From Siphonodentalium dalli (lineage: Eukaryota; Mollusca; Scaphopoda; Gadilida; Siphonodentaliidae), in assembly GCA_032622095.1 (NCBI GenBank), contig CP136066.1:47588911-47652910 (forward strand): DNA of 64,000 nucleotides, given 5' to 3'. Below, one piece after another: positions 1-64,000 of this stretch (positions within the stretch are counted from its first letter, which is position 1; every line of letters starts with the position of its first letter). Under the pieces are notes generated by a model. That model made no database searches. It had not been told where the DNA came from and saw nothing but the letters and a program-made list of their open reading frames with translations. A program made the translations under genes and the position numbers.

Positions 1-301
1 TTAACGGATGGTGGTGTGATACGTCACAATGTAGACAATCACGTGATTAAGTGTACTGGTCAGAAACTGCCGGCTTCATCTTCATATCTTTTTTAGAATA
101 TTTGTTTATGTGTTCTCCTCCTTCTTATCACTTATTTATTCAGTACGTGGAAGGTCTCACTGATTACCAATATCATAGCTGTGGCGAACTATCTCTTGCA
201 TCCTCAATATGAGTACTGTGTACCTACATCACGTAATGAGTGTACGATACGCAAAACACCTATCGGCACCTGTTGTAACACTGACCCCACTATGGATTCG
301 C
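1..301. other. unassigned AT-rich sequence
   Basis: No open frame, repeat or RNA gene could be supported here. Confidence 0.4.
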
Positions 302-584
302 GGTGACTTTCACGCGGTGACTCGCGGTGAACTTACGTCGAGCGGAATCACCGGAGTCTGATCAGGGCTCCTAAATTCACCAGGATTAATGGTGACTTTC
401 TCGCGATGAACTTACGTCGAGCGGAATCAGCGGAGTCTGATCAGGGCTCCTCAATTCACCAGGATTAATGGTGACTTTCTCGCGGTGAACTTACGTCGAG
501 CGGATTCAGCGGAGTCTGATCAGGGCTCCTCAATTCACCAGGATTAATGGTGACTTTCTCGCGGTGAACTTACGTCGAGCGGAT
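302..584. repeat. 79-bp tandem repeat, about 3.5 copies
   Basis: Units begin 'ggtgactttctcgcggtgaac' at 391, 470 and 549, an exact 79-bp period. The first unit, from 302, carries a ~10-bp internal duplication (cgcggtgact-cgcggtga). The last unit is cut after 'gtcgagcgga'. Units differ by only a few substitutions, so the array is young. Confidence 0.9.
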
Positions 585-688
585 TATATGTATCAACATA
601 AATCGTGAAGTCTGTTTAAACTTATTCTGACCGCGGAAATGATAATTGAAGTGTAGACCTGTGCAATGCTATTCCCGTTGCATCATGT

Positions 689-1830
689 CATATAAAATGT
701 GATCCGTGGGCATGGTGGCATAATGTACACATAAAATGTAATACATAGACATGGTGGCATAATGTACACATACAATGTGATCAATGGGCATAATGGCGTA
801 ACATAATTTACACATATACATGTAATGTGATCCATGGCTATGGCGGCATACTATACATATAATGTGATCCATGGGCACGGCGGCATAATGTACACATACA
901 ATGTGATCAATGGGCATAATGGCGTAACATGATTTACACATATACATCTAATGTGATCCATGGCTATGGCGGCATAATGTACACATACAATGTTATCCAT
1001 GGGCACGGCGGCATGATATACACATATAATGTCATCTATGGGCATGGCGGCATAATGTACACATACAATGTTATTCATGGGCACGGCGGCATGATATACA
1101 CATATAATGTCATCTATGTGCATGGCGGCATAATGTACATATAATGTCATCTATGAGCATGGCGGAATAATGTACATATAATGTGATCCATGGGCATGGC
1201 GGCATAATGTACATATACAATGTTATCCATGGGCACGGCGGCATGATATACACATATAATGTCATCTATGGGCATGGCGGCATAATGTACATATAATGTG
1301 ATACATGGGCATGGTGGCATAATGTACACATATAATGTGATCCATGGGCTTGGCGGCATAATGTACACATATAATGTGACCCATGGGCATGGCGGTATAA
1401 TGTACACATATAATGTGACCCATGGGCATGGCGGCATAATGTACACATATAATGTGATCCATGGGCATGGCGGCATAATGTACACATATAATGTGACCCA
1501 TGGGCATGGCGGCATAATGTACACATATAATGTGATCCATGTGCATGGTGGCATAATATACACATATAATGTGATCCATGGGCATGGCGGCATAATGCTC
1601 ACATATAATGTTATCCATGGACATGGCGGTATAATAATGTACACATATAATGTTATCCATGGGCATGGCGGCATACTGTACAGTTATAATGTGATCGATG
1701 AGAATGGCGACATAATCTAGACATATAATGGGCATGGCGACACAATGTACACATATAATGTGATACATGTACATGGGCATGGCGGCATAATCTACACATA
1801 TACTGTTAGCCATGGGCATGGTGGCGTAAC
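689..1830. repeat. 39-bp satellite, about 29 copies
   Basis: The unit is close to 'aatgtgatccatgggcatgg' followed by 'cggcataatgtacacatat'. Successive starts at 1334 and 1373 show the 39-bp period. Because 39 is a multiple of 3, several frames on both strands stay open and give 13-residue periodic peptides of up to 207 codons. These are not genes. Left-hand units are more diverged (extra 'ggcgtaacatgatt' segments) than the central ones, as expected when unequal exchange homogenises the middle of an array. Confidence 0.92.
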
Positions 1831-3419
1831 TATTGAGGTTTGGATAAAACACGTCGATTATACCATATCGCTCGCTAATCATCACTCAAGCTTTCGGTGT
1901 TTTGTGGTTCATCATGAATCACTCTTTGAACAAAACAATATACACGGTGTAGAGTGTTTTGCTTATGGCTTAAAGTTTACGTACTGTACACATTCGCGAA
2001 AACCTATTCATATTTGAAGACAGTTATATCGTACATATTATACTATAATGTTAGCGATTGTAAAAATAAAACATTCACACGTCCGTTGGTCCATCAGTCG
2101 TATAAATCGGGAAAAAATGACGAAAATATGCACAATTGAAGGCGTTGACCTGCAAACGGTGTACGGTTTGGAGGATAACGCTGGCGAATCATAGCGAATT
2201 ATATACTTTGTAATAAAACACAACAGCGGGAAAACGGTCACTATAAATCCGTCAATTTTGGTCGAGGCCGTACATGGAGACATTTGGTTTACGAATGTCC
2301 AGTCGCGAGTCTATTAACTGACTTAAAACACAGTTTTATAATATACAAAGAGAAATTAAATTTATATAGATAAAACAATTCGATAAATCTCAATAAATGA
2401 CATATAAAAATAGTCCTTGGCAGATAACAGATTCACGCCCCTTATCATTCCTCGTGTGATTGGTAATTGCATGTGGATTTTGTCATGAACACAATACCAC
2501 GCGGTACAACTATGTTCGAAAATAAATGTCGATGTACGCAAACATGATAAATGTATACGTAATAAATACTGTCGATACAATTACAGGTATCTATATTTTG
2601 GGCAAGGATCCACTTTAGGATATTTTTGACTCGATCTCATTATTGTTTCCTGCAGAACAACTCTGTTAATAGAGACTCGAATGTTTCAACGTGATAGATA
2701 CCCCTTGTATGCACATACATTGTAGTACAGCTATATTCACTAGGTAATGTATTACGTGGGGTTCACAAGTACTATGCAGCTGTTGGTTTACGTGGGGTGG
2801 GATGCAAGAAGCGAACTATTTCTCTGATAGAGATATCCCCGTGGGAGCTCGTTGAGCATAAATTGTGAGACATGACCATTCTAGATTACGAATATCAGCT
2901 TGTGGTATAGATATGTTATAAACATGGTATAAAGTGCCCGATTCTGAGAAATAGAAAATCGAGGTGGAACCAAGGAGCTAGGATTTAAACCCTGCCCGAT
3001 ACATGTATAATTGCCTATACATACATGTATACATGGGGTTTAGGGGTCAAAAATATAAAACATTGGAAATGTCTTATCTGTAACACACGTATGTTGGAAA
3101 TTATTTCGGACCGAAAATATGTTTTTACTAACAAACTGTATTATAGGGATGCCATGCCTTCGAAATGTTCTGACTTTTAGAAAATTCCGAGCCAATGGAT
3201 GTGGTTTATTTCCAAGACATGAATTTTGGGTATGGTTGAATGAGGTAGATTTGGATGTTCTAAGTTAGAAACCCCCGTCAAAAGGAGACTCTCAATAGTC
3301 ACAGTATCCACGTGCGCGTTTACCCCATCTATAGTTTTACTTAGAAATTATATTGGGGGGGGGGGGGTATCCACATGGTAACTTGAACAATATTCAACAG
3401 CATTTCTTTATATTTAGTA
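1831..3419. other. unassigned sequence with a poly-G tract
   Basis: No supported gene. A run of about 13 G lies near 3355-3367. Short frames on both strands have no recognisable product. Confidence 0.4.
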
Positions 3420-3424
3420 CGTTG

Positions 3425-3835
3425 TTCTTACTTGAGAAGCCGTAGGCCAAGTTCGATATTGGTCGTGTTCCAATGGTTTTTTTGACGGAGTTATGTCCCC
3501 TTTTTACTAAGAAATCATCGTGGTTATGTTGTCCAGAACAATATGCGGCGGAATTGATTGATAATTGGTACGTGATTTTTACTTGAGAAGACGCGGACCA
3601 AGTTCACTGTTGGTCTGTTCCTATGATTTTTGACGGAATTATGCCCCTTTTTATATAGGAATCTCAGTGTATGCGTTGTCCGGATGATAATTTCAGCATT
3701 ATTTAACAGAATTACTTGATAGTTGGTACGTGTTTCACATTTGGGAAGACACAGTCCAAGTTCGATTATGGTCACAGTCCGATGATTTTTGACGAACTTA
3801 TGTCCCTTTTTCGACTGGCATCTTGTTTCGGGGGA
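3425..3835. repeat. degenerate ~150-bp direct repeat, three copies
   Basis: Three related blocks contain '(c)ttgagaagac...ccaagttcga..tggtc' followed by 'tttttgacggaattatgtcc'. The blocks start near 3431, 3582 and 3738. The 110-codon minus-strand frame at 3524-3856 is a by-product. The style ('gacggagttatgtcccctttt') resembles dispersed repeats of bivalve genomes. Confidence 0.7.
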
Positions 3836-4380
3836 CATGCAGAGGTCCGCGACCATTTTTCCTTATTACATAAAATAATTTGCGGGTTATGAATCAAAAC
3901 ATTTAGATTATAACACATGCATCCCTATGACCATAAGATATCACTCTTTTCGAAAAATGCAGCATTGTGTATTGATTTGTATGATAACAGTTATGAAATT
4001 GACTAAAATCCCGCGACTGGATATGGGCATAAAGTCGGCCATGGAAGAGTAAGGCAGTTGTACTTCGACGTCAAGCAAAATTATGCCTACGCATTTCACT
4101 AGCTCGTTTAAGTTGAATGTAACTTGCACTACTCAATTATGAAATGCATGTACCATTTATGTCTGGATCTTCTAAAGCATCCGTGATATTTTGATAATTT
4201 TATCGACACAGTTTGGAACTGTGTACTCATGAAGTTACAACCATGGTCACCAACGCGATACGGAAAATGATTGATTGCGTGTTTTACAAGCAGCTCCATT
4301 TCATTCTTTTAATGATTCTCTGTCCTATTTTACACCAAATTTGTCAAAATTGCCGACCGCCTCACCGATGGTCAGACGGT
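3836..4380. other. unassigned sequence
   Basis: No gene or repeat could be supported. Confidence 0.35.
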
Positions 4381-5095
4381 CAATCCATATATATATATTC
4401 GCCACATACATGGCCATGTATCCACTAAACATATACATATTCACCCGCACATGACCATATAGTCACTCCTGGTATAAATGTTCGCCACATTCATGATCAT
4501 ACATCACTTCTTTATTTCATATTTGCCTCACAAGTGGTCATACAGTCTCGCTCCATATAAATATATAAATATATTTGCGACACCCATAACAATATAACCA
4601 CTTAAGATATAAATATACACCCGAGCCAAAACCATATTGTCACTCCAGTTATTTAGAGTAAACATATATACCTCACAAATGGCCTTATAGCCCTTCTAGA
4701 TATACCAATGTCCCGCACCGCCCAACGGCCATCCACTCCATACATGCATATACACCTCACCCATGACAATTCAGCCTATCACTGTATACCAATAAACCAT
4801 ATTCGCGTTAAAACAATCACTGCATTTATATCACTTCACTTCACTATTAATGTTGCCATACTGTCATTCCCTATATACGTATTGGTTACGCCATGGCCAC
4901 ACAGCCACTCAAAATATACATATACACATCACGCATGACCATAGTGTCACTCCATGTGTATATGTACCTCATCAATGGCCATACAACCCTTTTAACAAAT
5001 ACCCCGCACACACGGCATACACTTCAGACTTGCATATACATGTATCTATACACCAACCATGACAATACAGCCACCCAATGTACAATCGTCTCGAG
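4381..5095. repeat. degenerate 43-50-bp tandem repeat
   Basis: A recurring core of the type 'catgaccatatagtcactcc' appears near 4449, 4492, 4535, 4587, 4628, 4678 and 4726, and again to about 5070. It is separated by TA-rich spacers such as 'tatatacacctcac'. Units are well diverged, so this is an old minisatellite. Confidence 0.7.
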
Positions 5096-5130
5096 ATATC
5101 GGTTTCAGTAACTTAGGGTTCTAATATAAT

Positions 5131-6855
5131 AAAGAGATCTCTGATTCGAGAACAAGAGGTTCATAAGATCGTCTGGAATCTCTACTCATAGGGACAGAGG
5201 TTCATAAGATCGTCTGGAATCTCGACTCATAGGGACAGAGGTTCATAAGATCGTCTAGAGATCTCGATTCCGACGAACAGAGTTTCATATGATCGTCTGA
5301 AATCTCGACTCCTTGGGACAGAGGGTCCTAAGATCGTCTAGATATCTCGACTCAAATGAACAGTGGTTAATAAAATCGTCCAGAGATCTGGACTCCGAGG
5401 AAAAGAGATTAATAAGATCGTCTAGAGATATGACTCCGATGAACAGAGGGTCCTAAGATCGTCTAGAGATATGACTCCGAGGAACATAGGGTCCTAAGAT
5501 CAGCTACAGATCTGGACTCGGAGGAACAGATGGTCATACGATCGTCTAGAGATATGACTCCGATGAAGATAGGTTCACAATATCATCTAGAGATCTCGGC
5601 TCCGAGGAACAGAGGGTCCTAAGATCATATAGAGATATCGAGTCCTATATATGAACAGAGGGTCTAAAGATTGTTTAGAAATATCGACTCCGAGGAACAG
5701 AGGGTCCAAAGATCGTCTAGAGATATGACTCCGATGAACAGAGGGTCCTCAGATCATCTAGAGATGTGACTCCGATGAACATAGGGTCCTAAGATCGTCC
5801 AGAGGTCTCCACTCCGATGAGTAGATGGTCATAATATCGTGTAGAGATATCGACTCCAAGGAAAAGAGGTTAATAAGATCGTCTAGAGATATGTCTCCGA
5901 GGAACAGAGGGTCCTGAGATCATCTAGAGATATGACTCCGAGGAACAGAGGTTAATAAGATCGTCTAGAGATATGACTCCGAGGAACAGAGGTTAATACG
6001 ATCGTCTAGATATCTCGACTCCGATGAGTAGATGGTCATAATATCGTGTAGATATATCGACTCCAAGGAAAAGAGGTTAATAAGATCGTCCAGAGATCTC
6101 GACTCCGAGGAACAGAGGGTCCTAAGATCGTCTAGAGATATGACTCCGAGGAACAGAGGGTCCTGAGATCATCTAATAGATATGACTCCGAGGAACAGAG
6201 GTTAATAAGATCGTCTAGAGATCTCGACTCCGATGAGTAGATGGTCATAATATCGTGTAGATATATCGACTCCAAGGAAAAGAGGTTAATAAGATCGTCT
6301 AGAGATATCCACTCCGATGAGTAGATGGTCATAATGTCGTGTAGATATATCGACTCCAAGGAATAGAGATTAATAAGATCGTCCAGAGATATGACTCCGA
6401 GGGACAGAGGTTAATAAGATCGTCTATAGATATGACTCCGAGGAACAGAGGTTAATAAGATCGTCTAGAGATATGACTCCGAGGAACAGAGGTTAATGAG
6501 ATCGTCTAGAGATATGACTCCGAGGAACATAGGGTCCTAAGATCATCTAGAGATATGACTCCGAGGAACAGAGGGTCCTAAGATCATCTAGAGATATGAC
6601 TCCGAGGAACAGAGGTTAATGAGATCGTCTAGAGATATGACTCCGAGGAACATAGGGTCCTAAGATCATCTAGATATATGACTCCGAGGAACAGAGGTTA
6701 ATGAGATCGTCTAGAGATATAACTCCGAGGAACAGAGGTTAATAAGATCGTCTATAGAGGTCTCGACTCCGATGAGTAGATGGTCATAATACCGTGTAGA
6801 GATATCGATTCCAAGGAACAGAGGTTAATAAGATCGTCTAGAGATCTCGACTTTT
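5131..6855. repeat. 41-bp satellite, about 41 copies
   Basis: The consensus is 'gatcgtctagagatatgact' followed by 'ccgaggaacagaggttaataa'. Starts at 6418 and 6459 show the 41-bp period. Variants alternate between 'gagggtcctaa', 'gaggttaataa' and 'gatggtcataat' tails and recur in blocks, which suggests higher-order units of two to four monomers. There is no unique spacer between units, so it is not a CRISPR array. Confidence 0.92.
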
Positions 6856-6889
6856 GTCAGAATATGAACGACAACATCCGCATGTGAGT

Positions 6890-7235
6890 ATATAATTATG
6901 ATTGAGAGAGAGAGTATAGATGCGTGTATGTGTATGTGTTTGTGAATTTATGTGTATGTTTGAGATGGATAGAGAGATAGGGGAGAGAGAGTTGGTGTGA
7001 ATGTTGTTGTGTGTACGAGTTGACGCGTATATCTGTTTGAGATGGATAGAGGGAGATAGAGTTGGAGAGAGCGAGCGTATTGGAGAGGGTGTGAATGTTG
7101 TTGTGTGTACGAATTGACGCATATATCTGTTTGAGATGGATAGAGGGAGATAGTGTTGGAGAGAGCGATAGCATGGGAGAGGGTGTGAATGTTGTTGTGT
7201 GTACGAGTTGACGCATATATCTGTTTGGATATTAT
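6890..7235. repeat. GA-rich ~94-bp tandem repeat, about 3.5 copies
   Basis: The phrase 'gtgtgaatgttgttgtgtg' recurs at 6995, 7089 and 7183 and is followed by 'tgacgcatatatctgtttga' and GA-rich sequence. The period is 94-95 bp. Confidence 0.85.
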
Positions 7236-7400
7236 TGCTGCTAATATGATTTTGGAATAATATTCATATTGTAAATATTGTTGGTGTTGCGTTGTCCTAA
7301 TCTTCCACACCTCATATATGCCTGTACATTATAATGTATGGTTCGTTTGGCATGTGTTCCTTTGTTTTCAACTGTAGATATGTTTACATGTGTATCTTTG

Positions 7401-7427
7401 TGAGCTCTTCGTTAATGGAGGAAATAA

Positions 7428-7462
<35 letters not shown>

Positions 7463-7562
7463 CAAGCAATTTGCGGAAACATCGTGAGAGTCGTAATACC
7501 AAAAGACCCCACGTGCAATCGCTGTTTGGGAACACTGAGCTCTTCGTTAATGGAGGAAGCAA

Positions 7563-7623
<61 letters not shown>

Positions 7624-7697
7624 CAAGCAACTTGCGGAAACATCGTGAGAGTCGTAATACCAAAAGACCCCACGTACAATCGCTGTTTGGGAACACT
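7401..7697. repeat. tandem duplication with internal (TA)n
   Basis: Two copies of a 'gagctcttcgttaatggagg...(TA)n...tttacaagcaa...gggaacact' segment lie head to tail, at 7401-7536 and 7537-7697. They differ mainly in the length of the TA tract: about 30 bp at 7431-7460 and about 54 bp near 7567-7620. The duplication copies a 'ccgcaa..' to 'cacgt' segment with only a few substitutions. Confidence 0.85.
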
Positions 7698-8807
7698 GAG
7701 ATCGCGGTTCTCATCAATGGGAAGCCACTCTATACACAACGATTGATGTTGTATCGATTAAATATCTATAATTAAAACGCGGCGACCACACGTCAGATTA
7801 ATTATTCGTTTCAGGCCAGTTCACGTTAAATTAATGTCTGTTCTGAATAAAATCATACTCAAACGCTCAGCGTACTGAGTCTGACGAAATGAGGTGCCTA
7901 TTCTGTTTCTATTCCTTCAGCGAGCGCGATTCCGCCCCATAGTTAAAAAAGACCTATCCGCCGCATGGGTAATTTCACACACTGTGGATGATATATTCCT
8001 CGAAATCTCATTCCGCCCGAGCAAAATTCCGATTCCGAGCGGTAGAAGATCTGATTCCGCGAACGTTTTGCTCGATTTTCCACGAACATGTTTACTGATT
8101 TGTGTATATCGAGGGAGCAACTCATGTGATAGGATTTGTTTCTAAGGTTTTTTACTCTTCACTTACTTATTCTTTAGTTCCATATATAGCACGCTGAACT
8201 AAATTACAAGGGTTGCTCACTCAAATCCACACACAAAGAAGAAAAGTATGGTGTACAAATGTGAATTTCGAAGCGAAAAAGATAATGTTTTGTAGAACAA
8301 ATTGCTTACGTGTATCCGCAAACAATCCATCGTTACTTTAAAAATAGAGTTGATCAAAATACGCGATTTTAGCCTGACATAATGCCTTAACAGTAACACT
8401 ATTCCGAGTCTTTTTTCGGAGTGTTTTTTATTTTCCTATAATATCTAGAGGTACCAAACATACATGTATGTACATGTATATGGGAAGCCACTCAACTGTA
8501 GAACAAACTTGCCTCAAACCTGTTAGTTATCAACATTTTGTTAAACGAAATTTTGCCGGTTTTTCAATTATTTGACATAAAAAGCCACTTTATTTTAGAG
8601 TTATCCGTCCTCATCCGCAATTTGTTCCGAAACCGTCTTCTCGTCCACCTTTTACTTGGCCACTAAAATATTATCGGTGGTGAAAAATAATAGATTTCAA
8701 AAATCGATATTTGATCACTCTGAACTTTGATGGGTGGGTTCCTCGACTCGAATCAAATATTTTTGACACCGAAACCTAGGAAATAGTAATTGTACGAGCG
8801 TAATTCG
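7698..8807. other. unassigned sequence; inverted-repeat partner at 7940-8060
   Basis: No supported gene. The segment around 7940-8060 ('cattccgcccgagcaaaatt', 'gattccgagcgg') is similar, in opposite orientation, to 11,635-11,705 ('cggaatcggaatttgctcgg', 'ggcggatccgccacagtg'). It is a dispersed repeat rather than an exon. Confidence 0.45.
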
Positions 8808-9425
8808 GTCTATGCATCTTTAAGCGAAATAAGGAATCTCTAATTGCGCTTAAGCACAGTAAGGGAATATCTAATTGCGCTTAAGCGAATATTTTGTTGT
8901 GTTTAAGCACAATAAAGCATATCTTATTGATGTTAAGCACAAAAAGGAATCTCTAATTGCACTTTAAAAGCGCAATAAGGAATATTCTTATTGCGCTTAA
9001 GTGCAATACGAGCTAACTGGGCTTAAGTTGATATAAAAATATTCCTTACTACGCTTAAGCACAATTAGTCACATTACATAAACACCCTGTAATTCAAATG
9101 GCTGTCCATAGTGGAATGGTTGGAGTTTATTGGTGAGGTGGTGACTGTCCACGCGTAGGCCTATTCGGATTATACTATTTCCACAGAGGGTTTATCTCGT
9201 GATGGAGATATTAATTTCGTTTAAGCGCAATAAGAATGAGAAGCCAGAGATGTAATTGCGCTTATGTGCAATGAGAAATTTCTTATTTCGCAGTCCCTAT
9301 AATTGCGCTTAAGCGCAATAAGGAAAATTCCAATCGAGCTTAAGCACAATAAGAGAAGATCTTATTGCACTTATACGATCAATAAGGAATCTCTAATTGC
9401 GTTTCAGCGCAATAAGGAATATTCG
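8808..9425. repeat. palindromic minisatellite with ATTGCGCTTAAGCGCAAT core
   Basis: At least fifteen full or half copies of the self-complementary core ATTGCGCTT/AAGCGCAAT are separated by 'aaggaatctcta' or its complement. A perfect 18-bp palindrome lies at 9302-9319. Spacing is irregular and both orientations of the linker occur. Individual copies decay by single substitutions (gcttaagcac, gtttaagcgc). Confidence 0.85.
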
Positions 9426-9700
9426 GCAAAACAATCACCTGACAGCAATAATTGTAAATCGAAATCATGAAACCGCATATAATAACGAGAGGCCGATCAC
9501 GATCGGCAGATGTTAACCCATCCCTTGGCGATAGCAAGTTACTTTGTTACTGTTACTACTTTTTTTTTAATTATAATAAAAAAACTATTTTATTATTTTT
9601 TGTTGTTATTTAATTTATTTATTTATTAACTTATTCATTTTATGTTAAATTGTGCAAGAAATGAAAACTAATTAGTTTTTTTTTAAGAGTGAATATTTTT
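9426..9700. other. AT-rich unassigned sequence
   Basis: Long T and A runs around 9560-9640. No feature supported. Confidence 0.4.
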
Positions 9701-9945
9701 TTGGAAAAAGGGCCATAACTCACTTAAAAATAGTCTGATCGAACCCATATTCAAACTCAATCTGTCTTTTGTGCTGTAAAATTCATATACAAAATTTTGT
9801 TCCGATCAGATAGAAAATGTTTGAGTTATCGCACCATGCGTAAAGTGTCTACAGGCAGACAGATGGACGGATGGACTAACGACGAGTGGTCAATCCGACA
9901 TTGATACTATGTTTTAATGCCATACTATGGTATGGGTAAACATAC
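9701..9945 (+). mobile_element. dispersed bivalve-type repeat, single copy
   Basis: It runs from 'aaaaagggccataactcact' through 'gaacccatattcaaactcaa' and 'gagttatcgcaccatgcgta' to 'gacagacagatggacgg'. It ends at the palindrome 'ccatactatggtatgg'. The same end-to-end sequence recurs at 10,310-10,915, so it is a repeat family. No coding capacity was seen; SINE-like or MITE-like status is inference. Confidence 0.65.
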
Positions 9946-10309
9946 AAATTAGTCATTTGTGGGTAAGTATCAATTTTACTATCTCCACTAGCATGGGCAT
10001 GTATGTGATTTTTGTGAAACATGACAGATTATGTGATAACACACAATATATTCCATATGAGTTTTCTATTGCAAGGGATCTTTCTTGACAAAGAGACCTC
10101 CTCAGAAACCCAGGCTAACAGGGCAAATTAATTACATAGAGCTCTTATCTCTCCACCAGTATAAAGTATCTCTGGTTAGGCCTCAAGCTGATGGCTAAAA
10201 ATAACTCTATTTCTCATAATACAGATTACTGCTTATCTCATTCTCTAAGGAGTTAAACTTCATGTCACTGGTAATTAATTGTAGACAGCTAGGGTTGTCT
10301 GTTCAATTC

Positions 10310-10915
10310 TTAGTTGAAAAAGGGCCATAACTCCATTAAAAAATAACGGATCAAACCCATATTCGAACTCGATCTGTATTTTGAGATGAGAAACTCACAT
10401 ACAAAATTTGGTTCCTATCAGTTGAGAAATGGTGTATTTATGGAAGCATGCATGAATTATATGTCAAAGGGCCATAACTCCATTAAATATCAGATCAAAC
10501 CCATATTTGAACTCGATCTGTATTTTTGGCTGAGAAACTCACATACCAAATTTGGTTCAAATCAGATAAAAAATGTTTGATTTATGGCAGAATGCGTGAA
10601 TTCTAAGTTGAAAAAGGGCCATAACTCTGTAACAAACCCAAATTCGAACTCGATCTGTATTTTGGGCTGAGAAACCCATATACAAAATTTGGTAACAAAC
10701 CCAAATTCGAACTCGATCTGTATTTTGGGCTGAGAAACCCATATACAAAATTTGGTTCCGATCGGATAGAAAATGTTTGAGTTATCGCATTACTCGTAAA
10801 GTGTCTATGGACAGACAGACAGACAGACAGACGGACAGACAGACAGACGGACGAACGACGATTGGTCAATCCGGGCAAAGACACTATGTTTACCATACTA
10901 TGGTATGGGTAAACA
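10310..10915 (+). mobile_element. dispersed bivalve-type repeat with amplified internal module
   Basis: This is the same family as 9701-9945, but the 'gggccataactcc...aactcgatctgtatttt...aaatttggttc' module is repeated at 10,323, 10,470 and 10,617, with a fourth partial copy near 10,694. It closes with 'gacagacagacagacagacg', 'ggtcaatccgggcaaagaca' and the palindrome 'ccatactatggtatgg'. Confidence 0.7.
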
Positions 10916-12529
10916 TAAAAAGGAAACCTATTGCTTTTGACTGAACACATTATATCATTTGTAGTACATGTATATACACGCAAATATAAAATTTCCAATC
11001 GGTATTTTGCTTGTACCCGTTCATGGTAATTCTCGTTTTTAGTCAAAAACCATAGTTATCCTTTCGTATCATCGTTGATTATTTGCCCTTCTAATCTATA
11101 TATATATAGTACTGACCTATAGCTTTACGTCGCTCGCACAATTTCAAAGTAAAATGTGCGACTTCCGGCGCGAAACTGACGTAGGTAGGAAAGTTTTCAA
11201 CGACGAATACTGATTATATCAGGAAAATGAAGACATTGATACCATTTGATAACACTATACCGAAAATGTACTGCATTCCCCTTTAATACTTTCGTCATCA
11301 TTTTGAAGACAATAGCTAAGGGTTGTCATATGGAGACGTTTATCGCTAGAAAAACTGGACGTTTCTAGTCGAAATCTAAAGAGCATTGCTCGGGCGACAA
11401 TTGAACTTACTCGGGCGACAACGGAACACACAGGGCGGGAATCGGAGCGAAAACATAAATCACCGATTACAGCATTTGTTTGGCTTTTACTGCAACATAA
11501 TTATAGGGGAACGTGTACCGGTTGAAGCTAGAGGTAAACATTAACATGATATGTTATAACACTTGCATTATATCTGTGTTTTTAAGTTTTTCGGCTGGTA
11601 AATTTGAAATTTGCTCGGACGACAAGCGGAAAAACTAACAACGGAATCGGAATTTGCTCGGGTGGAATGAGATAACGAGCGGCGGATCCGCCACAGTGAT
11701 TTCACAGATTGTTTATAAATTTAGAGTTTATGACAACAATTAAACAATGAAAAGCATACTATATAAAGAGTCCAGCATTGACAAACATTACCTAACATGT
11801 CCATTATGATGTTGATTTCGAAGTGAAGCAAAGGAAATCTAATTTTGTTTCGATTCATAAACGCATATTGAGCACAGTTAAAATAATGTCGCAAGTGGCA
11901 CAAGATATTCTGAGAAAACGAAAGCCATTCGCGGAAACGAAACCGAAAGTACATCACGTCAATGTAAAGAAACATGTTGGCGATAACGTCATGCTGCATG
12001 GTTTGCATTGGCCGCTATATTTCCACTTTTAAAAGAGGAATTTTAACAAGTTTTGAATTTGTGTGAGCCTGACAAAAATACAATGATCGTCTTTTATAAA
12101 TTGCGTTCGCGCATCTGATGGTCCAAAAGCTGTAAAATTAATGACAAAATAACGTTCTCAATTATGAGCACTTGTACTCGTTTTTCAAGGTAAAGGGGAT
12201 GGATATGTTTGTGTTTTTTCGCTATGCGTGTTCAACGCGAGCAATCGTGATTGTAAGCAGGGACGTGACGACATGGGTTTTGGGGTTGTCTCATCCTCCC
12301 AAACAACATGTCCAACAGTTGGAAATTTGTTAAATATGTCACACCAATAGATTGAAAATGTTATCGTAGTTTTGGGGAATTTTTTGTATTTATACCAACA
12401 GTGATGTATTTTTCTGCTTTTTGTCAAAATCTTTGACTCAAATGGCCATCACTTGGAAACTTTCCAACCTTAGATGGATGTCAGTTCCGAAATGTCCACT
12501 GTGGTAGTTTAATGCTAATCTAAATGGAA
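10916..12529. other. no supported gene; repeat fragments
   Basis: It contains a short TA tract (11,096-11,107) and the 11,380-11,710 segment rich in 'ctcgggcgacaa' phrases, related in inverted orientation to 7940-8060. A 69-codon plus-strand frame (11,823-12,032, Lys/Arg-rich) overlaps a 95-codon minus-strand frame. Neither is recognised. Confidence 0.4.
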
Positions 12530-12965
12530 GGATTGTGTAGTTTTCAGGTCAACATCTCAAACATTTCTCACACTGGTTATGCCATTGACGTCAAAAACTA
12601 TTAGTTATTTTGTTTTATAAATCTAGGCTTGAATTTGCCTGGAGTTACATATCTAGATGCCAGGCTTTTTACAGTTTTCATGTTCAGATTTAAAAATTGT
12701 CTCCCACTGGGCTGAGGGGTCCTGGTTCCTCCCCGGTGGCCAGACAGAAATTGATAATCGATTTAAAAAATCGACGCTTGAATTTCCCTGGAGTTAGATG
12801 CTAGTATTTGTTTCCAGGTTCAGATTTCAGAATGTTCTCACATTGCGCCCGAGGGGTGGCCCTAGTCCTTCTTCCGTGGCCAGGATTGTGTAGTTTTCAG
12901 GTTCAAATTTCAAAGTATTCTTCCATTGTGACCATTGTGGTCACTCTAGCCGTCCATGATTGTAC
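12530..12965. repeat. degenerate direct repeats
   Basis: The phrases 'gattgtgtagttttcaggt', 'tgaatttgcctggagtta' and 'ttcagatttcagaatgttct' recur two to three times at 130-230-bp spacing. An old tandem repeat is the simplest reading. Confidence 0.5.
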
Positions 12966-13946
12966 GTGTTTTGTTTTCGCTTGGCGCTGAACATTTAGTT
13001 TGTCATTTTGTTTTACAAATGTGGCGTCAAATCAGACAGAGCATCTTTAATATAATGAAATAGAGCTGACTGTAAAACACTCAATCGACCATTTCTGGCC
13101 TTGGTGAACGTGGTTGCATAAGGTTGCATAAGTTATAATATCTACCATGAGAAGTGGTGAATGTCGGTGATTAAAATATACGGATCCGGACAAGTATGAC
13201 AGTGCTAATGTTTCAACCGCAGTTCGAAGACTCATTTTATTTATAGTGTACATTAGAATATATTTATGACTCATCCAAAACTTTGTATTTTGTAAATAAA
13301 ATGTTCCAAAGCAATCGAAACACTCCTATATACAGTTATGACAAACTAAAACATGGAAATATCACAATTAGAACATGACATATTAGAAACGCCCATTGGT
13401 TTTGTCAAGCTCGTTGTATTTGGTAAAGAAATGTGTTTTGTTTTAATGGTCCAAGGTGGGGAGATCCAAGCAAATGGACGCTCTTAAGCCGACAACTCGA
13501 AATCCAGGTGACGGAGTTTTTCTATCAGATAATTACTCAACCGGTCAAGTATAGGAGATTTAGCAATGATGAGTATCAATACAATCCAGCACTAACGTTG
13601 TAAACTAACGTATCAATATAAAGCATGTTTTATCCATAAATTGCTATTTGACCATATTCTGATTGTTTTTATTTCGAAGAGGGTGCTTATAGTGATAGGA
13701 AAATTAGCGATAAAATATGGTACAATAAAACACACAATATCGCCATTAAACATTAACACGCTAGCAATGTTATAACCTATATCGATTGACGAACTTCCCT
13801 CCACTTAGAGGACATACTAATTTTGGAATTTTTCGACCGAATATTCGCACAAACAGAATGACCTCCGGTGTGGCGGTTAAAATTCGAGAAATGTTGTAAA
13901 CTTTACGAAAGTATGCCTTTAAGAGACTAATTAAGACGCATAATAT
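12966..13946. other. unassigned sequence
   Basis: No gene or clear repeat could be supported. Confidence 0.35.
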
Positions 13947-14444
13947 GCCTTCGTACGTGTGGAGTATTGGCGTGTAAGTCTTCGTACGTGTGGAGTATTG
14001 ACGTATATGTCTTCGTACGTGTGGAGTATTGACGTATATGTCTTCGTACGTGTGGAGTATTGACGTATATGTCTTCGTACGTGTGGAGTATTGACGTATA
14101 TGTCTTCGTACGTGTGGAGTATTGACGTATATGTCTTCGTACGTGTGGAGTATTGACGTATATGTCTTCGTACGTGTGGAGTATTGACGTATATGTCTTC
14201 GTACGTGTGGGGTATTGACGTATATGTCTGCGTACGTGTGTAGTATTGACGTATATGTCTTCGTACGTGTGAAGTATTGACGTATATGTCTTCGTACGTG
14301 TGGAGTATTGACGTATATGTCTTCGTACGTGTGGAGTATTGGCGTGTAAGTCTTCGTACGTGTGAAGTATTGACGTATATGTCTTCGTACGTGTGGAGTA
14401 TTGACGTATATGTCTTCGTACGTGTGGAGTATTGACGTATATGT
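13947..14444. repeat. 31-bp satellite, 16 copies
   Basis: The unit is 'gtcttcgtacgtgtggagta' followed by 'ttgacgtatat', repeated at an exact 31-bp period from 13,947. The variant 'ggcgtgtaa' appears in the first copy and again near 14,341. Very few substitutions occur elsewhere, so the array is recently amplified. Units are contiguous with no spacers. Confidence 0.93.
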
Positions 14445-14524
14445 CAGAAGAAACAGTTTGATTCTCTGTGCAGGTTGACAGTCGTTGTTAAGATCGATTT
14501 AGATTTTCAATTTGAACGATTGTT

Positions 14525-15525
14525 GACGATAGCCCAACGATTTGGTGTTGACATTATTATATCCACAATGATCGAAAAGGTTGACAATTTCCCGAAAAGC
14601 ATGATTTTCTAAGATTTGACCTCATTTAAGTGCGACCTGCTTTATCATCATCGCATGCATATATAGTAGCCATGCTGACCGTGTTATGAGGAGAGTCTCT
14701 TCTATGGCCTTGTAAACTTAACTGTTGGTGGCAATTTAAACAAGCTATGGCAACAAACACTATTCCATGTCAGGCCCATATCTATGGCAAGACAGTTTAA
14801 TCTGTGGTTACAAATGAAGAGTTTGGTTTCCATACAATCACTGCTGAAGTATTTCCAGTCAACAGAAATTTAGTCAATCAAAACAAATGCTTATGCCAAT
14901 TTTCAACAAGTTTGCATTACGTATCACCAATTATATATGCATGTAGTCCTTCTAGGAAGGATGGTGTTTATGACGGTCGTGTTTCTTTTTAATTTTGACA
15001 ATAATTTTCCTAATAAGTGGACGTAGGCATGTTGTTGTATATCATCGGATTTTAGAGCACCTATAGCTGCAGAGTTCAAAATAATTTTGTTGTAAGTGTT
15101 ATTATTTGTCATGGCCTATGACTTATATAGAGATAACATTAATTAGAGCACAATCCTATTGTTACAATCGTTCCCTGATTTTTGGTAAAGCACACCAATT
15201 ATCAAGGCTAACGAAGGAATAGTTTAGTGATTATACTATTGTTAGGCATATGCAACTCATAACAGACAAATCGCGCGGGTGTTTTAAAGTGGGACCAGTT
15301 CGTGTTTCATATATATCTATTCACATTCAACGGCGATCAGTTCATGTTAATCACTTTGTTGGGCGTGGCTAATCGGGTATTGTGTCCAATCGCGGCCAGC
15401 GCACGGGTAGTGTGTCGTGGTCAAAACACGACCAACGGCACATCTCCAGTTGATTGCATTATGTGGGATAAATTGTGCTCTAAATCGGTCAGAGCACGCG
15501 AATAGTTCTTTACCAGAATAAATCT
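14525..15525 (-). repeat. host repeat block, upstream copy, inverted part
   Basis: This stretch is the reverse complement of 34,080-35,055 and, in part, of 28,540-29,090. It contains a 68-codon frame (15,302-15,505) that is also open in both other copies, at 28,540-28,746 and 34,087-34,293 on the minus strand. The copies differ by scattered amino-acid changes, so coding status is doubtful. Sequence to the right of 15,560 is in the same orientation as the other copies, so only this part has been flipped. Confidence 0.8.
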
Positions 15526-15878
15526 CCTCTTCTACTCGATTGATTATGGTAAAGAACAATTCTTGCACTCTAACCCTTACTTGAAACTCGATGAAATTGT
15601 TCACAATATTGCACGTAATGGCACTTGGTGTATTGATCTCAATTGTCCTGTCACCTATATCCACTGCTTCCCGTAGGCCTTAACACTTTGTCATGGTTTC
15701 AATAAAATGATCATGGCAGAACATTATGTGGTTAATATCACGGGAGCAGTAGAAGATTCCGAAGTTTACGGTCATTTCACAATTTAAAGGTGTGAGTGAG
15801 GATAAACGTCTTCTGTTCATGGGGAATGAAATTTATACGGATTGTAGACGCCTGAATTTGTAAATGTCATACATTAAA
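15526..15878 (+). repeat. host repeat block, upstream copy, direct part
   Basis: It matches 29,096-29,349 and 40,347-40,572 ('cttggtgtattgatctcaat', 'cactgcttcccgtaggcctt', 'cgcctgaatttgtaaatg'). It is interrupted at 15,878 by element A and resumes at 20,943. Confidence 0.85.
15873..15878. repeat. target-site duplication of element A, left copy
   Basis: The left flank reads catac-attaaa and is followed directly by the element end TGATGATACC. The uninterrupted host sequence 'catacattaaatgttcatac' is present at 29,340-29,360 and 40,563-40,583. Confidence 0.93.
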
Positions 15879-16141
15879 TGATGATACCCCGCCCGTTTGG
15901 GGTCATTTCAGGAACGATAACTCTATTCGAAGTACATGACCTATTCCTCTGCAGTCCGCCCACGCATTGCATCATGGTCTATTTGTATGCCGGTTGTGCA
16001 TGTCCGGACATGACCCGCTGGTTATATCCAGACTTCTCCATATGAATGGTATATTATCTACAGGTATATCACATGATGATCTCGGTGGGGGTAGTTTCAG
16101 TCTTGAATATTAAAGGGATACTAGGCTCTCACGGGGGGGAT

Positions 16142-16232
16142 GATTGTGAAAGTGACACAAGGCACTCACTATGGATGAATGTTAAAGTAACACATGGCGC
16201 ACACTGTGGGATAATGTTAAAGTGACACTCGC
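16142..16232. repeat. subterminal 'TTAAAGTGACAC' repeats, left arm of A
   Basis: Three spaced copies of (a)tgttaaagt(g/a)acac(t/a) occur just inside the terminal ~260 bp. They are mirrored near 20,585-20,675 and in element B at 35,450-35,535 and 39,990-40,070. Subterminal repeats at both ends of a TIR element are typical candidate binding sites for the mobilising protein. Confidence 0.6.
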
Positions 16233-16410
16233 ATTGAAAACTTCCAAAAATTAAAACTTCAAAAATTTCAAAAACTTCAAAAATTTCAAAATCTTCACAT
16301 TTTTTAAAAACTTCAAAAATTTCAAAAATTTCAAAAACTTCAAAAATTTCAAAAACTTCAAAAACTTCACAAATTTCACAAATTTCACAAATTTCAAAAA
16401 ACTTCAAAAA
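16233..16410. repeat. 9-bp (TTCAAAAAN)n tract, left arm of A
   Basis: A tandem 9-bp unit of the form TTCAAAAAT/TTCAAAAAC runs for about 18 copies and has its mirror image at 20,405-20,575. The 9-bp period keeps several frames open and produces artificial (EIFEVF) or (KKFKNF) peptides. Confidence 0.85.
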
Positions 16411-16570
16411 TTAAACAAAATTCAGGATTTAGTCAAAAATATGGCTTGTTGCCATTCATCGGAAAGCTATGGGGGTACGGTGGTGAGCGCCACCGAAAAA
16501 AGCAAGTGAGCGAGGGAAAAAAGAGAAAAATAACATGACATGTGGTACATACTACAATTTATTATATTAA

Positions 16571-16774
16571 CTATTCACTGTCACTTTCGTCCGAATTGTC
16601 ATCACTTTCGTCAGATGTGTCATTTTTTTCGTCCATGAACTTTTCTAGCAATGGTCTGTACTTTAATATTGACATTTTCACTGCATCACGATCTTCAAAA
16701 CCATTCTTCATATATTTGTCCACTTTATCCACCGGCCTTTCAATAGCCTTCGAAAATTTAGGTAAATTACTCAT
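16571..16774 (-). CDS. small acidic-tailed protein, left copy in A
   Basis: A 67-residue protein beginning MSNLPKFSKAIERPVDK and ending in an acidic Ser/Asp/Glu tail (DESDDNSDESDSE). It is identical to the copies at 18,202-18,405 and 20,065-20,268. The function is not recognised. The start codon overlaps the stop of the upstream gene by ATGA, as in compact viral genomes. In this left copy the upstream gene is frameshifted. A truncated C-terminal part of the same gene survives in both arms of element B, where it follows the Bcl-2-like gene. Confidence 0.6.
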   Translation of the reverse strand: MSNLPKFSKAIERPVDKVDKYMKNGFEDRDAVKMSILKYRPLLEKFMDEKNDTSDESDDNSDESDSE

Positions 16775-16978
16775 TTTAGTTCAGTGAATATGTCGTCTGG
16801 AGTTTCCTTTTTAACTTTTCCAATGTTTGTCTTCTTCGCTCTTCCTCCTTTTATCTCTTTAACTTTTAGCTACGGGTTTCCTTATATCAGGTTTCGCTTC
16901 AGTCTTGGGTAGGTCCTTCGAGTCATCGTAGGGTACATATTTATTAAGATCAAAGTCATAATAGTACGGAGTCCCCAT
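16771..16978 (-). pseudogene. small basic protein gene, frameshifted left copy in A
   Basis: Same gene as 18,402-18,617 and 19,853-20,068. Near 16,867 it lacks 8 bases ('atcttctt' in the intact copies) and so loses the reading frame in the Lys-rich middle. The start (MGTPYYYDF) and the 3' end, including the ATGA overlap with the next gene, are retained. Confidence 0.75.
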
Positions 16979-17108
16979 TCCGGCTAAAGTTCAAAGTGTA
17001 CTCTGAAGTAGTAATTTTTATAGGCGCGAAATTACCATCCAAGACGTATACGTTGTTGTTGATACAAATGTCAATGCACTTATGAGTGATTTCAAAATGC
17101 ACACTCTA

Positions 17109-17277
17109 TTATATAGATATGTGTAACCTGGTGACATGATGAAATCCATTGTGTACTGAGTTGACCTCCGGCTTCGTGCCGATTGGGTACTGAGCTGACC
17201 AATGACTGCTATTGTATCTTTTGACAGATAAGTCTTTACTTTTCTTATGTTGTTGTTGTTGTTGTTGTTGTTGTTGC

Positions 17278-17308
<31 letters not shown>

Positions 17309-17369
17309 GCGGCGGCGGCGATGGTGCGATTGGCGCGGCGTGCGGTCCCTCTTCACACTTATACTTCAT
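17109..17369 (-). CDS. polyglutamine protein with truncated zinc-finger start (A)
   Basis: An 86-residue frame that begins MKYKCEE, the same start as the C2H2 zinc-finger protein of element B (MKYQCEEC). After the first half of the C-x2-C it switches to a Pro/Ala segment (GPHAAPIAPSPPP), about 20 glutamines and a basic/aromatic tail (KKSKDLSVKRYNSSHWSAQ). A TATA-like 'tatataaatatag' sits upstream on the minus strand at 17,412-17,424. It looks like a rearranged product in which the finger was replaced by repeat-rich sequence. The GC-rich junction sequence also occurs at the centre of element A. Function unknown; it may not be functional. Confidence 0.5.
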
Positions 17370-17411
17370 TTTCCTATATAATCAGTGAAATCGATCGTTC
17401 TTCTATACACC

Positions 17412-17424
17412 TATATTTATATAG
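17412..17424 (-). promoter_or_regulatory. TATA box upstream of the polyglutamine gene, left arm of A
   Basis: The minus strand reads tatataaatatag about 45 bases before the ATG at 17,369. The same spacing occurs at 19,400-19,412 and in element B. Confidence 0.55.
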
Positions 17425-17739
17425 AACAGAAACAAGGGAAAGTGGTGGACTAGTTCACTAGTTCAGGCTGTCATTCACAACGTCTCTTCGTGTTGTTTGT
17501 ACTGGATACAAATTTATCACATTGGCTACAATACAACCTACCCATCCAAATGTCAATGCAATTATGAGTGAGTTCAACATGCACACTCTATTATATAGAT
17601 ATGTGTAACCTGGTGACATGATGAAATCCATTGTGTACTGAGTTGACCTCCGGCTTCGTGCCGATTGGGTACTGAGCTGACCAATGACTGCTATTGTATC
17701 TTTTGACAGATAAGTCTTTACTTTTCTTACGCCGGGGGT

Positions 17740-17830
17740 GTTGTTGATGTTGTTGTTGCTGTTGATGTTGTTGCGGCGGCGGCTGATGGTGCTGTTGTTG
17801 TTGTTGTTGTTGTGGCTGCTGTTGTGGAGT
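17740..17830 (-). repeat. second CAG/CAA (polyglutamine) tract in left arm of A
   Basis: A duplicate of the polyQ module, interrupted by histidine and proline/alanine codons (gcggcggcggctgatggtg). Its 3' neighbour at 17,560-17,735 repeats the 17,080-17,240 sequence. The arm thus contains an internal ~480-bp tandem duplication. Confidence 0.7.
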
Positions 17831-18201
17831 TATTGTTCTTAGGTAAAAATGATGATACCCACCCTGTTTGCCCCCCCCCCAGATCAGGAACGATAACTCT
17901 AGCCGAAGTACACGACCTACATTCTCTGCAGTACTCCTGTTGGTGTTAGTCTAGACAGTTTGACCTATATTCTCCGCCCACGCGTCGGTTTATTTGTATA
18001 CCGGTTGGGTATGTCCAAAAAAATTCAAAAAACTTCAAAAATTAAACAAAATTAAGGATTTAGTCAAAAATATGGCTTGTTGCCATTCATCGGAAAGCTA
18101 TGGGGGTACGGTGGTGAGCGCCACCGAAAAAAGCAAGTGAGCGAGGGAAAAAAGAGAAAAATAACATGACATGTGGTACATACTACAATTTATTATATTA
18201 A

Positions 18202-18405
18202 CTATTCACTGTCACTTTCGTCCGAATTGTCATCACTTTCGTCAGAGGTGTCATTTTTTTCGTCCATGAACTTTTCTAGCAATGGTCTGTACTTTAATAT
18301 TGACATTTTCACTGCATCACGATCTTCAAAACCATTCTTCATATATTTGTCCACTTTATCCACCGGCCTTTCAATAGCCTTCGAAAATTTAGGTAAATTA
18401 CTCAT
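18202..18405 (-). CDS. small acidic-tailed protein, inner copy in A
   Basis: Identical 67-residue product to the copies at 16,571-16,774 and 20,065-20,268. Here the upstream gene is intact and the two overlap by ATGA (18,402-18,405), so a dicistronic transcript is plausible. An AATAAA signal (read on the minus strand as tttatt) follows within ~10 bases of the stop. The N-terminal half is predicted to be helical and charged; the C-terminus is acidic. No family recognised. Confidence 0.6.
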   Translation of the reverse strand: MSNLPKFSKAIERPVDKVDKYMKNGFEDRDAVKMSILKYRPLLEKFMDEKNDTSDESDDNSDESDSE

Positions 18406-18617
18406 TTTAGTTCAGTGAATATGTCGTCTGGAGTTTCCTTTTTAACTTTTCCAATGTTTGTCTTCTTCGCTCTTCCTCCTTTTATCTCTTTAACTTTTAT
18501 CTTCTTAGCTACGGGTTTCCTTATATCAGGTTTCGCTTCAGTCTTGGGTAGGTCTTTCGAGTCATCGTAGGGTACATATTTATTATGATCAAAGTCATAA
18601 TAGTACGGAGTCCCCAT
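18402..18617 (-). CDS. small basic protein, inner copy in A
   Basis: A 71-residue protein with an aromatic/acidic N-terminus (GTPYYYDFD) and a strongly Lys-rich C-terminal half, compatible with nucleic-acid binding. The segment KEIKGGRAKK contains I-K-G-G-R, which fits the adenovirus-type protease consensus (M/I/L)-x-G-G-x. That would be expected for a small virion core protein in a Maverick or adintovirus. This is inference from one five-residue match. It differs from the right-arm copy by one residue (H versus L at position 11). Confidence 0.55.
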   Translation of the reverse strand: MGTPYYYDFDHNKYVPYDDSKDLPKTEAKPDIRKPVAKKIKVKEIKGGRAKKTNIGKVKKETPDDIFTELK

Positions 18618-18967
18618 TCCGGCTAAAGTTCAAAGTGTACTCTGAAGTAGTAATTTTTATAGGCGCGAAATTACCATCCAAGACGTATACGTTGTTGTTG
18701 ATACAAATGTCAATGCAATTATGAGTGATTTCAAAATGCACACTCTATTATATAGATATGTGTAACCTGGTGACATGATGAAATCCATTGTGTACTGAGT
18801 TGACCTCCGGCTTCGTGCCGATTGGGTACTGAGCTGACCAATGACTGCTATTGTATCTTTTGACAGATAAGTCTTTACTTTTCTTACGCCGGGGGTGTTG
18901 TTGATGTTGTTGTTGTTGTTGTTGCTGTTGTTGTTGTTGTTGCGGCGATGGTGCGATTGGCGCGGCG

Positions 18968-18992
18968 GCAGTGTGGGGGTGAGGGGGCCGCA
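18968..18992. other. central spacer of element A
   Basis: This 25-bp asymmetric GC-rich sequence joins the two oppositely oriented arms. Arms match immediately outside it (ggcgcggcg / cgccgcgcc). Its reverse complement is nearly the same as the 31-bp spacer of element B (37,752-37,782). Confidence 0.8.
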
Positions 18993-19399
18993 CGCCGCGC
19001 CAATCGCACCATCGCCGCCGCCGCAACAACAACAATAACAACAACAGCAACAACAACAACAACAACAACAACAACATCAACAACACCCCCGGCGTAAGAA
19101 AAGTAAAGACTTATCTGTCAAAAGATACAATAGCAGTCATTGGTCAGCTCAGTACCCAATCGGCACGAAGCCGGAGGTCAACTCAGTACACAATGGATTT
19201 CATCATGTCACCAGGTTACACATATCTATATAATAGAGTGTGCATGTTGAAATCACTCATAATTGCATTGACATTTGGATGGGTAGGTTGTATTGTAGCC
19301 AATGTGATAAATTTGTATCCAGTACAAACAACACGAAGAGACGTTGTGAATGACAGCCTGAACTAGTGAACTAGTCCACCACTTTCCCTTGTTTCTGTT

Positions 19400-19412
19400 C
19401 TATATAAATATA
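19400..19412 (+). promoter_or_regulatory. TATA box, right arm of A
   Basis: The sequence tatataaatatag lies ~45 bases before the MKYKC start at 19,455. Confidence 0.55.
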
Positions 19413-19454
19413 GGTGTATAGAAGAACGATCGATTTCACTGATTATATAGGAAA

Positions 19455-19722
19455 ATGAAGTATAAGTGTGAAGAGGGGGCCGCACGCCGCGCCAATCGCA
19501 CCATCGCCGCCGCCGCAACAACAACAACAACAACAACAGCAACAACAACAACAACAACAACAACATCAACAACACCCCCGGCGTAAGAAAAGTAAAGACT
19601 TATCTGTCAAAAGATACAATAGCAGTCATTGGTCAGCTCAGTACCCAATCGGCACGAAGCCGGAGGTCAACTCAGTACACAATGGATTTCATCATGTCAC
19701 CAGGTTACACATATCTATATAA
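19455..19722 (+). pseudogene. polyglutamine/zinc-finger-start gene, frameshifted right copy in A
   Basis: It begins MKYKCEE as at 17,369, but the G run after codon 7 has one extra G (gagggggcc versus gagggacc). The frame leaves the Pro/Gln product and enters threonine/alanine codons. Slippage in a G run is the likely cause. The glutamine frame remains open downstream to 19,722. Confidence 0.6.
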
Positions 19723-19808
19723 TAGAGTGTGCATTTTGAAATCACTCATAATTGCATTGACATTTGTATCAACAACAACGTATACGTCTTGGATGGTAAT
19801 TTCGCGCC

Positions 19809-19816
19809 TATAAAAA
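19809..19816 (+). promoter_or_regulatory. TATA box of the small basic protein gene
   Basis: TATAAAAA, 44 bases upstream of the ATG at 19,853. The same motif precedes the copies in the other arms. Confidence 0.65.
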
Positions 19817-19852
19817 TTACTACTTCAGAGTACACTTTGAACTTTAGCCGGA

Positions 19853-20068
19853 ATGGGGACTCCGTACTATTATGACTTTGATCTTAATAAATATGTACCC
19901 TACGATGACTCGAAGGACCTACCCAAGACTGAAGCGAAACCTGATATAAGGAAACCCGTAGCTAAGAAGATAAAAGTTAAAGAGATAAAAGGAGGAAGAG
20001 CGAAGAAGACAAACATTGGAAAAGTTAAAAAAGAAACTCCAGACGACATATTCACTGAACTAAAATGA
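19853..20068 (+). CDS. small basic protein, right copy in A
   Basis: A 71-residue product with the composition described for 18,402-18,617. The start is supported by the TATA box at 19,809 and the absence of any upstream in-frame ATG between them. Its stop overlaps the next ATG (ATGA at 20,065-20,068). Confidence 0.6.
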   Translation: MGTPYYYDFDLNKYVPYDDSKDLPKTEAKPDIRKPVAKKIKVKEIKGGRAKKTNIGKVKKETPDDIFTELK

Positions 20069-20268
20069 GTAATTTACCTAAATTTTCGAAGGCTATTGAA
20101 AGGCCGGTGGATAAAGTGGACAAATATATGAAGAATGGTTTTGAAGATCGTGATGCAGTGAAAATGTCAATATTAAAGTACAGACCATTGCTAGAAAAGT
20201 TCATGGACGAAAAAAATGACACATCTGACGAAAGTGATGACAATTCGGACGAAAGTGACAGTGAATAG
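20065..20268 (+). CDS. small acidic-tailed protein, right copy in A
   Basis: A 67-residue product, the second gene of the overlapping pair. It is followed 7 bases after the stop by AATAAA. Unchanged in sequence among three copies in A, which is consistent either with recent arm duplication or with constraint. The function is not recognised. Confidence 0.6.
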   Translation: MSNLPKFSKAIERPVDKVDKYMKNGFEDRDAVKMSILKYRPLLEKFMDEKNDTSDESDDNSDESDSE

Positions 20269-20275
20269 TTAATAT

Positions 20276-20281
20276 AATAAA
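20276..20281 (+). terminator. polyadenylation signal AATAAA
   Basis: It lies directly after the stop of the gene pair. The downstream T-rich stretch 'tttttctctttttcccc' could serve as the downstream element. The hairpin-forming 'ggtggcgctcaccacc' follows near 20,344. Confidence 0.6.
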
Positions 20282-20404
20282 TTGTAGTATGTACCACATG
20301 TCATGTTATTTTTCTCTTTTTCCCCTCGCTCACTTGCTTTTTTCGGTGGCGCTCACCACCGTACCCCCGTAGCTTTCCGATGAATGGCAACAAGCCATAT
20401 TTTT

Positions 20405-20575
20405 GACTAAATCCTGAATTTTGTTTAATTTTTGAAGTTTTTTGAAATTTGTGAAATTTTGAATTTTTTGAAGTTTTTGAAATTTTTGAAATTTTTGAAG
20501 TTTTTAAAAAATGTGAAGATTTTGAAATTTTTGAAGTTTTTGAAATTTTTGAAGTTTTAATTTTTGGAAGTTTTC
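20405..20575. repeat. 9-bp repeat tract, right arm of A
   Basis: Mirror image of 16,233-16,410 (ttttgaaatttttgaag phrases). Confidence 0.85.
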
Positions 20576-20942
20576 AATGCGAGTGTCACTTTAACATTAT
20601 CCCACAGTGTGCGCCATGTGTTACTTTAACATTCATCCATAGTGAGTGCCTTGTGTCACTTTCACAATCATCCCCCCCGTGAGAGCCTACTATCCCTTTA
20701 ATATTCAAGACTGAAACTACCCCCACCGAGATCATCATGTGATATACCTGTAGATAATATACCATTCATATGGAGAAGTCTGGATATAACCAGCGGGTCA
20801 TGTCCGGACATGCACAACCGGCATACAAATAGACCATGATGCAATGCGTGGGCGGACTGCAGAGGAATAGGTCATGTACTTCGAATAGAGTTATCGTTCC
20901 TGAAATGACCCCAAACGGGCGGGGTATCATCAATTAAATGTT

Positions 20943-20948
20943 CATACT
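20943..20948. repeat. target-site duplication of element A, right copy
   Basis: The hexamer attaaa directly follows the element end TCATCA and leads back into host sequence tgttcatactc. Confidence 0.93.
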
Positions 20949-21565
20949 CAACCAAATCACAGATGCAGCTAAAGCCAAAATAATACTTTAAAACACACAT
21001 GGTGTTTGTTTTATTTGTGTTGCCGATATCAGTAAATCCTTCAGAGGGAATATGTACGAATGGCGTTTCTATCTTTAAGGAGCAAACGTTTATACATGTA
21101 TATTTCGTTTTTATTTACCAACTCGGTCGATTATTCATATATGGCAAGAAACGTGAGCAAAAAGTTAAGGGGTATGTTTTTGTCTCATGTATAAAGCCTT
21201 GATACAAAGCGGGACAAGCGTTACAAAAGCTGATAAAAGATATTTTATTTCCCATCGTTATCTGCGTCCCATGCAGTAGTAACCCTTGATTCAGAGCGAT
21301 ACAAGCGATACATAATCTTATAGAGGTGATTTTATTTATCATCGTTATCTGCGTCCCAGTAGTAACCCTTGATACAGAGCGATACAAGCGTTACAGAATC
21401 TTATATAAAGATGGTTTTATTTCAAGAATTAGATAGTCTTATCAGTGTAGATAGTTGACGCATGTCAGGGTCAAAACGTGTACCTCATCCCCGGAATTAG
21501 ACCGCGGTGTTTACAATGAACGTGAACATAAATACAAAAGTCGATATTTCTATAATTGATAAAAA
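20949..21565 (+). repeat. host repeat block, upstream copy, 3' part
   Basis: It matches 29,350-30,135 and 40,573-41,297. It includes three ~85-bp tandem units (21,237-21,410: 'cgttatctgcgtcccagtag', 'acccttgatacagagcgata'). The other two copies have five such units. It is interrupted at about 21,565 by a 2.9 kb insert that the 30,135 junction lacks. Confidence 0.8.
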
Positions 21566-21707
21566 CAAGACAGTCAAAGACTGTGGGGTCGCTCAACAGA
21601 CTGCAAAGACTGATGAGACTGGGACTCTGGAGACCACGATAGTCAGAACTTTTCATAAGCACTTTGAAAAAAGTAGATCTAAACACGATATGTGGCTAGA
21701 GAGGCTT

Positions 21708-21773
21708 CAGTAGTGTACAGTGGGTAATTTCAAGGTAAATATCCACCATGAAATTGCCCACTGTTCACTACTG
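21708..21773. repeat. hairpin with 25-bp arms
   Basis: The arms 21,708-21,732 and 21,749-21,773 (cagtagtgtacagtggg...) are complementary except at two positions and are separated by a 16-nt loop. Confidence 0.9.
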
Positions 21774-23035
21774 ATCACCCCCCCCCCCTCCTCCAGCTCA
21801 AGTCCGCTCCCGACCGGGCTCCAGACTCCCAAGTCTTGGGTTGGAATTTCACAACCGACATCTCAAACTTTCTCAATTTTTGGAAATTTCCAATCTCACA
21901 AGCACCTTTTTATAAAACCATTTAGACATGTTTGAAGCCCATTTATCCATGGACCCAAAACACCATACATGTATGTCAGATTAATCAGTTAGGTAGTTCC
22001 AAGGAAGATGTTTTAATGAATTTGGTATTTCAATGATTTTTTAAACACAAAATTGTTAACTCCCCATAGCCCCCGTCATTTCTTAACAGGTTGACCTGAT
22101 GTTAACAAATCTGAATATCAGTCACTAAAGGATCATCCATACTATATGTAAGCTAAATAGTCCAACCTCTCTTGAGAAGACAATTTAAGAATGACTATAG
22201 AGACATACAGTTATGTCCCTGGTCCCACCCTATTTAACCTGGTGATCACATCTGAATAAATTTCAATACCAGACACCAAAGAACCCTTCATACTAAATAT
22301 CAGCAAAATAGACCTGTTAACATTTGTGGCGATTTCGGTCGAACAGTTTAACCCGAAGTAGGAAAATGTGGACTGTTACTGGTTGAAAAATCAAATCTAC
22401 AGCCTCATTGCCTCCACCCAGGCAGCTTAGAAATCAATAGGAATCTATATATTATTATACCAGTATCAAACAGCATACATACAGGTAGGGTGGGTGGTTG
22501 AGAGTTAAATCTCTTATCTCTGCCCTTATTTGAACAAATGTGAATCCCCATCTATGAGATCTATTCATCTAGAAATTTCAAACGGTAGATTTTAAGAGTT
22601 GAAGAAAACTGATTTTCCTCAAAAGTTTCCTAAAAATGACCTCACGTGTACAAATCTGAACCCCACTCACCAAAGGACCCTCCATACCAAAAGCTAAATA
22701 GGCCTGATGGTTTCTGAAGAATTACTATGGAGGGAAAGAGTTATGGCCCTGGCTTCTCACCTATATGACCTGATGAACTCATTTGAACAAATCTGAATGC
22801 GAGTCAAAATATATAAACCATTTCGGTCTTTAATATGTATGTGGAGAAGAACAAAATTGATGGACGGATGGAAACATCCCAACAGAGGGATGGACGGGAG
22901 GACATACTGACAGACAAATTCAATCCAATATACCCCCCCCCCCCCAAGTTTTCTTTACAAATCAGGGTATAATGAGTACAACTGATAGGTGGTGGATAAG
23001 AATATAATAGTGGAACAGCCAAGCCTGAATATAGT

Positions 23036-23441
23036 GTCTGACTTTTGCAGAATGAGGTCACTAAAGGGTTAATTTAGTGCTGCAATCCTGTAAGGTGGGC
23101 TAGCATCACAAAATTCACCCTCTGTGGACCTCATTATGCTTAGGCCTCAACTGCCATGGGAGACATAGGAACAGATTGAAGTTGTCCAGTTAATTGTTGA
23201 TGTGCACCCATTGGGCACTTCAATTATCAATTTTATCTTATGACAGCAAATTAGGGAATATAGAAACTGAACAGAAGGGAAAAAGTAAGTAGAAATGTCA
23301 ATTTAAGACCTGTATACTTCCCTGAAGATGAGGCCTAAGCAGAATGAGGTCCCTGGAGAGTGTATTTGGTGATGCTAGCCTACTGTGCAGAGTAGCATCA
23401 CTAAATTCACCCTCTGGGGACCTCATTCTGCAAATGTCAGA
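23036..23441. mobile_element. foldback MITE with four-fold inverted structure
   Basis: The outer arms, about 120 bp each (from gtctgacttttgcagaatga to its complement ttctgcaaatgtcagac), are inverted repeats. Each arm itself contains two inverted copies of a ~37-bp core, so four copies alternate in orientation near 23,047, 23,103, 23,340 and 23,395. There is no coding capacity. Confidence 0.75.
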
Positions 23442-23831
23442 CATACAGCATTTTGTTTTGATATGATATGTTAATGATACACACAGAGCATGACTGTTTA
23501 CACCTAGCTGTCAGCCAGCTAGATAACATCTGAATTGATGACTGTTATTAACTCTTTCTGTCTGGGGCTAATACCATACTTTATGGATGTTACAAGGTGT
23601 CAGTTTTTCTAATTAATTTTTTCTTGACTGCAGTGGGTGCAGGGCGGCGCAGATTGGGGGGGGGGGGTGGTAGTGGGGACAGGGGTGTAGAGGGAAAGGG
23701 GTGGAATGGGGTGTTTTGTGTCTAAAAAAATACAAAAAATCAGGGGTTAAAATGAAAAAAATATTTTTGTATTGGTTCATTTTGAATTGTGATTTGTTTT
23801 TTGAATTGAGCGAGGATTTAAATTTAACAAT

Positions 23832-23837
<6 letters not shown>

Positions 23838-23864
<27 letters not shown>
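23838..23864. repeat. poly-A tract
   Basis: About 27 A in a row. It could be a retrotransposon tail, but no element body was identified upstream. Confidence 0.7.
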
Positions 23865-23867
<3 letters not shown>

Positions 23868-25205
23868 AAAGTTATGTTCCTGACACGGCCCCTATTTGAC
23901 ACACTGACCCCATTTGAACAAATCTGAACCCCAGTCACACAAGGACCCACCATACAAAATATTAGCTAAATCGGCCTGATGATTCTGGAGAAGAAGTCAT
24001 TCTAATAATTACTAGGGAGAATAGAGTTATGTCCCTGATTCTGCCCCTATTTGACCCAGTGACCCCATTTGAACAAATCTGACCCCCAGTCACTCAAGGA
24101 CCTTCCATACCAAATATAAGCTAAATAGGCCTGATTGTTCTTGAAAAGAAGTTGTTTTAAGAATTACTATGGCGGGAAAGAGTTATGGCCCTAGCTTCGC
24201 AACTATTTGACTCAGTGACCTTATTTTAACAAATCTGAGTCTGAGTCAAGCAGGGAACATCCACACCAAATATGAACTCATTTGGCCTTATCATACTGGA
24301 GAAGAAGATGATTGTTGACGGACGGACGGACGGACGGACGGTCAGACGTACTGGTCAGAGTATAGTTGTGGGGTGACCGCACTGGTCAGATAATACTTGT
24401 GGGTTGCGATCTTTTGTTTGAGTAATTTGTGGGGTGCAACCCACAACTGGTGAGCTAAAAAGCTCGTTGTAATTACTTACCTTGGTGCATATATATGTTT
24501 TAGCAGACATTTGACGAATCATGTCGATATTAAGTTATGCGTATCCATGAACGCTCGCAATGTTTGCTCCAAGAACATCCACCCCTTGTCTATTTTCGAT
24601 TTCACAGATTCAAGACCAAATTTTAACGCCCGGAATCAGGTTGTGATACAGCGAGTCGCTTTTAGTTTGCACTGTGCTTAACACATCTCCGTCGTCCTTT
24701 GTTGATAACACAAACGAATCGCGAACATCTATTCAACGATAATGGCGAGACCAGAAAACAACAAGAAAACTAAGATGCATGCATCAGGTCGGCCGTGAAC
24801 TATCTACCATAGAATTGTTGTAGCTATCGATTATATATTTTGAAACACCTGTCTGTATGTATGTATGTATGTGTGTATGCGTGAATGCATGTGTGTATGT
24901 GTTATAGACTCTAACACTGCTCGAATTTGGTATTTAACGTGTCAACTTGACCTCGCTCATAGGCATGTTTCTGGACCTTGACCGATCCGACTAAAAATTT
25001 GTGTGTAGGACTACTTCGATCCCGGGAGCAATATGGACGGGTCCAATTTCACGTGGGACCATGTTCTCGAACGTGCTGATATAGGCATGTTTCTGGACCA
25101 ATTGAACAATAGTTTGGCCAGACGCTGTATATACTGGGTACTGTCCAGATGGAGGCGATCACAAAAAAAATCCCTAACTAGCCCGAACGAAGTCGAGTAC
25201 ATCAG

Positions 25206-25712
25206 CTAGTTTAATATATATTTTGGACATTTGTCTGTCTGTTTGTCTGTTAGCTATGGCCGGGAAAACTGCCGGACAGATTTGACGAAATTTGATACCT
25301 AGGGGAAATTATTTCCAGGGAGTATTTTGGACGGGTCAAATCTTGATCCCGACCTGACTTTGACATTCAAAAAGATCAATTCAAGGTCAAATCTGGTAAA
25401 ACGGAAGTATTTCAACGAAATTTGATACCTACTGTTACTTTTGTCCCAGGAGTGTTTCGGGTGGGTCAAATCATGACCCTGACCTGATCTTGACATTCAA
25501 AATTGTCAATTCAAGGTCAAATCGGGTATAAAGCCGGGCGGATTTCGACGGGTACTTTTGTCGTGAATTTTGTCCGGGGAGTGTTTTGGACGGGTCAAAT
25601 CGTGACCCCGACATGACCTTCACCTTTAAAATAGTCAATTCAAGGTTAAATCGCGCATTTCTCCGAAAATCAGAGGGGAACATCCCGGACGAAGTGGGGT
25701 CCACGAGCTACT
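25206..25712. repeat. ~130-bp direct repeats, Helitron-like 3' ends
   Basis: Three units contain 'ggacgggtcaaatc..gaccccgacatgacctt...attcaaggtcaaatc' near 25,325, 25,450 and 25,590. The ends 'cgaagtcgagtacatcagCTAGT' and 'cgaagtggggtccacgagCTACT' resemble CTRR(T) Helitron termini, but no clear terminal hairpin was verified. A shorter version is at 30,790-31,180. Confidence 0.35.
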
Positions 25713-27164
25713 ATTATATATTTCTAGATTTAGTTACAAACTAAATACCTGTATATTGTACAAAGAAATGTTTGACAAATATATCTGTATCAATATTACC
25801 ATACGGGTCATTAAAATAGATACGACGAAACAAATTTTGAAGGGTGCATGTATCAGGTAAATTTTTATATTTCAAATGATGACAGGAATGCAGAAAGTTG
25901 AAGTACCTACGTAATACTGGCTATCCGCATGAAGAGATATACATGTATATAAAAACCAGATGAGGGATATGTCTGTACAGTTGCTAAACAATTCAGTCAT
26001 GCAAAAGAGGATCAAAGAGTAAGATACCAAATTGCTGCCTGTGGTAATGTTTTTTAACGAAATTCGGGAAAATTAGATTACTCTCACCCTGGTTATCCAG
26101 AAGATAATTGTGGAATCTGATGACGATCGGACAAGGGTGTCGTCTGTAGGATCAACCAAATTATTTAGCCATAAAAATAGTAAAATTGAACATCACCGCT
26201 GGCAGTGATGTCTTCACAAGGACAGTTTGAGAACAAAATATGGCTCACATCTAGCGGTGACCCAAAATATCCACATAAGAAAAAGTTCTCCAATAAAAGC
26301 TGGCTGCAGGGTGCGCCAATTGATTCAAATTCGAAATTTAGCATGGTGTACTGCTTGTGGCCATGTTTTCCCCGCAAATTTGATAGACTGATGGACAAAA
26401 CCACTGAATCCGTTGAATCAATATACATGTATACATGGATTAATTTATATGCATTGTTATACACAGTACTGGTATATAAAGGTACTGAAAATAACTATAT
26501 TACTAGTATACGCAAAATAAACCATATATCATGGCTATGGGTTCTAATATCCGAACATGACAGCTGAGAACTTGGTGTGAATTAAAGAGTGGTGGTTTCT
26601 CAAGCATATCTAACCCTCCACGTTAGGAACATGCCATCAAATGTCATAAGTATAATCTAGCTTGAGGACAGAAGTGATCCATAAAACCCCCCTTAATTCA
26701 ACCAGGTCCTCGCGCGATGTATGATCGATCACATGATGATCTAGGGGGATTAGAATTGATGTATAAAAACAGCACTGCATGTAAATATAAAATAAAATAG
26801 TGCTACATCTTATTACAGATTATTGCCATATATAATCAGTGATTATACAGACAGTCTGACAAAATAAAGTTTCAGTGACACTCTATCCGAAGAGGGGAAT
26901 AATTTCATCTGTTACAGTCAATGGAGCAATTATGAATCTGGAAAGGTGAAATTTCTAAGTAATACTAGATATCGACATGACGCGATAAAATATAACGTAA
27001 ATGCAATATGGCCGCTGGCGACCATTTTTTCCTATGAAATTAAAAAAATATTTGATAGCTCTCATCTGATAGATCAATATCAAGATAAATATGAAGTTTG
27101 GTGATGATCGGATGAGTGAAGTGGACTGTGGTCTGTGCTAAACGGTTTAGTAATGCTTAAAAAT

Positions 27165-27440
27165 ATTCTTACCTTAATATTTTTATGTTCACTTTATAAA
27201 CTTCACTGAGTCATCTTTGTCATGTATTGAGTTTGATATCTTTTGTTAACAGTTTATAAATCATGTATGTGTCATGTTTGTTATTTTAATTTATGTGTTT
27301 ATTATCATTAAATAAAGTTGCATTCCTTAAAAAGATTCTTACCTCAATGTTTTTATGTTCACTTTATAAACTCCACTGAGTCATCTTTGTCATGTATTGA
27401 ATTTGATATCTTTTGTTAACAGTTTATAAATTATGTATGT
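27165..27440. repeat. ~170-bp tandem duplication
   Basis: 'attcttacctcaatgttttt' followed by 'actttataaactccactgag' and 'gatatcttttgttaacagtt' is repeated twice. The same pair is present in unit 2 at about 32,725-33,000. Confidence 0.8.
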
Positions 27441-29639
27441 CTCGTGTTCGTTATTATATTATATACACTTTATAGTGTGTTTTCAGAACGAAAATAAATT
27501 GAATAAAATCAACAAATTTGTAAATTTAAAAACAATTCAAACGTTGTTGTATTCCATGTCCCAGCCCGGACATATACACCAAATTTCAATAATATTCATT
27601 GAGAAACAACGGACCAAACGCTATATAACACCCGTATACATCTTTTATTCCGAATCGGACTCGGGTACATGTTATAGTAGGTACCGAATTGACACACGTC
27701 GACTGGGCGAGTTGGCCATGGGGCGATTAGGCCGATTCCGGGACATTCTATAATTTACCGTATGTATCCGTTTACGCGTAGTTTACTTTAGAAAGTTCCG
27801 CAATTAATACCGTAAATAGAGCGACCTTATTTGACAGAGAATGCCTCTGTTATTGATTATCAAGTTACTGTACATTAAAAACGACAAATTCACATGCTCG
27901 TTCAAGCGCAGTAGGCTATTTTCCCCATGTTAAAGGACATCCACAAATACTAAATAACGCTAACCTACTGCCGAATGTTTGACACGACAACTGTTAACAT
28001 ATTTGGGCTGAATTCATCTGACGCGGTATTATTCCTCAAAATAAACAACAAAACCATCGTTACTTGGAAATGTAGTTTGGGCTAACATTTACATAAATCC
28101 TCCAGATCAATTATCCGACACACACGTCAGATGAAAAAGTCACATGAAGTAACCGGCCAAATTGGCCGAAATAACAAAGCGGGATTGATTATAAGCTGGT
28201 AACGAGACAGATAGAGTAATGTCCCATTGACTGCAATCTGTAAAAGCAAAACAATTAAGCCCCACAAGGTGTACCAGCATGTACATAAACACACTATATA
28301 ACTTCAAAGCAAATCTGTATATCAATGAAAGTGGCAATGACGCTCTAGTTCAATTTGGATAGAGATAATGTCATGCATTACTGTCAAAAGGGCAGGGTCT
28401 GCGCTGGACCAAATTCACTTTTGCCAAATAAGTTGCCAATTGAAAATATGTTTTGTAAAATTATTTTAGCATTTGCCAAATGCTATCCCGATAGTATCAT
28501 TTTCTTCAACCTTTTGAAGCGAATTATTCTGGTAAAGAACTATTCGCGTACTCTGACCGACTTAGAGCACAATTTATCCCACATAATGCAATCAACTGGA
28601 AATGAGCCGTTGGTCGTGTTTTGACCACGATGCACCACCCGTGCGCTGGCCGCGATTTGACACAATATCCGGTTAGCCACGCCCAACAAAGTGATTAACA
28701 TGAACTGATCGCCGTTGAATGTCAATAGATATGTCCGAAACAACACGAACTGGTCCCACTTTAAAGCACCCGTGCGATTTGTCTCTTATGAGTTGCGTAT
28801 ACCTAACAATAGGATAATCGCTGAACTATTCCTTCGCCAGCCTTGAGAATTGGTGTGCTTTACCAAAAATCAGGGGCCAATTGTAACAATGGGATTGTGC
28901 TCTAATTAATGTTATCTCTATATGAGTCATAGGCCATGAAAAATAAAAACACTTACAACAACATTATTTTGAACTCTGCGGCTATAGGTGCTGTAAAATC
29001 CGAAGATATACAACAACATGCCTATGTCCACTTATTAGGAAAATTATTGTCAAAATTAAAAAGAAACACGACCGTCATAAACAACATCCTTCCACTTGGT
29101 GTATTGATCTCAATTGTCTTGTCACATATATTCACTGCTTCCCGTAGGCCTTAACACTTTGTCATGGTTTCAATACAATGATCATGGCATAACATTATGT
29201 GGTTAATATCACGGGAGCAGTAGAAGATTCCGAAGTTTACGGTCATTTCACAATTTAAAGGTGTGAGTGAGGATAAACGTCTTCTGATCATGGGGAAGGA
29301 AATTTATACGGATTGTAGACGCCTGAATTTGTAAATGTCATACATTAAATGTTCATACTCAACCAAATCACAGATGCAGCTAAAGCCAAAATAATACTTT
29401 AAAACACACATGGTGCTTGTTTTATTTGTATTGCCGATATCAGTAAATCCTTCAGAGGAATATGTACGAATGGTGTTTCTATCTTTAAGGAGCAAACGTT
29501 TATATATTTCGTTTTTATTTACCAACTTGGTCGATTATTCATACATGGCAAGAAACGTGAGCAAAAAGTTAAGGGGTATGTTTTTGTCCCATGTAGAAAG
29601 CATTGATACAAAGCGGGACAAGCGTTACAAAAGCTGATA

Positions 29640-29990
29640 AAAGATATTTTATTTCCCATCGTTATATGCGCCCCATGCAGTAGTAACCCTTGATACAGAG
29701 AGCGATACAAGCGTTACAGAAGTTTAAGGAATCGTTTTTATTTCTAGTGATTATCTGCGTCCCAGCAGTAACCCTTGATTCAGAGCGATACAAGCGATAC
29801 TTAATCTTATAGAGGTGATTTTATTTGTCATCGTTATCTGCGTCCCAGTAGTAACCCTTGATACAGAGCGATACAAGCGTTACAGAATCTTATATAGAGG
29901 TGATTTTATTTCTCAACGTTATCTGCCTCCCAGCAGTAGCCCTTGATACAGAGCGATACAAGCGTTACAGAATCAGCCTTAAATATACAA
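29640..29990. repeat. ~85-bp tandem repeat, five copies
   Basis: Units of 'cgttatctgcgtcccagtag' and 'acccttgatacagagcgata'. The same array recurs at 40,860-41,210, with a shorter version at 21,237-21,410. Confidence 0.8.
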
Positions 29991-30140
29991 GCATTTCAAG
30001 AATTAAATAGTCTTATCAGTGTAGATAGTTGACGCATGTCAGGGTCAAAACATGTACCTCATCCCCGGAACTAGACCGCGGTGTTTACAATGAACGTGAA
30101 CATAAATACAAAAGTCGATATTTCTATAATTGATAACAAA

Positions 30141-33100
30141 AGCTCGTTGTAATTACTTACCTTGGTGCATATATATGTTTTAGCAGACATTTGACGAATC
30201 AGGTCGATATTAAGTTATGCGTATCCATGAACGCTCGCAATGTTTGCTCCAAGAACCTCCATGCCTTGTCTATTTTCGATTTCACAGATTCAAGACAAAA
30301 TTTTAACGCCCGGAATCAGGTTGTGATACCGCGAGTCGCTTTTAGTTTGCACTGTGCTTAACACATCTCCGTCGTCCTTTGTTGATAACATAAAAGAATC
30401 GCGAACATCTATTCAACGATAATAGCGAGACCAGAACACAACAAGAAAACTAAGATGCATGCATCAGGTCGGCCGTGAACTATCTACCATAGAATTGTTG
30501 TAGCTATCGATTATACATTTTGGAAAACCTGTCTGTATGTATGTGTGTATGCATGAATGCATGTGTGTATGTGTTATAGACTCTAACACTGCTCGACTGA
30601 TCCGACTCGGATTTGGTATTTAACGTGTCAACTTGACCTCGCTCATAGGCATGTTTCTGGACCTTGACCGATCCGACTAAAAATTTGTGTGTAGGACTAC
30701 TTCGATCCCGGGAGCAATATGGACGGGTCCAATTTCACGTGGGACCATGTTCTCGAACGTGCTGATGTAGGCATGTTTCTGGACTATTTGGACGGGTCAA
30801 ATCTTGATCCCGACCTGACTTTGACATTCAAAAAGATCAATTCAAGGTCAAATCTGGTAAAACGGAAGTATTTCAACGAAATATAATACCTACTGTTACT
30901 TTTGTCCCAGGAGTGTTTCGGGTGGGTCAAATTATGACCCTGACCTGATCTTGACATTCAAAATTGTCAATTCAAGGTCAAATCGGGTAAAGCCGGGCGG
31001 ATTTCGACGGGTACTTTTGTCGTGACTTTTGTCCGGGGAGTGTTTTGGACGGATCAAATCGTGACCCGACATGACGTTCACCTTTAAAATGGTCAATTCA
31101 AGGTTAAATCGCGCAATTCTCCGAAAATCAGAGGGGAACATCCCGGACGAAGTAGGGTCCACCAGCTACTATTATATATTTCTAGATTTAGTTACAAACT
31201 AAATACCTGTATATTGTACAAAGAAATGTTTGACAAATATATCTGTATCAATATTACCATACGGGTCATTAAAATAGATACGACGAAACAAATTTTGAAG
31301 GGTGCATGGTATCAGGTAAATTTTTATATTTCAAATGATGACAGGAATGCGGAAAGTTGAAGTACCTACGTAATACTGGCGTTCCGATTGAAGAGATATA
31401 CATGTATATAAAAACCAAAATAGAAGATGACTGCTGGCGACAATGTTTTCCAAAAAAATTCAAAGCATTCGATAGCTCCCATCTAGTTGTCAGCCCGAAG
31501 ATCAATATAAAGTGTGGTGACTATCAGATGAGGGATATGACTGTACAGTTGCTAAACAATTCAGTCACGCAAAAGAGGATCAAACAGTAAGATACCAAAT
31601 TGCTGCCTGTGGTAATGTTTTTTAACGAAATTCGGGAAAATTAGATTACTCTCACCCTGGTTATCCAGAAGATCATTGTGGAATCTGGTGACGATCGGAC
31701 AAGGGGTGTCGTCTGTAGGATCAACCAAATTATTTAGCCATAAAAATAGTAAAATTCAAGATCACCGCTGGCAGTGATGTCTTCACAAGGACAGCTTGAG
31801 AACAAAACATGGCTCACATCTAGCGGTGACCCAAACTATCCACATGAGAAAAAGTTATCCAATAACAGCTGGCTGCAGGGTGCGCCAATTGATTCAAATT
31901 CGAAATTTAACAGGGTGTACTGGTTGTGGCCATGTTTTCCCCGCAAATTTGATAGACTGATGGACAAAACCACTGAATCCGTTGAATCAATATACATGTA
32001 TACATGGATTAATTTATATGCATTGTTATACACAGTATTGGTATATAAAGGTACTGAAAATAACAATATTACTAGTATACACAAAATAAACCATATATCA
32101 TGGCTATGGGTTCTAATATCCGAATATGACAGCTGATAACTTGGTGTGAATTGAAGAGTGGTGGTGTCTCAAGCATATCTAACCCTCCACGTTAGGAACA
32201 TGCCATTAAATGTCATAAGTATAATCTAGCTTGAGGACAGAAGTTTTCCAAAAAAAAACCCTTAATTCAACCAGGTCCTCGCGCGATGTATGGTCGATCA
32301 CATGATGATCTAGGGGGGATTAGAATTGTTGTATAAAAACAGCACTGCATGTAAATATAAAATAAAATAGTGCTACATCTTATTACAGATTATTGCCATA
32401 TATAATCAGTGACTATACAGACAGTCTGACAAAATAAAGTTTCAGTGACACTCTATCCGAAGAGGGGAATAATTCCATCTGTTACAGTCAATGGAGCAAT
32501 TATGAATCTGGAAAGGTGAAATTTCTAAGTAATACTAGATATCGACATGACGCGATAACATATAACGTAAATGCAATATGGCCGCTGGCGACCATTTTTT
32601 CCTATAAAATTAAAAAAATATTTGATAGCTCTCATCTGATAGATGAATATCAAGATAAATATGAAGTTTAGTGATGATCGGATGAGCCAAGTGGACTGTG
32701 CTAAACGGTTTAGTAATGCTTAAAAAGATTTTTACCTTAATATGTTTATGTTCACTTTATAAACTTCACTGAGTCATCTTTGTCATGTATTGAGTTTGAT
32801 ATCTTTTGTTAACAGTTTATAAATCATGTATGTCTCATGTTTTTATTTTAATTTATGTGTTTATTATCATTAAATAAAGTTGCATTCCTTAAAAAGATTC
32901 TTACCTCAATGTTTTTATGTTCACTTTATAAACTCCACTGAGTCATCTTTGTCATATATTGAATTTGATATCTTTTGTTAACAGTTTATAAATTATGTAT
33001 GTCTCGTGTTCGTTATTATATTATATACACTTTATAGTGTGTTTCAGAACGAAAACAAAATCAACAAAATCAACAAATTTGTAAATTTAAAAACAATTCA

Positions 33101-35186
33101 AACGTTGTTGTATTCCATGTCCCAGCCCGGACATATACACCAAATTTCAATAATATTCATTGAGAAACAACGGACCAAACGCCATATAACACCCCGTAAG
33201 CATCTTTTATTCCGAGTTGGCCTTTTATTCCGAATTGGCACGCGCCATTGGAGCGAGTTAGCCATGGGGCGAGTACGCCGATTCCGACACCTTTTCTATT
33301 TGCAGCAGGTTAAGTTTACGCGTAATTTAATTTACAAAGTTCCCCAATTGGTATCGTAAATAGAGCGACCTTATTTGACAGAGAATGCCTATGTTATTGA
33401 TTATAAAGTTGCTATACATTAAAAACGACAATTCACATGCTCGTTCAAGCGCAGTAGTCTATTTTCCCCATGTTAAAGGACATCCACAAATACTAAATAA
33501 CGCTAACTTACTGCCGAATGTTTTACACGACAACTGTTAACATATTTGGGCTGAATTCATCTGACGCGGTATTATTCCTCAAAATAAACAACAAAACCAT
33601 CGTTACTTGGAAATGTAGTTTGGGCTAACATTTACATAAATCCTCCATATCATTATTCCGACACACACGTCAGATGAAAAACTCACATGAAGTAACCGGC
33701 CAAATTGGCCGAAATAACATAGCGGCATTGATTATATAAGCTGGTAACGATACAGATAGAGTAACGTCTCATTGACTGCAATTTGTAAAAGCAAAACAAT
33801 AAAGCCCCATAAGGCGTGCCAGCATGTAACTAAACACACTATATAACTTCAAAGCAAATCTGTATATCAATGAAAGCGGCAATGACGCTCTAGTTCAATT
33901 TGGATAGAGATAATGTCATGCATTACTGTCAAAAGGGCAGGGTCTGCGCTGGACCAAAATTCACTTTTGCCAAATAAATTGCCAATTGAAAATATGTTTT
34001 GTCAAATTATTTTAGCATTTGCCAAATGCTATCCCTGATAGTATCATTTTCTTCAACCTTTTGAAGAGAATTATTCTGGTAAAGAACTATTCGCGTACTC
34101 TGACCGACTTAGAGCACAATTTATCCCACATAATGATATCAACTGGAAATGTGCCGTTGGTCGTGTTTTGACCACGATGCACTACCCGTGCGCTGGCCGC
34201 GATTGGACACAATATCCGGTTAGCCACGCCCAACAAAGTGATTAACATGAACTGATCGCCGTTGAATGTGAATAGATATGTCTGAAACAACACGAACTGG
34301 TCCCACTTTAAAGCACCGTGCGATTTGTCTGTTATGAGTTCCGTATGCCTAACAATAGGATAATCGCTGAACTATTCCTTCGCCAGCCTTGAGAATTGGT
34401 GTGCTTTACCAAAAATCAGGGGACAATTGTAACAATGGGATTGTGCTCTAATTAATGTTATCTCTATATGAGTCATAGGCCATGAAAAATAATAACACTT
34501 ACAACAAAATTATTTTGAACTCTGCGGCTATAGGTGCTCTAAAATCCGAATATATACAACAACATGCCTATGTCCACTTATTAGGAAAATTATTGTCAAA
34601 ATTAAAAAGAAACACGACCGTCATAAACACCATCCTTCCAAGAAGGACTATATATAATTGGTGATACGTAATGCAAACTTGTTGAAAATTGGCATAATCA
34701 TTTGTTTTGATTGACTAAATTTCTGTTGACTGGAAATACGTCAGCAGTGATTGTATGGAAACCAAACTCTTCATTTGTAACCACATATTAAACTGTCTTG
34801 CCATAGATATGGGCCTGACATGGAATAGTGTTTGTTGTCATAGCTTGTTTAAATTTCCACCATCAGTTAAGTTTACAAGGCCATAGAAGAGACTCCCCTC
34901 AAAACACGGTCAGCATGGCTACTATATATGCATGTGATGATGATAATGCAGGTCGCACTTAAATGAGGTCAAATCTTAGAAAATCATGCTTTTCGGGAAA
35001 TTGTCAACCTTTTCGATCATTATGGATATAATAATGTCAACACCAAATCGTTGAGCTATCGTCCGAATATATACAACAACATGCCTATGTCCACTTATTA
35101 GGAACATTATTGTCAAAATTAAAAAGAAACACGACCGTCATAAACAACATCCTTCCACTTGGTGTATTGATCTCAATTGTCTTGTC
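30141..35186 (+). repeat. segmental duplication unit 2, part before element B
   Basis: Direct repeat of unit 1. Relative to unit 1 it has an extra ~510 bp. The segment 34,640-35,060, also present inverted at 14,525-14,950, is flanked by two copies of a ~95-bp sequence ('atatacaacaacatgcctat', 34,546-34,640 and 35,062-35,157). It is interrupted by element B at 35,187. Confidence 0.85.
35181..35186. repeat. target-site duplication of element B, left copy
   Basis: cttgtc, directly before TGATGATACC. The uninterrupted host reads 'aattgtcttgtcacatata' at 29,113-29,130. Confidence 0.93.
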
Positions 35187-35309
35187 TGATGATACCCACC
35201 CCAGTTGGGGTTATTTCAGGAACGATAACTCTATCCGACTTTTACTCCGCAGTACATGGAGTTTGACCTATATTCTCCGCCCACGCGTCGGTCTATTTGT
35301 ATACCGGTT

Positions 35310-35329
35310 GGACATGTCCGGACATGACC
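35310..35329. promoter_or_regulatory. p53-family response-element-like site in terminal repeat of B
   Basis: Two adjacent decamers, GGACATGTCC and GGACATGACC, match the p53 half-site RRRCWWGYYY at 10 of 10 and 9 of 10 positions with zero spacer. The mirror copy is at 40,198-40,217. In element A the first decamer is weaker (GTGCATGTCC). Binding is inference. Confidence 0.4.
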
Positions 35330-35539
35330 CGCTGGTTATATCCAGATTTCTCCATATGAATGGTATATTATCTACATGTATATCACGTGATGATCTCGGT
35401 GTAGTAGCTTCAGTCTTGAATATTAAAGGGATACTAGTCTCTCACGGGGGATGATTATTAAAGTGACACTCACTATGGATGAATGTTAAAGTAACACATG
35501 GCGCACACTGTGGGATAATGTTAAAGTGACACTCGCATT

Positions 35540-35760
35540 GAAAACTTCCAAAAAGTTCAAAAAGGTCAAAAAGTTCAAAAAGTTCAAAAAGTTCAAAAAG
35601 TTCAAAAATTTCAAAAAGTTCAAAAATTTCAAAAAGTTCACAAAAATTTCAAAAACTTACAAAATTTCAAAAATTTCGAAAAACTTCAAAAACTTCACAA
35701 ATTTCACAAATTTCACAAATTTCGCAAATTTCAAAAAACTTCAAAAATTAAACAAAATTC
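35540..35760. repeat. 9-bp repeat tract, left arm of B
   Basis: Tandem 9-mers TTCAAAAAG/TTCAAAAAT and variants, mirrored at 39,775-39,985. The lysine/phenylalanine-periodic frames here are artefacts of the 9-bp period. Confidence 0.85.
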
Positions 35761-35863
35761 AGGATTTAGTCATAAATGTGACCCGCTATATCAAATCCAG
35801 TCGGAAGTCGGGATTTTTTTTATCCTGTGCCAATGCATTCTCTTATCTATGCGAGTCGACCAG

Positions 35864-35871
35864 CCGCCCGC

Positions 35872-35918
<47 letters not shown>

Positions 35919-36003
35919 TGTAATGCGCATGTCAACGCCGCGCCGCCGGCGGCGGCGGCAACTACATAATCCTATGGCATGCAAAGAAATTGGCGGCGGC
36001 GGT
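35864..36003. repeat. GC-rich cassette 1, left arm of B
   Basis: A (GGC)n run of ~15 units, then 'gtaatgcgcatgtcaacgcc', more GGC, a unique ~35-bp insert and again GGC. It ends at 'ggttaaggatttagtca'. Its mirror is at 39,531-39,664. The 'gcgcatgtcaacgccgcgcc' core is shared with cassette 2. Confidence 0.8.
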
Positions 36004-36014
36004 TAAGGATTTAG

Positions 36015-36200
36015 TCAGTGATGATACTGTTGTTGTTGTTGTTGTTGGTGTTGTTGGTGTTGTTGTTGTTGTTGTGGCTGATGATACTGTTGTTGTTGTT
36101 GTTGTTGTTGTTCTGAAGGCGTGTGTTTAACTTTGATATGACGCTTCAAACTATCTTGCCAAGCATAGACACTTAAGCACTCTTCACATTGATACTTCAT
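36015..36200 (-). CDS. C2H2 zinc-finger polyglutamine protein, left copy in B
   Basis: A 61-residue protein. Residues 5-26 form one complete C2H2 finger, C-x2-C-x12-H-x4-H (C5, C8, H21, H26). A Gln/His-rich tail runs to the end (residues ~31-61). The stop TGA lies inside the boundary motif TGACTAAATCC. A TATA box precedes it by ~45 bases. A DNA- or RNA-binding regulator is plausible, with the glutamine tail a possible activation or aggregation domain. Element A carries a gene with the same start but without the finger. The product is identical in both arms of B. Confidence 0.65.
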   Translation of the reverse strand: MKYQCEECLSVYAWQDSLKRHIKVKHTPSEQQQQQQQQYHQPQQQQQHQQHQQQQQQQYHH

Positions 36201-36241
36201 TTTCCTATATAATCAGTGAAATCGAGCGTTCTTCTATGCAC

Positions 36242-36254
36242 CTATATTTATATA
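36242..36254 (-). promoter_or_regulatory. TATA box of the zinc-finger gene, left arm of B
   Basis: The minus strand reads tatataaatatag, ~45 bases upstream of the ATG at 36,200. It mirrors 39,280-39,292. Confidence 0.55.
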
Positions 36255-36281
36255 GAACAGAAACAAGCGTAACGTGGTGGA

Positions 36282-36482
36282 CTAGTTAACTAGTTCAGGC
36301 TGTCGTTCACAACGTCTCTTAGTGTTGTTTGTACTGGATACAAATTTATCACATTGGCTACAATACAACCTACCTATCCAAATGTCAATGCAATTATGAG
36401 TGAATTCAATATGAGAGTATATATATAAGCATTTGTATCGACATCTCGTGAATCTATCGAAATATCTTACTTCTCTTTCCAA
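36282..36482 (-). CDS. 66-residue Cys-containing ORF, left copy in B
   Basis: Starts MEREVRYFDRF and contains a C-x2-C near the C-terminal half (LYCSQCDKF) and a further Cys in KRRCERQ. It ends just upstream of the zinc-finger gene promoter, on the same strand. The C-terminal part is conserved in element A (17,460-17,560 and 19,254-19,349), but there a C-to-T change makes a stop (cga to tga) and the N-terminal part is different. It may be a degenerate zinc-binding exon or an upstream part of the finger gene. Confidence 0.4.
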   Translation of the reverse strand: MEREVRYFDRFTRCRYKCLYIYSHIEFTHNCIDIWIGRLYCSQCDKFVSSTNNTKRRCERQPELVN

Positions 36483-36650
36483 ATTGCGTAATAATTATGT
36501 TGAGGTTCAGTGGGTACGTCCGATATATCCAGCTGAAGGCAGAATGGACAATTGCTTCCTCTGATGTACAGTTAGTTTGAATCAGTAAACATATGCACAT
36601 GATTGTGTCTGTGCAACTTGAAACAATACAATTAAAATCTGGTCGTTTTC

Positions 36651-36716
36651 GGCGGCGGCCGTAATGCGCATGTCAACGCCGCGCCGCCGGCGGCGGCGGC
36701 GGCGGCGGCGGCGGTT
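36651..36716. repeat. GC-rich cassette 2, left arm of B
   Basis: GGC runs flanking 'gtaatgcgcatgtcaacgcc', ending in 'ggttaaggatttagtca'. Mirror at 38,820-38,884. Confidence 0.8.
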
Positions 36717-36851
36717 AAGGATTTAGTCACAAATATGGCTTGTTTCCATTCATCGGAAAACTATGGGGGTAAGGTGGTGAGCGCCACCGAAAAAAGCAAG
36801 TGAGCGAGGGAAAAAAGAGAAAAATAACATGACAAGTGGTACATAGTACAA

Positions 36852-36857
36852 TTTATT
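36852..36857 (-). terminator. polyadenylation signal, left arm of B
   Basis: TTTATT on the plus strand (AATAAA on the minus strand), directly after the end of the acidic-tail remnant. It would serve transcripts of the Bcl-2-like gene. Confidence 0.5.
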
Positions 36858-36864
36858 ATATTAA

Positions 36865-36961
36865 CTATTCACTGTCACTTTCGTCCGAATTGTCATCACT
36901 TTCGTCAGATGTGTCATTTGTTTCGTCCATGAACTTTTCTAGCAATGGTCTGTACTTTAAT
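36865..36961 (-). pseudogene. 3' remnant of the acidic-tailed gene, left arm of B
   Basis: Only the last ~32 codons (from LKYRPLLEKF to the acidic tail) remain. The 5' part is replaced by a TA microsatellite and the Bcl-2-like gene. The complete 67-codon gene is at 20,065-20,268. Confidence 0.8.
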
Positions 36962-36995
36962 ATATATATATATATATATATACACACAATTGATA

Positions 36996-37607
36996 TTAAT
37001 ATGTTTGCCAATAATTTACACATCCATGAATCGATCTGAAAACATTATGGTTCATTGTCAACATTTTTGACGAGTAGTTGTCAATATTTAGACATTCCTG
37101 GAAGAAATTATCCCAACTGCCTTCCCGTTCGACCCATTGGTCAGTGTATAATGTCACGATAGTGTGTGCCCATTGCACAATTTCGCTGACCAATGAGAAG
37201 TCGTTGTCTTTGTATGCTTTTAAACACATTTTTCCTGTGAACAGGAATGCAGCCATTATTCTCTCCCATGTGTAGGGGCCATCTTCCCGAAATATATTGT
37301 CCAACAAGTCACTAAATATATAGGGAAAATGATCCCTATCGTAATTGTCCAATTTCCCTGTCAGCTCATTTAACAGCCACATGTTATAATTTTCCAGCTG
37401 TTGAAGTATTCTTCTTGTGCAGTCACGTATTTCATCTAACTCTGATAAATAAAAGTTATTAGTGTCTGGGTAATGAAAGCCGTTTCTCAGAATGATATGC
37501 CTGACATAACTTTTCATCAAATATTTCGTAACTGCGCCAACTTCCATACTGTTCAATTTCTTGAGCTGTGTATCCATTATTATTTTTTTCCCTTCTACGT
37601 CAGACAT
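36996..37607 (-). CDS. Bcl-2-family apoptosis regulator, left copy in B
   Basis: A 203-residue, intron-free protein. A BH4-like helix lies at residues 28-47 (KYLMKSYVRHIILRNGF). The BH1 region is at 104-123 (NIFREDG, then TWERIMAAFLF; W114 matches the conserved Trp of the NWGR motif). BH2 is at 158-169 (WVEREGSWDNFF). Order and spacing match the Bcl-2 fold. No C-terminal hydrophobic anchor is seen, so a cytosolic or peripherally bound protein is expected. Family members control mitochondrial outer-membrane permeabilisation; viral homologues usually block apoptosis. A single uninterrupted frame beside viral-style genes favours a captured gene. Pro- versus anti-apoptotic action cannot be read from the sequence. 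Confidence 0.8.
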   Translation of the reverse strand: MSDVEGKKIIMDTQLKKLNSMEVGAVTKYLMKSYVRHIILRNGFHYPDTNNFYLSELDEIRDCTRRILQQLENYNMWLLNELTGKLDNYDRDHFPYIFSDLLDNIFREDGPYTWERIMAAFLFTGKMCLKAYKDNDFSLVSEIVQWAHTIVTLYTDQWVEREGSWDNFFQECLNIDNYSSKMLTMNHNVFRSIHGCVNYWQTY

Positions 37608-37634
37608 AAAATATCAACAGTCCCTTTATTATGT

Positions 37635-37651
37635 TGAGTCAGCTAACCAAT
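37635..37651 (-). promoter_or_regulatory. AP-1-like and CCAAT motifs upstream of the Bcl-2-like gene, left arm
   Basis: The plus strand shows TGAGTCA (37,635-37,641) and CCAAT (37,647-37,651). They lie ~30-45 bases upstream of the minus-strand ATG at 37,607, with a TATA-like 'cataataaag' between. Confidence 0.4.
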
Positions 37652-37751
37652 CAAAATGCATGATATTAACGTGTTCCGACATGTTTCATTTCTAATTTTA
37701 GATGTTAAATGTGCCGACATTGTTCTTTGTTGTTGTAAAAAAATTGGCGCG

Positions 37752-37782
37752 CGTGCGGCCCCCATCACCCCCTCACTGCCGC
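37752..37782. other. central spacer of element B
   Basis: A 31-bp asymmetric sequence between the flanks ggcgcg and cgcgcc. Its reverse complement matches the spacer of element A except for an A/T difference and a 2-base indel. Confidence 0.8.
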
Positions 37783-37882
37783 CGCGCCAATTTTTTTACA
37801 ACAACAAAGAACAATGTCGGCACATTTAACATCTAAAATTAGAAATGAAACATGTCGGAACACGTTAATATCATGCATTTTG

Positions 37883-37910
37883 ATTGGTTAGCTGACTCAA
37901 CATAATAAAG
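37883..37910 (+). promoter_or_regulatory. promoter-like motifs of the Bcl-2-like gene, right arm
   Basis: ATTGG (inverted CCAAT, 37,883-37,887), TGACTCA (AP-1 consensus, 37,893-37,899) and a TATA-like 'cataataaag' (37,901-37,910) precede the ATG at 37,927. The leader would be very short. Confidence 0.4.
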
Positions 37911-37926
37911 GGACTGTTGATATTTT

Positions 37927-38538
37927 ATGTCTGACGTAGAAGGGAAAAAAATAATAATGGATACACAGCTCAAGAAATTGAACAGTATGGAAGTTGGCGC
38001 AGTTACGAAATATTTGATGAAAAGTTATGTCAGGCATATCATTCTGAGAAACGGCTTTCATTACCCAGACACTAATAACTTTTATTTATCAGAGTTAGAT
38101 GAAATACGTGACTGCACAAGAAGAATACTTCAACAGCTGGAAAATTATAACATGTGGCTGTTAAATGAGCTGACAGGGAAATTGGACAATTACGATAGGG
38201 ATCATTTTCCCTATATATTTAGTGACTTGTTGGACAATATATTTCGGGAAGATGGCCCCTACACATCGGAGAGAATAATGGCTGCATTCCTGTTCACAGG
38301 AAAAATGTGTTTAAAAGCATACAAAGACAACGACTTCTCATTGGTCAGCGAAATTGTGCAATGGGCACACACTATCGTGACATTATACACTGACCAATGG
38401 GTCGAACGGGAAGGCAGTTGGGATAATTTCTTCCAGGAATGTCTAAATATTGACAACTACTCGTCAAAAATGTTGACAATGAACCATAATGTTTTCAGAT
38501 CGATTCATGGATGTGTAAATTATTGGCAAACATATTAA
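37927..38538 (+). CDS. Bcl-2-family apoptosis regulator, right copy in B
   Basis: A 203-residue product identical to the left copy except for serine in place of tryptophan at residue 114 (tcg versus tgg), in the most conserved position of BH1. BH4-like, BH1 and BH2 regions are otherwise intact and no C-terminal membrane anchor is seen. If the family pattern applies, this copy could be weakened in partner binding. It could also be a sequencing or assembly difference. It is followed by a TA tract, the remnant of the acidic-tailed gene and an AATAAA signal at 38,677. Confidence 0.78.
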   Translation: MSDVEGKKIIMDTQLKKLNSMEVGAVTKYLMKSYVRHIILRNGFHYPDTNNFYLSELDEIRDCTRRILQQLENYNMWLLNELTGKLDNYDRDHFPYIFSDLLDNIFREDGPYTSERIMAAFLFTGKMCLKAYKDNDFSLVSEIVQWAHTIVTLYTDQWVEREGSWDNFFQECLNIDNYSSKMLTMNHNVFRSIHGCVNYWQTY

Positions 38539-38572
38539 TATCAATTGTGTGTATATATATATATATATATAT

Positions 38573-38669
38573 ATTAAAGTACAGACCATTGCTAGAAAAG
38601 TTCATGGACGAAACAAATGACACATCTGACGAAAGTGATGACAATTCGGACGAAAGTGACAGTGAATAG
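38573..38669 (+). pseudogene. 3' remnant of the acidic-tailed gene, right arm of B
   Basis: Mirror of 36,865-36,961. It is in the same orientation as the Bcl-2-like gene and downstream of it. Confidence 0.8.
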
Positions 38670-38676
38670 TTAATAT

Positions 38677-38682
38677 AATAAA
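38677..38682 (+). terminator. polyadenylation signal AATAAA, right arm of B
   Basis: Nine bases after the stop of the remnant and the first AATAAA downstream of the Bcl-2-like gene. The 3' sequence 'tttttctcttttttccctcg' matches that of element A. Confidence 0.55.
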
Positions 38683-38819
38683 TTGTACTATGTACCACTT
38701 GTCATGTTATTTTTCTCTTTTTTCCCTCGCTCACTTGCTTTTTTCGGTGGCGCTCACCACCTTACCCCCATAGTTTTCCGATGAATGGAAACAAGCCATA
38801 TTTGTGACTAAATCCTTAA

Positions 38820-38884
38820 CCGCCGCCGCCGCCGCCGCCGCCGCCGGCGGCGCGGCGTTGACATGCGCATTACGGCCGCCGCCG
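38820..38884. repeat. GC-rich cassette 2, right arm of B
   Basis: It starts after 'tgactaaatcctta' with (CCG)n, then 'ggcgcggcgttgacatgcgc' and CCG again. Confidence 0.8.
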
Positions 38885-39051
38885 AAAACGACCAGATTTT
38901 AATTGTATTGTTTCAAGTTGCACAGACACAATCATGTGCATATGTTTACTGATTCAAACTAACTGTACATCAGAGGAAGCAATTGTCCATTCTGCCTTCA
39001 GCTGGATATATCGGACGTACCCACTGAACCTCAACATAATTATTACGCAAT

Positions 39052-39252
39052 TTGGAAAGAGAAGTAAGATATTTCGATAGATTCACGAGATGTCGATACA
39101 AATGCTTATATATATACTCTCATATTGAATTCACTCATAATTGCATTGACATTTGGATAGGTAGGTTGTATTGTAGCCAATGTGATAAATTTGTATCCAG
39201 TACAAACAACACTAAGAGACGTTGTGAACGACAGCCTGAACTAGTTAACTAG
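39052..39252 (+). CDS. 66-residue Cys-containing ORF, right copy in B
   Basis: Identical to the product at 36,282-36,482. It has a C-x2-C pair and a Lys/Arg-rich end. It lies 80 bases upstream of the zinc-finger gene on the same strand. No family recognised. Confidence 0.4.
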   Translation: MEREVRYFDRFTRCRYKCLYIYSHIEFTHNCIDIWIGRLYCSQCDKFVSSTNNTKRRCERQPELVN

Positions 39253-39279
39253 TCCACCACGTTACGCTTGTTTCTGTTC

Positions 39280-39292
39280 TATATAAATATAG
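39280..39292 (+). promoter_or_regulatory. TATA box of the zinc-finger gene, right arm of B
   Basis: tatataaatatag, about 42 bases before the ATG at 39,334. This spacing suits a short 5' leader. Confidence 0.6.
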
Positions 39293-39333
39293 GTGCATAG
39301 AAGAACGCTCGATTTCACTGATTATATAGGAAA

Positions 39334-39519
39334 ATGAAGTATCAATGTGAAGAGTGCTTAAGTGTCTATGCTTGGCAAGATAGTTTGAAGCGTCATATCA
39401 AAGTTAAACACACGCCTTCAGAACAACAACAACAACAACAACAACAGTATCATCAGCCACAACAACAACAACAACACCAACAACACCAACAACAACAACA
39501 ACAACAGTATCATCACTGA
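39334..39519 (+). CDS. C2H2 zinc-finger polyglutamine protein, right copy in B
   Basis: A 61-residue product identical to 36,015-36,200, with one full C2H2 finger (C5, C8, H21, H26) followed by a Gln/His tail encoded by CAA/CAG repeats. The stop lies within TGACTAAATCC, and GC-rich cassette 1 begins directly afterwards. The start is fixed by the TATA box at 39,280. Confidence 0.65.
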   Translation: MKYQCEECLSVYAWQDSLKRHIKVKHTPSEQQQQQQQQYHQPQQQQQHQQHQQQQQQQYHH

Positions 39520-39530
39520 CTAAATCCTTA

Positions 39531-39615
39531 ACCGCCGCCGCCAATTTCTTTGCATGCCATAGGATTATGTAGTTGCCGCCGCCGCCGGCGGCGCGGCGTT
39601 GACATGCGCATTACA

Positions 39616-39656
<41 letters not shown>

Positions 39657-39664
39657 GGGCGGCT
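39531..39664. repeat. GC-rich cassette 1, right arm of B
   Basis: (CCG)n with 'ggcgcggcgttgacatgcgc' core and a ~35-bp AT-richer insert. Mirror of 35,864-36,003. Confidence 0.8.
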
Positions 39665-39774
39665 GGTCGACTCGCATAGATAAGAGAATGCATTGGCACA
39701 GGATAAAAAAAATCCCGACTTCCGACTGGATTTGATATAGCGGGTCACATTTATGACTAAATCCTGAATTTTGT

Positions 39775-39985
39775 TTAATTTTTGAAGTTTTTTGAAATTT
39801 GCGAAATTTGTGAAATTTGTGAAATTTGTGAAGTTTTTGAAGTTTTTCGAAATTTTTGAAATTTTGTAAGTTTTTGAAATTTTTGTGAACTTTTTTGAAA
39901 TTTTTGAACTTTTTGAAATTTTTGAACTTTTTGAACTTTTTGAACTTTTTGAACTTTTTGACCTTTTTGAACTTTTTGGAAGTTT
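39775..39985. repeat. 9-bp repeat tract, right arm of B
   Basis: Mirror image of 35,540-35,760. Confidence 0.85.
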
Positions 39986-40340
39986 TCAATGCGAGTGTCA
40001 CTTTAACATTATCCCACAGTGTGCGCCATGTGTTACTTTAACATTCATCCATAGTGAGTGTCACTTTAATAATCATCCCCCGTGAGAGACTAGTATCCCT
40101 TTAATATTCAAGACTGAAGCTACTACACCGAGATCATCACGTGATATACATGTAGATAATATACCATTCATATGGAGAAATCTGGATATAACCAGCGGGT
40201 CATGTCCGGACATGTCCAACCGGTATACAAATAGACCGACGCGTGGGCGGAGAATATAGGTCAAACTCCATGTACTGCGGAGTAAAAGTCGGATAGAGTT
40301 ATCGTTCCTGAAATAACCCCAACTGGGGTGGGTATCATCA

Positions 40341-40346
40341 CTTGTC
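40341..40346. repeat. target-site duplication of element B, right copy
   Basis: cttgtc follows TCATCA directly and leads back into host 'acctatattcactgcttccc'. Confidence 0.93.
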
Positions 40347-41297
40347 ACCTATATTCACTGCTTCCCGTAGGCCTTAACACTTTGTCATGGTTTCAATACA
40401 ATGATCATGGCAGAACATTATGTGGTTAATATCACGGGAGCAGTAGAAGATTCCGAAGTTTACGGTCATTTCACAATTTAAAGGTGTGAGTGAGGATAAA
40501 CGTCTTCTGATCATGTGGAAGGAAATTTATACGGATTGTAGACGCCTGAATTTGTAAATGACATACATTAAATGTTCATACTCAACCAAATCACAGATGC
40601 AGCTAAAGCCAAAATAATACTTTAAAACACACATGGTGTTTGTTTTATTTGTATTGCCGATATCAGTAAATCCTTCAGAGGAATATGTACGAATGGCGTT
40701 TCTATCTTTAAGGAGCAAACGTTTATATATTTCGTTTTTATTTACCAACTCGGTCGATTATTCATACATGGCAAGAAACGTGAGCAAAAAGTTAAGGGGT
40801 ATGTTTTTGTCCCATGTAGAAAGCATTGATACAAAGCGGGACAAGCGTTACAAAAGCTGATAAAAGATATTTTATTTCCCATCGTTATCTGCGCCCCATG
40901 CAGTAGTAACCCTTGATACAGAGAGCGATACAAGCGTTACAGAAGTTTAAGGAATCGTTTTTATTTCTAGTGATTATCTGCGTCCCAGCAGTAACCCTTG
41001 ATGCAGAGGGATACAAGCGATACATAATCTTGTAGAGGTGATTTTATTTCTCATCGTTATCTGCGTCCCAGTAGTAACCCTTGATACAGAGCGATACAAG
41101 CGTTACAGAATCTTATATAGAGGTGATTTTATTTCTCAACGTTATCTGCCTCCCAGCAGTAGCCCTTGATACAGAGCGATACAAGCGTTACAGAATCAGC
41201 CTTAAATATACAAGCATTTCAAGAATTAGATAGTCTTATCAGTGCAGATAGTTGACGCATGTCAGGGTCAAAACATGTACCTCATCCCCTGAACTAG
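40347..41297 (+). repeat. segmental duplication unit 2, part after element B
   Basis: It continues the match to unit 1 (29,124-30,075), including the uninterrupted site of element A (attaaa at 40,567-40,572) and the five-copy ~85-bp array at 40,860-41,210. It ends at 'catcccctgaactag'. Confidence 0.85.
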
Positions 41298-41305
41298 TCC
41301 GTAAA

Positions 41306-41346
41306 CCTGACTTTTATTATCAGAGCATAGCTCTATAAAAGTCAGG
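41306..41346. repeat. hairpin, left
   Basis: CCTGACTTTTAT pairs perfectly with ATAAAAGTCAGG, and an inner AGAGC pairs with GCTCT. Confidence 0.85.
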
Positions 41347-42062
41347 ACTGTATATCACTGAAAGCAGTACTCCGTCACCAATATTTGGTATGGACATTTA
41401 CTCGACTTTTCACAAGCGATAACACACACTAAAAAATATTATTTAACAACCAAAACTCCCACATACTTGTAGATCAGAGCTTCTAGTACATTTCTAGTGT
41501 GTTGTCAATGCATGTTTAAGATGTTAGTCGTGTCATTCTTCGCATAAAGCGAGAGCATATTTCTACCGCCTCGAACTTTCAGCCATTTTGTATTTGCAAA
41601 AATCCGTCAAAACAGTGAATTAGGAATCGGAAACGGAACGAACATAATTGGATTCCGGCTATAACATGTTCTTGTTTGTTTCGAGTTTATTTTCGATTCA
41701 AATATTTATAAACATGAGAAATAAACTTAATGATTATATATGTATATATGCATGTAACCATTTCATAATCACCATCGTCATCATCCGGCATCAACATATT
41801 ATTATTAAAATCATCATCGCCATGATATCATCATAATATATCATCAAATCAATTTTTTTCAAGGGCGTGGCTAAAGTGCCTTATTAAGTGTCCAAATTAT
41901 TATTCCAACCTCTTTCCATCCTAATTGAGTGAGAATTTTCCAAATTGACACCTTAACTTACCAACTGTCGTCAAATTGTAATATAAGGTAGCCATACGGT
42001 CACTTATCGCCGTAGGTAATCGGCTTTAACTAATTGACGACTCTAAGACTATAATATTCAGA

Positions 42063-43157
42063 TAGTGATGGGCGGTTAACCGAGAAAACAACTCAGTTTC
42101 GATTTTTAACAATAAACCGAAAACCGACCAACGCGACTCTGCTCAAACCGATATTACGTTTTTTTTATATGTTTATTTTTCACTTAAATCAACTTATTAT
42201 ACCTCCCCAGGTACTTATTAGTTGATATTGTTATCAAATTATCGGCGTCACTGATCAATATTATATCGGAATGTGTCCATTTCATCTCAGATATGTGCAT
42301 GTTGTTATAATATCGTATAGGCGACTGTTTTTGTTCTTTTTCAAAACATATGGCCGAACAAAATAACGAACATGGTTCAACAAAAAGCCCTGTTTGGAGT
42401 TATTTTACGCGTCTAACTGGAGACGACTGCAAAAAAATGTCGCTGCTTAATATGTCATAAAAACGTCGCTTAAACCAGAGTCCGGCTAACTATATGAATG
42501 CCGAACGTACACAAGTCCAAATAAGGCGATAATCGCCAACCAAAAAAATGGAAGCGTCTGCTAACTCGAAAACTTAAGTAAATGGTATGAACACTTTGGT
42601 CGTCTGGACATTCCGATGTGACGTAATCTGGTAGAAGTTTGCAGCCATTGTGCAGCTTGTAAAATATGTCGCAACATCACACATATCAAAGCGATCACAC
42701 CGCAGTCATTGAATGTGGGTCAAGCATACACGTGTCAATAATTGTTACACAGTCAGGTCAAGGACGCCCAGTGTTTGTGAATTTGCTGCTGTTTGTGGTT
42801 GAATTCTCAGACACTAATCAATGCATATAATATGATAAATATGTTTTAAACATGTCAGAAAGGGATAAACAGTTAAGATGGGGGTGTTTATTTTTTAAAA
42901 TACCGAATTGTATCATCTTATCGCGTTGGATTCAGTTTGCGTCGGCATTTTGTCCCGTTGTTTACCTGTGATCGCATTTCCTTCCTAAAAAATTGAACGT
43001 TATTGGGACATTATTGACTCTAATTGCGGTTACTTTGAAAGTATATTCATTACAGTATAATTTCACTATCTAGTAAAAAAAAACGAACCGAAACCGATGT
43101 TTTTTTCTCCCAGAAAAACCGAAACCGAACATAAAAAATCAAAACCGCCCATCTCTA
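42063..43157 (+). mobile_element. deleted hAT-like transposon
   Basis: The ends TAGTGATGGGCGGTT and (reverse complement) TAGAGATGGGCGGTT form a short TIR typical of hAT elements (TAGNG-type ends). The interior is only ~1.1 kb and begins with a broken BED-type zinc-finger frame, so it is an internally deleted copy. No exact 8-bp target duplication was found (tattcaga versus ctcggttt). The right terminal region is rich in 'aaccgaaaccg' repeats. Confidence 0.65.
42350..42483 (+). pseudogene. hAT transposase N-terminus with BED finger, frameshifted
   Basis: From ATG at 42,350 the frame reads MAEQNNEHGSTKSPVWSYF and on to TGDDCKK. It then continues in another frame with C-x2-C and HKNVA after the A run at 42,429-42,437. 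V-W-x-Y-F followed by C-x2-C is the BED-finger pattern of hAT transposases. The DDE catalytic core and dimerisation domain are absent. Confidence 0.6.
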
Positions 43158-43284
43158 CTCGGTTTCGACTCCATATTGTCGCTAATGCTTTGTCAACGTT
43201 ATTGGCACGTAAATCTTATGTAAGCATAGCGATGGCGACGTGGTCGGAACTTGGGCGTTTGATACCGAGACCACTATTTGAATA

Positions 43285-43430
43285 TTAATGTGTGTTCCAG
43301 AACGAAAAAGTTGAAGAAAATTGACAAATTTGTGAATTTAAAAACAGTTCAAACGTTAGTGTATTCCATGCCTCAGCCCGGACATATATACCAAATTTCA
43401 AACATATAACACCCCGTTTACACATTTTAT
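43285..43430 (+). repeat. fragment of the unit-1 repeat
   Basis: 'gtgttccagaacgaaaa' to 'gacatatataccaaatttca' matches 27,475-27,590 and 33,037-33,155, more diverged than those two are from each other. Confidence 0.7.
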
Positions 43431-44088
43431 TGGAGCCGGCCACGGCCTTGGCTTACACTTTATATTGTGTCCCCGCACATATCGCCACGCCCTTGGTCAT
43501 TGTTTCTTTGAAATCAAACTCCATTGTTTATTAAAACTTAAAATTCAAAAAATAGTTGTTGCTGTTGCTTTCACTCGGTCGATCGTTCCCGTAATTATCT
43601 GATCTCCTTTCCGGTTATGTAGTTGTAAGTTCGTTCCGCCTGTTCCGTTCCGTCAATTTACTACAGATCAAGTTTTAAATGTTGACAAATTAACGGTCTC
43701 GGATTTATCTCAAAGTTCGGATTATATTTCGAGAGTCAGGTATTGTACACAATGCCTTCGTAATCTGCCATTATCACTTGATCTTACAACATAATGGTAG
43801 CAGATAAAACCATCTAGTTATATGTGAATTTGGTGATTGAAATGAGGCGGGGTAGTGTCTAATTTTTTCCCGAAATAGTTTTTCGGCAAGCAGTCTACCA
43901 TGTATTTTTAAAACAACTACAAATGTCACATTTTTTTTTTTTTCGTCGGGTAGCTTGTTGATACTCACTCAGAACAGATTAGTCTTCAACATAATTTATA
44001 TACAATGTTTGTATTTTCATGTTATAAGTGGGAAAAACATTCATAATAATGGAAAAGCACTTGGAGGTCGTGAATAAAGCTACGGAGG

Positions 44089-44130
44089 CCCAACTATTCG
44101 AGAGCGTCTAGCTCTGTTTGAATAGTTGGG
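44089..44130. repeat. hairpin, right
   Basis: CCCAACTATTC pairs perfectly with GAATAGTTGGG. The inner stem is AGAGC/GCTCT around 'gtcta'. Confidence 0.85.
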
Positions 44131-44141
44131 TCCACCAACTA

Positions 44142-44823
44142 CCCCTGAACCAGACCGCGGTGTTTACAATGAACGTGAACATAAATACAAAAGTCGATAT
44201 TTATATGATTGATAAACAAGCTCGTTGTAATTACTTACCTTGGTGCATATATATGTTTTAGCAGACATTTGACGAATCAGGTCGATATTAAGTTATGCGT
44301 ATCCATGAACGCTCGCAATGTTTGCTCCAAGAACCTCCACCCCTTGTCTATTTTCAATTTCACAGATTCAAGACCAAATTTTAACGCCCGGAATCAGGTT
44401 TTGATACCGCGAGTCACTTTTAGTTTGCACTGTGCTTAACACATCTCCGTAGTCCTTTGTTGATAACAGAAAAGAATCGCAAACATCTATTCAACGATAA
44501 TAGCGAGACCAGAAAACAATAACAAAGCGGCATTGATTATAAGCTGGTAACGAGACAAATAGAGTAACGTCCCATTGACTGCAATTTGTAAAAGCAAAAC
44601 AATAAAGCCCCACAAGGTGTACCAGCATGTAAATAAACACACTATATAACTTAAAAGCAAAGCTGTATATCAATGAATGTGGCAATGACGCTCTAGTTCA
44701 ATGTGGATAGAGATACTGTAATGCATTACTGTCAAAAAGGGCAGGGTCTGCGCTGGACCAAAATTCACTTTGTCAAATAAATTGCCAATTGAAAATATGT
44801 TTTGTCAAATTATTTTAGCATTT
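44142..44823 (+). repeat. segmental duplication unit 3 (without the 3.4 kb segment)
   Basis: It matches 30,070-30,440 and then directly 33,715-34,010. It therefore represents the arrangement without the 3.4 kb segment of units 1 and 2. The 54,000 region has the same contiguous arrangement, so this is probably ancestral. Interrupted at 44,823 by a transposon; the host continues at 47,370. Confidence 0.8.
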
Positions 44824-47369
44824 TAGTGTAAAAAATCGGGGAAAACTGATTTTTTCAGGGATCAATAAGAACATGTTTATGAACAACGTGGCAAAAGTCC
44901 CCTAAAATCAGAGTTGAGCCTTTTGAGATATCTTGATTTTTCGGAATGGTTCAAATTCTGAAGCATCTCCATCAGGCCATATGGGAATGCAGTCATGTGT
45001 AGATCAATTAATTCCAAATTCATAATACATTGACATACATACAAACAATGCTTAGCCGTGAACCATATAAGTTGAATTGAAGTCCCAAAATGGCCGCCAA
45101 AATGGCCAAAATAGAATGAAATTTACATTTTATGCATAATTGAATAGCTAGTCCCATAAGAGTGACAACACGCTCGAAATATGTGAGGAAGAATGATTGC
45201 AGAGAATAAGAGAAACATTTTATCGGGTATGTGCGAATTATCTCTAATATATATCGCGAGAGATATAGTGAAAAGCAAGGTCTCATAAAATGGTTAAATC
45301 TGGACTTTTTGACCGCAAAGAAACGGGAGAATAAGGCAAATGTTTCTGCACTATTTATCTTGAATCGTGTGATATATATGTACACTACACTGTAAAATGA
45401 AATTTAATAGCGAAGAATTGATTATGTGACCTTTCATAGAAGCCGAAATATATGTGCTCATAGCAGTATCACTAATGTGACCGGTCATCGTTTCTTTTGA
45501 TATATACACCATCAAACCTTTCGAAATACACTGCTATAGAGCAGTATGAGAGATATTCATAGAGTAATGGGTGAATTGTGTAGATTATATTCTCCGTGTC
45601 TTAAAATATTAGTAATTTTTGCCTAAGAATAAGTAATAAATCACGAATATTTCGCTGTTATCACAAGAATGCATGGTGGTATACTATGAAAGCAATTTAT
45701 CAAAACACAAAGGAGTACCATATACTTTCTTTAAAAAAATCTAAACTTGACCAAAATTGCCCACATACTCTGTGACAGAGACTGTCTTTATACCTGAAAA
45801 TAATATTTGGTTATATTCACCAAGGTCACATATACGCGAAGGGTACTATGTTTTCTGCAACCGCATTACCGTGTGTATCCCTTCTCCCTAATGTTACACA
45901 TATCTGCTGAACTAACAACCATAACTAGCAACATTGAGTCAATGTTCAACGCTGAAATAACAGCTTTAAACGATGATCACCTGATATTTTGCACAAGTTC
46001 ATGGGTGGTTTTGGCAAGATATTTTCAAACAACAAAATACGGAAAACTAATATTGTACATTGCGTAATAGCATATTCCAGTTGCAAGTTGCCGACTGAAG
46101 TAAGTTGAACAAATTGTTTACTAAGAGACCGGTTTGGAAGCAGCACGAAAATTAGTCGTATATCAAATGTACGATGTGCTGTCTATTTGATCTGGTGTGA
46201 TGCAGTGCTAATCTTTTGAAGAGGTGGCGGTTTCTTTGCAATATAATAAGAATTGCAACATACGTGTGTGGTTTATTATCATGTACAGTGATGAAAAATC
46301 CGGAAATGTAACTACTATTTATACCGCAAGGATGTGCACTTAAGTTTCTGCGTTCCATTCAATAATTTATCATCACGCCGAACGAAACTACCATACATTG
46401 TGTGGCGAAACATTACTTCGTATGTTGCATGCCCGAAATTATTATTTTTGGCCCCGACTGTAAACAGAAAACCCGAAATTTTAAAGACGTAATTCATTGG
46501 GTTTGACCTGCGTTGCAATGGCCGATAAATCCTCCACATGGGCCTGTTTTAATGAACTGTGTACCTTTAAAGATATTTAACAACAGACTTGTATATTGTT
46601 AATACGTATTTTACCTACTAGGTGGTTATATAATAAGTTGCCATCATTTCGGCTTAGCTTGGTGGTTGCGGCCATTTTGACAGCCATTTCATGACCGCGT
46701 TTGTAGTATTCTGATCGTGTCACTATATTCGCTCTCGTACTCATATTTCACATATACTGGTATAACTTAGTAATGCATATGACTAGCTTAGACAAAATAG
46801 AATATCAAAATACGACCAGATCGTTGACAACCAGATTCGGGGGTAGGGTTATGTTTTTACAAGTTTTGACCACTTATGATGTGCGTACTCGCTAGTTCTG
46901 CCTATTATAGCGACGGGGTGGTGTCTGTGCAGTTTTTAAAATAGATAGCTTGCGCCTATGTTTTGAGAAGCCTGAGAAATCCTACATCGAATACATCAGT
47001 TTGTCTTCAAAATCGTCAGTATTTTGGCTCAGTGTTTTATTTCATATCTATATATGCGAAATTCATTCGATATTTCCTTTTGAATGGGTGTCGTTGGTTC
47101 GAGAATTGTATATCGAACAATATTGAGTGCTTTTTGTATACGTTTCGGCTGAAAAATTGTTACAACATCCAATTATTTCCATCATTGTGAAAAATATTGT
47201 TTTGTTTAATTATATGGAAAAAATGATGAAACTCAGAAAGCTCAAATCGGATTTTAGGGGACTTTTCGTGACGCGTCCGCGATGTTATGGCCAAAATAAT
47301 ATAAAAAAATCAGCTTTCCCCGATTTATTTCCTTACTTTTCCACTTCCATGTCTAATGTGCCTGGACTA
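44824..47369. mobile_element. 2.55 kb DNA transposon with TIRs and 4-bp duplication
   Basis: The host sequence 'ttagcatttgccaaatgct' (continuous at 28,468 and 34,012) is split here as 'ttagcattt' / 'atttgccaaatgct', giving a 4-bp duplication attt (44,820-44,823 and 47,370-47,373). The ends are TAGTGTAAAA... and ...CCTGGACTA. The inner TIR parts (44,832-44,925 and 47,230-47,333: aatcggggaaaactga, gattttaggggactttt) are clearly complementary but diverged. Frames inside (121 codons minus at 45,020, 97 codons plus at 47,127) are not recognised. Superfamily undetermined; probably non-autonomous. Confidence 0.7.
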
Positions 47370-47373
47370 ATTT

Positions 47374-47620
47374 GCCAAATGCTATCCCTGATAGTATCAT
47401 TTTCTGCAACCTTTTCCTAAACCTTATAAAATACCACTAACTCAATTATATTCTAAGAATTTCCTGAAATGAACGGTATTGATTGACCAATTTGTTTTCC
47501 AACTTTCTTCAGGAATTAAAAAGTGACGTGCCAAAACTTTTGCCAAATGAAAATATTGTTTGCAAATTTGAATTATTTTTGCAATTGGCAAGTGGCAGCG
47601 CGAACCCCACAAAAGAGCGA
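47374..47620 (+). repeat. end of unit 3 and related fragment
   Basis: 'gccaaatgctatccctgata' to 'gcaaccttttcc' continues the host block. 'ttttgccaaatgaaaatatt' to 'gcaattggcaagtgg' (47,535-47,600) is a second, diverged copy of the same region. Confidence 0.6.
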
Positions 47621-47629
47621 TTAGGAATG

Positions 47630-48300
47630 CGGAAAGTTTACATGTTTAAGTAATATCAGTTCAACCCAAAGACCCTTATGCACTTTGGGGTCAATTGGTT
47701 AAAAGATTGTGGGTGTATAGGGTATGCCGAAGTATTCAGTGATACAAATAATACAATCTAACATGGCTGCTGGCAACAATGCTTTTGATCGAATATCGCT
47801 GATAGCTCCCATTTAGAAGTGATCATTAAAACTGTACAATTTTAAAACATGTCGCTAATCAAAGTTAGATGCAAGGTGTGCCAATTGATTCAAATGTGAA
47901 ATCCAAGATGCCCGCTATATGTCTTTAACAACATTTCATGGCTCCTATCTAGTGGTCGCCCCGAAGACCCATATGAAGTTTAGTGACGATCAGGATGTGG
48001 CCTATAGTGTGTGCCACAGGATTTAATAATGCAAAGAGTACAACCCAAGATGTTTTTTAGATGTCGTGCACTCCAAGGATCCATATGCGGGTTGGTATGC
48101 TCGGATGAGCGAGGTGGCCTGTAGGATATGCGGAATGATTTAGTCATGCAAAGATGGCTGTTGGTCTCCGTATTCTCAACGAAATTCAGGGGGCGTGACA
48201 CCATTAGCAGACCCGAACAGACATCCGACGGATGTGCGTACGGATGTCACGGCGCACCGACGCACGGACGGACATATGTAACACATTGTACAACCACTTT
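47630..48300 (+). mobile_element. dispersed bivalve-type repeat, degenerate ~150-bp modules
   Basis: Modules of 'catggctgctggcaacaatg', 'gatagctcccatttagaagt' and 'gtttagtgacgatcaggatg' are repeated about four times, ending near 'cgacgcacggacggacat'. Similar modules are at 26,170-27,140, 31,430-32,110 and 32,570-32,720. Confidence 0.6.
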
Positions 48301-49429
48301 TAAAAGGGGTATATTAGTATAATTTAATACGTGTGACTTTGAAATGAAATGATATGAACAACACACCCGGGCTACATGAGTGTCGAACCTGGCAATGCAC
48401 ATATTGTTCTCTGGTCACTAATATTGGCATATCATACTCGAAAATTATGCAACAGGTAAGCATATTACAAAACTAAGTGATATAATTCCAATATCTTAAT
48501 GCTTCCTAATTAATCGTTGATCAACATGTTGATTTGAAAAACAGGACAAAAATTGCATCACATATTTGTCCGACCTCGAAAAACCTACCCCTTCTCTTAA
48601 TTGTTTTTATGCAGGTCCCCCTGAGAAATTCGGAAAGCGTCAATAGCTCCTATGCCTACTACATTTTAAACCAATTATCCATTATTAAATGTGGGTTTTA
48701 AAATAATTCAATGCGGGACTATATCCATACGACATAAGCCCATATTGGCATTATGGGGTTATAACCGAATAAAATAAGTGAGATATGAACCTATGTGAAT
48801 ATTTGGGTCCAAATAGGAACCTATTTGCACGAGGATTGTCCATGTGGTCGCACAATAGCCAGGTAAAAACCAGTGGTCGAATCATATTGAAAGGTAATTA
48901 TAAAATTGTGTGATATTCATCTTTGCAAATTGTATTGGCAATTTAGATCATACAATGTTTAGTAGCGTAATTTAATTGTAAGTTTTATATTTTAAATGAC
49001 ACAATAAACAATCTCATTAATGTCGTTCATTGTTTTTATTTTTAAGGCCAGCATTTGAGTGTGATCCATTTATAAAACATGTATATAAAGTATGACGATT
49101 AAATATAGAACAGACTTCTGTTGTGAAACAGACTGCAATATACACAACACACGCACTGTTTCAGTTGGTATATAGTAGAGTGACCAGTTTAAGTGAAACC
49201 AGATTGTTATTGAAATACTAATTTATTATCTGTGAAATAGATAGAGATTAACTTCAGAATAATTATTTCCAAAACTTTACCCAAACAAGGTAACAGATGT
49301 GGGACCATAACTGTTACAGTTCGCACGACCATGTTTGCTTCCATTTGGTGGAAAGAGACTTTCGTTTGGTGATTACCTGGAAATTATCCTTTAAAGGGAA
49401 GAACATAATAATGTTCAACCTTTATTCTG
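48301..49429. other. unassigned sequence
   Basis: No gene or repeat could be supported. Confidence 0.35.
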
Positions 49430-49830
49430 GCAACCTGGATTGTTAATAAAAATTCCTGTTAATTTTGTGTATAAACTCAGTAACCCATCAAGGCCCCGCT
49501 CTTTATTTCAGCTCATCGTCTCGCTTGGTATACATTCGGCACATCAGTCTACACAACATGGGGTACTTCAGGAAACCACACTGCTCCTCATTAAAGCTCG
49601 TGACATCTAACCCCCATCGAAATCGTCGAGCGTTGATCGCCGGTCTGTTCGGGCATTTCCGCCATACGCCCTGTAGATGACATGGCGCCTCGGTGGATTG
49701 TGGATTCCTGGATTCGTATTTAATCTGAACTGCTCTGTGCTGGACAATCCAGGGTCATAATACACACGAGCATGTTTTAATTATTGGGTCGCACCACGCT
49801 GATCTGGGTACCTTACTATGAGTGTAATAA
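49430..49830 (+). repeat. diverged copy of the 54.4 kb repeat block
   Basis: 'aacctggattgttaat', 'ctcatcgtctcgcttggtat', 'atcgaaatcgtcgagcgttg' and 'ctgaactgctctgtgctgg' are shared in order with 54,430-54,800 and 59,125-59,495. The latter two are nearly identical to each other; this copy is visibly older. Confidence 0.8.
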
Positions 49831-51010
49831 TGGAGTAGATTAATAACAAACTTATTCAAAAGGCAAACAAAGCGACATTGATTAGGTTACAAGCAACTAA
49901 TTATATAGAGTTACGCTTCTTGAATTTGTGTCAGCATAAAAAAAAATTCTGGCTGCTGATTGGTTGATTATCATTGAGGGAAATATCCCTAATCGGGAAC
50001 AGACAATCATAGCCTACGTAAATATGGCGATCGTGTATGTATAGATGTCCAGGAAGAGTCTAGTGGTGTCCAGAAGTTACGGAAGGGGTCAGGGTATTTT
50101 TATGCTGCTGATTTTTGTGCAGTAAATGGGGTAGTTGTGGAAATGCAAGATTATCGTTTGAAAAAAATACCGAAAATGGCGCATTTGTTGTCACATACTG
50201 GTGCAGATGACGTTCTAAGGGAAAATTGACCACTTGAAGTTCAAATAGGCCAAATCCATGGCCGGCGGGACTTTTAGTTAACACTGTCGCCTATGGAAAA
50301 TAATTAGGTGTTTGTAACCTATATGCAGAAAATTCACATTTTTCAAATATCGTTCAGGGCAGCGAATTTAGAAACACTAATAAACACAGTATGTCTTGTT
50401 TTGTTGAGCTATTATATTTTTACGCCCTACCGACCCATTTTCAGATTATGCGAGACATGTATCAACCCTCTGTCGCCGGAACTTCAACTTGTTTCGGAGG
50501 CGTAATATTCTGAAAATCATCAATTTTGTGCATATGGGTGGACCTTTAATGTTCAAAGTAGCACGATCGAGGTGATGGCAGTTTCTCTGATAGGAATTCG
50601 ACTCAAACTCCTAAAAAGTATTGAAATTTAAAGGGACATCCGCCTATCATTGAACCAAACCATCATCGGATGGTGAAATTTTGAGGGGGGGTCTATTTCA
50701 AATACAATTAAACATTGTATTGTTCAAAATTAGAGAAATTCCTTAAAGCGTATGGTAGATATACGCGACTAGTTCTCAAAACTTATACATATTACTTTCT
50801 ATCGTGTGCGTTAGGCACGCGAGTCGGTTTTTACAAATTAAATTATGACGAAAAACCCTGAATTTGGGGTGTGGTCACATGTGTGGTCATAATATCCCCA
50901 TTAGTGAGTGGATGTACATGGGACATGCAACATTGTGTAGTATATATGTCTATGACATAGCTTAACATGAGACATTACTATCTTTTCTACTAAACTGCGC
51001 TTCCAGAGTT
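49831..51010. other. unassigned sequence
   Basis: 'aaagcgacattgattaggtt' at 49,869 is a weak relative of the 54,254 block. Nothing else supported. Confidence 0.35.
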
Positions 51011-51560
51011 ATCAGGATTCGATTATGGTGTTATTTCTTACCCAAAAAAATTGGTTCATTTTAAAACGGGGTATGTGGGTTAAAGGGCGGCTGGGAGATA
51101 ATAGGATGTACAATGACTCCTATATTTCTATATTATCATCAGCAATATATTTTGGGGAAAATTTCGCCCCCACCCCAACCAACGTAAGTCCGACCCTGTC
51201 CAAAATGTTTTTGTGTAGTGTATTGACAACGGAAACCACTACCATAGAAACTAAATCCAGCTATCTTTCTTGCTATGTAAGGACAGGCGATCTGAAATAT
51301 TTCGAGGTTGTCCTATATATGGGAGATAACTCTGGAGAGGAAAGACGGAAAAAGGTTTTGATGTGCTCATGCTTCAGTGGATATCTATCGACCAAATTTC
51401 AGTGCTATACTCCTTATATTTTCCGAGTTCTGAAAACACCAAATTTTCACATAAAGGGAGATAACTCTGCAAGTTAAGTGAGGAGATGATTCTCAATAGG
51501 CACTAGAGAGTGTATACATATATACACATACAAAGTTTCAGCTTTCTAACTATTGTACTC
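51011..51560 (+). repeat. bivalve-type dispersed repeat with an open frame
   Basis: The phrases 'gggagataactctggagag' and 'gggagataactctgcaag' are common in bivalve genomes. The 150-codon frame at 51,025-51,477 spans this repeat and has no recognisable domain, so it is not called as a gene. Confidence 0.5.
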
Positions 51561-51711
51561 ACTATGCCCATTATAAAATTGCTAAGAAGAATAATAATAG
51601 AGGAAAAGAAAATCACAAAAACAATATACTTCCATGCTAAACCATGAATGTATAATAAACACCCGAATACTTGCGACCAATCGATTTCTTAATATAATAA
51701 AGCTAAGATAA

Positions 51712-52089
51712 AATGATAGATGCGAAAGATGCCAAACAGAAATTGAAACAATTTCACACATATTTTGGGACTGTAGATATGTACAGTCTTTCTTAAACAA
51801 ACTGATCAAATGGAGAACTGACAAAGGCATCGACTTACGTGTTTCGAAAAAGACCATGCTACTTGGAGCTATCCCATTGGAACCAATCAGCGTGATAAAT
51901 TATTTTTTTACTTATTTTAAAACAATATCTTTATAAAGCAAAGTTTTCCGCGAAACCACCCAGCTTGAACGAATTTGCAATGATCTCAGATTACGTTATG
52001 ACTTCCAGAAGTTACGGGCACGATGCAACATGGAAATAACAGCATTTCAACAGAAGTGGATAATTCTGGAGAAAGCATTCACAGAATAA
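51712..52089 (+). pseudogene. 3' end of a non-LTR retrotransposon ORF2 (zf-RVT region)
   Basis: The frame starting NDRCERCQTEIETISHIFWDC carries C-x2-C-x8-H-x4-C. This is the Cys/His cluster found after the reverse transcriptase domain in many LINEs. It is followed by a basic helical tail ending WIILEKAFTE and a stop. A TAA at 51,934-51,936 interrupts the frame and the reverse transcriptase itself is missing upstream. It is a 5'-truncated, decayed LINE. Confidence 0.7.
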
Positions 52090-52538
52090 TATGCCCACGG
52101 ACAAATACATCCAATTTATCATGGCAAACCGCCAAATACTGTAAGATAATAACTACAATGTACACATATCGTCCAATCATTCAGACTCCAGACTTATAGA
52201 ATAATGTTGTACAAAAACGACTTCATTCAATCGACAACCATGATGAATTTCTCAAATTAATTTATATAAATTAATAACTTTAGCTAAATTATGTGTCAAC
52301 GTCGAGATCAGGACAACGTTACCAACTACTGATTTATTACAGTAACAATTCTTCTACAACATCATTCATATTGCCGCCAGAGGTACGACAGTATGCCAAA
52401 CGCCCACACGCACAATGTATGTGGACGTCTGGAACGCGCGCGCCAGTCAAATGTATGCACAAATGTAAGTTGCTTTGGTTACCCCTCCCCACAAGGCCCA
52501 TTGATAAATGTTTGAATTCACACATGTATGTAAAATGA

Positions 52539-52575
<37 letters not shown>

Positions 52576-52870
52576 GGTAATAAACGTGCTTATATATGTA
52601 TATCTTTGGGTAATAAACATTTTAAAAAAATCATTTAAATGGGGGTATGAAGAGTTATATTCCATGATTTTATGCCAGAAAAATGAAACTTTGATGCAAA
52701 AAGAATAAGCGATGATCAGACCCACGGGACAAATCAAATAATGCTTTGAAGCATAACGCTTATGCTGTCTGGAAAAACACGGTTTCATCACACTAGTATC
52801 AAAACAGTTCAACTCACCACTGATATTTCGAACAAAAACTGTTTATCCACGAAGATGAAAAACATTTTAG
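52090..52870. other. unassigned sequence with a TA microsatellite
   Basis: (TA)n at 52,542-52,571, then 'tttgggtaataaacgt' phrases in duplicate. No gene supported. Confidence 0.45.
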
Positions 52871-53239
52871 GTGCTAAAACTCACACCGGTGTCTAGGGCC
52901 ACTGTTCGTTTTCCTCAGAAATCGCTAGTACTTTATATTGATGGAGTCAAGGCCACCTGGAACAACATTTTTTCAAACGCAAAGTCATCCTCTAAAAATC
53001 CACAAAACATATTTAACCTTCTTCAGTACACAATTCATGGTTCCAGAAACCTCTATTCTAAAAAATACCCCTATATGAATACCGTTCATGAGAAATTGTG
53101 GAGTGTCACCAAAACCAGTTACCGGGATCAATCTGTTTTGATCCAGGAACTGAACTGGGACGTAACTTCAAATCGCTTCATTATGGCATATTGTTTATAT
53201 AATTCCACCATTTCATGTTCCTCGGTATCTTTACATTAG
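52871..53239 (+). CDS. uncharacterised 122-codon ORF
   Basis: The frame starts MLKLTPVSRATVRFPQ and contains LVLYIDGVKATWNNIF. Its composition is balanced (not low-complexity), and it is unique within the window, unlike most frames here. No domain, signal peptide or membrane segment was recognised, and no promoter, splice site or AATAAA could be tied to it. It could be a chance frame or a transposon fragment. Confidence 0.2.
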   Translation: MLKLTPVSRATVRFPQKSLVLYIDGVKATWNNIFSNAKSSSKNPQNIFNLLQYTIHGSRNLYSKKYPYMNTVHEKLWSVTKTSYRDQSVLIQELNWDVTSNRFIMAYCLYNSTISCSSVSLH

Positions 53240-53899
53240 CTTAGAAAGATCAAATGTATTTAAGTATGATAATTACATTAGAGGCTGATCACTTAGCAGT
53301 GACAGTTGAGCGTATCTGAATTTTGCCACAACGACATACGAGTCGCGCGACAACGTCATAATAAAATGCCTATTTTTTAACTATTTCTCCAATTCAAAAT
53401 TCATTTTAGCGCTGATATATTCTATACTCAGAAGTTATTAGAGGGAATAATCGGTTTACAAATATAAAACTACATAATAAGACATTTGACTAACCACATT
53501 TGTGATTATGCAAATGTCCTTTAAACTGTGTAATTACATAATTTTGGAAAAAGCGATTATTCCTTTATTAAACATATTGGTTTCCCATCCTGAACCAACA
53601 TAATTATATCCATAACGGTACATGTATTAAAAAAAAAAAAACAAGCAACAAAATACCTGTTCTGCGGGCTTAAAAAAGTGCGGTGACGATATGGTGTCAA
53701 GAAAAGTGTAAACAAAATAGCGACTCGCTGTATCATCGCTGTATCATCGTGTGATTACCTTTTGTTTAGCACCCATTATCACTTCGAGCGGGATGGGACA
53801 TGTCACGTATAATATAAGCAAATATGAATTGGAGAGTCTTATCGGTGTAGATATTTGACGTTTGTTAGGCTCTTTCTCATCATCGGAACAATCAGCACG
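53240..53899. other. unassigned sequence
   Basis: Poly-A of about 13 at 53,630. No gene supported. Confidence 0.35.
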
Positions 53900-54390
53900 G
53901 TGTTTACAATGAAGGTGAACATAAATCATAATGGATTGTGTTATCATTTAGCAAAAGCTCGTAGTACTTACGTACCTTAGCGAAGATATATATATCCTTT
54001 AGTAGACATTTGGTGCATCATGTCGATATTAAGTTGTGCCAGTGCATGGACTCCAGCGAACTTTGACCAATTCGCATGTATTTTCCAATGTCTGTTTCGG
54101 TTTAACAAATTTAACGCTCGGAATCCGATGTCGATACTGCGAGTCGCTATTTTGTGTACACTGTCATCGACCTGGATTTTCTTCACCACACTGTGTTGGG
54201 CATATAAAAGAATCGCCAACATCTTTTCAACGTGTATACAAAATGCTGACAAAGCGACATTGAGTGCAAGCAACCAGGCATATATACTTGTGTATAGAGA
54301 GTAGCGTCCCGTTAATTGCTGTCGGGGGGAATAAAGATCACAATAAAGGCATACTATCAGCATGTAATAGACAATATAAAACTTGGAAAT
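53900..54390 (+). repeat. diverged relative of segmental unit 1/3 start
   Basis: 'cacggtgtttacaatgaa', 'gtcgatattaagttgtgcc', 'gcgagtcgctattttg', 'gaatcgccaacatctt' and 'aaagcgacattgagtg' follow in the same order as at 44,158-44,690. On the minus strand the block ends in a good splice-donor-like sequence (ctaag/gtacgt here; caccaag/gtaagt in units 1-3). Confidence 0.7.
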
Positions 54391-57300
54391 CTATACATCC
54401 AAAACCATATTGGCTTCGTTTTATATTCTGGCAACCTGGATTGTTAATCCAATTTCCTGCCAATTTTGTGTATAAACTCAGTAAACCACCAGGCCCCGCG
54501 CTTTATTTCTGCTCATCGTCTCGCTTGGTATACATCCGGTACCTTATAGTAAACACAACATGGGGTACTTCAGGCAACCACACTGCTCCTTATTAAAGCT
54601 TGTGGACTCTAACCCCCATCGAAATCGTCGAGCGTTGATCGCCGGTCTGTTCGGGTCTCTCCACCATACGCCTCGTGGATGATGTGGCGCCTCGGCGGAT
54701 TCCTGGTTTCGTATTCAATCTGAACTGCTCTGTGCTGGACAATCCGCTCAGAATACACGCGTGCAGGTTTTTTTTATCATTGGGTCGCACCTCGCTGATC
54801 TATGTATCGTATAATGAGTAAGACTAAAGCATGTCATGTGCATCTTTCACATATGCATTGGTGCTATATGTGGAACCTCTCTAAAGTTCACTGTAATCCC
54901 AATTTAAGGGTCTTGTAGAATTTAAAGAGTGTTCAATGATATCGAAAATATTAAACATCGCAGTTAATCTTACCATGGAATGTTCTATTTAAATTTTGAT
55001 TATACAGTAAGTATGACTCTGCGGCATATTTTGCAGAATTCTATCAGACACGGTGTACGTGTATTGGGTACATTTGGGATCAAAATTTAACACTGGAACC
55101 AATTGTGATTTCCGTCGTTTGCCTAACATGTCATGGTGGATTCACGTATATGTAAGCATATGTCACTTTATTAAGCAGAGGCTCTGGTGTGTAACCTTGA
55201 TGTAACTAGAAGTGAATTCATATCAAAGCAACAAACCGTATAGCTATGCAACCAGATACAGCAATAAGCAACAGTATGCGTCAAATCGTTCAGTAATAAT
55301 GTCCAGTTTAAATGCACGGATGGCCTTCGCGGTGGGTATGCTGTTAAAATATTCATATATACATATTTTGTTCTTATACGAATCATAGATATCGCAAATA
55401 TTATGCTTTTGTTCATTTAATACACTTTGTTATGTAAACAAAAACCATGATATTTAACTTTTTTGGCTGTTGTTTACATAATAAATTGTACAACATTTAC
55501 AATAGCACAGGCATTGCAAAAATCTACAAAAATATCAGTTTTACGTTGAACACTATAGTACAACAATCATAATTCAGAACACTGTCTATTATCTAACACT
55601 TTTTGGGCGACAGAAGCATCGACGCTCTTTATAAGAGGCGATCATTTGGATTTGGTGATATAGGCTCACACAAATTCAAAACGTGTTTAATCGTGATCTT
55701 TTGAAGGTCGATATATAACTATATATAAATCAGAGGCGTCCGCCTGGGTGGTTTCCCGGTGATATATTTAGTAGTTATCTGATTGATTTTAATTCGGTAT
55801 ATATATGGATTACTCACATAGAAATACAGGTCAAGTTTTGGGTTCGGCGCGCCAATTGTTACTGGAGATATGACCCTTGTCGATTTAGAATTGTCGATTA
55901 TTTTTGGTTTCCGGGTGACACATTTATATACTTGGAATTAACTGATTATTCTGGTGTCTCATTAAATTAGATGTTGGTATGTTAACAACATAGAGAGTTT
56001 GCAGCATACATGAAGTTTGATTGAATGGTTTTTCCTGAATATAATTTTTCATTTATCAAAAAAAAAGTCACCGGTCAAATAAACCCGCATTATTCGAGAG
56101 ATGCTTGTGGGCTTAGCGGCTTTTTTATGCAACAATATGGTTTATGTCAAATTGACAGGGCATCGTTAATGTATGGTAAGGTGGTCATTAATGTCATTGA
56201 CATAACACCGATTAATATATTAATAATAATGTACACGCACCGTAAAATGGGTTGCTAATTCCGTTTGTGAGTAATCCAGCTTCAAACTCAGTCTTAGCTG
56301 GGACGCGACAGGGTTTCCGTTTGGGTGTCCAACTTAGAATGCTAAACAGCCCCCTCCTTGACGGCCCTGTCGGTAGCTGACCGACAGTAAGAACATATGC
56401 CAACTTTTGTCTGAACAACACATTTCACAATAAATGTTGGTTAGGTAAATCAAACTATTATTTTCAACTTGAACATACTGCATGAGAGTCTTTGGGGGGG
56501 GGGGGGGGGGTACATCCCAAACCAAGTCCCATTGTGGCCATGCATGACAGTAGTTGTTTTAGGGGGGGGGTACACCCCAAACCAAGTCCCATTGTGGCCA
56601 TGCATGACAGTAGTTGTTTTAGGGGGGTACATCCCAAACCAAGTCCCATTGTGGCCATGCATGACAGTAGTTGTTTTAGGGGGGGTACATCCCAACCCAA
56701 GTCCCATTGTGGCCATGCATGACAGTAGTTGTTTTAGGGGGGGGTACACCCCAAACCAAGTCCCATTGTGGCCATGCATGACAGTAGTTGTTTTAGGGGG
56801 GGTACACCCCAAACCAAGTCCCATTGTGGCCATGCATGACAGTAGTTGTTTTAGGGGGGTACACCCCAAACCAAGTCCCATTGTGGCCATGCATGACAGT
56901 AGTTTTTGGGGGGGGGGGGGGGTACACCCCAAACCAAGTCCCACTGAGGCCATGCATGACAGTAGTTTTTTTTGGGGGGGGGGGGGTTCACCCAAACCAA
57001 GTCCCATTGAGGCCATGCATGACAGTAGTTTTTTTTGGGGGGGGGGTACATCCCAAACCAAGTCCCATTGAGGCCATGCATGACAGTAGTTTTTTTTGGG
57101 GGGGGGGGGGTACATCCCAAACCAAGTCCCATTGTGGCCAAGCATGACAGTAGTTGTTTTAGGGGGGTACACCCCAAAACCAAGTCCCAGTGTGGCCATG
57201 CATGACAGTAGTTGTTTTAGGAGGGTACACCCCAAACCAAGTCCCATTGTGGCCATGCATGACAGTAGTTGTTTTAGGGGGGTACACCCCAAACCAAGTC

Positions 57301-58934
57301 CCATTGTGGCCATGCATGACAGTAGTTGTTTTTAGGGGGGTACACCCCAAACCAAGTCCCATTGTGGCCATGCATGACAGTAGTTGTTTTAGGTGGGGTA
57401 CACCCCAAACCAAGTCCCATTGTGGCCATGCATGACAGTAGTTGTTTTAGGGGGGTACACCCCAACCAAGTCCCATTGTGGCCATGCATGACAGTAGTTG
57501 TTTTAGGGGGGTACACCCCAAACCAAGTCCCATTGTGGAAATGCATGACAGTAGTTGTTTTAGGTGGGGTACACCCCAAACCAAGTCCCATTGTGGCCAT
57601 GCATGACAGTAGTTGTTTTAGGGGGGGGGGGGGTACACCCCAAACCAAGTCCCATTGTGGCCATGCATGACAGTAGTTGTTTCAGGGGGGTACACCCCAA
57701 ACCAAGTCCCATTGTGGCCATGCATGACAGTAGTTTTTTTTGGGGGGGGGTACACCCAAACCAAGTCCCACTGAGGCCATGCATGACAGTAGTTTTTTTT
57801 TGGGGGGGGGGTACACCCCAAACCAAGTCCCATTGAGGCCATGCATGACAGTAGTTTTTTTTTGGGGGGGGGTGTGTACACCCCAAACCAAGTCCCATTG
57901 AGGCCATGCATGACAGTAGTTTTTTTTTGGGGGGGGGGGGTACATCCAAAACCAAGTCCCATTGAGGCCATGCATGACAGTAGTTTTTTTTGGGGGGGGG
58001 GGGGTAACACCCCAAACCAAGTCCCACTGAGGCCATGCATGACAGTAGTTTTTTTGGGGGGGGGGGGTACACACCAAACCAAGTCCCATTGAGGCCATGC
58101 ATGACAGTAGTTTTTTTTGGGGGGGTACATCCCAAACCAAGTCCCATTGAGGCCTTGCATGACAGTAGTTTTTTTGGGGTGGGGGGTACATCCCAAACCA
58201 AGTCCCATTGAGCCCATGCGTGACAGTAGTTTTTTTGGGGTGGGGGGGGGGGTACATCCCCAAACCAAGTCCCATTGAGGCCATGCATGACAGTAGTTGT
58301 TGTAGGGGGGGTACATCCCAAACCAAGTCCCATTGAGGCCATGCATGACAGTAGTTGTTGTAGGGGGGGTACATCCCAAACCAAGTCCCATTGTGGCCAT
58401 GCATGACAGTAGTTGTTGTAGGGGGGGGTACATCCCAAACCAAGTCCCATTGTGGCCATGCATGACAGTAATTTTTTGGGGGGGTACATCCCAAACCAAG
58501 TCCCATTGAGGCCATGCATGACAGTAGTTTTTTTTTGGGGGGGGGGGGGTACATTTCAAACCAAGTCCCATTGAGGGCCATGCATGACAGTAGTTTTTTT
58601 GGGGTGGGGGGGGGGGGGGGTACATCCCAAACCAAGTCCCATTGGAGGCCATGCATGACAGTAGTTGTTGTAGGGGGGGTACATCCCAAACCAAGTCCCA
58701 TTGAGGCCATGCATGACAGTAGTTGTTGTAGGGGGGGGGGGGTACATCCCAAACCAAGTCACATTGTGGCCATGCATGACAGTAGTTGTTGTAGGGGGGG
58801 TACAAATCCCCAAACTCCAAAAAAAAACACCATGCATGACAGTAGTTTTGGGGGGGGGTACATCCCAAACCAAGTCCCATTGAGGCCATGCATGACAGTA
58901 GTTTTGGGGGGTACATCCCAAACCAAGTCCCATT
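54234..58934 (+). repeat. 4.7 kb tandem duplication, first unit
   Basis: A ~2.25 kb flank (54,234-56,480) plus a G-rich satellite array (56,481-58,934). It is repeated from 58,935 with a constant offset of ~4,695-4,700. Flank copies differ by rare substitutions and single-base indels. Open frames in the flank (e.g. 56,025 and 60,712) are frameshifted between copies, so they are not conserved genes. Confidence 0.9.
56481..58934. repeat. 57-bp G-tract satellite, array 1, about 43 copies
   Basis: The unit is (G)6-19 'tacaccccaaaccaagtccc' 'attgtggccatgcatgacag' 'tagttgtttta'. Length varies with the G run and the preceding T run. Three variant classes occupy separate zones: gttgttttagggg, gtttttttgggg and gttgttgtagggg. 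Long frames on both strands (up to 473 codons) are shadows. An aberrant unit with 'aatccccaaactccaaaaaa' lies at 58,801-58,835. Confidence 0.93.
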
Positions 58935-61900
58935 GTATACAAAATGCTGACAAAGCGACATTGAGTGCAAGCAACCAGGCATATATACTTGTGTATAGAG
59001 TAGCGTCCCGTTAATTGCTGTCGGGGGAATAAAGATCACAATAAAGGCATACTATCAGCATGTAATAGACAATATAAAACTTGGAAATCTATACATCCAA
59101 AACCATATTGGCTTCGTTTTATATTCTGGCAACCTGGATTGTTAATCCAATTTCCTTCCAATTTTGTGTATAAACTCAGTAAACCACCAGGCCCCGCGCT
59201 TTATTTCTGCTCATCGTCTCGCTTGGTATACATCCGGTACCTTATAGTAAACACAACATGGGGTACTTCAGGCAACCACACTGCTCCTTATTAAAGCTTG
59301 TGGACTCTAACCCCCATCGAAATCGTCGAGCGTTGATCGCCGGTCTGTTCGGGTCTCTCCACCATACGCCTCGTGGATGATGTGGCGCCTCGGCGGATTC
59401 CTGGTTTCGTATTCAATCTGAACTGCTCTGTGCTGGACAATCCGCTCAGAATACACGCGTGCAGGTTTTTTTTATCATTGGGTCGCACCTCGCTGATCTA
59501 TGTATCGTATAATGAGTAAGACTAAAGCATGTCATGTGCATCTTCACATATGCATTGGTGCTATATGTGGAACCTCTCTAAAAGTTCACTGTAATCCCAA
59601 TTTAAGGGTCTTGTAGAATTTAAAGAGTGTTCAATGATATCGAAAATATTAAACATCGCAGTTAATCTTACCATGGAATGTTCTATTTAAATTTTGATTA
59701 TACAGTAAGTATGACTCTGCGGCATATTTTGCAGAATTCTATCAGACACGGTGTACGTGTATTGGGTACATTTGGGATCAAAATTTAACACTGGAACCAA
59801 TTGTGATTTCCGTCGTTTGCCTAACATGTCATGGTGGATTCACGTATATGTAAGCATATGTCACTTTATTAAGCAGAGGGCTCTGGTGTGTAACTTGATG
59901 TAACTAGAAGTGAATTCATATCAAAGCAACAAACCGTATAGCTATGCAACCAGATACAGCAATAAGCAACAGTATGCGTCAAATCGTTCAGTAATAATGT
60001 CCAGTTTAAATGCACGGATGGCCTTCGCGGTGGGTATGCTGTTAAAATATTCATATAGACATATTTTGTTCTTATACGAATCATAGATATCGGAAATATT
60101 ATGCTTTTGTTCATTTAATACACTTTGTTATGTAAACAAAAACCATGATATTTAACTTTTTTGGCTGTTGTTTACATAATAAATTGTACAACATTTACAA
60201 TAGCACAGGCATTGCAAAAATCTACAAAAATATAAGTTTTACGTTGAACACTATAGTACAACAATCATAATTCAGAACACTGTCTATTATCTACCACTTT
60301 TTGGGCGACAGAAGCATCGACGCTCTTTATAAGAGGCGATCATTTGGATTTGGTGATATAGGCTCACACAAATTCAAAACGTGTTTAATCGTGATCTTTT
60401 GAAGGTCGATATATAACTATATAAATCAGAGGCGTCCGCCTGGGTGGTTTCCCGGTGATATATTTAGTAGTTATCTGATTGATTTTAATTCGGTATATAT
60501 ATGGATTACTCACATAGAAATACAGGTCAAGTTTTGGGTTCGGCGCGCCAATTGTTACTGGAGATATGACCCTTGTCGATTTAGAATTGTCGATTATTTT
60601 GGTTTCCGGGTGACACATTTATATACTTGGAATTAACTGATTATTCTGGTGTCTCATTAAATTAGATGTTGGTATGTTAACAACATAGAGAGTTTGCAGC
60701 ATACATGAAGTTTGATTGAATGGTTTTTTCCTGAATATAATTTTTCATTTATCAAAAAAAAAGTCACCGGTCAAATAAACCCGCATTATTCGAGAGATGC
60801 TTGTGGCTTAGCGGCTTTTTTATGCAACAATATGGTTTATGTCAAATTGGACAGGGCATCGTTAATGTATGGTAAGGTGGTCATTAATGTCATTGACATA
60901 ACACCGATTAATATATTAATATAATGTACACGCACCGTAAAATGGGTTGCTAATTCCGTTTGTGAGTAATCCAGCTTCAAACTCAGTCTTAGCTGGGACG
61001 CGACAGGGTTTCCGTTTGGGTGTCCAACTTAGAATGTAAACAGCCCCCTCCTTGACGGCCCTGTCGGTAGCTGACCGACAGTAAGAACATATGCCAACTT
61101 TTGTCTGAACAACACATTTCACAATAAATGTTGGTTAGGTAAATCAAACCTATTATTTTCAACTTGAACATAATGCATGAGAGTCTTTGGGGGGGGGGGT
61201 ACATCCCAAACCAAGTCCCATTGTGGCCATGCATGACAGTAGTTGTTTTAGGGGGGGGGGGGGTACACCCCAAACCAAGTCCCATTGTGGCCATGCATGA
61301 CAGTAGTTGTTTTAGGGGGGTACATCCCAAACCAAGTCCCATTGTGGCCATGCATGACAGTAGTTGTTTTAGGGGGGGTACATCCCAACCCAAGTCCCAT
61401 TGTGGCCATGCATGACAGTAGTTGTTTTAGGGGGGGTACACCCCAAACCAAGTCCCATTGTGGCCATGCATGACAGTAGTTGTTTCAGGGGGGGGTACAC
61501 CCCAAACCAAGTCCCATTGTGGCCATGCATGACAGTAGTTGTTTTAGGGGGGGTACACCCCAAACCAAGTCCCATTGTGGCCATGCATGACAGTAGTTTT
61601 TTTGGGGGGGGGGGGGGGTACACCCCAAACCAAGTCCCACTGAGGCCATGCATGACAGTAGTTTTTTTTTGGGGGGGGGGGGTTCACCCAAACCAAGTCC
61701 CATTGAGGCCATGCATGACAGTAGTTTTTTTTTTGGGGGGGGGGGTACATCCCAAACCAAGTCCCATTGAGGCCATGCATGACAGTAGTTTTTTTGGGGG
61801 GGGGGGGGTACATCCCAAACCAAGTCCCATTGTGGCCAAGCATGACAGTAGTTGTTTTAGGGGGGTACACCCCAAACCAAGTCCCAGTGTGGCCATGCAT

Positions 61901-63768
61901 GACAGTAGTTGTTTTAGGAGGGTACACCCCAAACCAAGTCCCATTGTGGCCATGCATGACAGTAGTTGTTTTAGAGGGGTACACCCCAAACCAAGTCCCA
62001 TTGTGGCCATGCATGACAGTAGTTGTTTTAGGGGGGTACAGCCCAAAACAAGTCCCATTGTGGCCATGCATGACAGTAGTTGTTTTAGGTGGGGTACACC
62101 CCAAACCAAGTCCCATTGTGGCCATGCATGACAGTAGTTGTTTTAGGGGGGTACACCCCAAACCAAGTCCCATTGTGGCCATGCATGACAGTAGTTGTTT
62201 TAGGGGGGTACACCCCAAACCAAGTCCCATTGTGGAAATGCATGACAGTAGTTGTTTTAGGTGGGGTACACCCCAAACCAAGTCCCATTGTGGCCATGCA
62301 TGACAGTAGTTGTTTTAGGGGGGGGTACACCCCAAACCAAGTCCCATTGTGGCCATGCATGACAGTAGTTGTTTCAGGGGGGTACACCCCAAACCAAGTC
62401 CCATTGTGGCCATGCATGACAGTAGTTTTTTTTTGGGGGGGGGGGGGGTACACCCAAACCAAGTCCCACTGAGGCCATGCATGACAGTAGTTTTTTTGGG
62501 GGGGGGGGGGGGTACACCCCAAACCAAGTCCCATTGAGGCCATGCATGACAGTAGTTTTTTTGGGGGGGGGGTGTGTACACCCCAAACCAAGTCCCATTG
62601 AGGCCATGCATGACAGTAGTTTTTTTTTGGGGGGGGGGGGTACATCCAAAACCAAGTCCCATTGAGGCCATGCATGACAGTAGTTTTTTTTGGGGGGGGG
62701 GGGGTACACCCCAAACCAAGTCCCATTGAGGCCATGCATGACAGTAGTTTTTTTGGGGGGGGGGGGGTACACACCAAACCAAGTCCCATTGAGGCCATGC
62801 ATGACAGTAGTTTTTTGGGGGGGGGGTACATCCCAAACCAAGTCCCATTGAGGCCTTGCATGACAGTAGTTTTTTTGGGGTGGGGGGTACATCCCAAACC
62901 AAGTCCCATTGAGCCCATGCGTGACAGTAGTTTTTTTTGGGGTGGGGGGGGGGGTACATCCCAAACCAAGTCCCATTGAGGCCATGCATGACAGTAGTTG
63001 TTGTAGGGGGGGTACATCCCAAACCAAGTCCCATTGAGGCCATGCATGACAGTAGTTGTTGTAGGGGGGGGGTACATCCCAAACCAAGTCCCATTGTGGC
63101 CATGCATGACAGTAGTTGTTGTAGGGGGGGGGGGTACATCCCAAACCAAGTCCCATTGTGGCCATGCATGACAGTAATTTTTTGGGGGGTACATCCCAAA
63201 CCAAGTCCCATTGAGGCCATGCATGACAGTAGTTTTTTTTTGGGGGGGGAGGTACATTTCAAACCAAGTCCCATTGAGGCCATGCATGACAGTAGTTTTT
63301 TTGGGGTGGGGGGGGGGGGTACATCCCAAACCAAGTCCCATTGAGGCCATGCATGACAGTAGTTGTTGTAGGGGGGTACATCCCAAACCAAGTCCCATTG
63401 AGGCCATGCATGACAGTAGTTGTTGTAGGGGGGGGGGTACATCCCAAACCAAGTCACATTGTGGCCATGCATGACAGTAGTTGTTGTAGGGGGGGGTACA
63501 TCCCAAACCAAGTCCCATTGTGGCCATGCATGACAGTAGTTTTTTGGGGGGGGGGGGTACATCCCAAACCAAGTCCCATTGAGGCCATGCATGACAGTAG
63601 TTTTGGGGGGTACATCCCAAACCAAGTCCCATTGTGGCCATGCATGACAGTAGTTTTTATTGGGGGGGGGGTACACCCCAAACCAAGTCCCATTGAGGCC
63701 ATGCATGACAGTAGTTTTGGGGGGGTACATCCCAAACCAAGTCCCATTGTGGCCATGCATGACAGTAG
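58935..63768 (+). repeat. 4.7 kb tandem duplication, second unit
   Basis: A flank (58,935-61,173) and array 2 (61,174-63,768). It begins within 'cccattg/tatacaaaatgctg', so the array of unit 1 abuts the flank of unit 2 with no spacer. Confidence 0.9.
61174..63768. repeat. 57-bp G-tract satellite, array 2, about 45 copies
   Basis: It has the same order of marker variants as array 1: 'cccagtgtgg' (57,187/61,883), 'gtggaaatgc' (57,536/62,233), 'ggtgtgtaca' (57,872/62,572), 'gagcccatgcgtg' (58,210/62,911) and 'gtcacattg' (58,758/63,453). The whole array was therefore duplicated with its flank. It has a few extra units at its right end. Confidence 0.93.
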
Positions 63769-64000
63769 CACAGGCATTGCAAAAATCTACAAAAATATCA
63801 GTTTTACGTTGAACACTATAGTACAACAATCATAATTCAGAACACTGTCTATTATCTAACACTTTTTGGGCGACAGAAGCATCGACGCTCTTTATAAGAG
63901 GCGATCATTTGGATTTGGTGATATAGGCTCACACAAATTCAAAACGTGTTTAATCGTGATCTTTTGAAGGGTCGATATATAACTATATAAATCAGAGGCG
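63769..64000 (+). repeat. third, partial copy of the 4.7 kb unit flank
   Basis: After array 2 the sequence enters the flank at the position equivalent to 55,505 / 60,203 ('gcacaggcattgcaaaaatc'), skipping the first ~1.27 kb. It continues to the end of the window. Confidence 0.85.

Follow-up and report, generated by a model that had tools for sequence, protein, structure and literature searches.

The window considered here is a stretch of 64,000 nt from the genome of Siphonodentalium dalli (GCA_032622095.1, contig CP136066.1, positions 47,588,911–47,652,910 of the forward strand). Two insertions, A and B, lie in it amid copies of a host unit, each flanked by a target-site duplication (TSD), and the unoccupied counterparts of both sites are found in other copies of that unit. 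Their features, in window positions with the strand where one applies, are as follows.

15873–15878: TSD ATTAAA, left flank of A
15879–20932: element A, 5054 bp, composite palindrome with TGATGATACC...GGTATCATCA ends
16237–16410: 9-bp tandem repeat, left arm of A
17850–18020 (+): internal copy of the terminus in A (TGATGATACCCACCCTG...); a similar internal terminus occurs in other members too
18956–19004 (−): 49-bp GC-rich hairpin core in A (element positions 3078–3126), between the arms of an inner palindrome and 575 bp from the midpoint of A
19853–20068 (+): ORF MGTPYYYDFD..., a small gene in A whose counterpart directly precedes the capsid-like gene of a 22-kb element described below
20065–20268 (+): ORF MSNLPKFSKAIER... 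in A, its start resembling that capsid-like gene
20427–20574: 9-bp tandem repeat, right arm of A
20933–20938: TSD ATTAAA, right flank of A
29118–29123: empty site of B with a single CTTGTC, in another host-unit copy
29343–29348: empty site of A with a single ATTAAA, and a second at 40566–40571, in other host-unit copies
35181–35186: TSD CTTGTC, left flank of B
35187–40340: element B, 5154 bp, near-perfect palindrome with TGATGATACC...GGTATCATCA ends
35541–35749: 9-bp tandem repeat, left arm of B
36015–36200 (−): C2H2/polyQ ORF, left arm of B, at the mirror position of the right-arm copy
36996–37607 (−): Bcl-2 homologue, 203 aa, left arm of B, one residue different from the right copy
37743–37791 (+): hairpin core at the centre of B, 4 bp from its midpoint, common to A and other members
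37927–38538 (+): Bcl-2 homologue, 203 aa, right arm of B (PF00452, 45.4 bits, cut-off 31.4; Bcl-xL chain, E = 2.5e-7)
39334–39519 (+): C2H2-like finger and polyQ ORF, 61 aa, right arm of B, its start resembling a 590-aa ATPase-type gene of other members
39779–39978: 9-bp tandem repeat, right arm of B
40341–40346: TSD CTTGTC, right flank of B

The original prediction had seen here two palindromic insertions of about 5 kb with perfect 6-bp duplications (attaaa and cttgtc), the same ends and architecture, and empty sites in unit 1. Both insertions are real, both duplications are exact, and in an alignment of three host units both empty sites are whole in unit 1: the site of A is uninterrupted at 29339, and again at 40562, that of B at 29111, and the unit carrying A has the site of B unoccupied with one base different. 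However, A had been taken to end at 20,942 and ends at 20932, the right-hand ATTAAA following directly, and the shared architecture holds for the ends but not for the interior of A, which is no simple palindrome. Its outer arms match at 97% over 1.9 kb and the terminus occurs a third time inside it, at 17850, so that it is a composite of partial arms. All four outer ends of A and B fit the terminal pattern, for which no match is expected in shuffles, and the two elements have the 49-bp central core in common, a feature which, like the Bcl-2 genes of B, the original prediction does not mention. Outside the centre, a single substitution, a 1-base indel and an 8-base indel in a GCG repeat are all that separates the arms of B.

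The Bcl-2 domain exceeds its Pfam cut-off not only in B but also in another member, L012 (51 bits); a Bcl-2 gene is seen here travelling with virus-like DNA. Every Pfam finger match of the C2H2-like/polyQ ORF of B falls under the cut-off; in A, the MGTPYYYDFD... ORF is without a Pfam match (the scan was done on its mirror copy at 18405–18617), and the end of the MSNLPKFSKAIER... ORF resembles that of the 590-aa ATPase-type gene. Scans of viral contigs with the Bcl-2 protein, the MGTPYYY protein and a capsid alignment found nothing, and the terminal 17-mer had four matches in such contigs, none of which aligns with A or B over more than 23 bp. In agreement with the original prediction, the ORFs of A and B include no complete core replication or capsid gene; the absence of core genes does not extend in that form to the family at large, whose members carry, besides Bcl-2, genes for an ATPase, the starts of capsid genes and the ends of PolB.

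This family was traced through the same 2.2-Gb genome. Ends of the A/B type occur in 400 copies (202 + 198), against 2 (1 + 1) for a reversed control, and the survey of copies proposed with the original prediction yielded exact 6-bp duplications in 16 of the 18 elements with both flanks and a one-base difference in the other two, with none at 5 or 7 bp (0/18) and none at 6 bp when the frame was shifted by 1–3 positions. The family proved rich in palindromes. Its members span 1.4–14 kb, among them palindromes of 5–8 kb and a 14-kb class; B, L009, L010, L011, L013 and L015 are each palindromic in one end-to-end alignment, and the 6.9-kb arms of a 14-kb palindrome are 99.93% identical (one 14-kb copy, read in two pieces).

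The GC-rich hairpin core is itself a genome-wide feature, with 226 copies (131 + 95) and none in the control. The exact core is present in 10 of the 12 listed pairs of ends about 14 kb apart, at most 1.5 bp from the midpoint in eight of these and at 19 and 82.5 bp in the other two, and the centres sampled outside the listed pairs have inverted arms in all eight cases. Its placement in short elements is uneven. Among the ten short elements that bear it, the adjoining DNA is inverted over at least 239 bp in six (A, B, L005, L009, L010 and L013), over 95 bp in L012 and over 25 bp in L008, displaced in L014 and not inverted in L007, and the core lies more than 400 bp from the midpoint in A, L005, L007, L008 and L012. 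The exact core is missing in 25 of the 39 listed end pairs, and the palindromes L011 and L015 are without it.

Judged by its genes, a 22.0-kb element with the same TGATGATACC ends is a Polinton (one copy was studied, over about 17 of its 22 kb). It has a TSD, GACGAC, inverted ends 94.5% identical over 110 bp, and genes for an integrase, an A32-like ATPase, parts of PolB, capsid-like proteins, TBP and PC4. The integrase is of the retroviral type (rve, PF00665, 43.3 bits, cut-off 32.6), and TBP (55.1 bits) and PC4 (49.3 bits) likewise lie above their cut-offs. The N part of PolB, separated from a 556-aa ORF by a retrotransposon, scores under the cut-off (PF03175, 15.7 bits), and the C end was judged PolB-like by eye. 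The ATPase, too, scores under the cut-off for Pox_A32 (16.2 bits); it is 36% identical (E = 1e-36) to the ATPase of a second Polinton, L027, which is above it (30.5 bits), and through this likeness it can be placed with the A32/FtsK-type packaging ATPases. The 414-aa capsid-like protein is 30% identical to an L027 protein itself named by eye; neither Pfam nor PDB gave a match for it, and its structure model is poor (pLDDT 39.8). No Pfam match to an adenain-type protease was found among the ORFs scanned in those roughly 17 kb, and in L029, of the other Polinton, such a match stays under the cut-off (17.1 bits).

The kinship with the short elements goes beyond the ends. Around the start of its capsid-like gene, the 22-kb element shares DNA with 9 of 15 short elements, including A, at 87–96% identity over 334–376 bp (260 bp in one arm of L014), while B has the ends alone in common with it, at 80–87% identity. 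The original prediction had linked the insertions with Maverick/Polinton integration, had proposed a search for same-ended elements with Polinton genes, and had named an unrelated transposase with another duplication length as evidence to the contrary: the 22.0-kb element bears out the link and answers the search, and the contrary sign was not seen. A and B are derivatives of Polintons/Mavericks and not themselves members. The L027–L029 Polinton is a second family with different ends, and was rejected as the parent on account of its own inverted ends, which start AGAGTGGCC. Given this difference in ends, L008 and L015 are chimeras containing DNA of its kind; some members of the A/B family are, in other words, chimeric with pieces of this second Polinton family.

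In most elements the arms are more alike than the elements are to one another. Within L009, L010 and L014 they differ by 0.04, 0.28 and 0.56%, against 2.1–3.9% between these elements, ranges from which the rearranged and poorly aligning right arms of L005 and L006, 17–41% apart from the rest, are omitted. Across five elements, 160 variable columns have both arms equal in all, and 81 have an arm mismatch in some. There are exceptions: the arms of L013 are 2.9% apart; over the terminal 600 bp, the arms are farther from each other than from another element in 4 of 15 (L007, L011, L022 and L023); and L010 and L011 are 0.6–1.0% apart over 2.5 kb, close to the difference of 0.7% between the arms of L011. 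At eight loci (L015 being the one read), PolB-end frames are paired −/+ with an identical spacing of 180 bp, and four 14-kb copies are 0–3 substitutions apart over 1.5 kb. One palindrome junction at eight loci and near-identical 14-kb copies indicate that palindromes multiply as palindromes; some were amplified in this form and are not just one-off defective genomes.

Several other explanations might be entertained. Perfect palindromes are a known long-read artefact, and mirrored reads could have given false ones; this is barely credible for insertions whose two sides have different host DNA and one TSD, whose arms carry differences of their own, and whose structure recurs in similar form at many loci. 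Palindrome arms also often convert one another, and satellite palindromes moved as double-stranded DNA by the Polinton integrase might owe the likeness of their arms to chromosomal gene conversion instead of hairpin replication. The divergence of the L013 arms and the four elements whose two ends, compared over 600 bp, resemble each other no more than they resemble another element would fit this account, which we hold to be rather unlikely since gene conversion alone leaves unexplained both the conserved central hairpin common to elements with unrelated arms and the near-identity of the 6.9-kb arms.

Tandem repeats inside long inverted arms recall foldback elements, and a conventional DNA transposon of that type, moved by a cut-and-paste transposase (Ginger2 or GingerRoot, for instance), might be invoked: GingerRoot has 6-bp TSDs and TA..TA or occasionally TG..CA ends (PMC10045372), and Ginger2 prefers 6-bp RTATAY targets (PMC2836005). 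This is very improbable, as RTATAY fits none of the 18 TSDs, Ginger ends are TGTNR against TGATGA here, and the sole long same-ended element studied is a Polinton; TG..CA ends with a 6-bp duplication would by themselves be compatible with GingerRoot, and it is the gene content of the 22-kb element that argues against this. Finally, each palindrome might have arisen separately when a replicating Polinton folded back at some preferred point, integrated once and come to a dead end. The arms do differ from palindrome to palindrome, and protein-primed linear elements yield hairpin deletion derivatives, as the title of a 1992 paper by Vierula and Bertrand (cited in PMC11071308) indicates. Such one-off origins are distinctly unlikely in view of the equal PolB-end spacing and the near-identical 14-kb palindromes, which point to propagation after formation, and of the exact hairpin core, which is found neither in the 22-kb element nor in the L027–L029 Polinton.

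A and B are probably integrated, non-autonomous palindromic satellites, derived from a Polinton/Maverick virus whose ends are (TGA)2...(TCA)2, our confidence being slightly lowered by the uneven placement of the core in short elements. The original prediction of integrated snap-back derivatives of a virus-like element stands as regards descent from a Polinton, but some palindromes were amplified as such, many have in common a hairpin absent from the 22-kb element, some are chimeric, and the snap-back step is inferred. As satellites, they would be inserted by the Polinton integrase and copied in trans, from the TGATGATACC end, by a protein-primed PolB; a displaced strand would fold at the central hairpin, so that the second arm would be copied from the first, regenerating the palindrome and keeping the arms alike. 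Pieces of genes (Bcl-2, ATPase, PolB and capsid fragments) may enter the arms by template switching or recombination. A bolder and more tentative reading sees virus satellites that perpetuate themselves as hairpin replicons: their genome would be a single arm, with a protein-primed terminus recognised by the integrase on one side and the conserved GC-rich hairpin on the other. They might replicate as self-complementary strands by means of the enzymes of Polintons, enter the genome in hundreds of copies as palindromic dimers, and pirate genes from two Polinton families; in some, a Bcl-2 gene could spare the cell from death. Literature searches, made largely in open journals, gave no paper on non-autonomous or miniature Polintons/Mavericks and, among the matches listed, none on Polinton satellites multiplying as palindromes. 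Together, the full-type element, the nearly identical 14-kb copies and the fixed central hairpin make protein-primed and hairpin replication testable in an animal nucleus, and suggest a route by which perfect palindromes might enter chromosomes.

A parallel might be struck with several known systems. The snap-back defective genomes of adenoviruses are head-to-head duplications of one genome end, as in the palindromes here; unlike these, they are not known to be integrated or to form an amplified lineage. Deletion in protein-primed linear plasmids (kalilo of Neurospora, killer plasmids) likewise gives rise to hairpin or duplex forms; those plasmids are mitochondrial or cytoplasmic, whereas the forms described here are integrated in nuclear DNA, many with one central hairpin, and their ends number in the hundreds. 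Very long, internally repeated inverted arms and non-autonomous copies are also found in foldback transposons (Drosophila FB, Galileo and Tm1); Galileo and Tm1 have been connected with P-element and Mutator transposons, whereas here the ends are those of a Polinton that encodes an rve integrase. The likeness to the Polintons/Mavericks (Polintoviricetes; adintoviruses), regarded as viruses or self-synthesising transposons, lies in the 6-bp TSD, in the integrase, PolB parts, ATPase and capsid-like genes that the 22-kb element holds in two converging modules, and in a short terminal repeat unit, (TGA)2 here and, in vertebrate Mavericks with their 6-bp TSDs, (AGT)2//(ACT)2 or also (AG)3 (PMC8097293). 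Unlike them, the palindromes, A and B included, are without a complete set of core genes and are mirror images of 1.4–14 kb, many of them built around one hairpin core.

The host unit is present in duplicated copies within the window, and the two ~5-kb insertions A and B are true insertions because their sites stand empty in other copies of that unit (A's at 29343 and also 40566, B's at 29118), as the original prediction held. B spans 35187-40340 with a target site duplication (TSD) of CTTGTC, as predicted; A is likewise an insertion with a 6-bp TSD (ATTAAA), but its right end is not at 20,942 (A = 15879-20932). The four outer ends fit the pattern TGATGATACC..GGGGT, of which shuffles expect 0. 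The palindromic build claimed for both holds fully for B, whose near-identical arms, centre excluded, differ by one substitution, a 1-base indel and an 8-base indel, but only in part for A, with outer arms 97% alike along 1.9 kb and an additional terminus inside at 17850. Also in the window (54233-63635) is a direct duplication of 4.7 kb, 97.6% identical, with long 58-bp satellite arrays inside.

Across the assembly of 2.23 Gb (9 contigs), the terminal pattern occurs at 202+198 places and the reversed control at 1+1. Ends were paired for the first 100 places listed (contigs C1, C2 and part of C3), and adjacent ends gave 39 pairs among the matches listed: 24 of 1.8–7.1 kb, one of 10.2 kb, 12 of 14.0–14.4 kb, and one each of 22.0 and 35.4 kb, with at least two of the 24 not being whole elements, as an internal terminus was used (in L014 and L005). 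Both ends are present in 13 of 20 stretches taken around terminal matches (L005-L015, L022, L023), the terminal bases being variant in L008 and L012. These 13, A, B, the 10-kb and 22-kb elements and one element of the 14-kb class were surveyed for the 6-bp duplications expected of the family: they are exact in 16 of 18 and agree at 5 of 6 bases in the other two, while none of the 18 matches at length 5 or 7; L016-L021 and L024, in which no outer end was recognised or its flank is missing, were left out of this count. At L018/L019 (C7:100219631, C7:100229533), two family ends stand mirror-wise with the same host flank, suggesting that the host region is itself an inverted duplication.

Among the 15 short elements, six (B, L009, L010, L011, L013, L015) align over their whole length with their reverse complements at 95.9–99.6%; L014, L008 and A have inverted arms of 1.9–3.7 kb, L005, L006 and L012 are rearranged in part, and L007, L022 and L023 have arms of merely 380–664 bp. 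In the 14-kb class, the element at C2:74193240-74207244 (sequence from two pieces) has arms of 6863 bp that are 99.93% identical and no ORF above 101 aa once low-complexity frames are removed, and four such loci are 0–3 substitutions apart over 1.5 kb of both arms.

The core that A and B have in common is a 49-bp hairpin, GC-rich and with a loop rich in C. It is found at 91–100% over at least 35 positions in 10 of the 15 short elements (A, B, L005, L007-L010, L012-L014) and is absent or merely 14 bp in L006, L011, L015, L022 and L023. Its distance from the element midpoint is 20 bp or less in B, L009, L010 and L013, 111 bp in L014 and above 400 bp in A, L005, L007, L008 and L012; the DNA directly flanking the core is inverted for at least 239 bp in six of the 10, for 95 bp in L012 and 25 bp in L008, with the inverted DNA displaced in L014 and none in L007. 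Genome-wide, a 20-base core pattern has 131+95 copies (reversed control 0). Among the matches listed, the core is inside 14 of the 39 end pairs and in 10 of the 12 pairs of the 14-kb class; in eight of these 10 it is at most 1.5 bp from the midpoint, and in the remaining two it is 19 and 82.5 bp away. C1 and C2 hold 48 centres, 35 of them beyond the listed end pairs; all eight sampled from these 35 by non-random choice (six on C1, two on C2) have inverted arms, extending for the full 1.2 kb in six, about 560 bp in one and 300 bp in one.

The two arms of an element tend to resemble each other more than those of other elements. Over the outer 2.5 kb, leaving aside the right arms of L005 and L006, which are rearranged, arms differ by 0.04% in L009, 0.28% in L010, 0.56% in L014, 0.69% in L011 and 2.9% in L013, and different elements by 2.1–6.9%, except L010 versus L011 (0.6–1.0%). 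In the terminal 600 bp, own arms are closest to each other in 11 of 15 elements and not in four (L007, L011, L022, L023); in five ATPase-type elements, the arms are equal in every element at 160 variable columns and not at 81. A process in which one arm would be copied from its partner through the hairpin agrees with three features: the hairpin that elements have in common, the multiplication of palindromes in palindromic form and the similarity between arms. A second terminus TGATGATACC, preceded by taaaaa, recurs internally in A, L005, L006, L009, L010, L011 and L014, 1.97 kb from an outer end in A and about 2.9–3.0 kb in the others, and several centres are preceded by a like stretch, TTCTTAGRTA..AAA, as though arm ends were able to join a terminus or the hairpin.

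Searching for a long same-ended relative with core genes, as the original prediction proposed, yielded a 22.0-kb element (C2:61122551-61144561) with TGATGATACC ends and the TSD GACGAC, of which five separate pieces cover about 17 of 22 kb.

Features of the 22-kb element and occurrences of the MDGIDVLPAEM... protein
22-kb element: PC4, 49.3 bits
22-kb element: 556-aa ORF without Pfam match
22-kb element: PolB N part, 15.7 bits, below cut-off
22-kb element: short PolB-like C end, by eye
22-kb element: ATPase of A32-like type, below cut-off at 16.2 bits; 36% identical to that of another Polinton
22-kb element: small ORF MGTPYYYD.., immediately ahead of the capsid-like gene
22-kb element: capsid-like protein of 414 aa, 30% identical to a protein of L027; "capsid" by eye and place
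22-kb element: shorter penton-like ORF, by eye
22-kb element: rve integrase, 43.3 bits
22-kb element: TBP, 55.1 bits
L044 869-1378 and L040 545-1054 (pieces of the 22-kb element), both minus strand: positions of the TATA-binding-protein homologue (TBP) and PC4 coactivator homologue listed above
L008 4261-4872: MDGIDVLPAEM... protein
L015 3680-4276: MDGIDVLPAEM... protein
L027 252-833: MDGIDVLPAEM... protein

We know of no other Polinton with this set of TBP and PC4. A retrotransposon with 632-bp direct repeats, DUF1759, aspartyl protease and DUF5641, which we take to be BEL/Pao, separates the 556-aa ORF from the PolB N part. Nine of the 15 short elements (A, L005, L006, L009-L011, L013, L014, L022) have 87–96% DNA identity with the 22-kb element, mostly over 334–376 bp, around the capsid-gene start, and the start of the ORF at 20065 in A resembles that of its capsid-like gene; B has DNA in common with it only at the ends (80–87%). 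A Polinton integrase would insert the family elements, because ends and TSD are shared. The exact core is in neither the 22-kb element nor the second Polinton (L027-L029), the C2 core listing being complete.

This second Polinton, around C2:24618575-24634711, has inverted ends of 402 bp of the AGAGTGG type (96% alike), PolB within a 1282-aa frame and an A32 ATPase above cut-off (30.5 bits). One of its ORFs, with a chromodomain (29.4 bits), was taken by eye for the integrase end, others look capsid-like by eye, and an adenain-like protein scores 17.1 bits, below cut-off. In each arm of L015, 1.0 kb matches this Polinton at 99.2%, as does 0.8 kb of L008 at 98.8–99.1%; therefore, TGATGATACC palindromes acquired another Polinton's DNA. 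The PolB C end of L015 is 33% identical over 82 aa to a further PolB (at L025), and frames with this end occur at eight loci in minus/plus pairs with identical 180-bp spacing; from this spacing and 87–100% identity, we infer the same junction, read in sequence in L015, at the seven other loci. Type B polymerase genes are very numerous in the genome: of 1596 candidates, 69 were scored and gave 149 PF03175 matches, the matching frames being mostly about 952 aa, with a smaller set of about 1312–1330 aa. Several Polinton lineages may be recently active. A ~200-aa protein, MDGIDVLPAEM..., lies between PolB and ATPase and has no Pfam match above cut-off.

Short elements also carry genes. Both arms of B encode a 203-aa protein, the right copy of which passes the Pfam Bcl-2 cut-off (45.4 bits) and matches Bcl-xL chains (E 2.5e-7), with the left differing by one residue; among the loci compared, the gene is whole in L012 (99.3%), partial in L007 (99.2%) and partial in both arms of L015 (100%). 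A BCL2-like motif is described for giant planarian retrotransposons in an excerpt of PMC6431247. B also has a C2H2-like/polyQ ORF whose zinc-finger matches are below the Pfam cut-off, and L009-type arms, which belong to the longer palindromes, encode a ~590-aa protein combining C2H2, polyQ, an A32-type ATPase (26.5 bits against a cut-off of 22.8) and another C2H2, with 29% identity to the ATPase of the 22-kb element and 33% to that of L027.

The family ends are a (TGA)2 repeat. Repeated terminal units are tied to sliding back in protein-primed initiation, with which these ends would be compatible. Adenovirus has snap-back genomes, and kalilo, going by the title of one paper, reportedly has a hairpin derivative. 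Other literature is cited from excerpts (PMC10045372, PMC2836005, PMC11071296, PMC10812802, PMC11071308). Vertebrate Mavericks, as described in an excerpt of PMC8097293, have ends of repeated units, to which (TGA)2 is similar.
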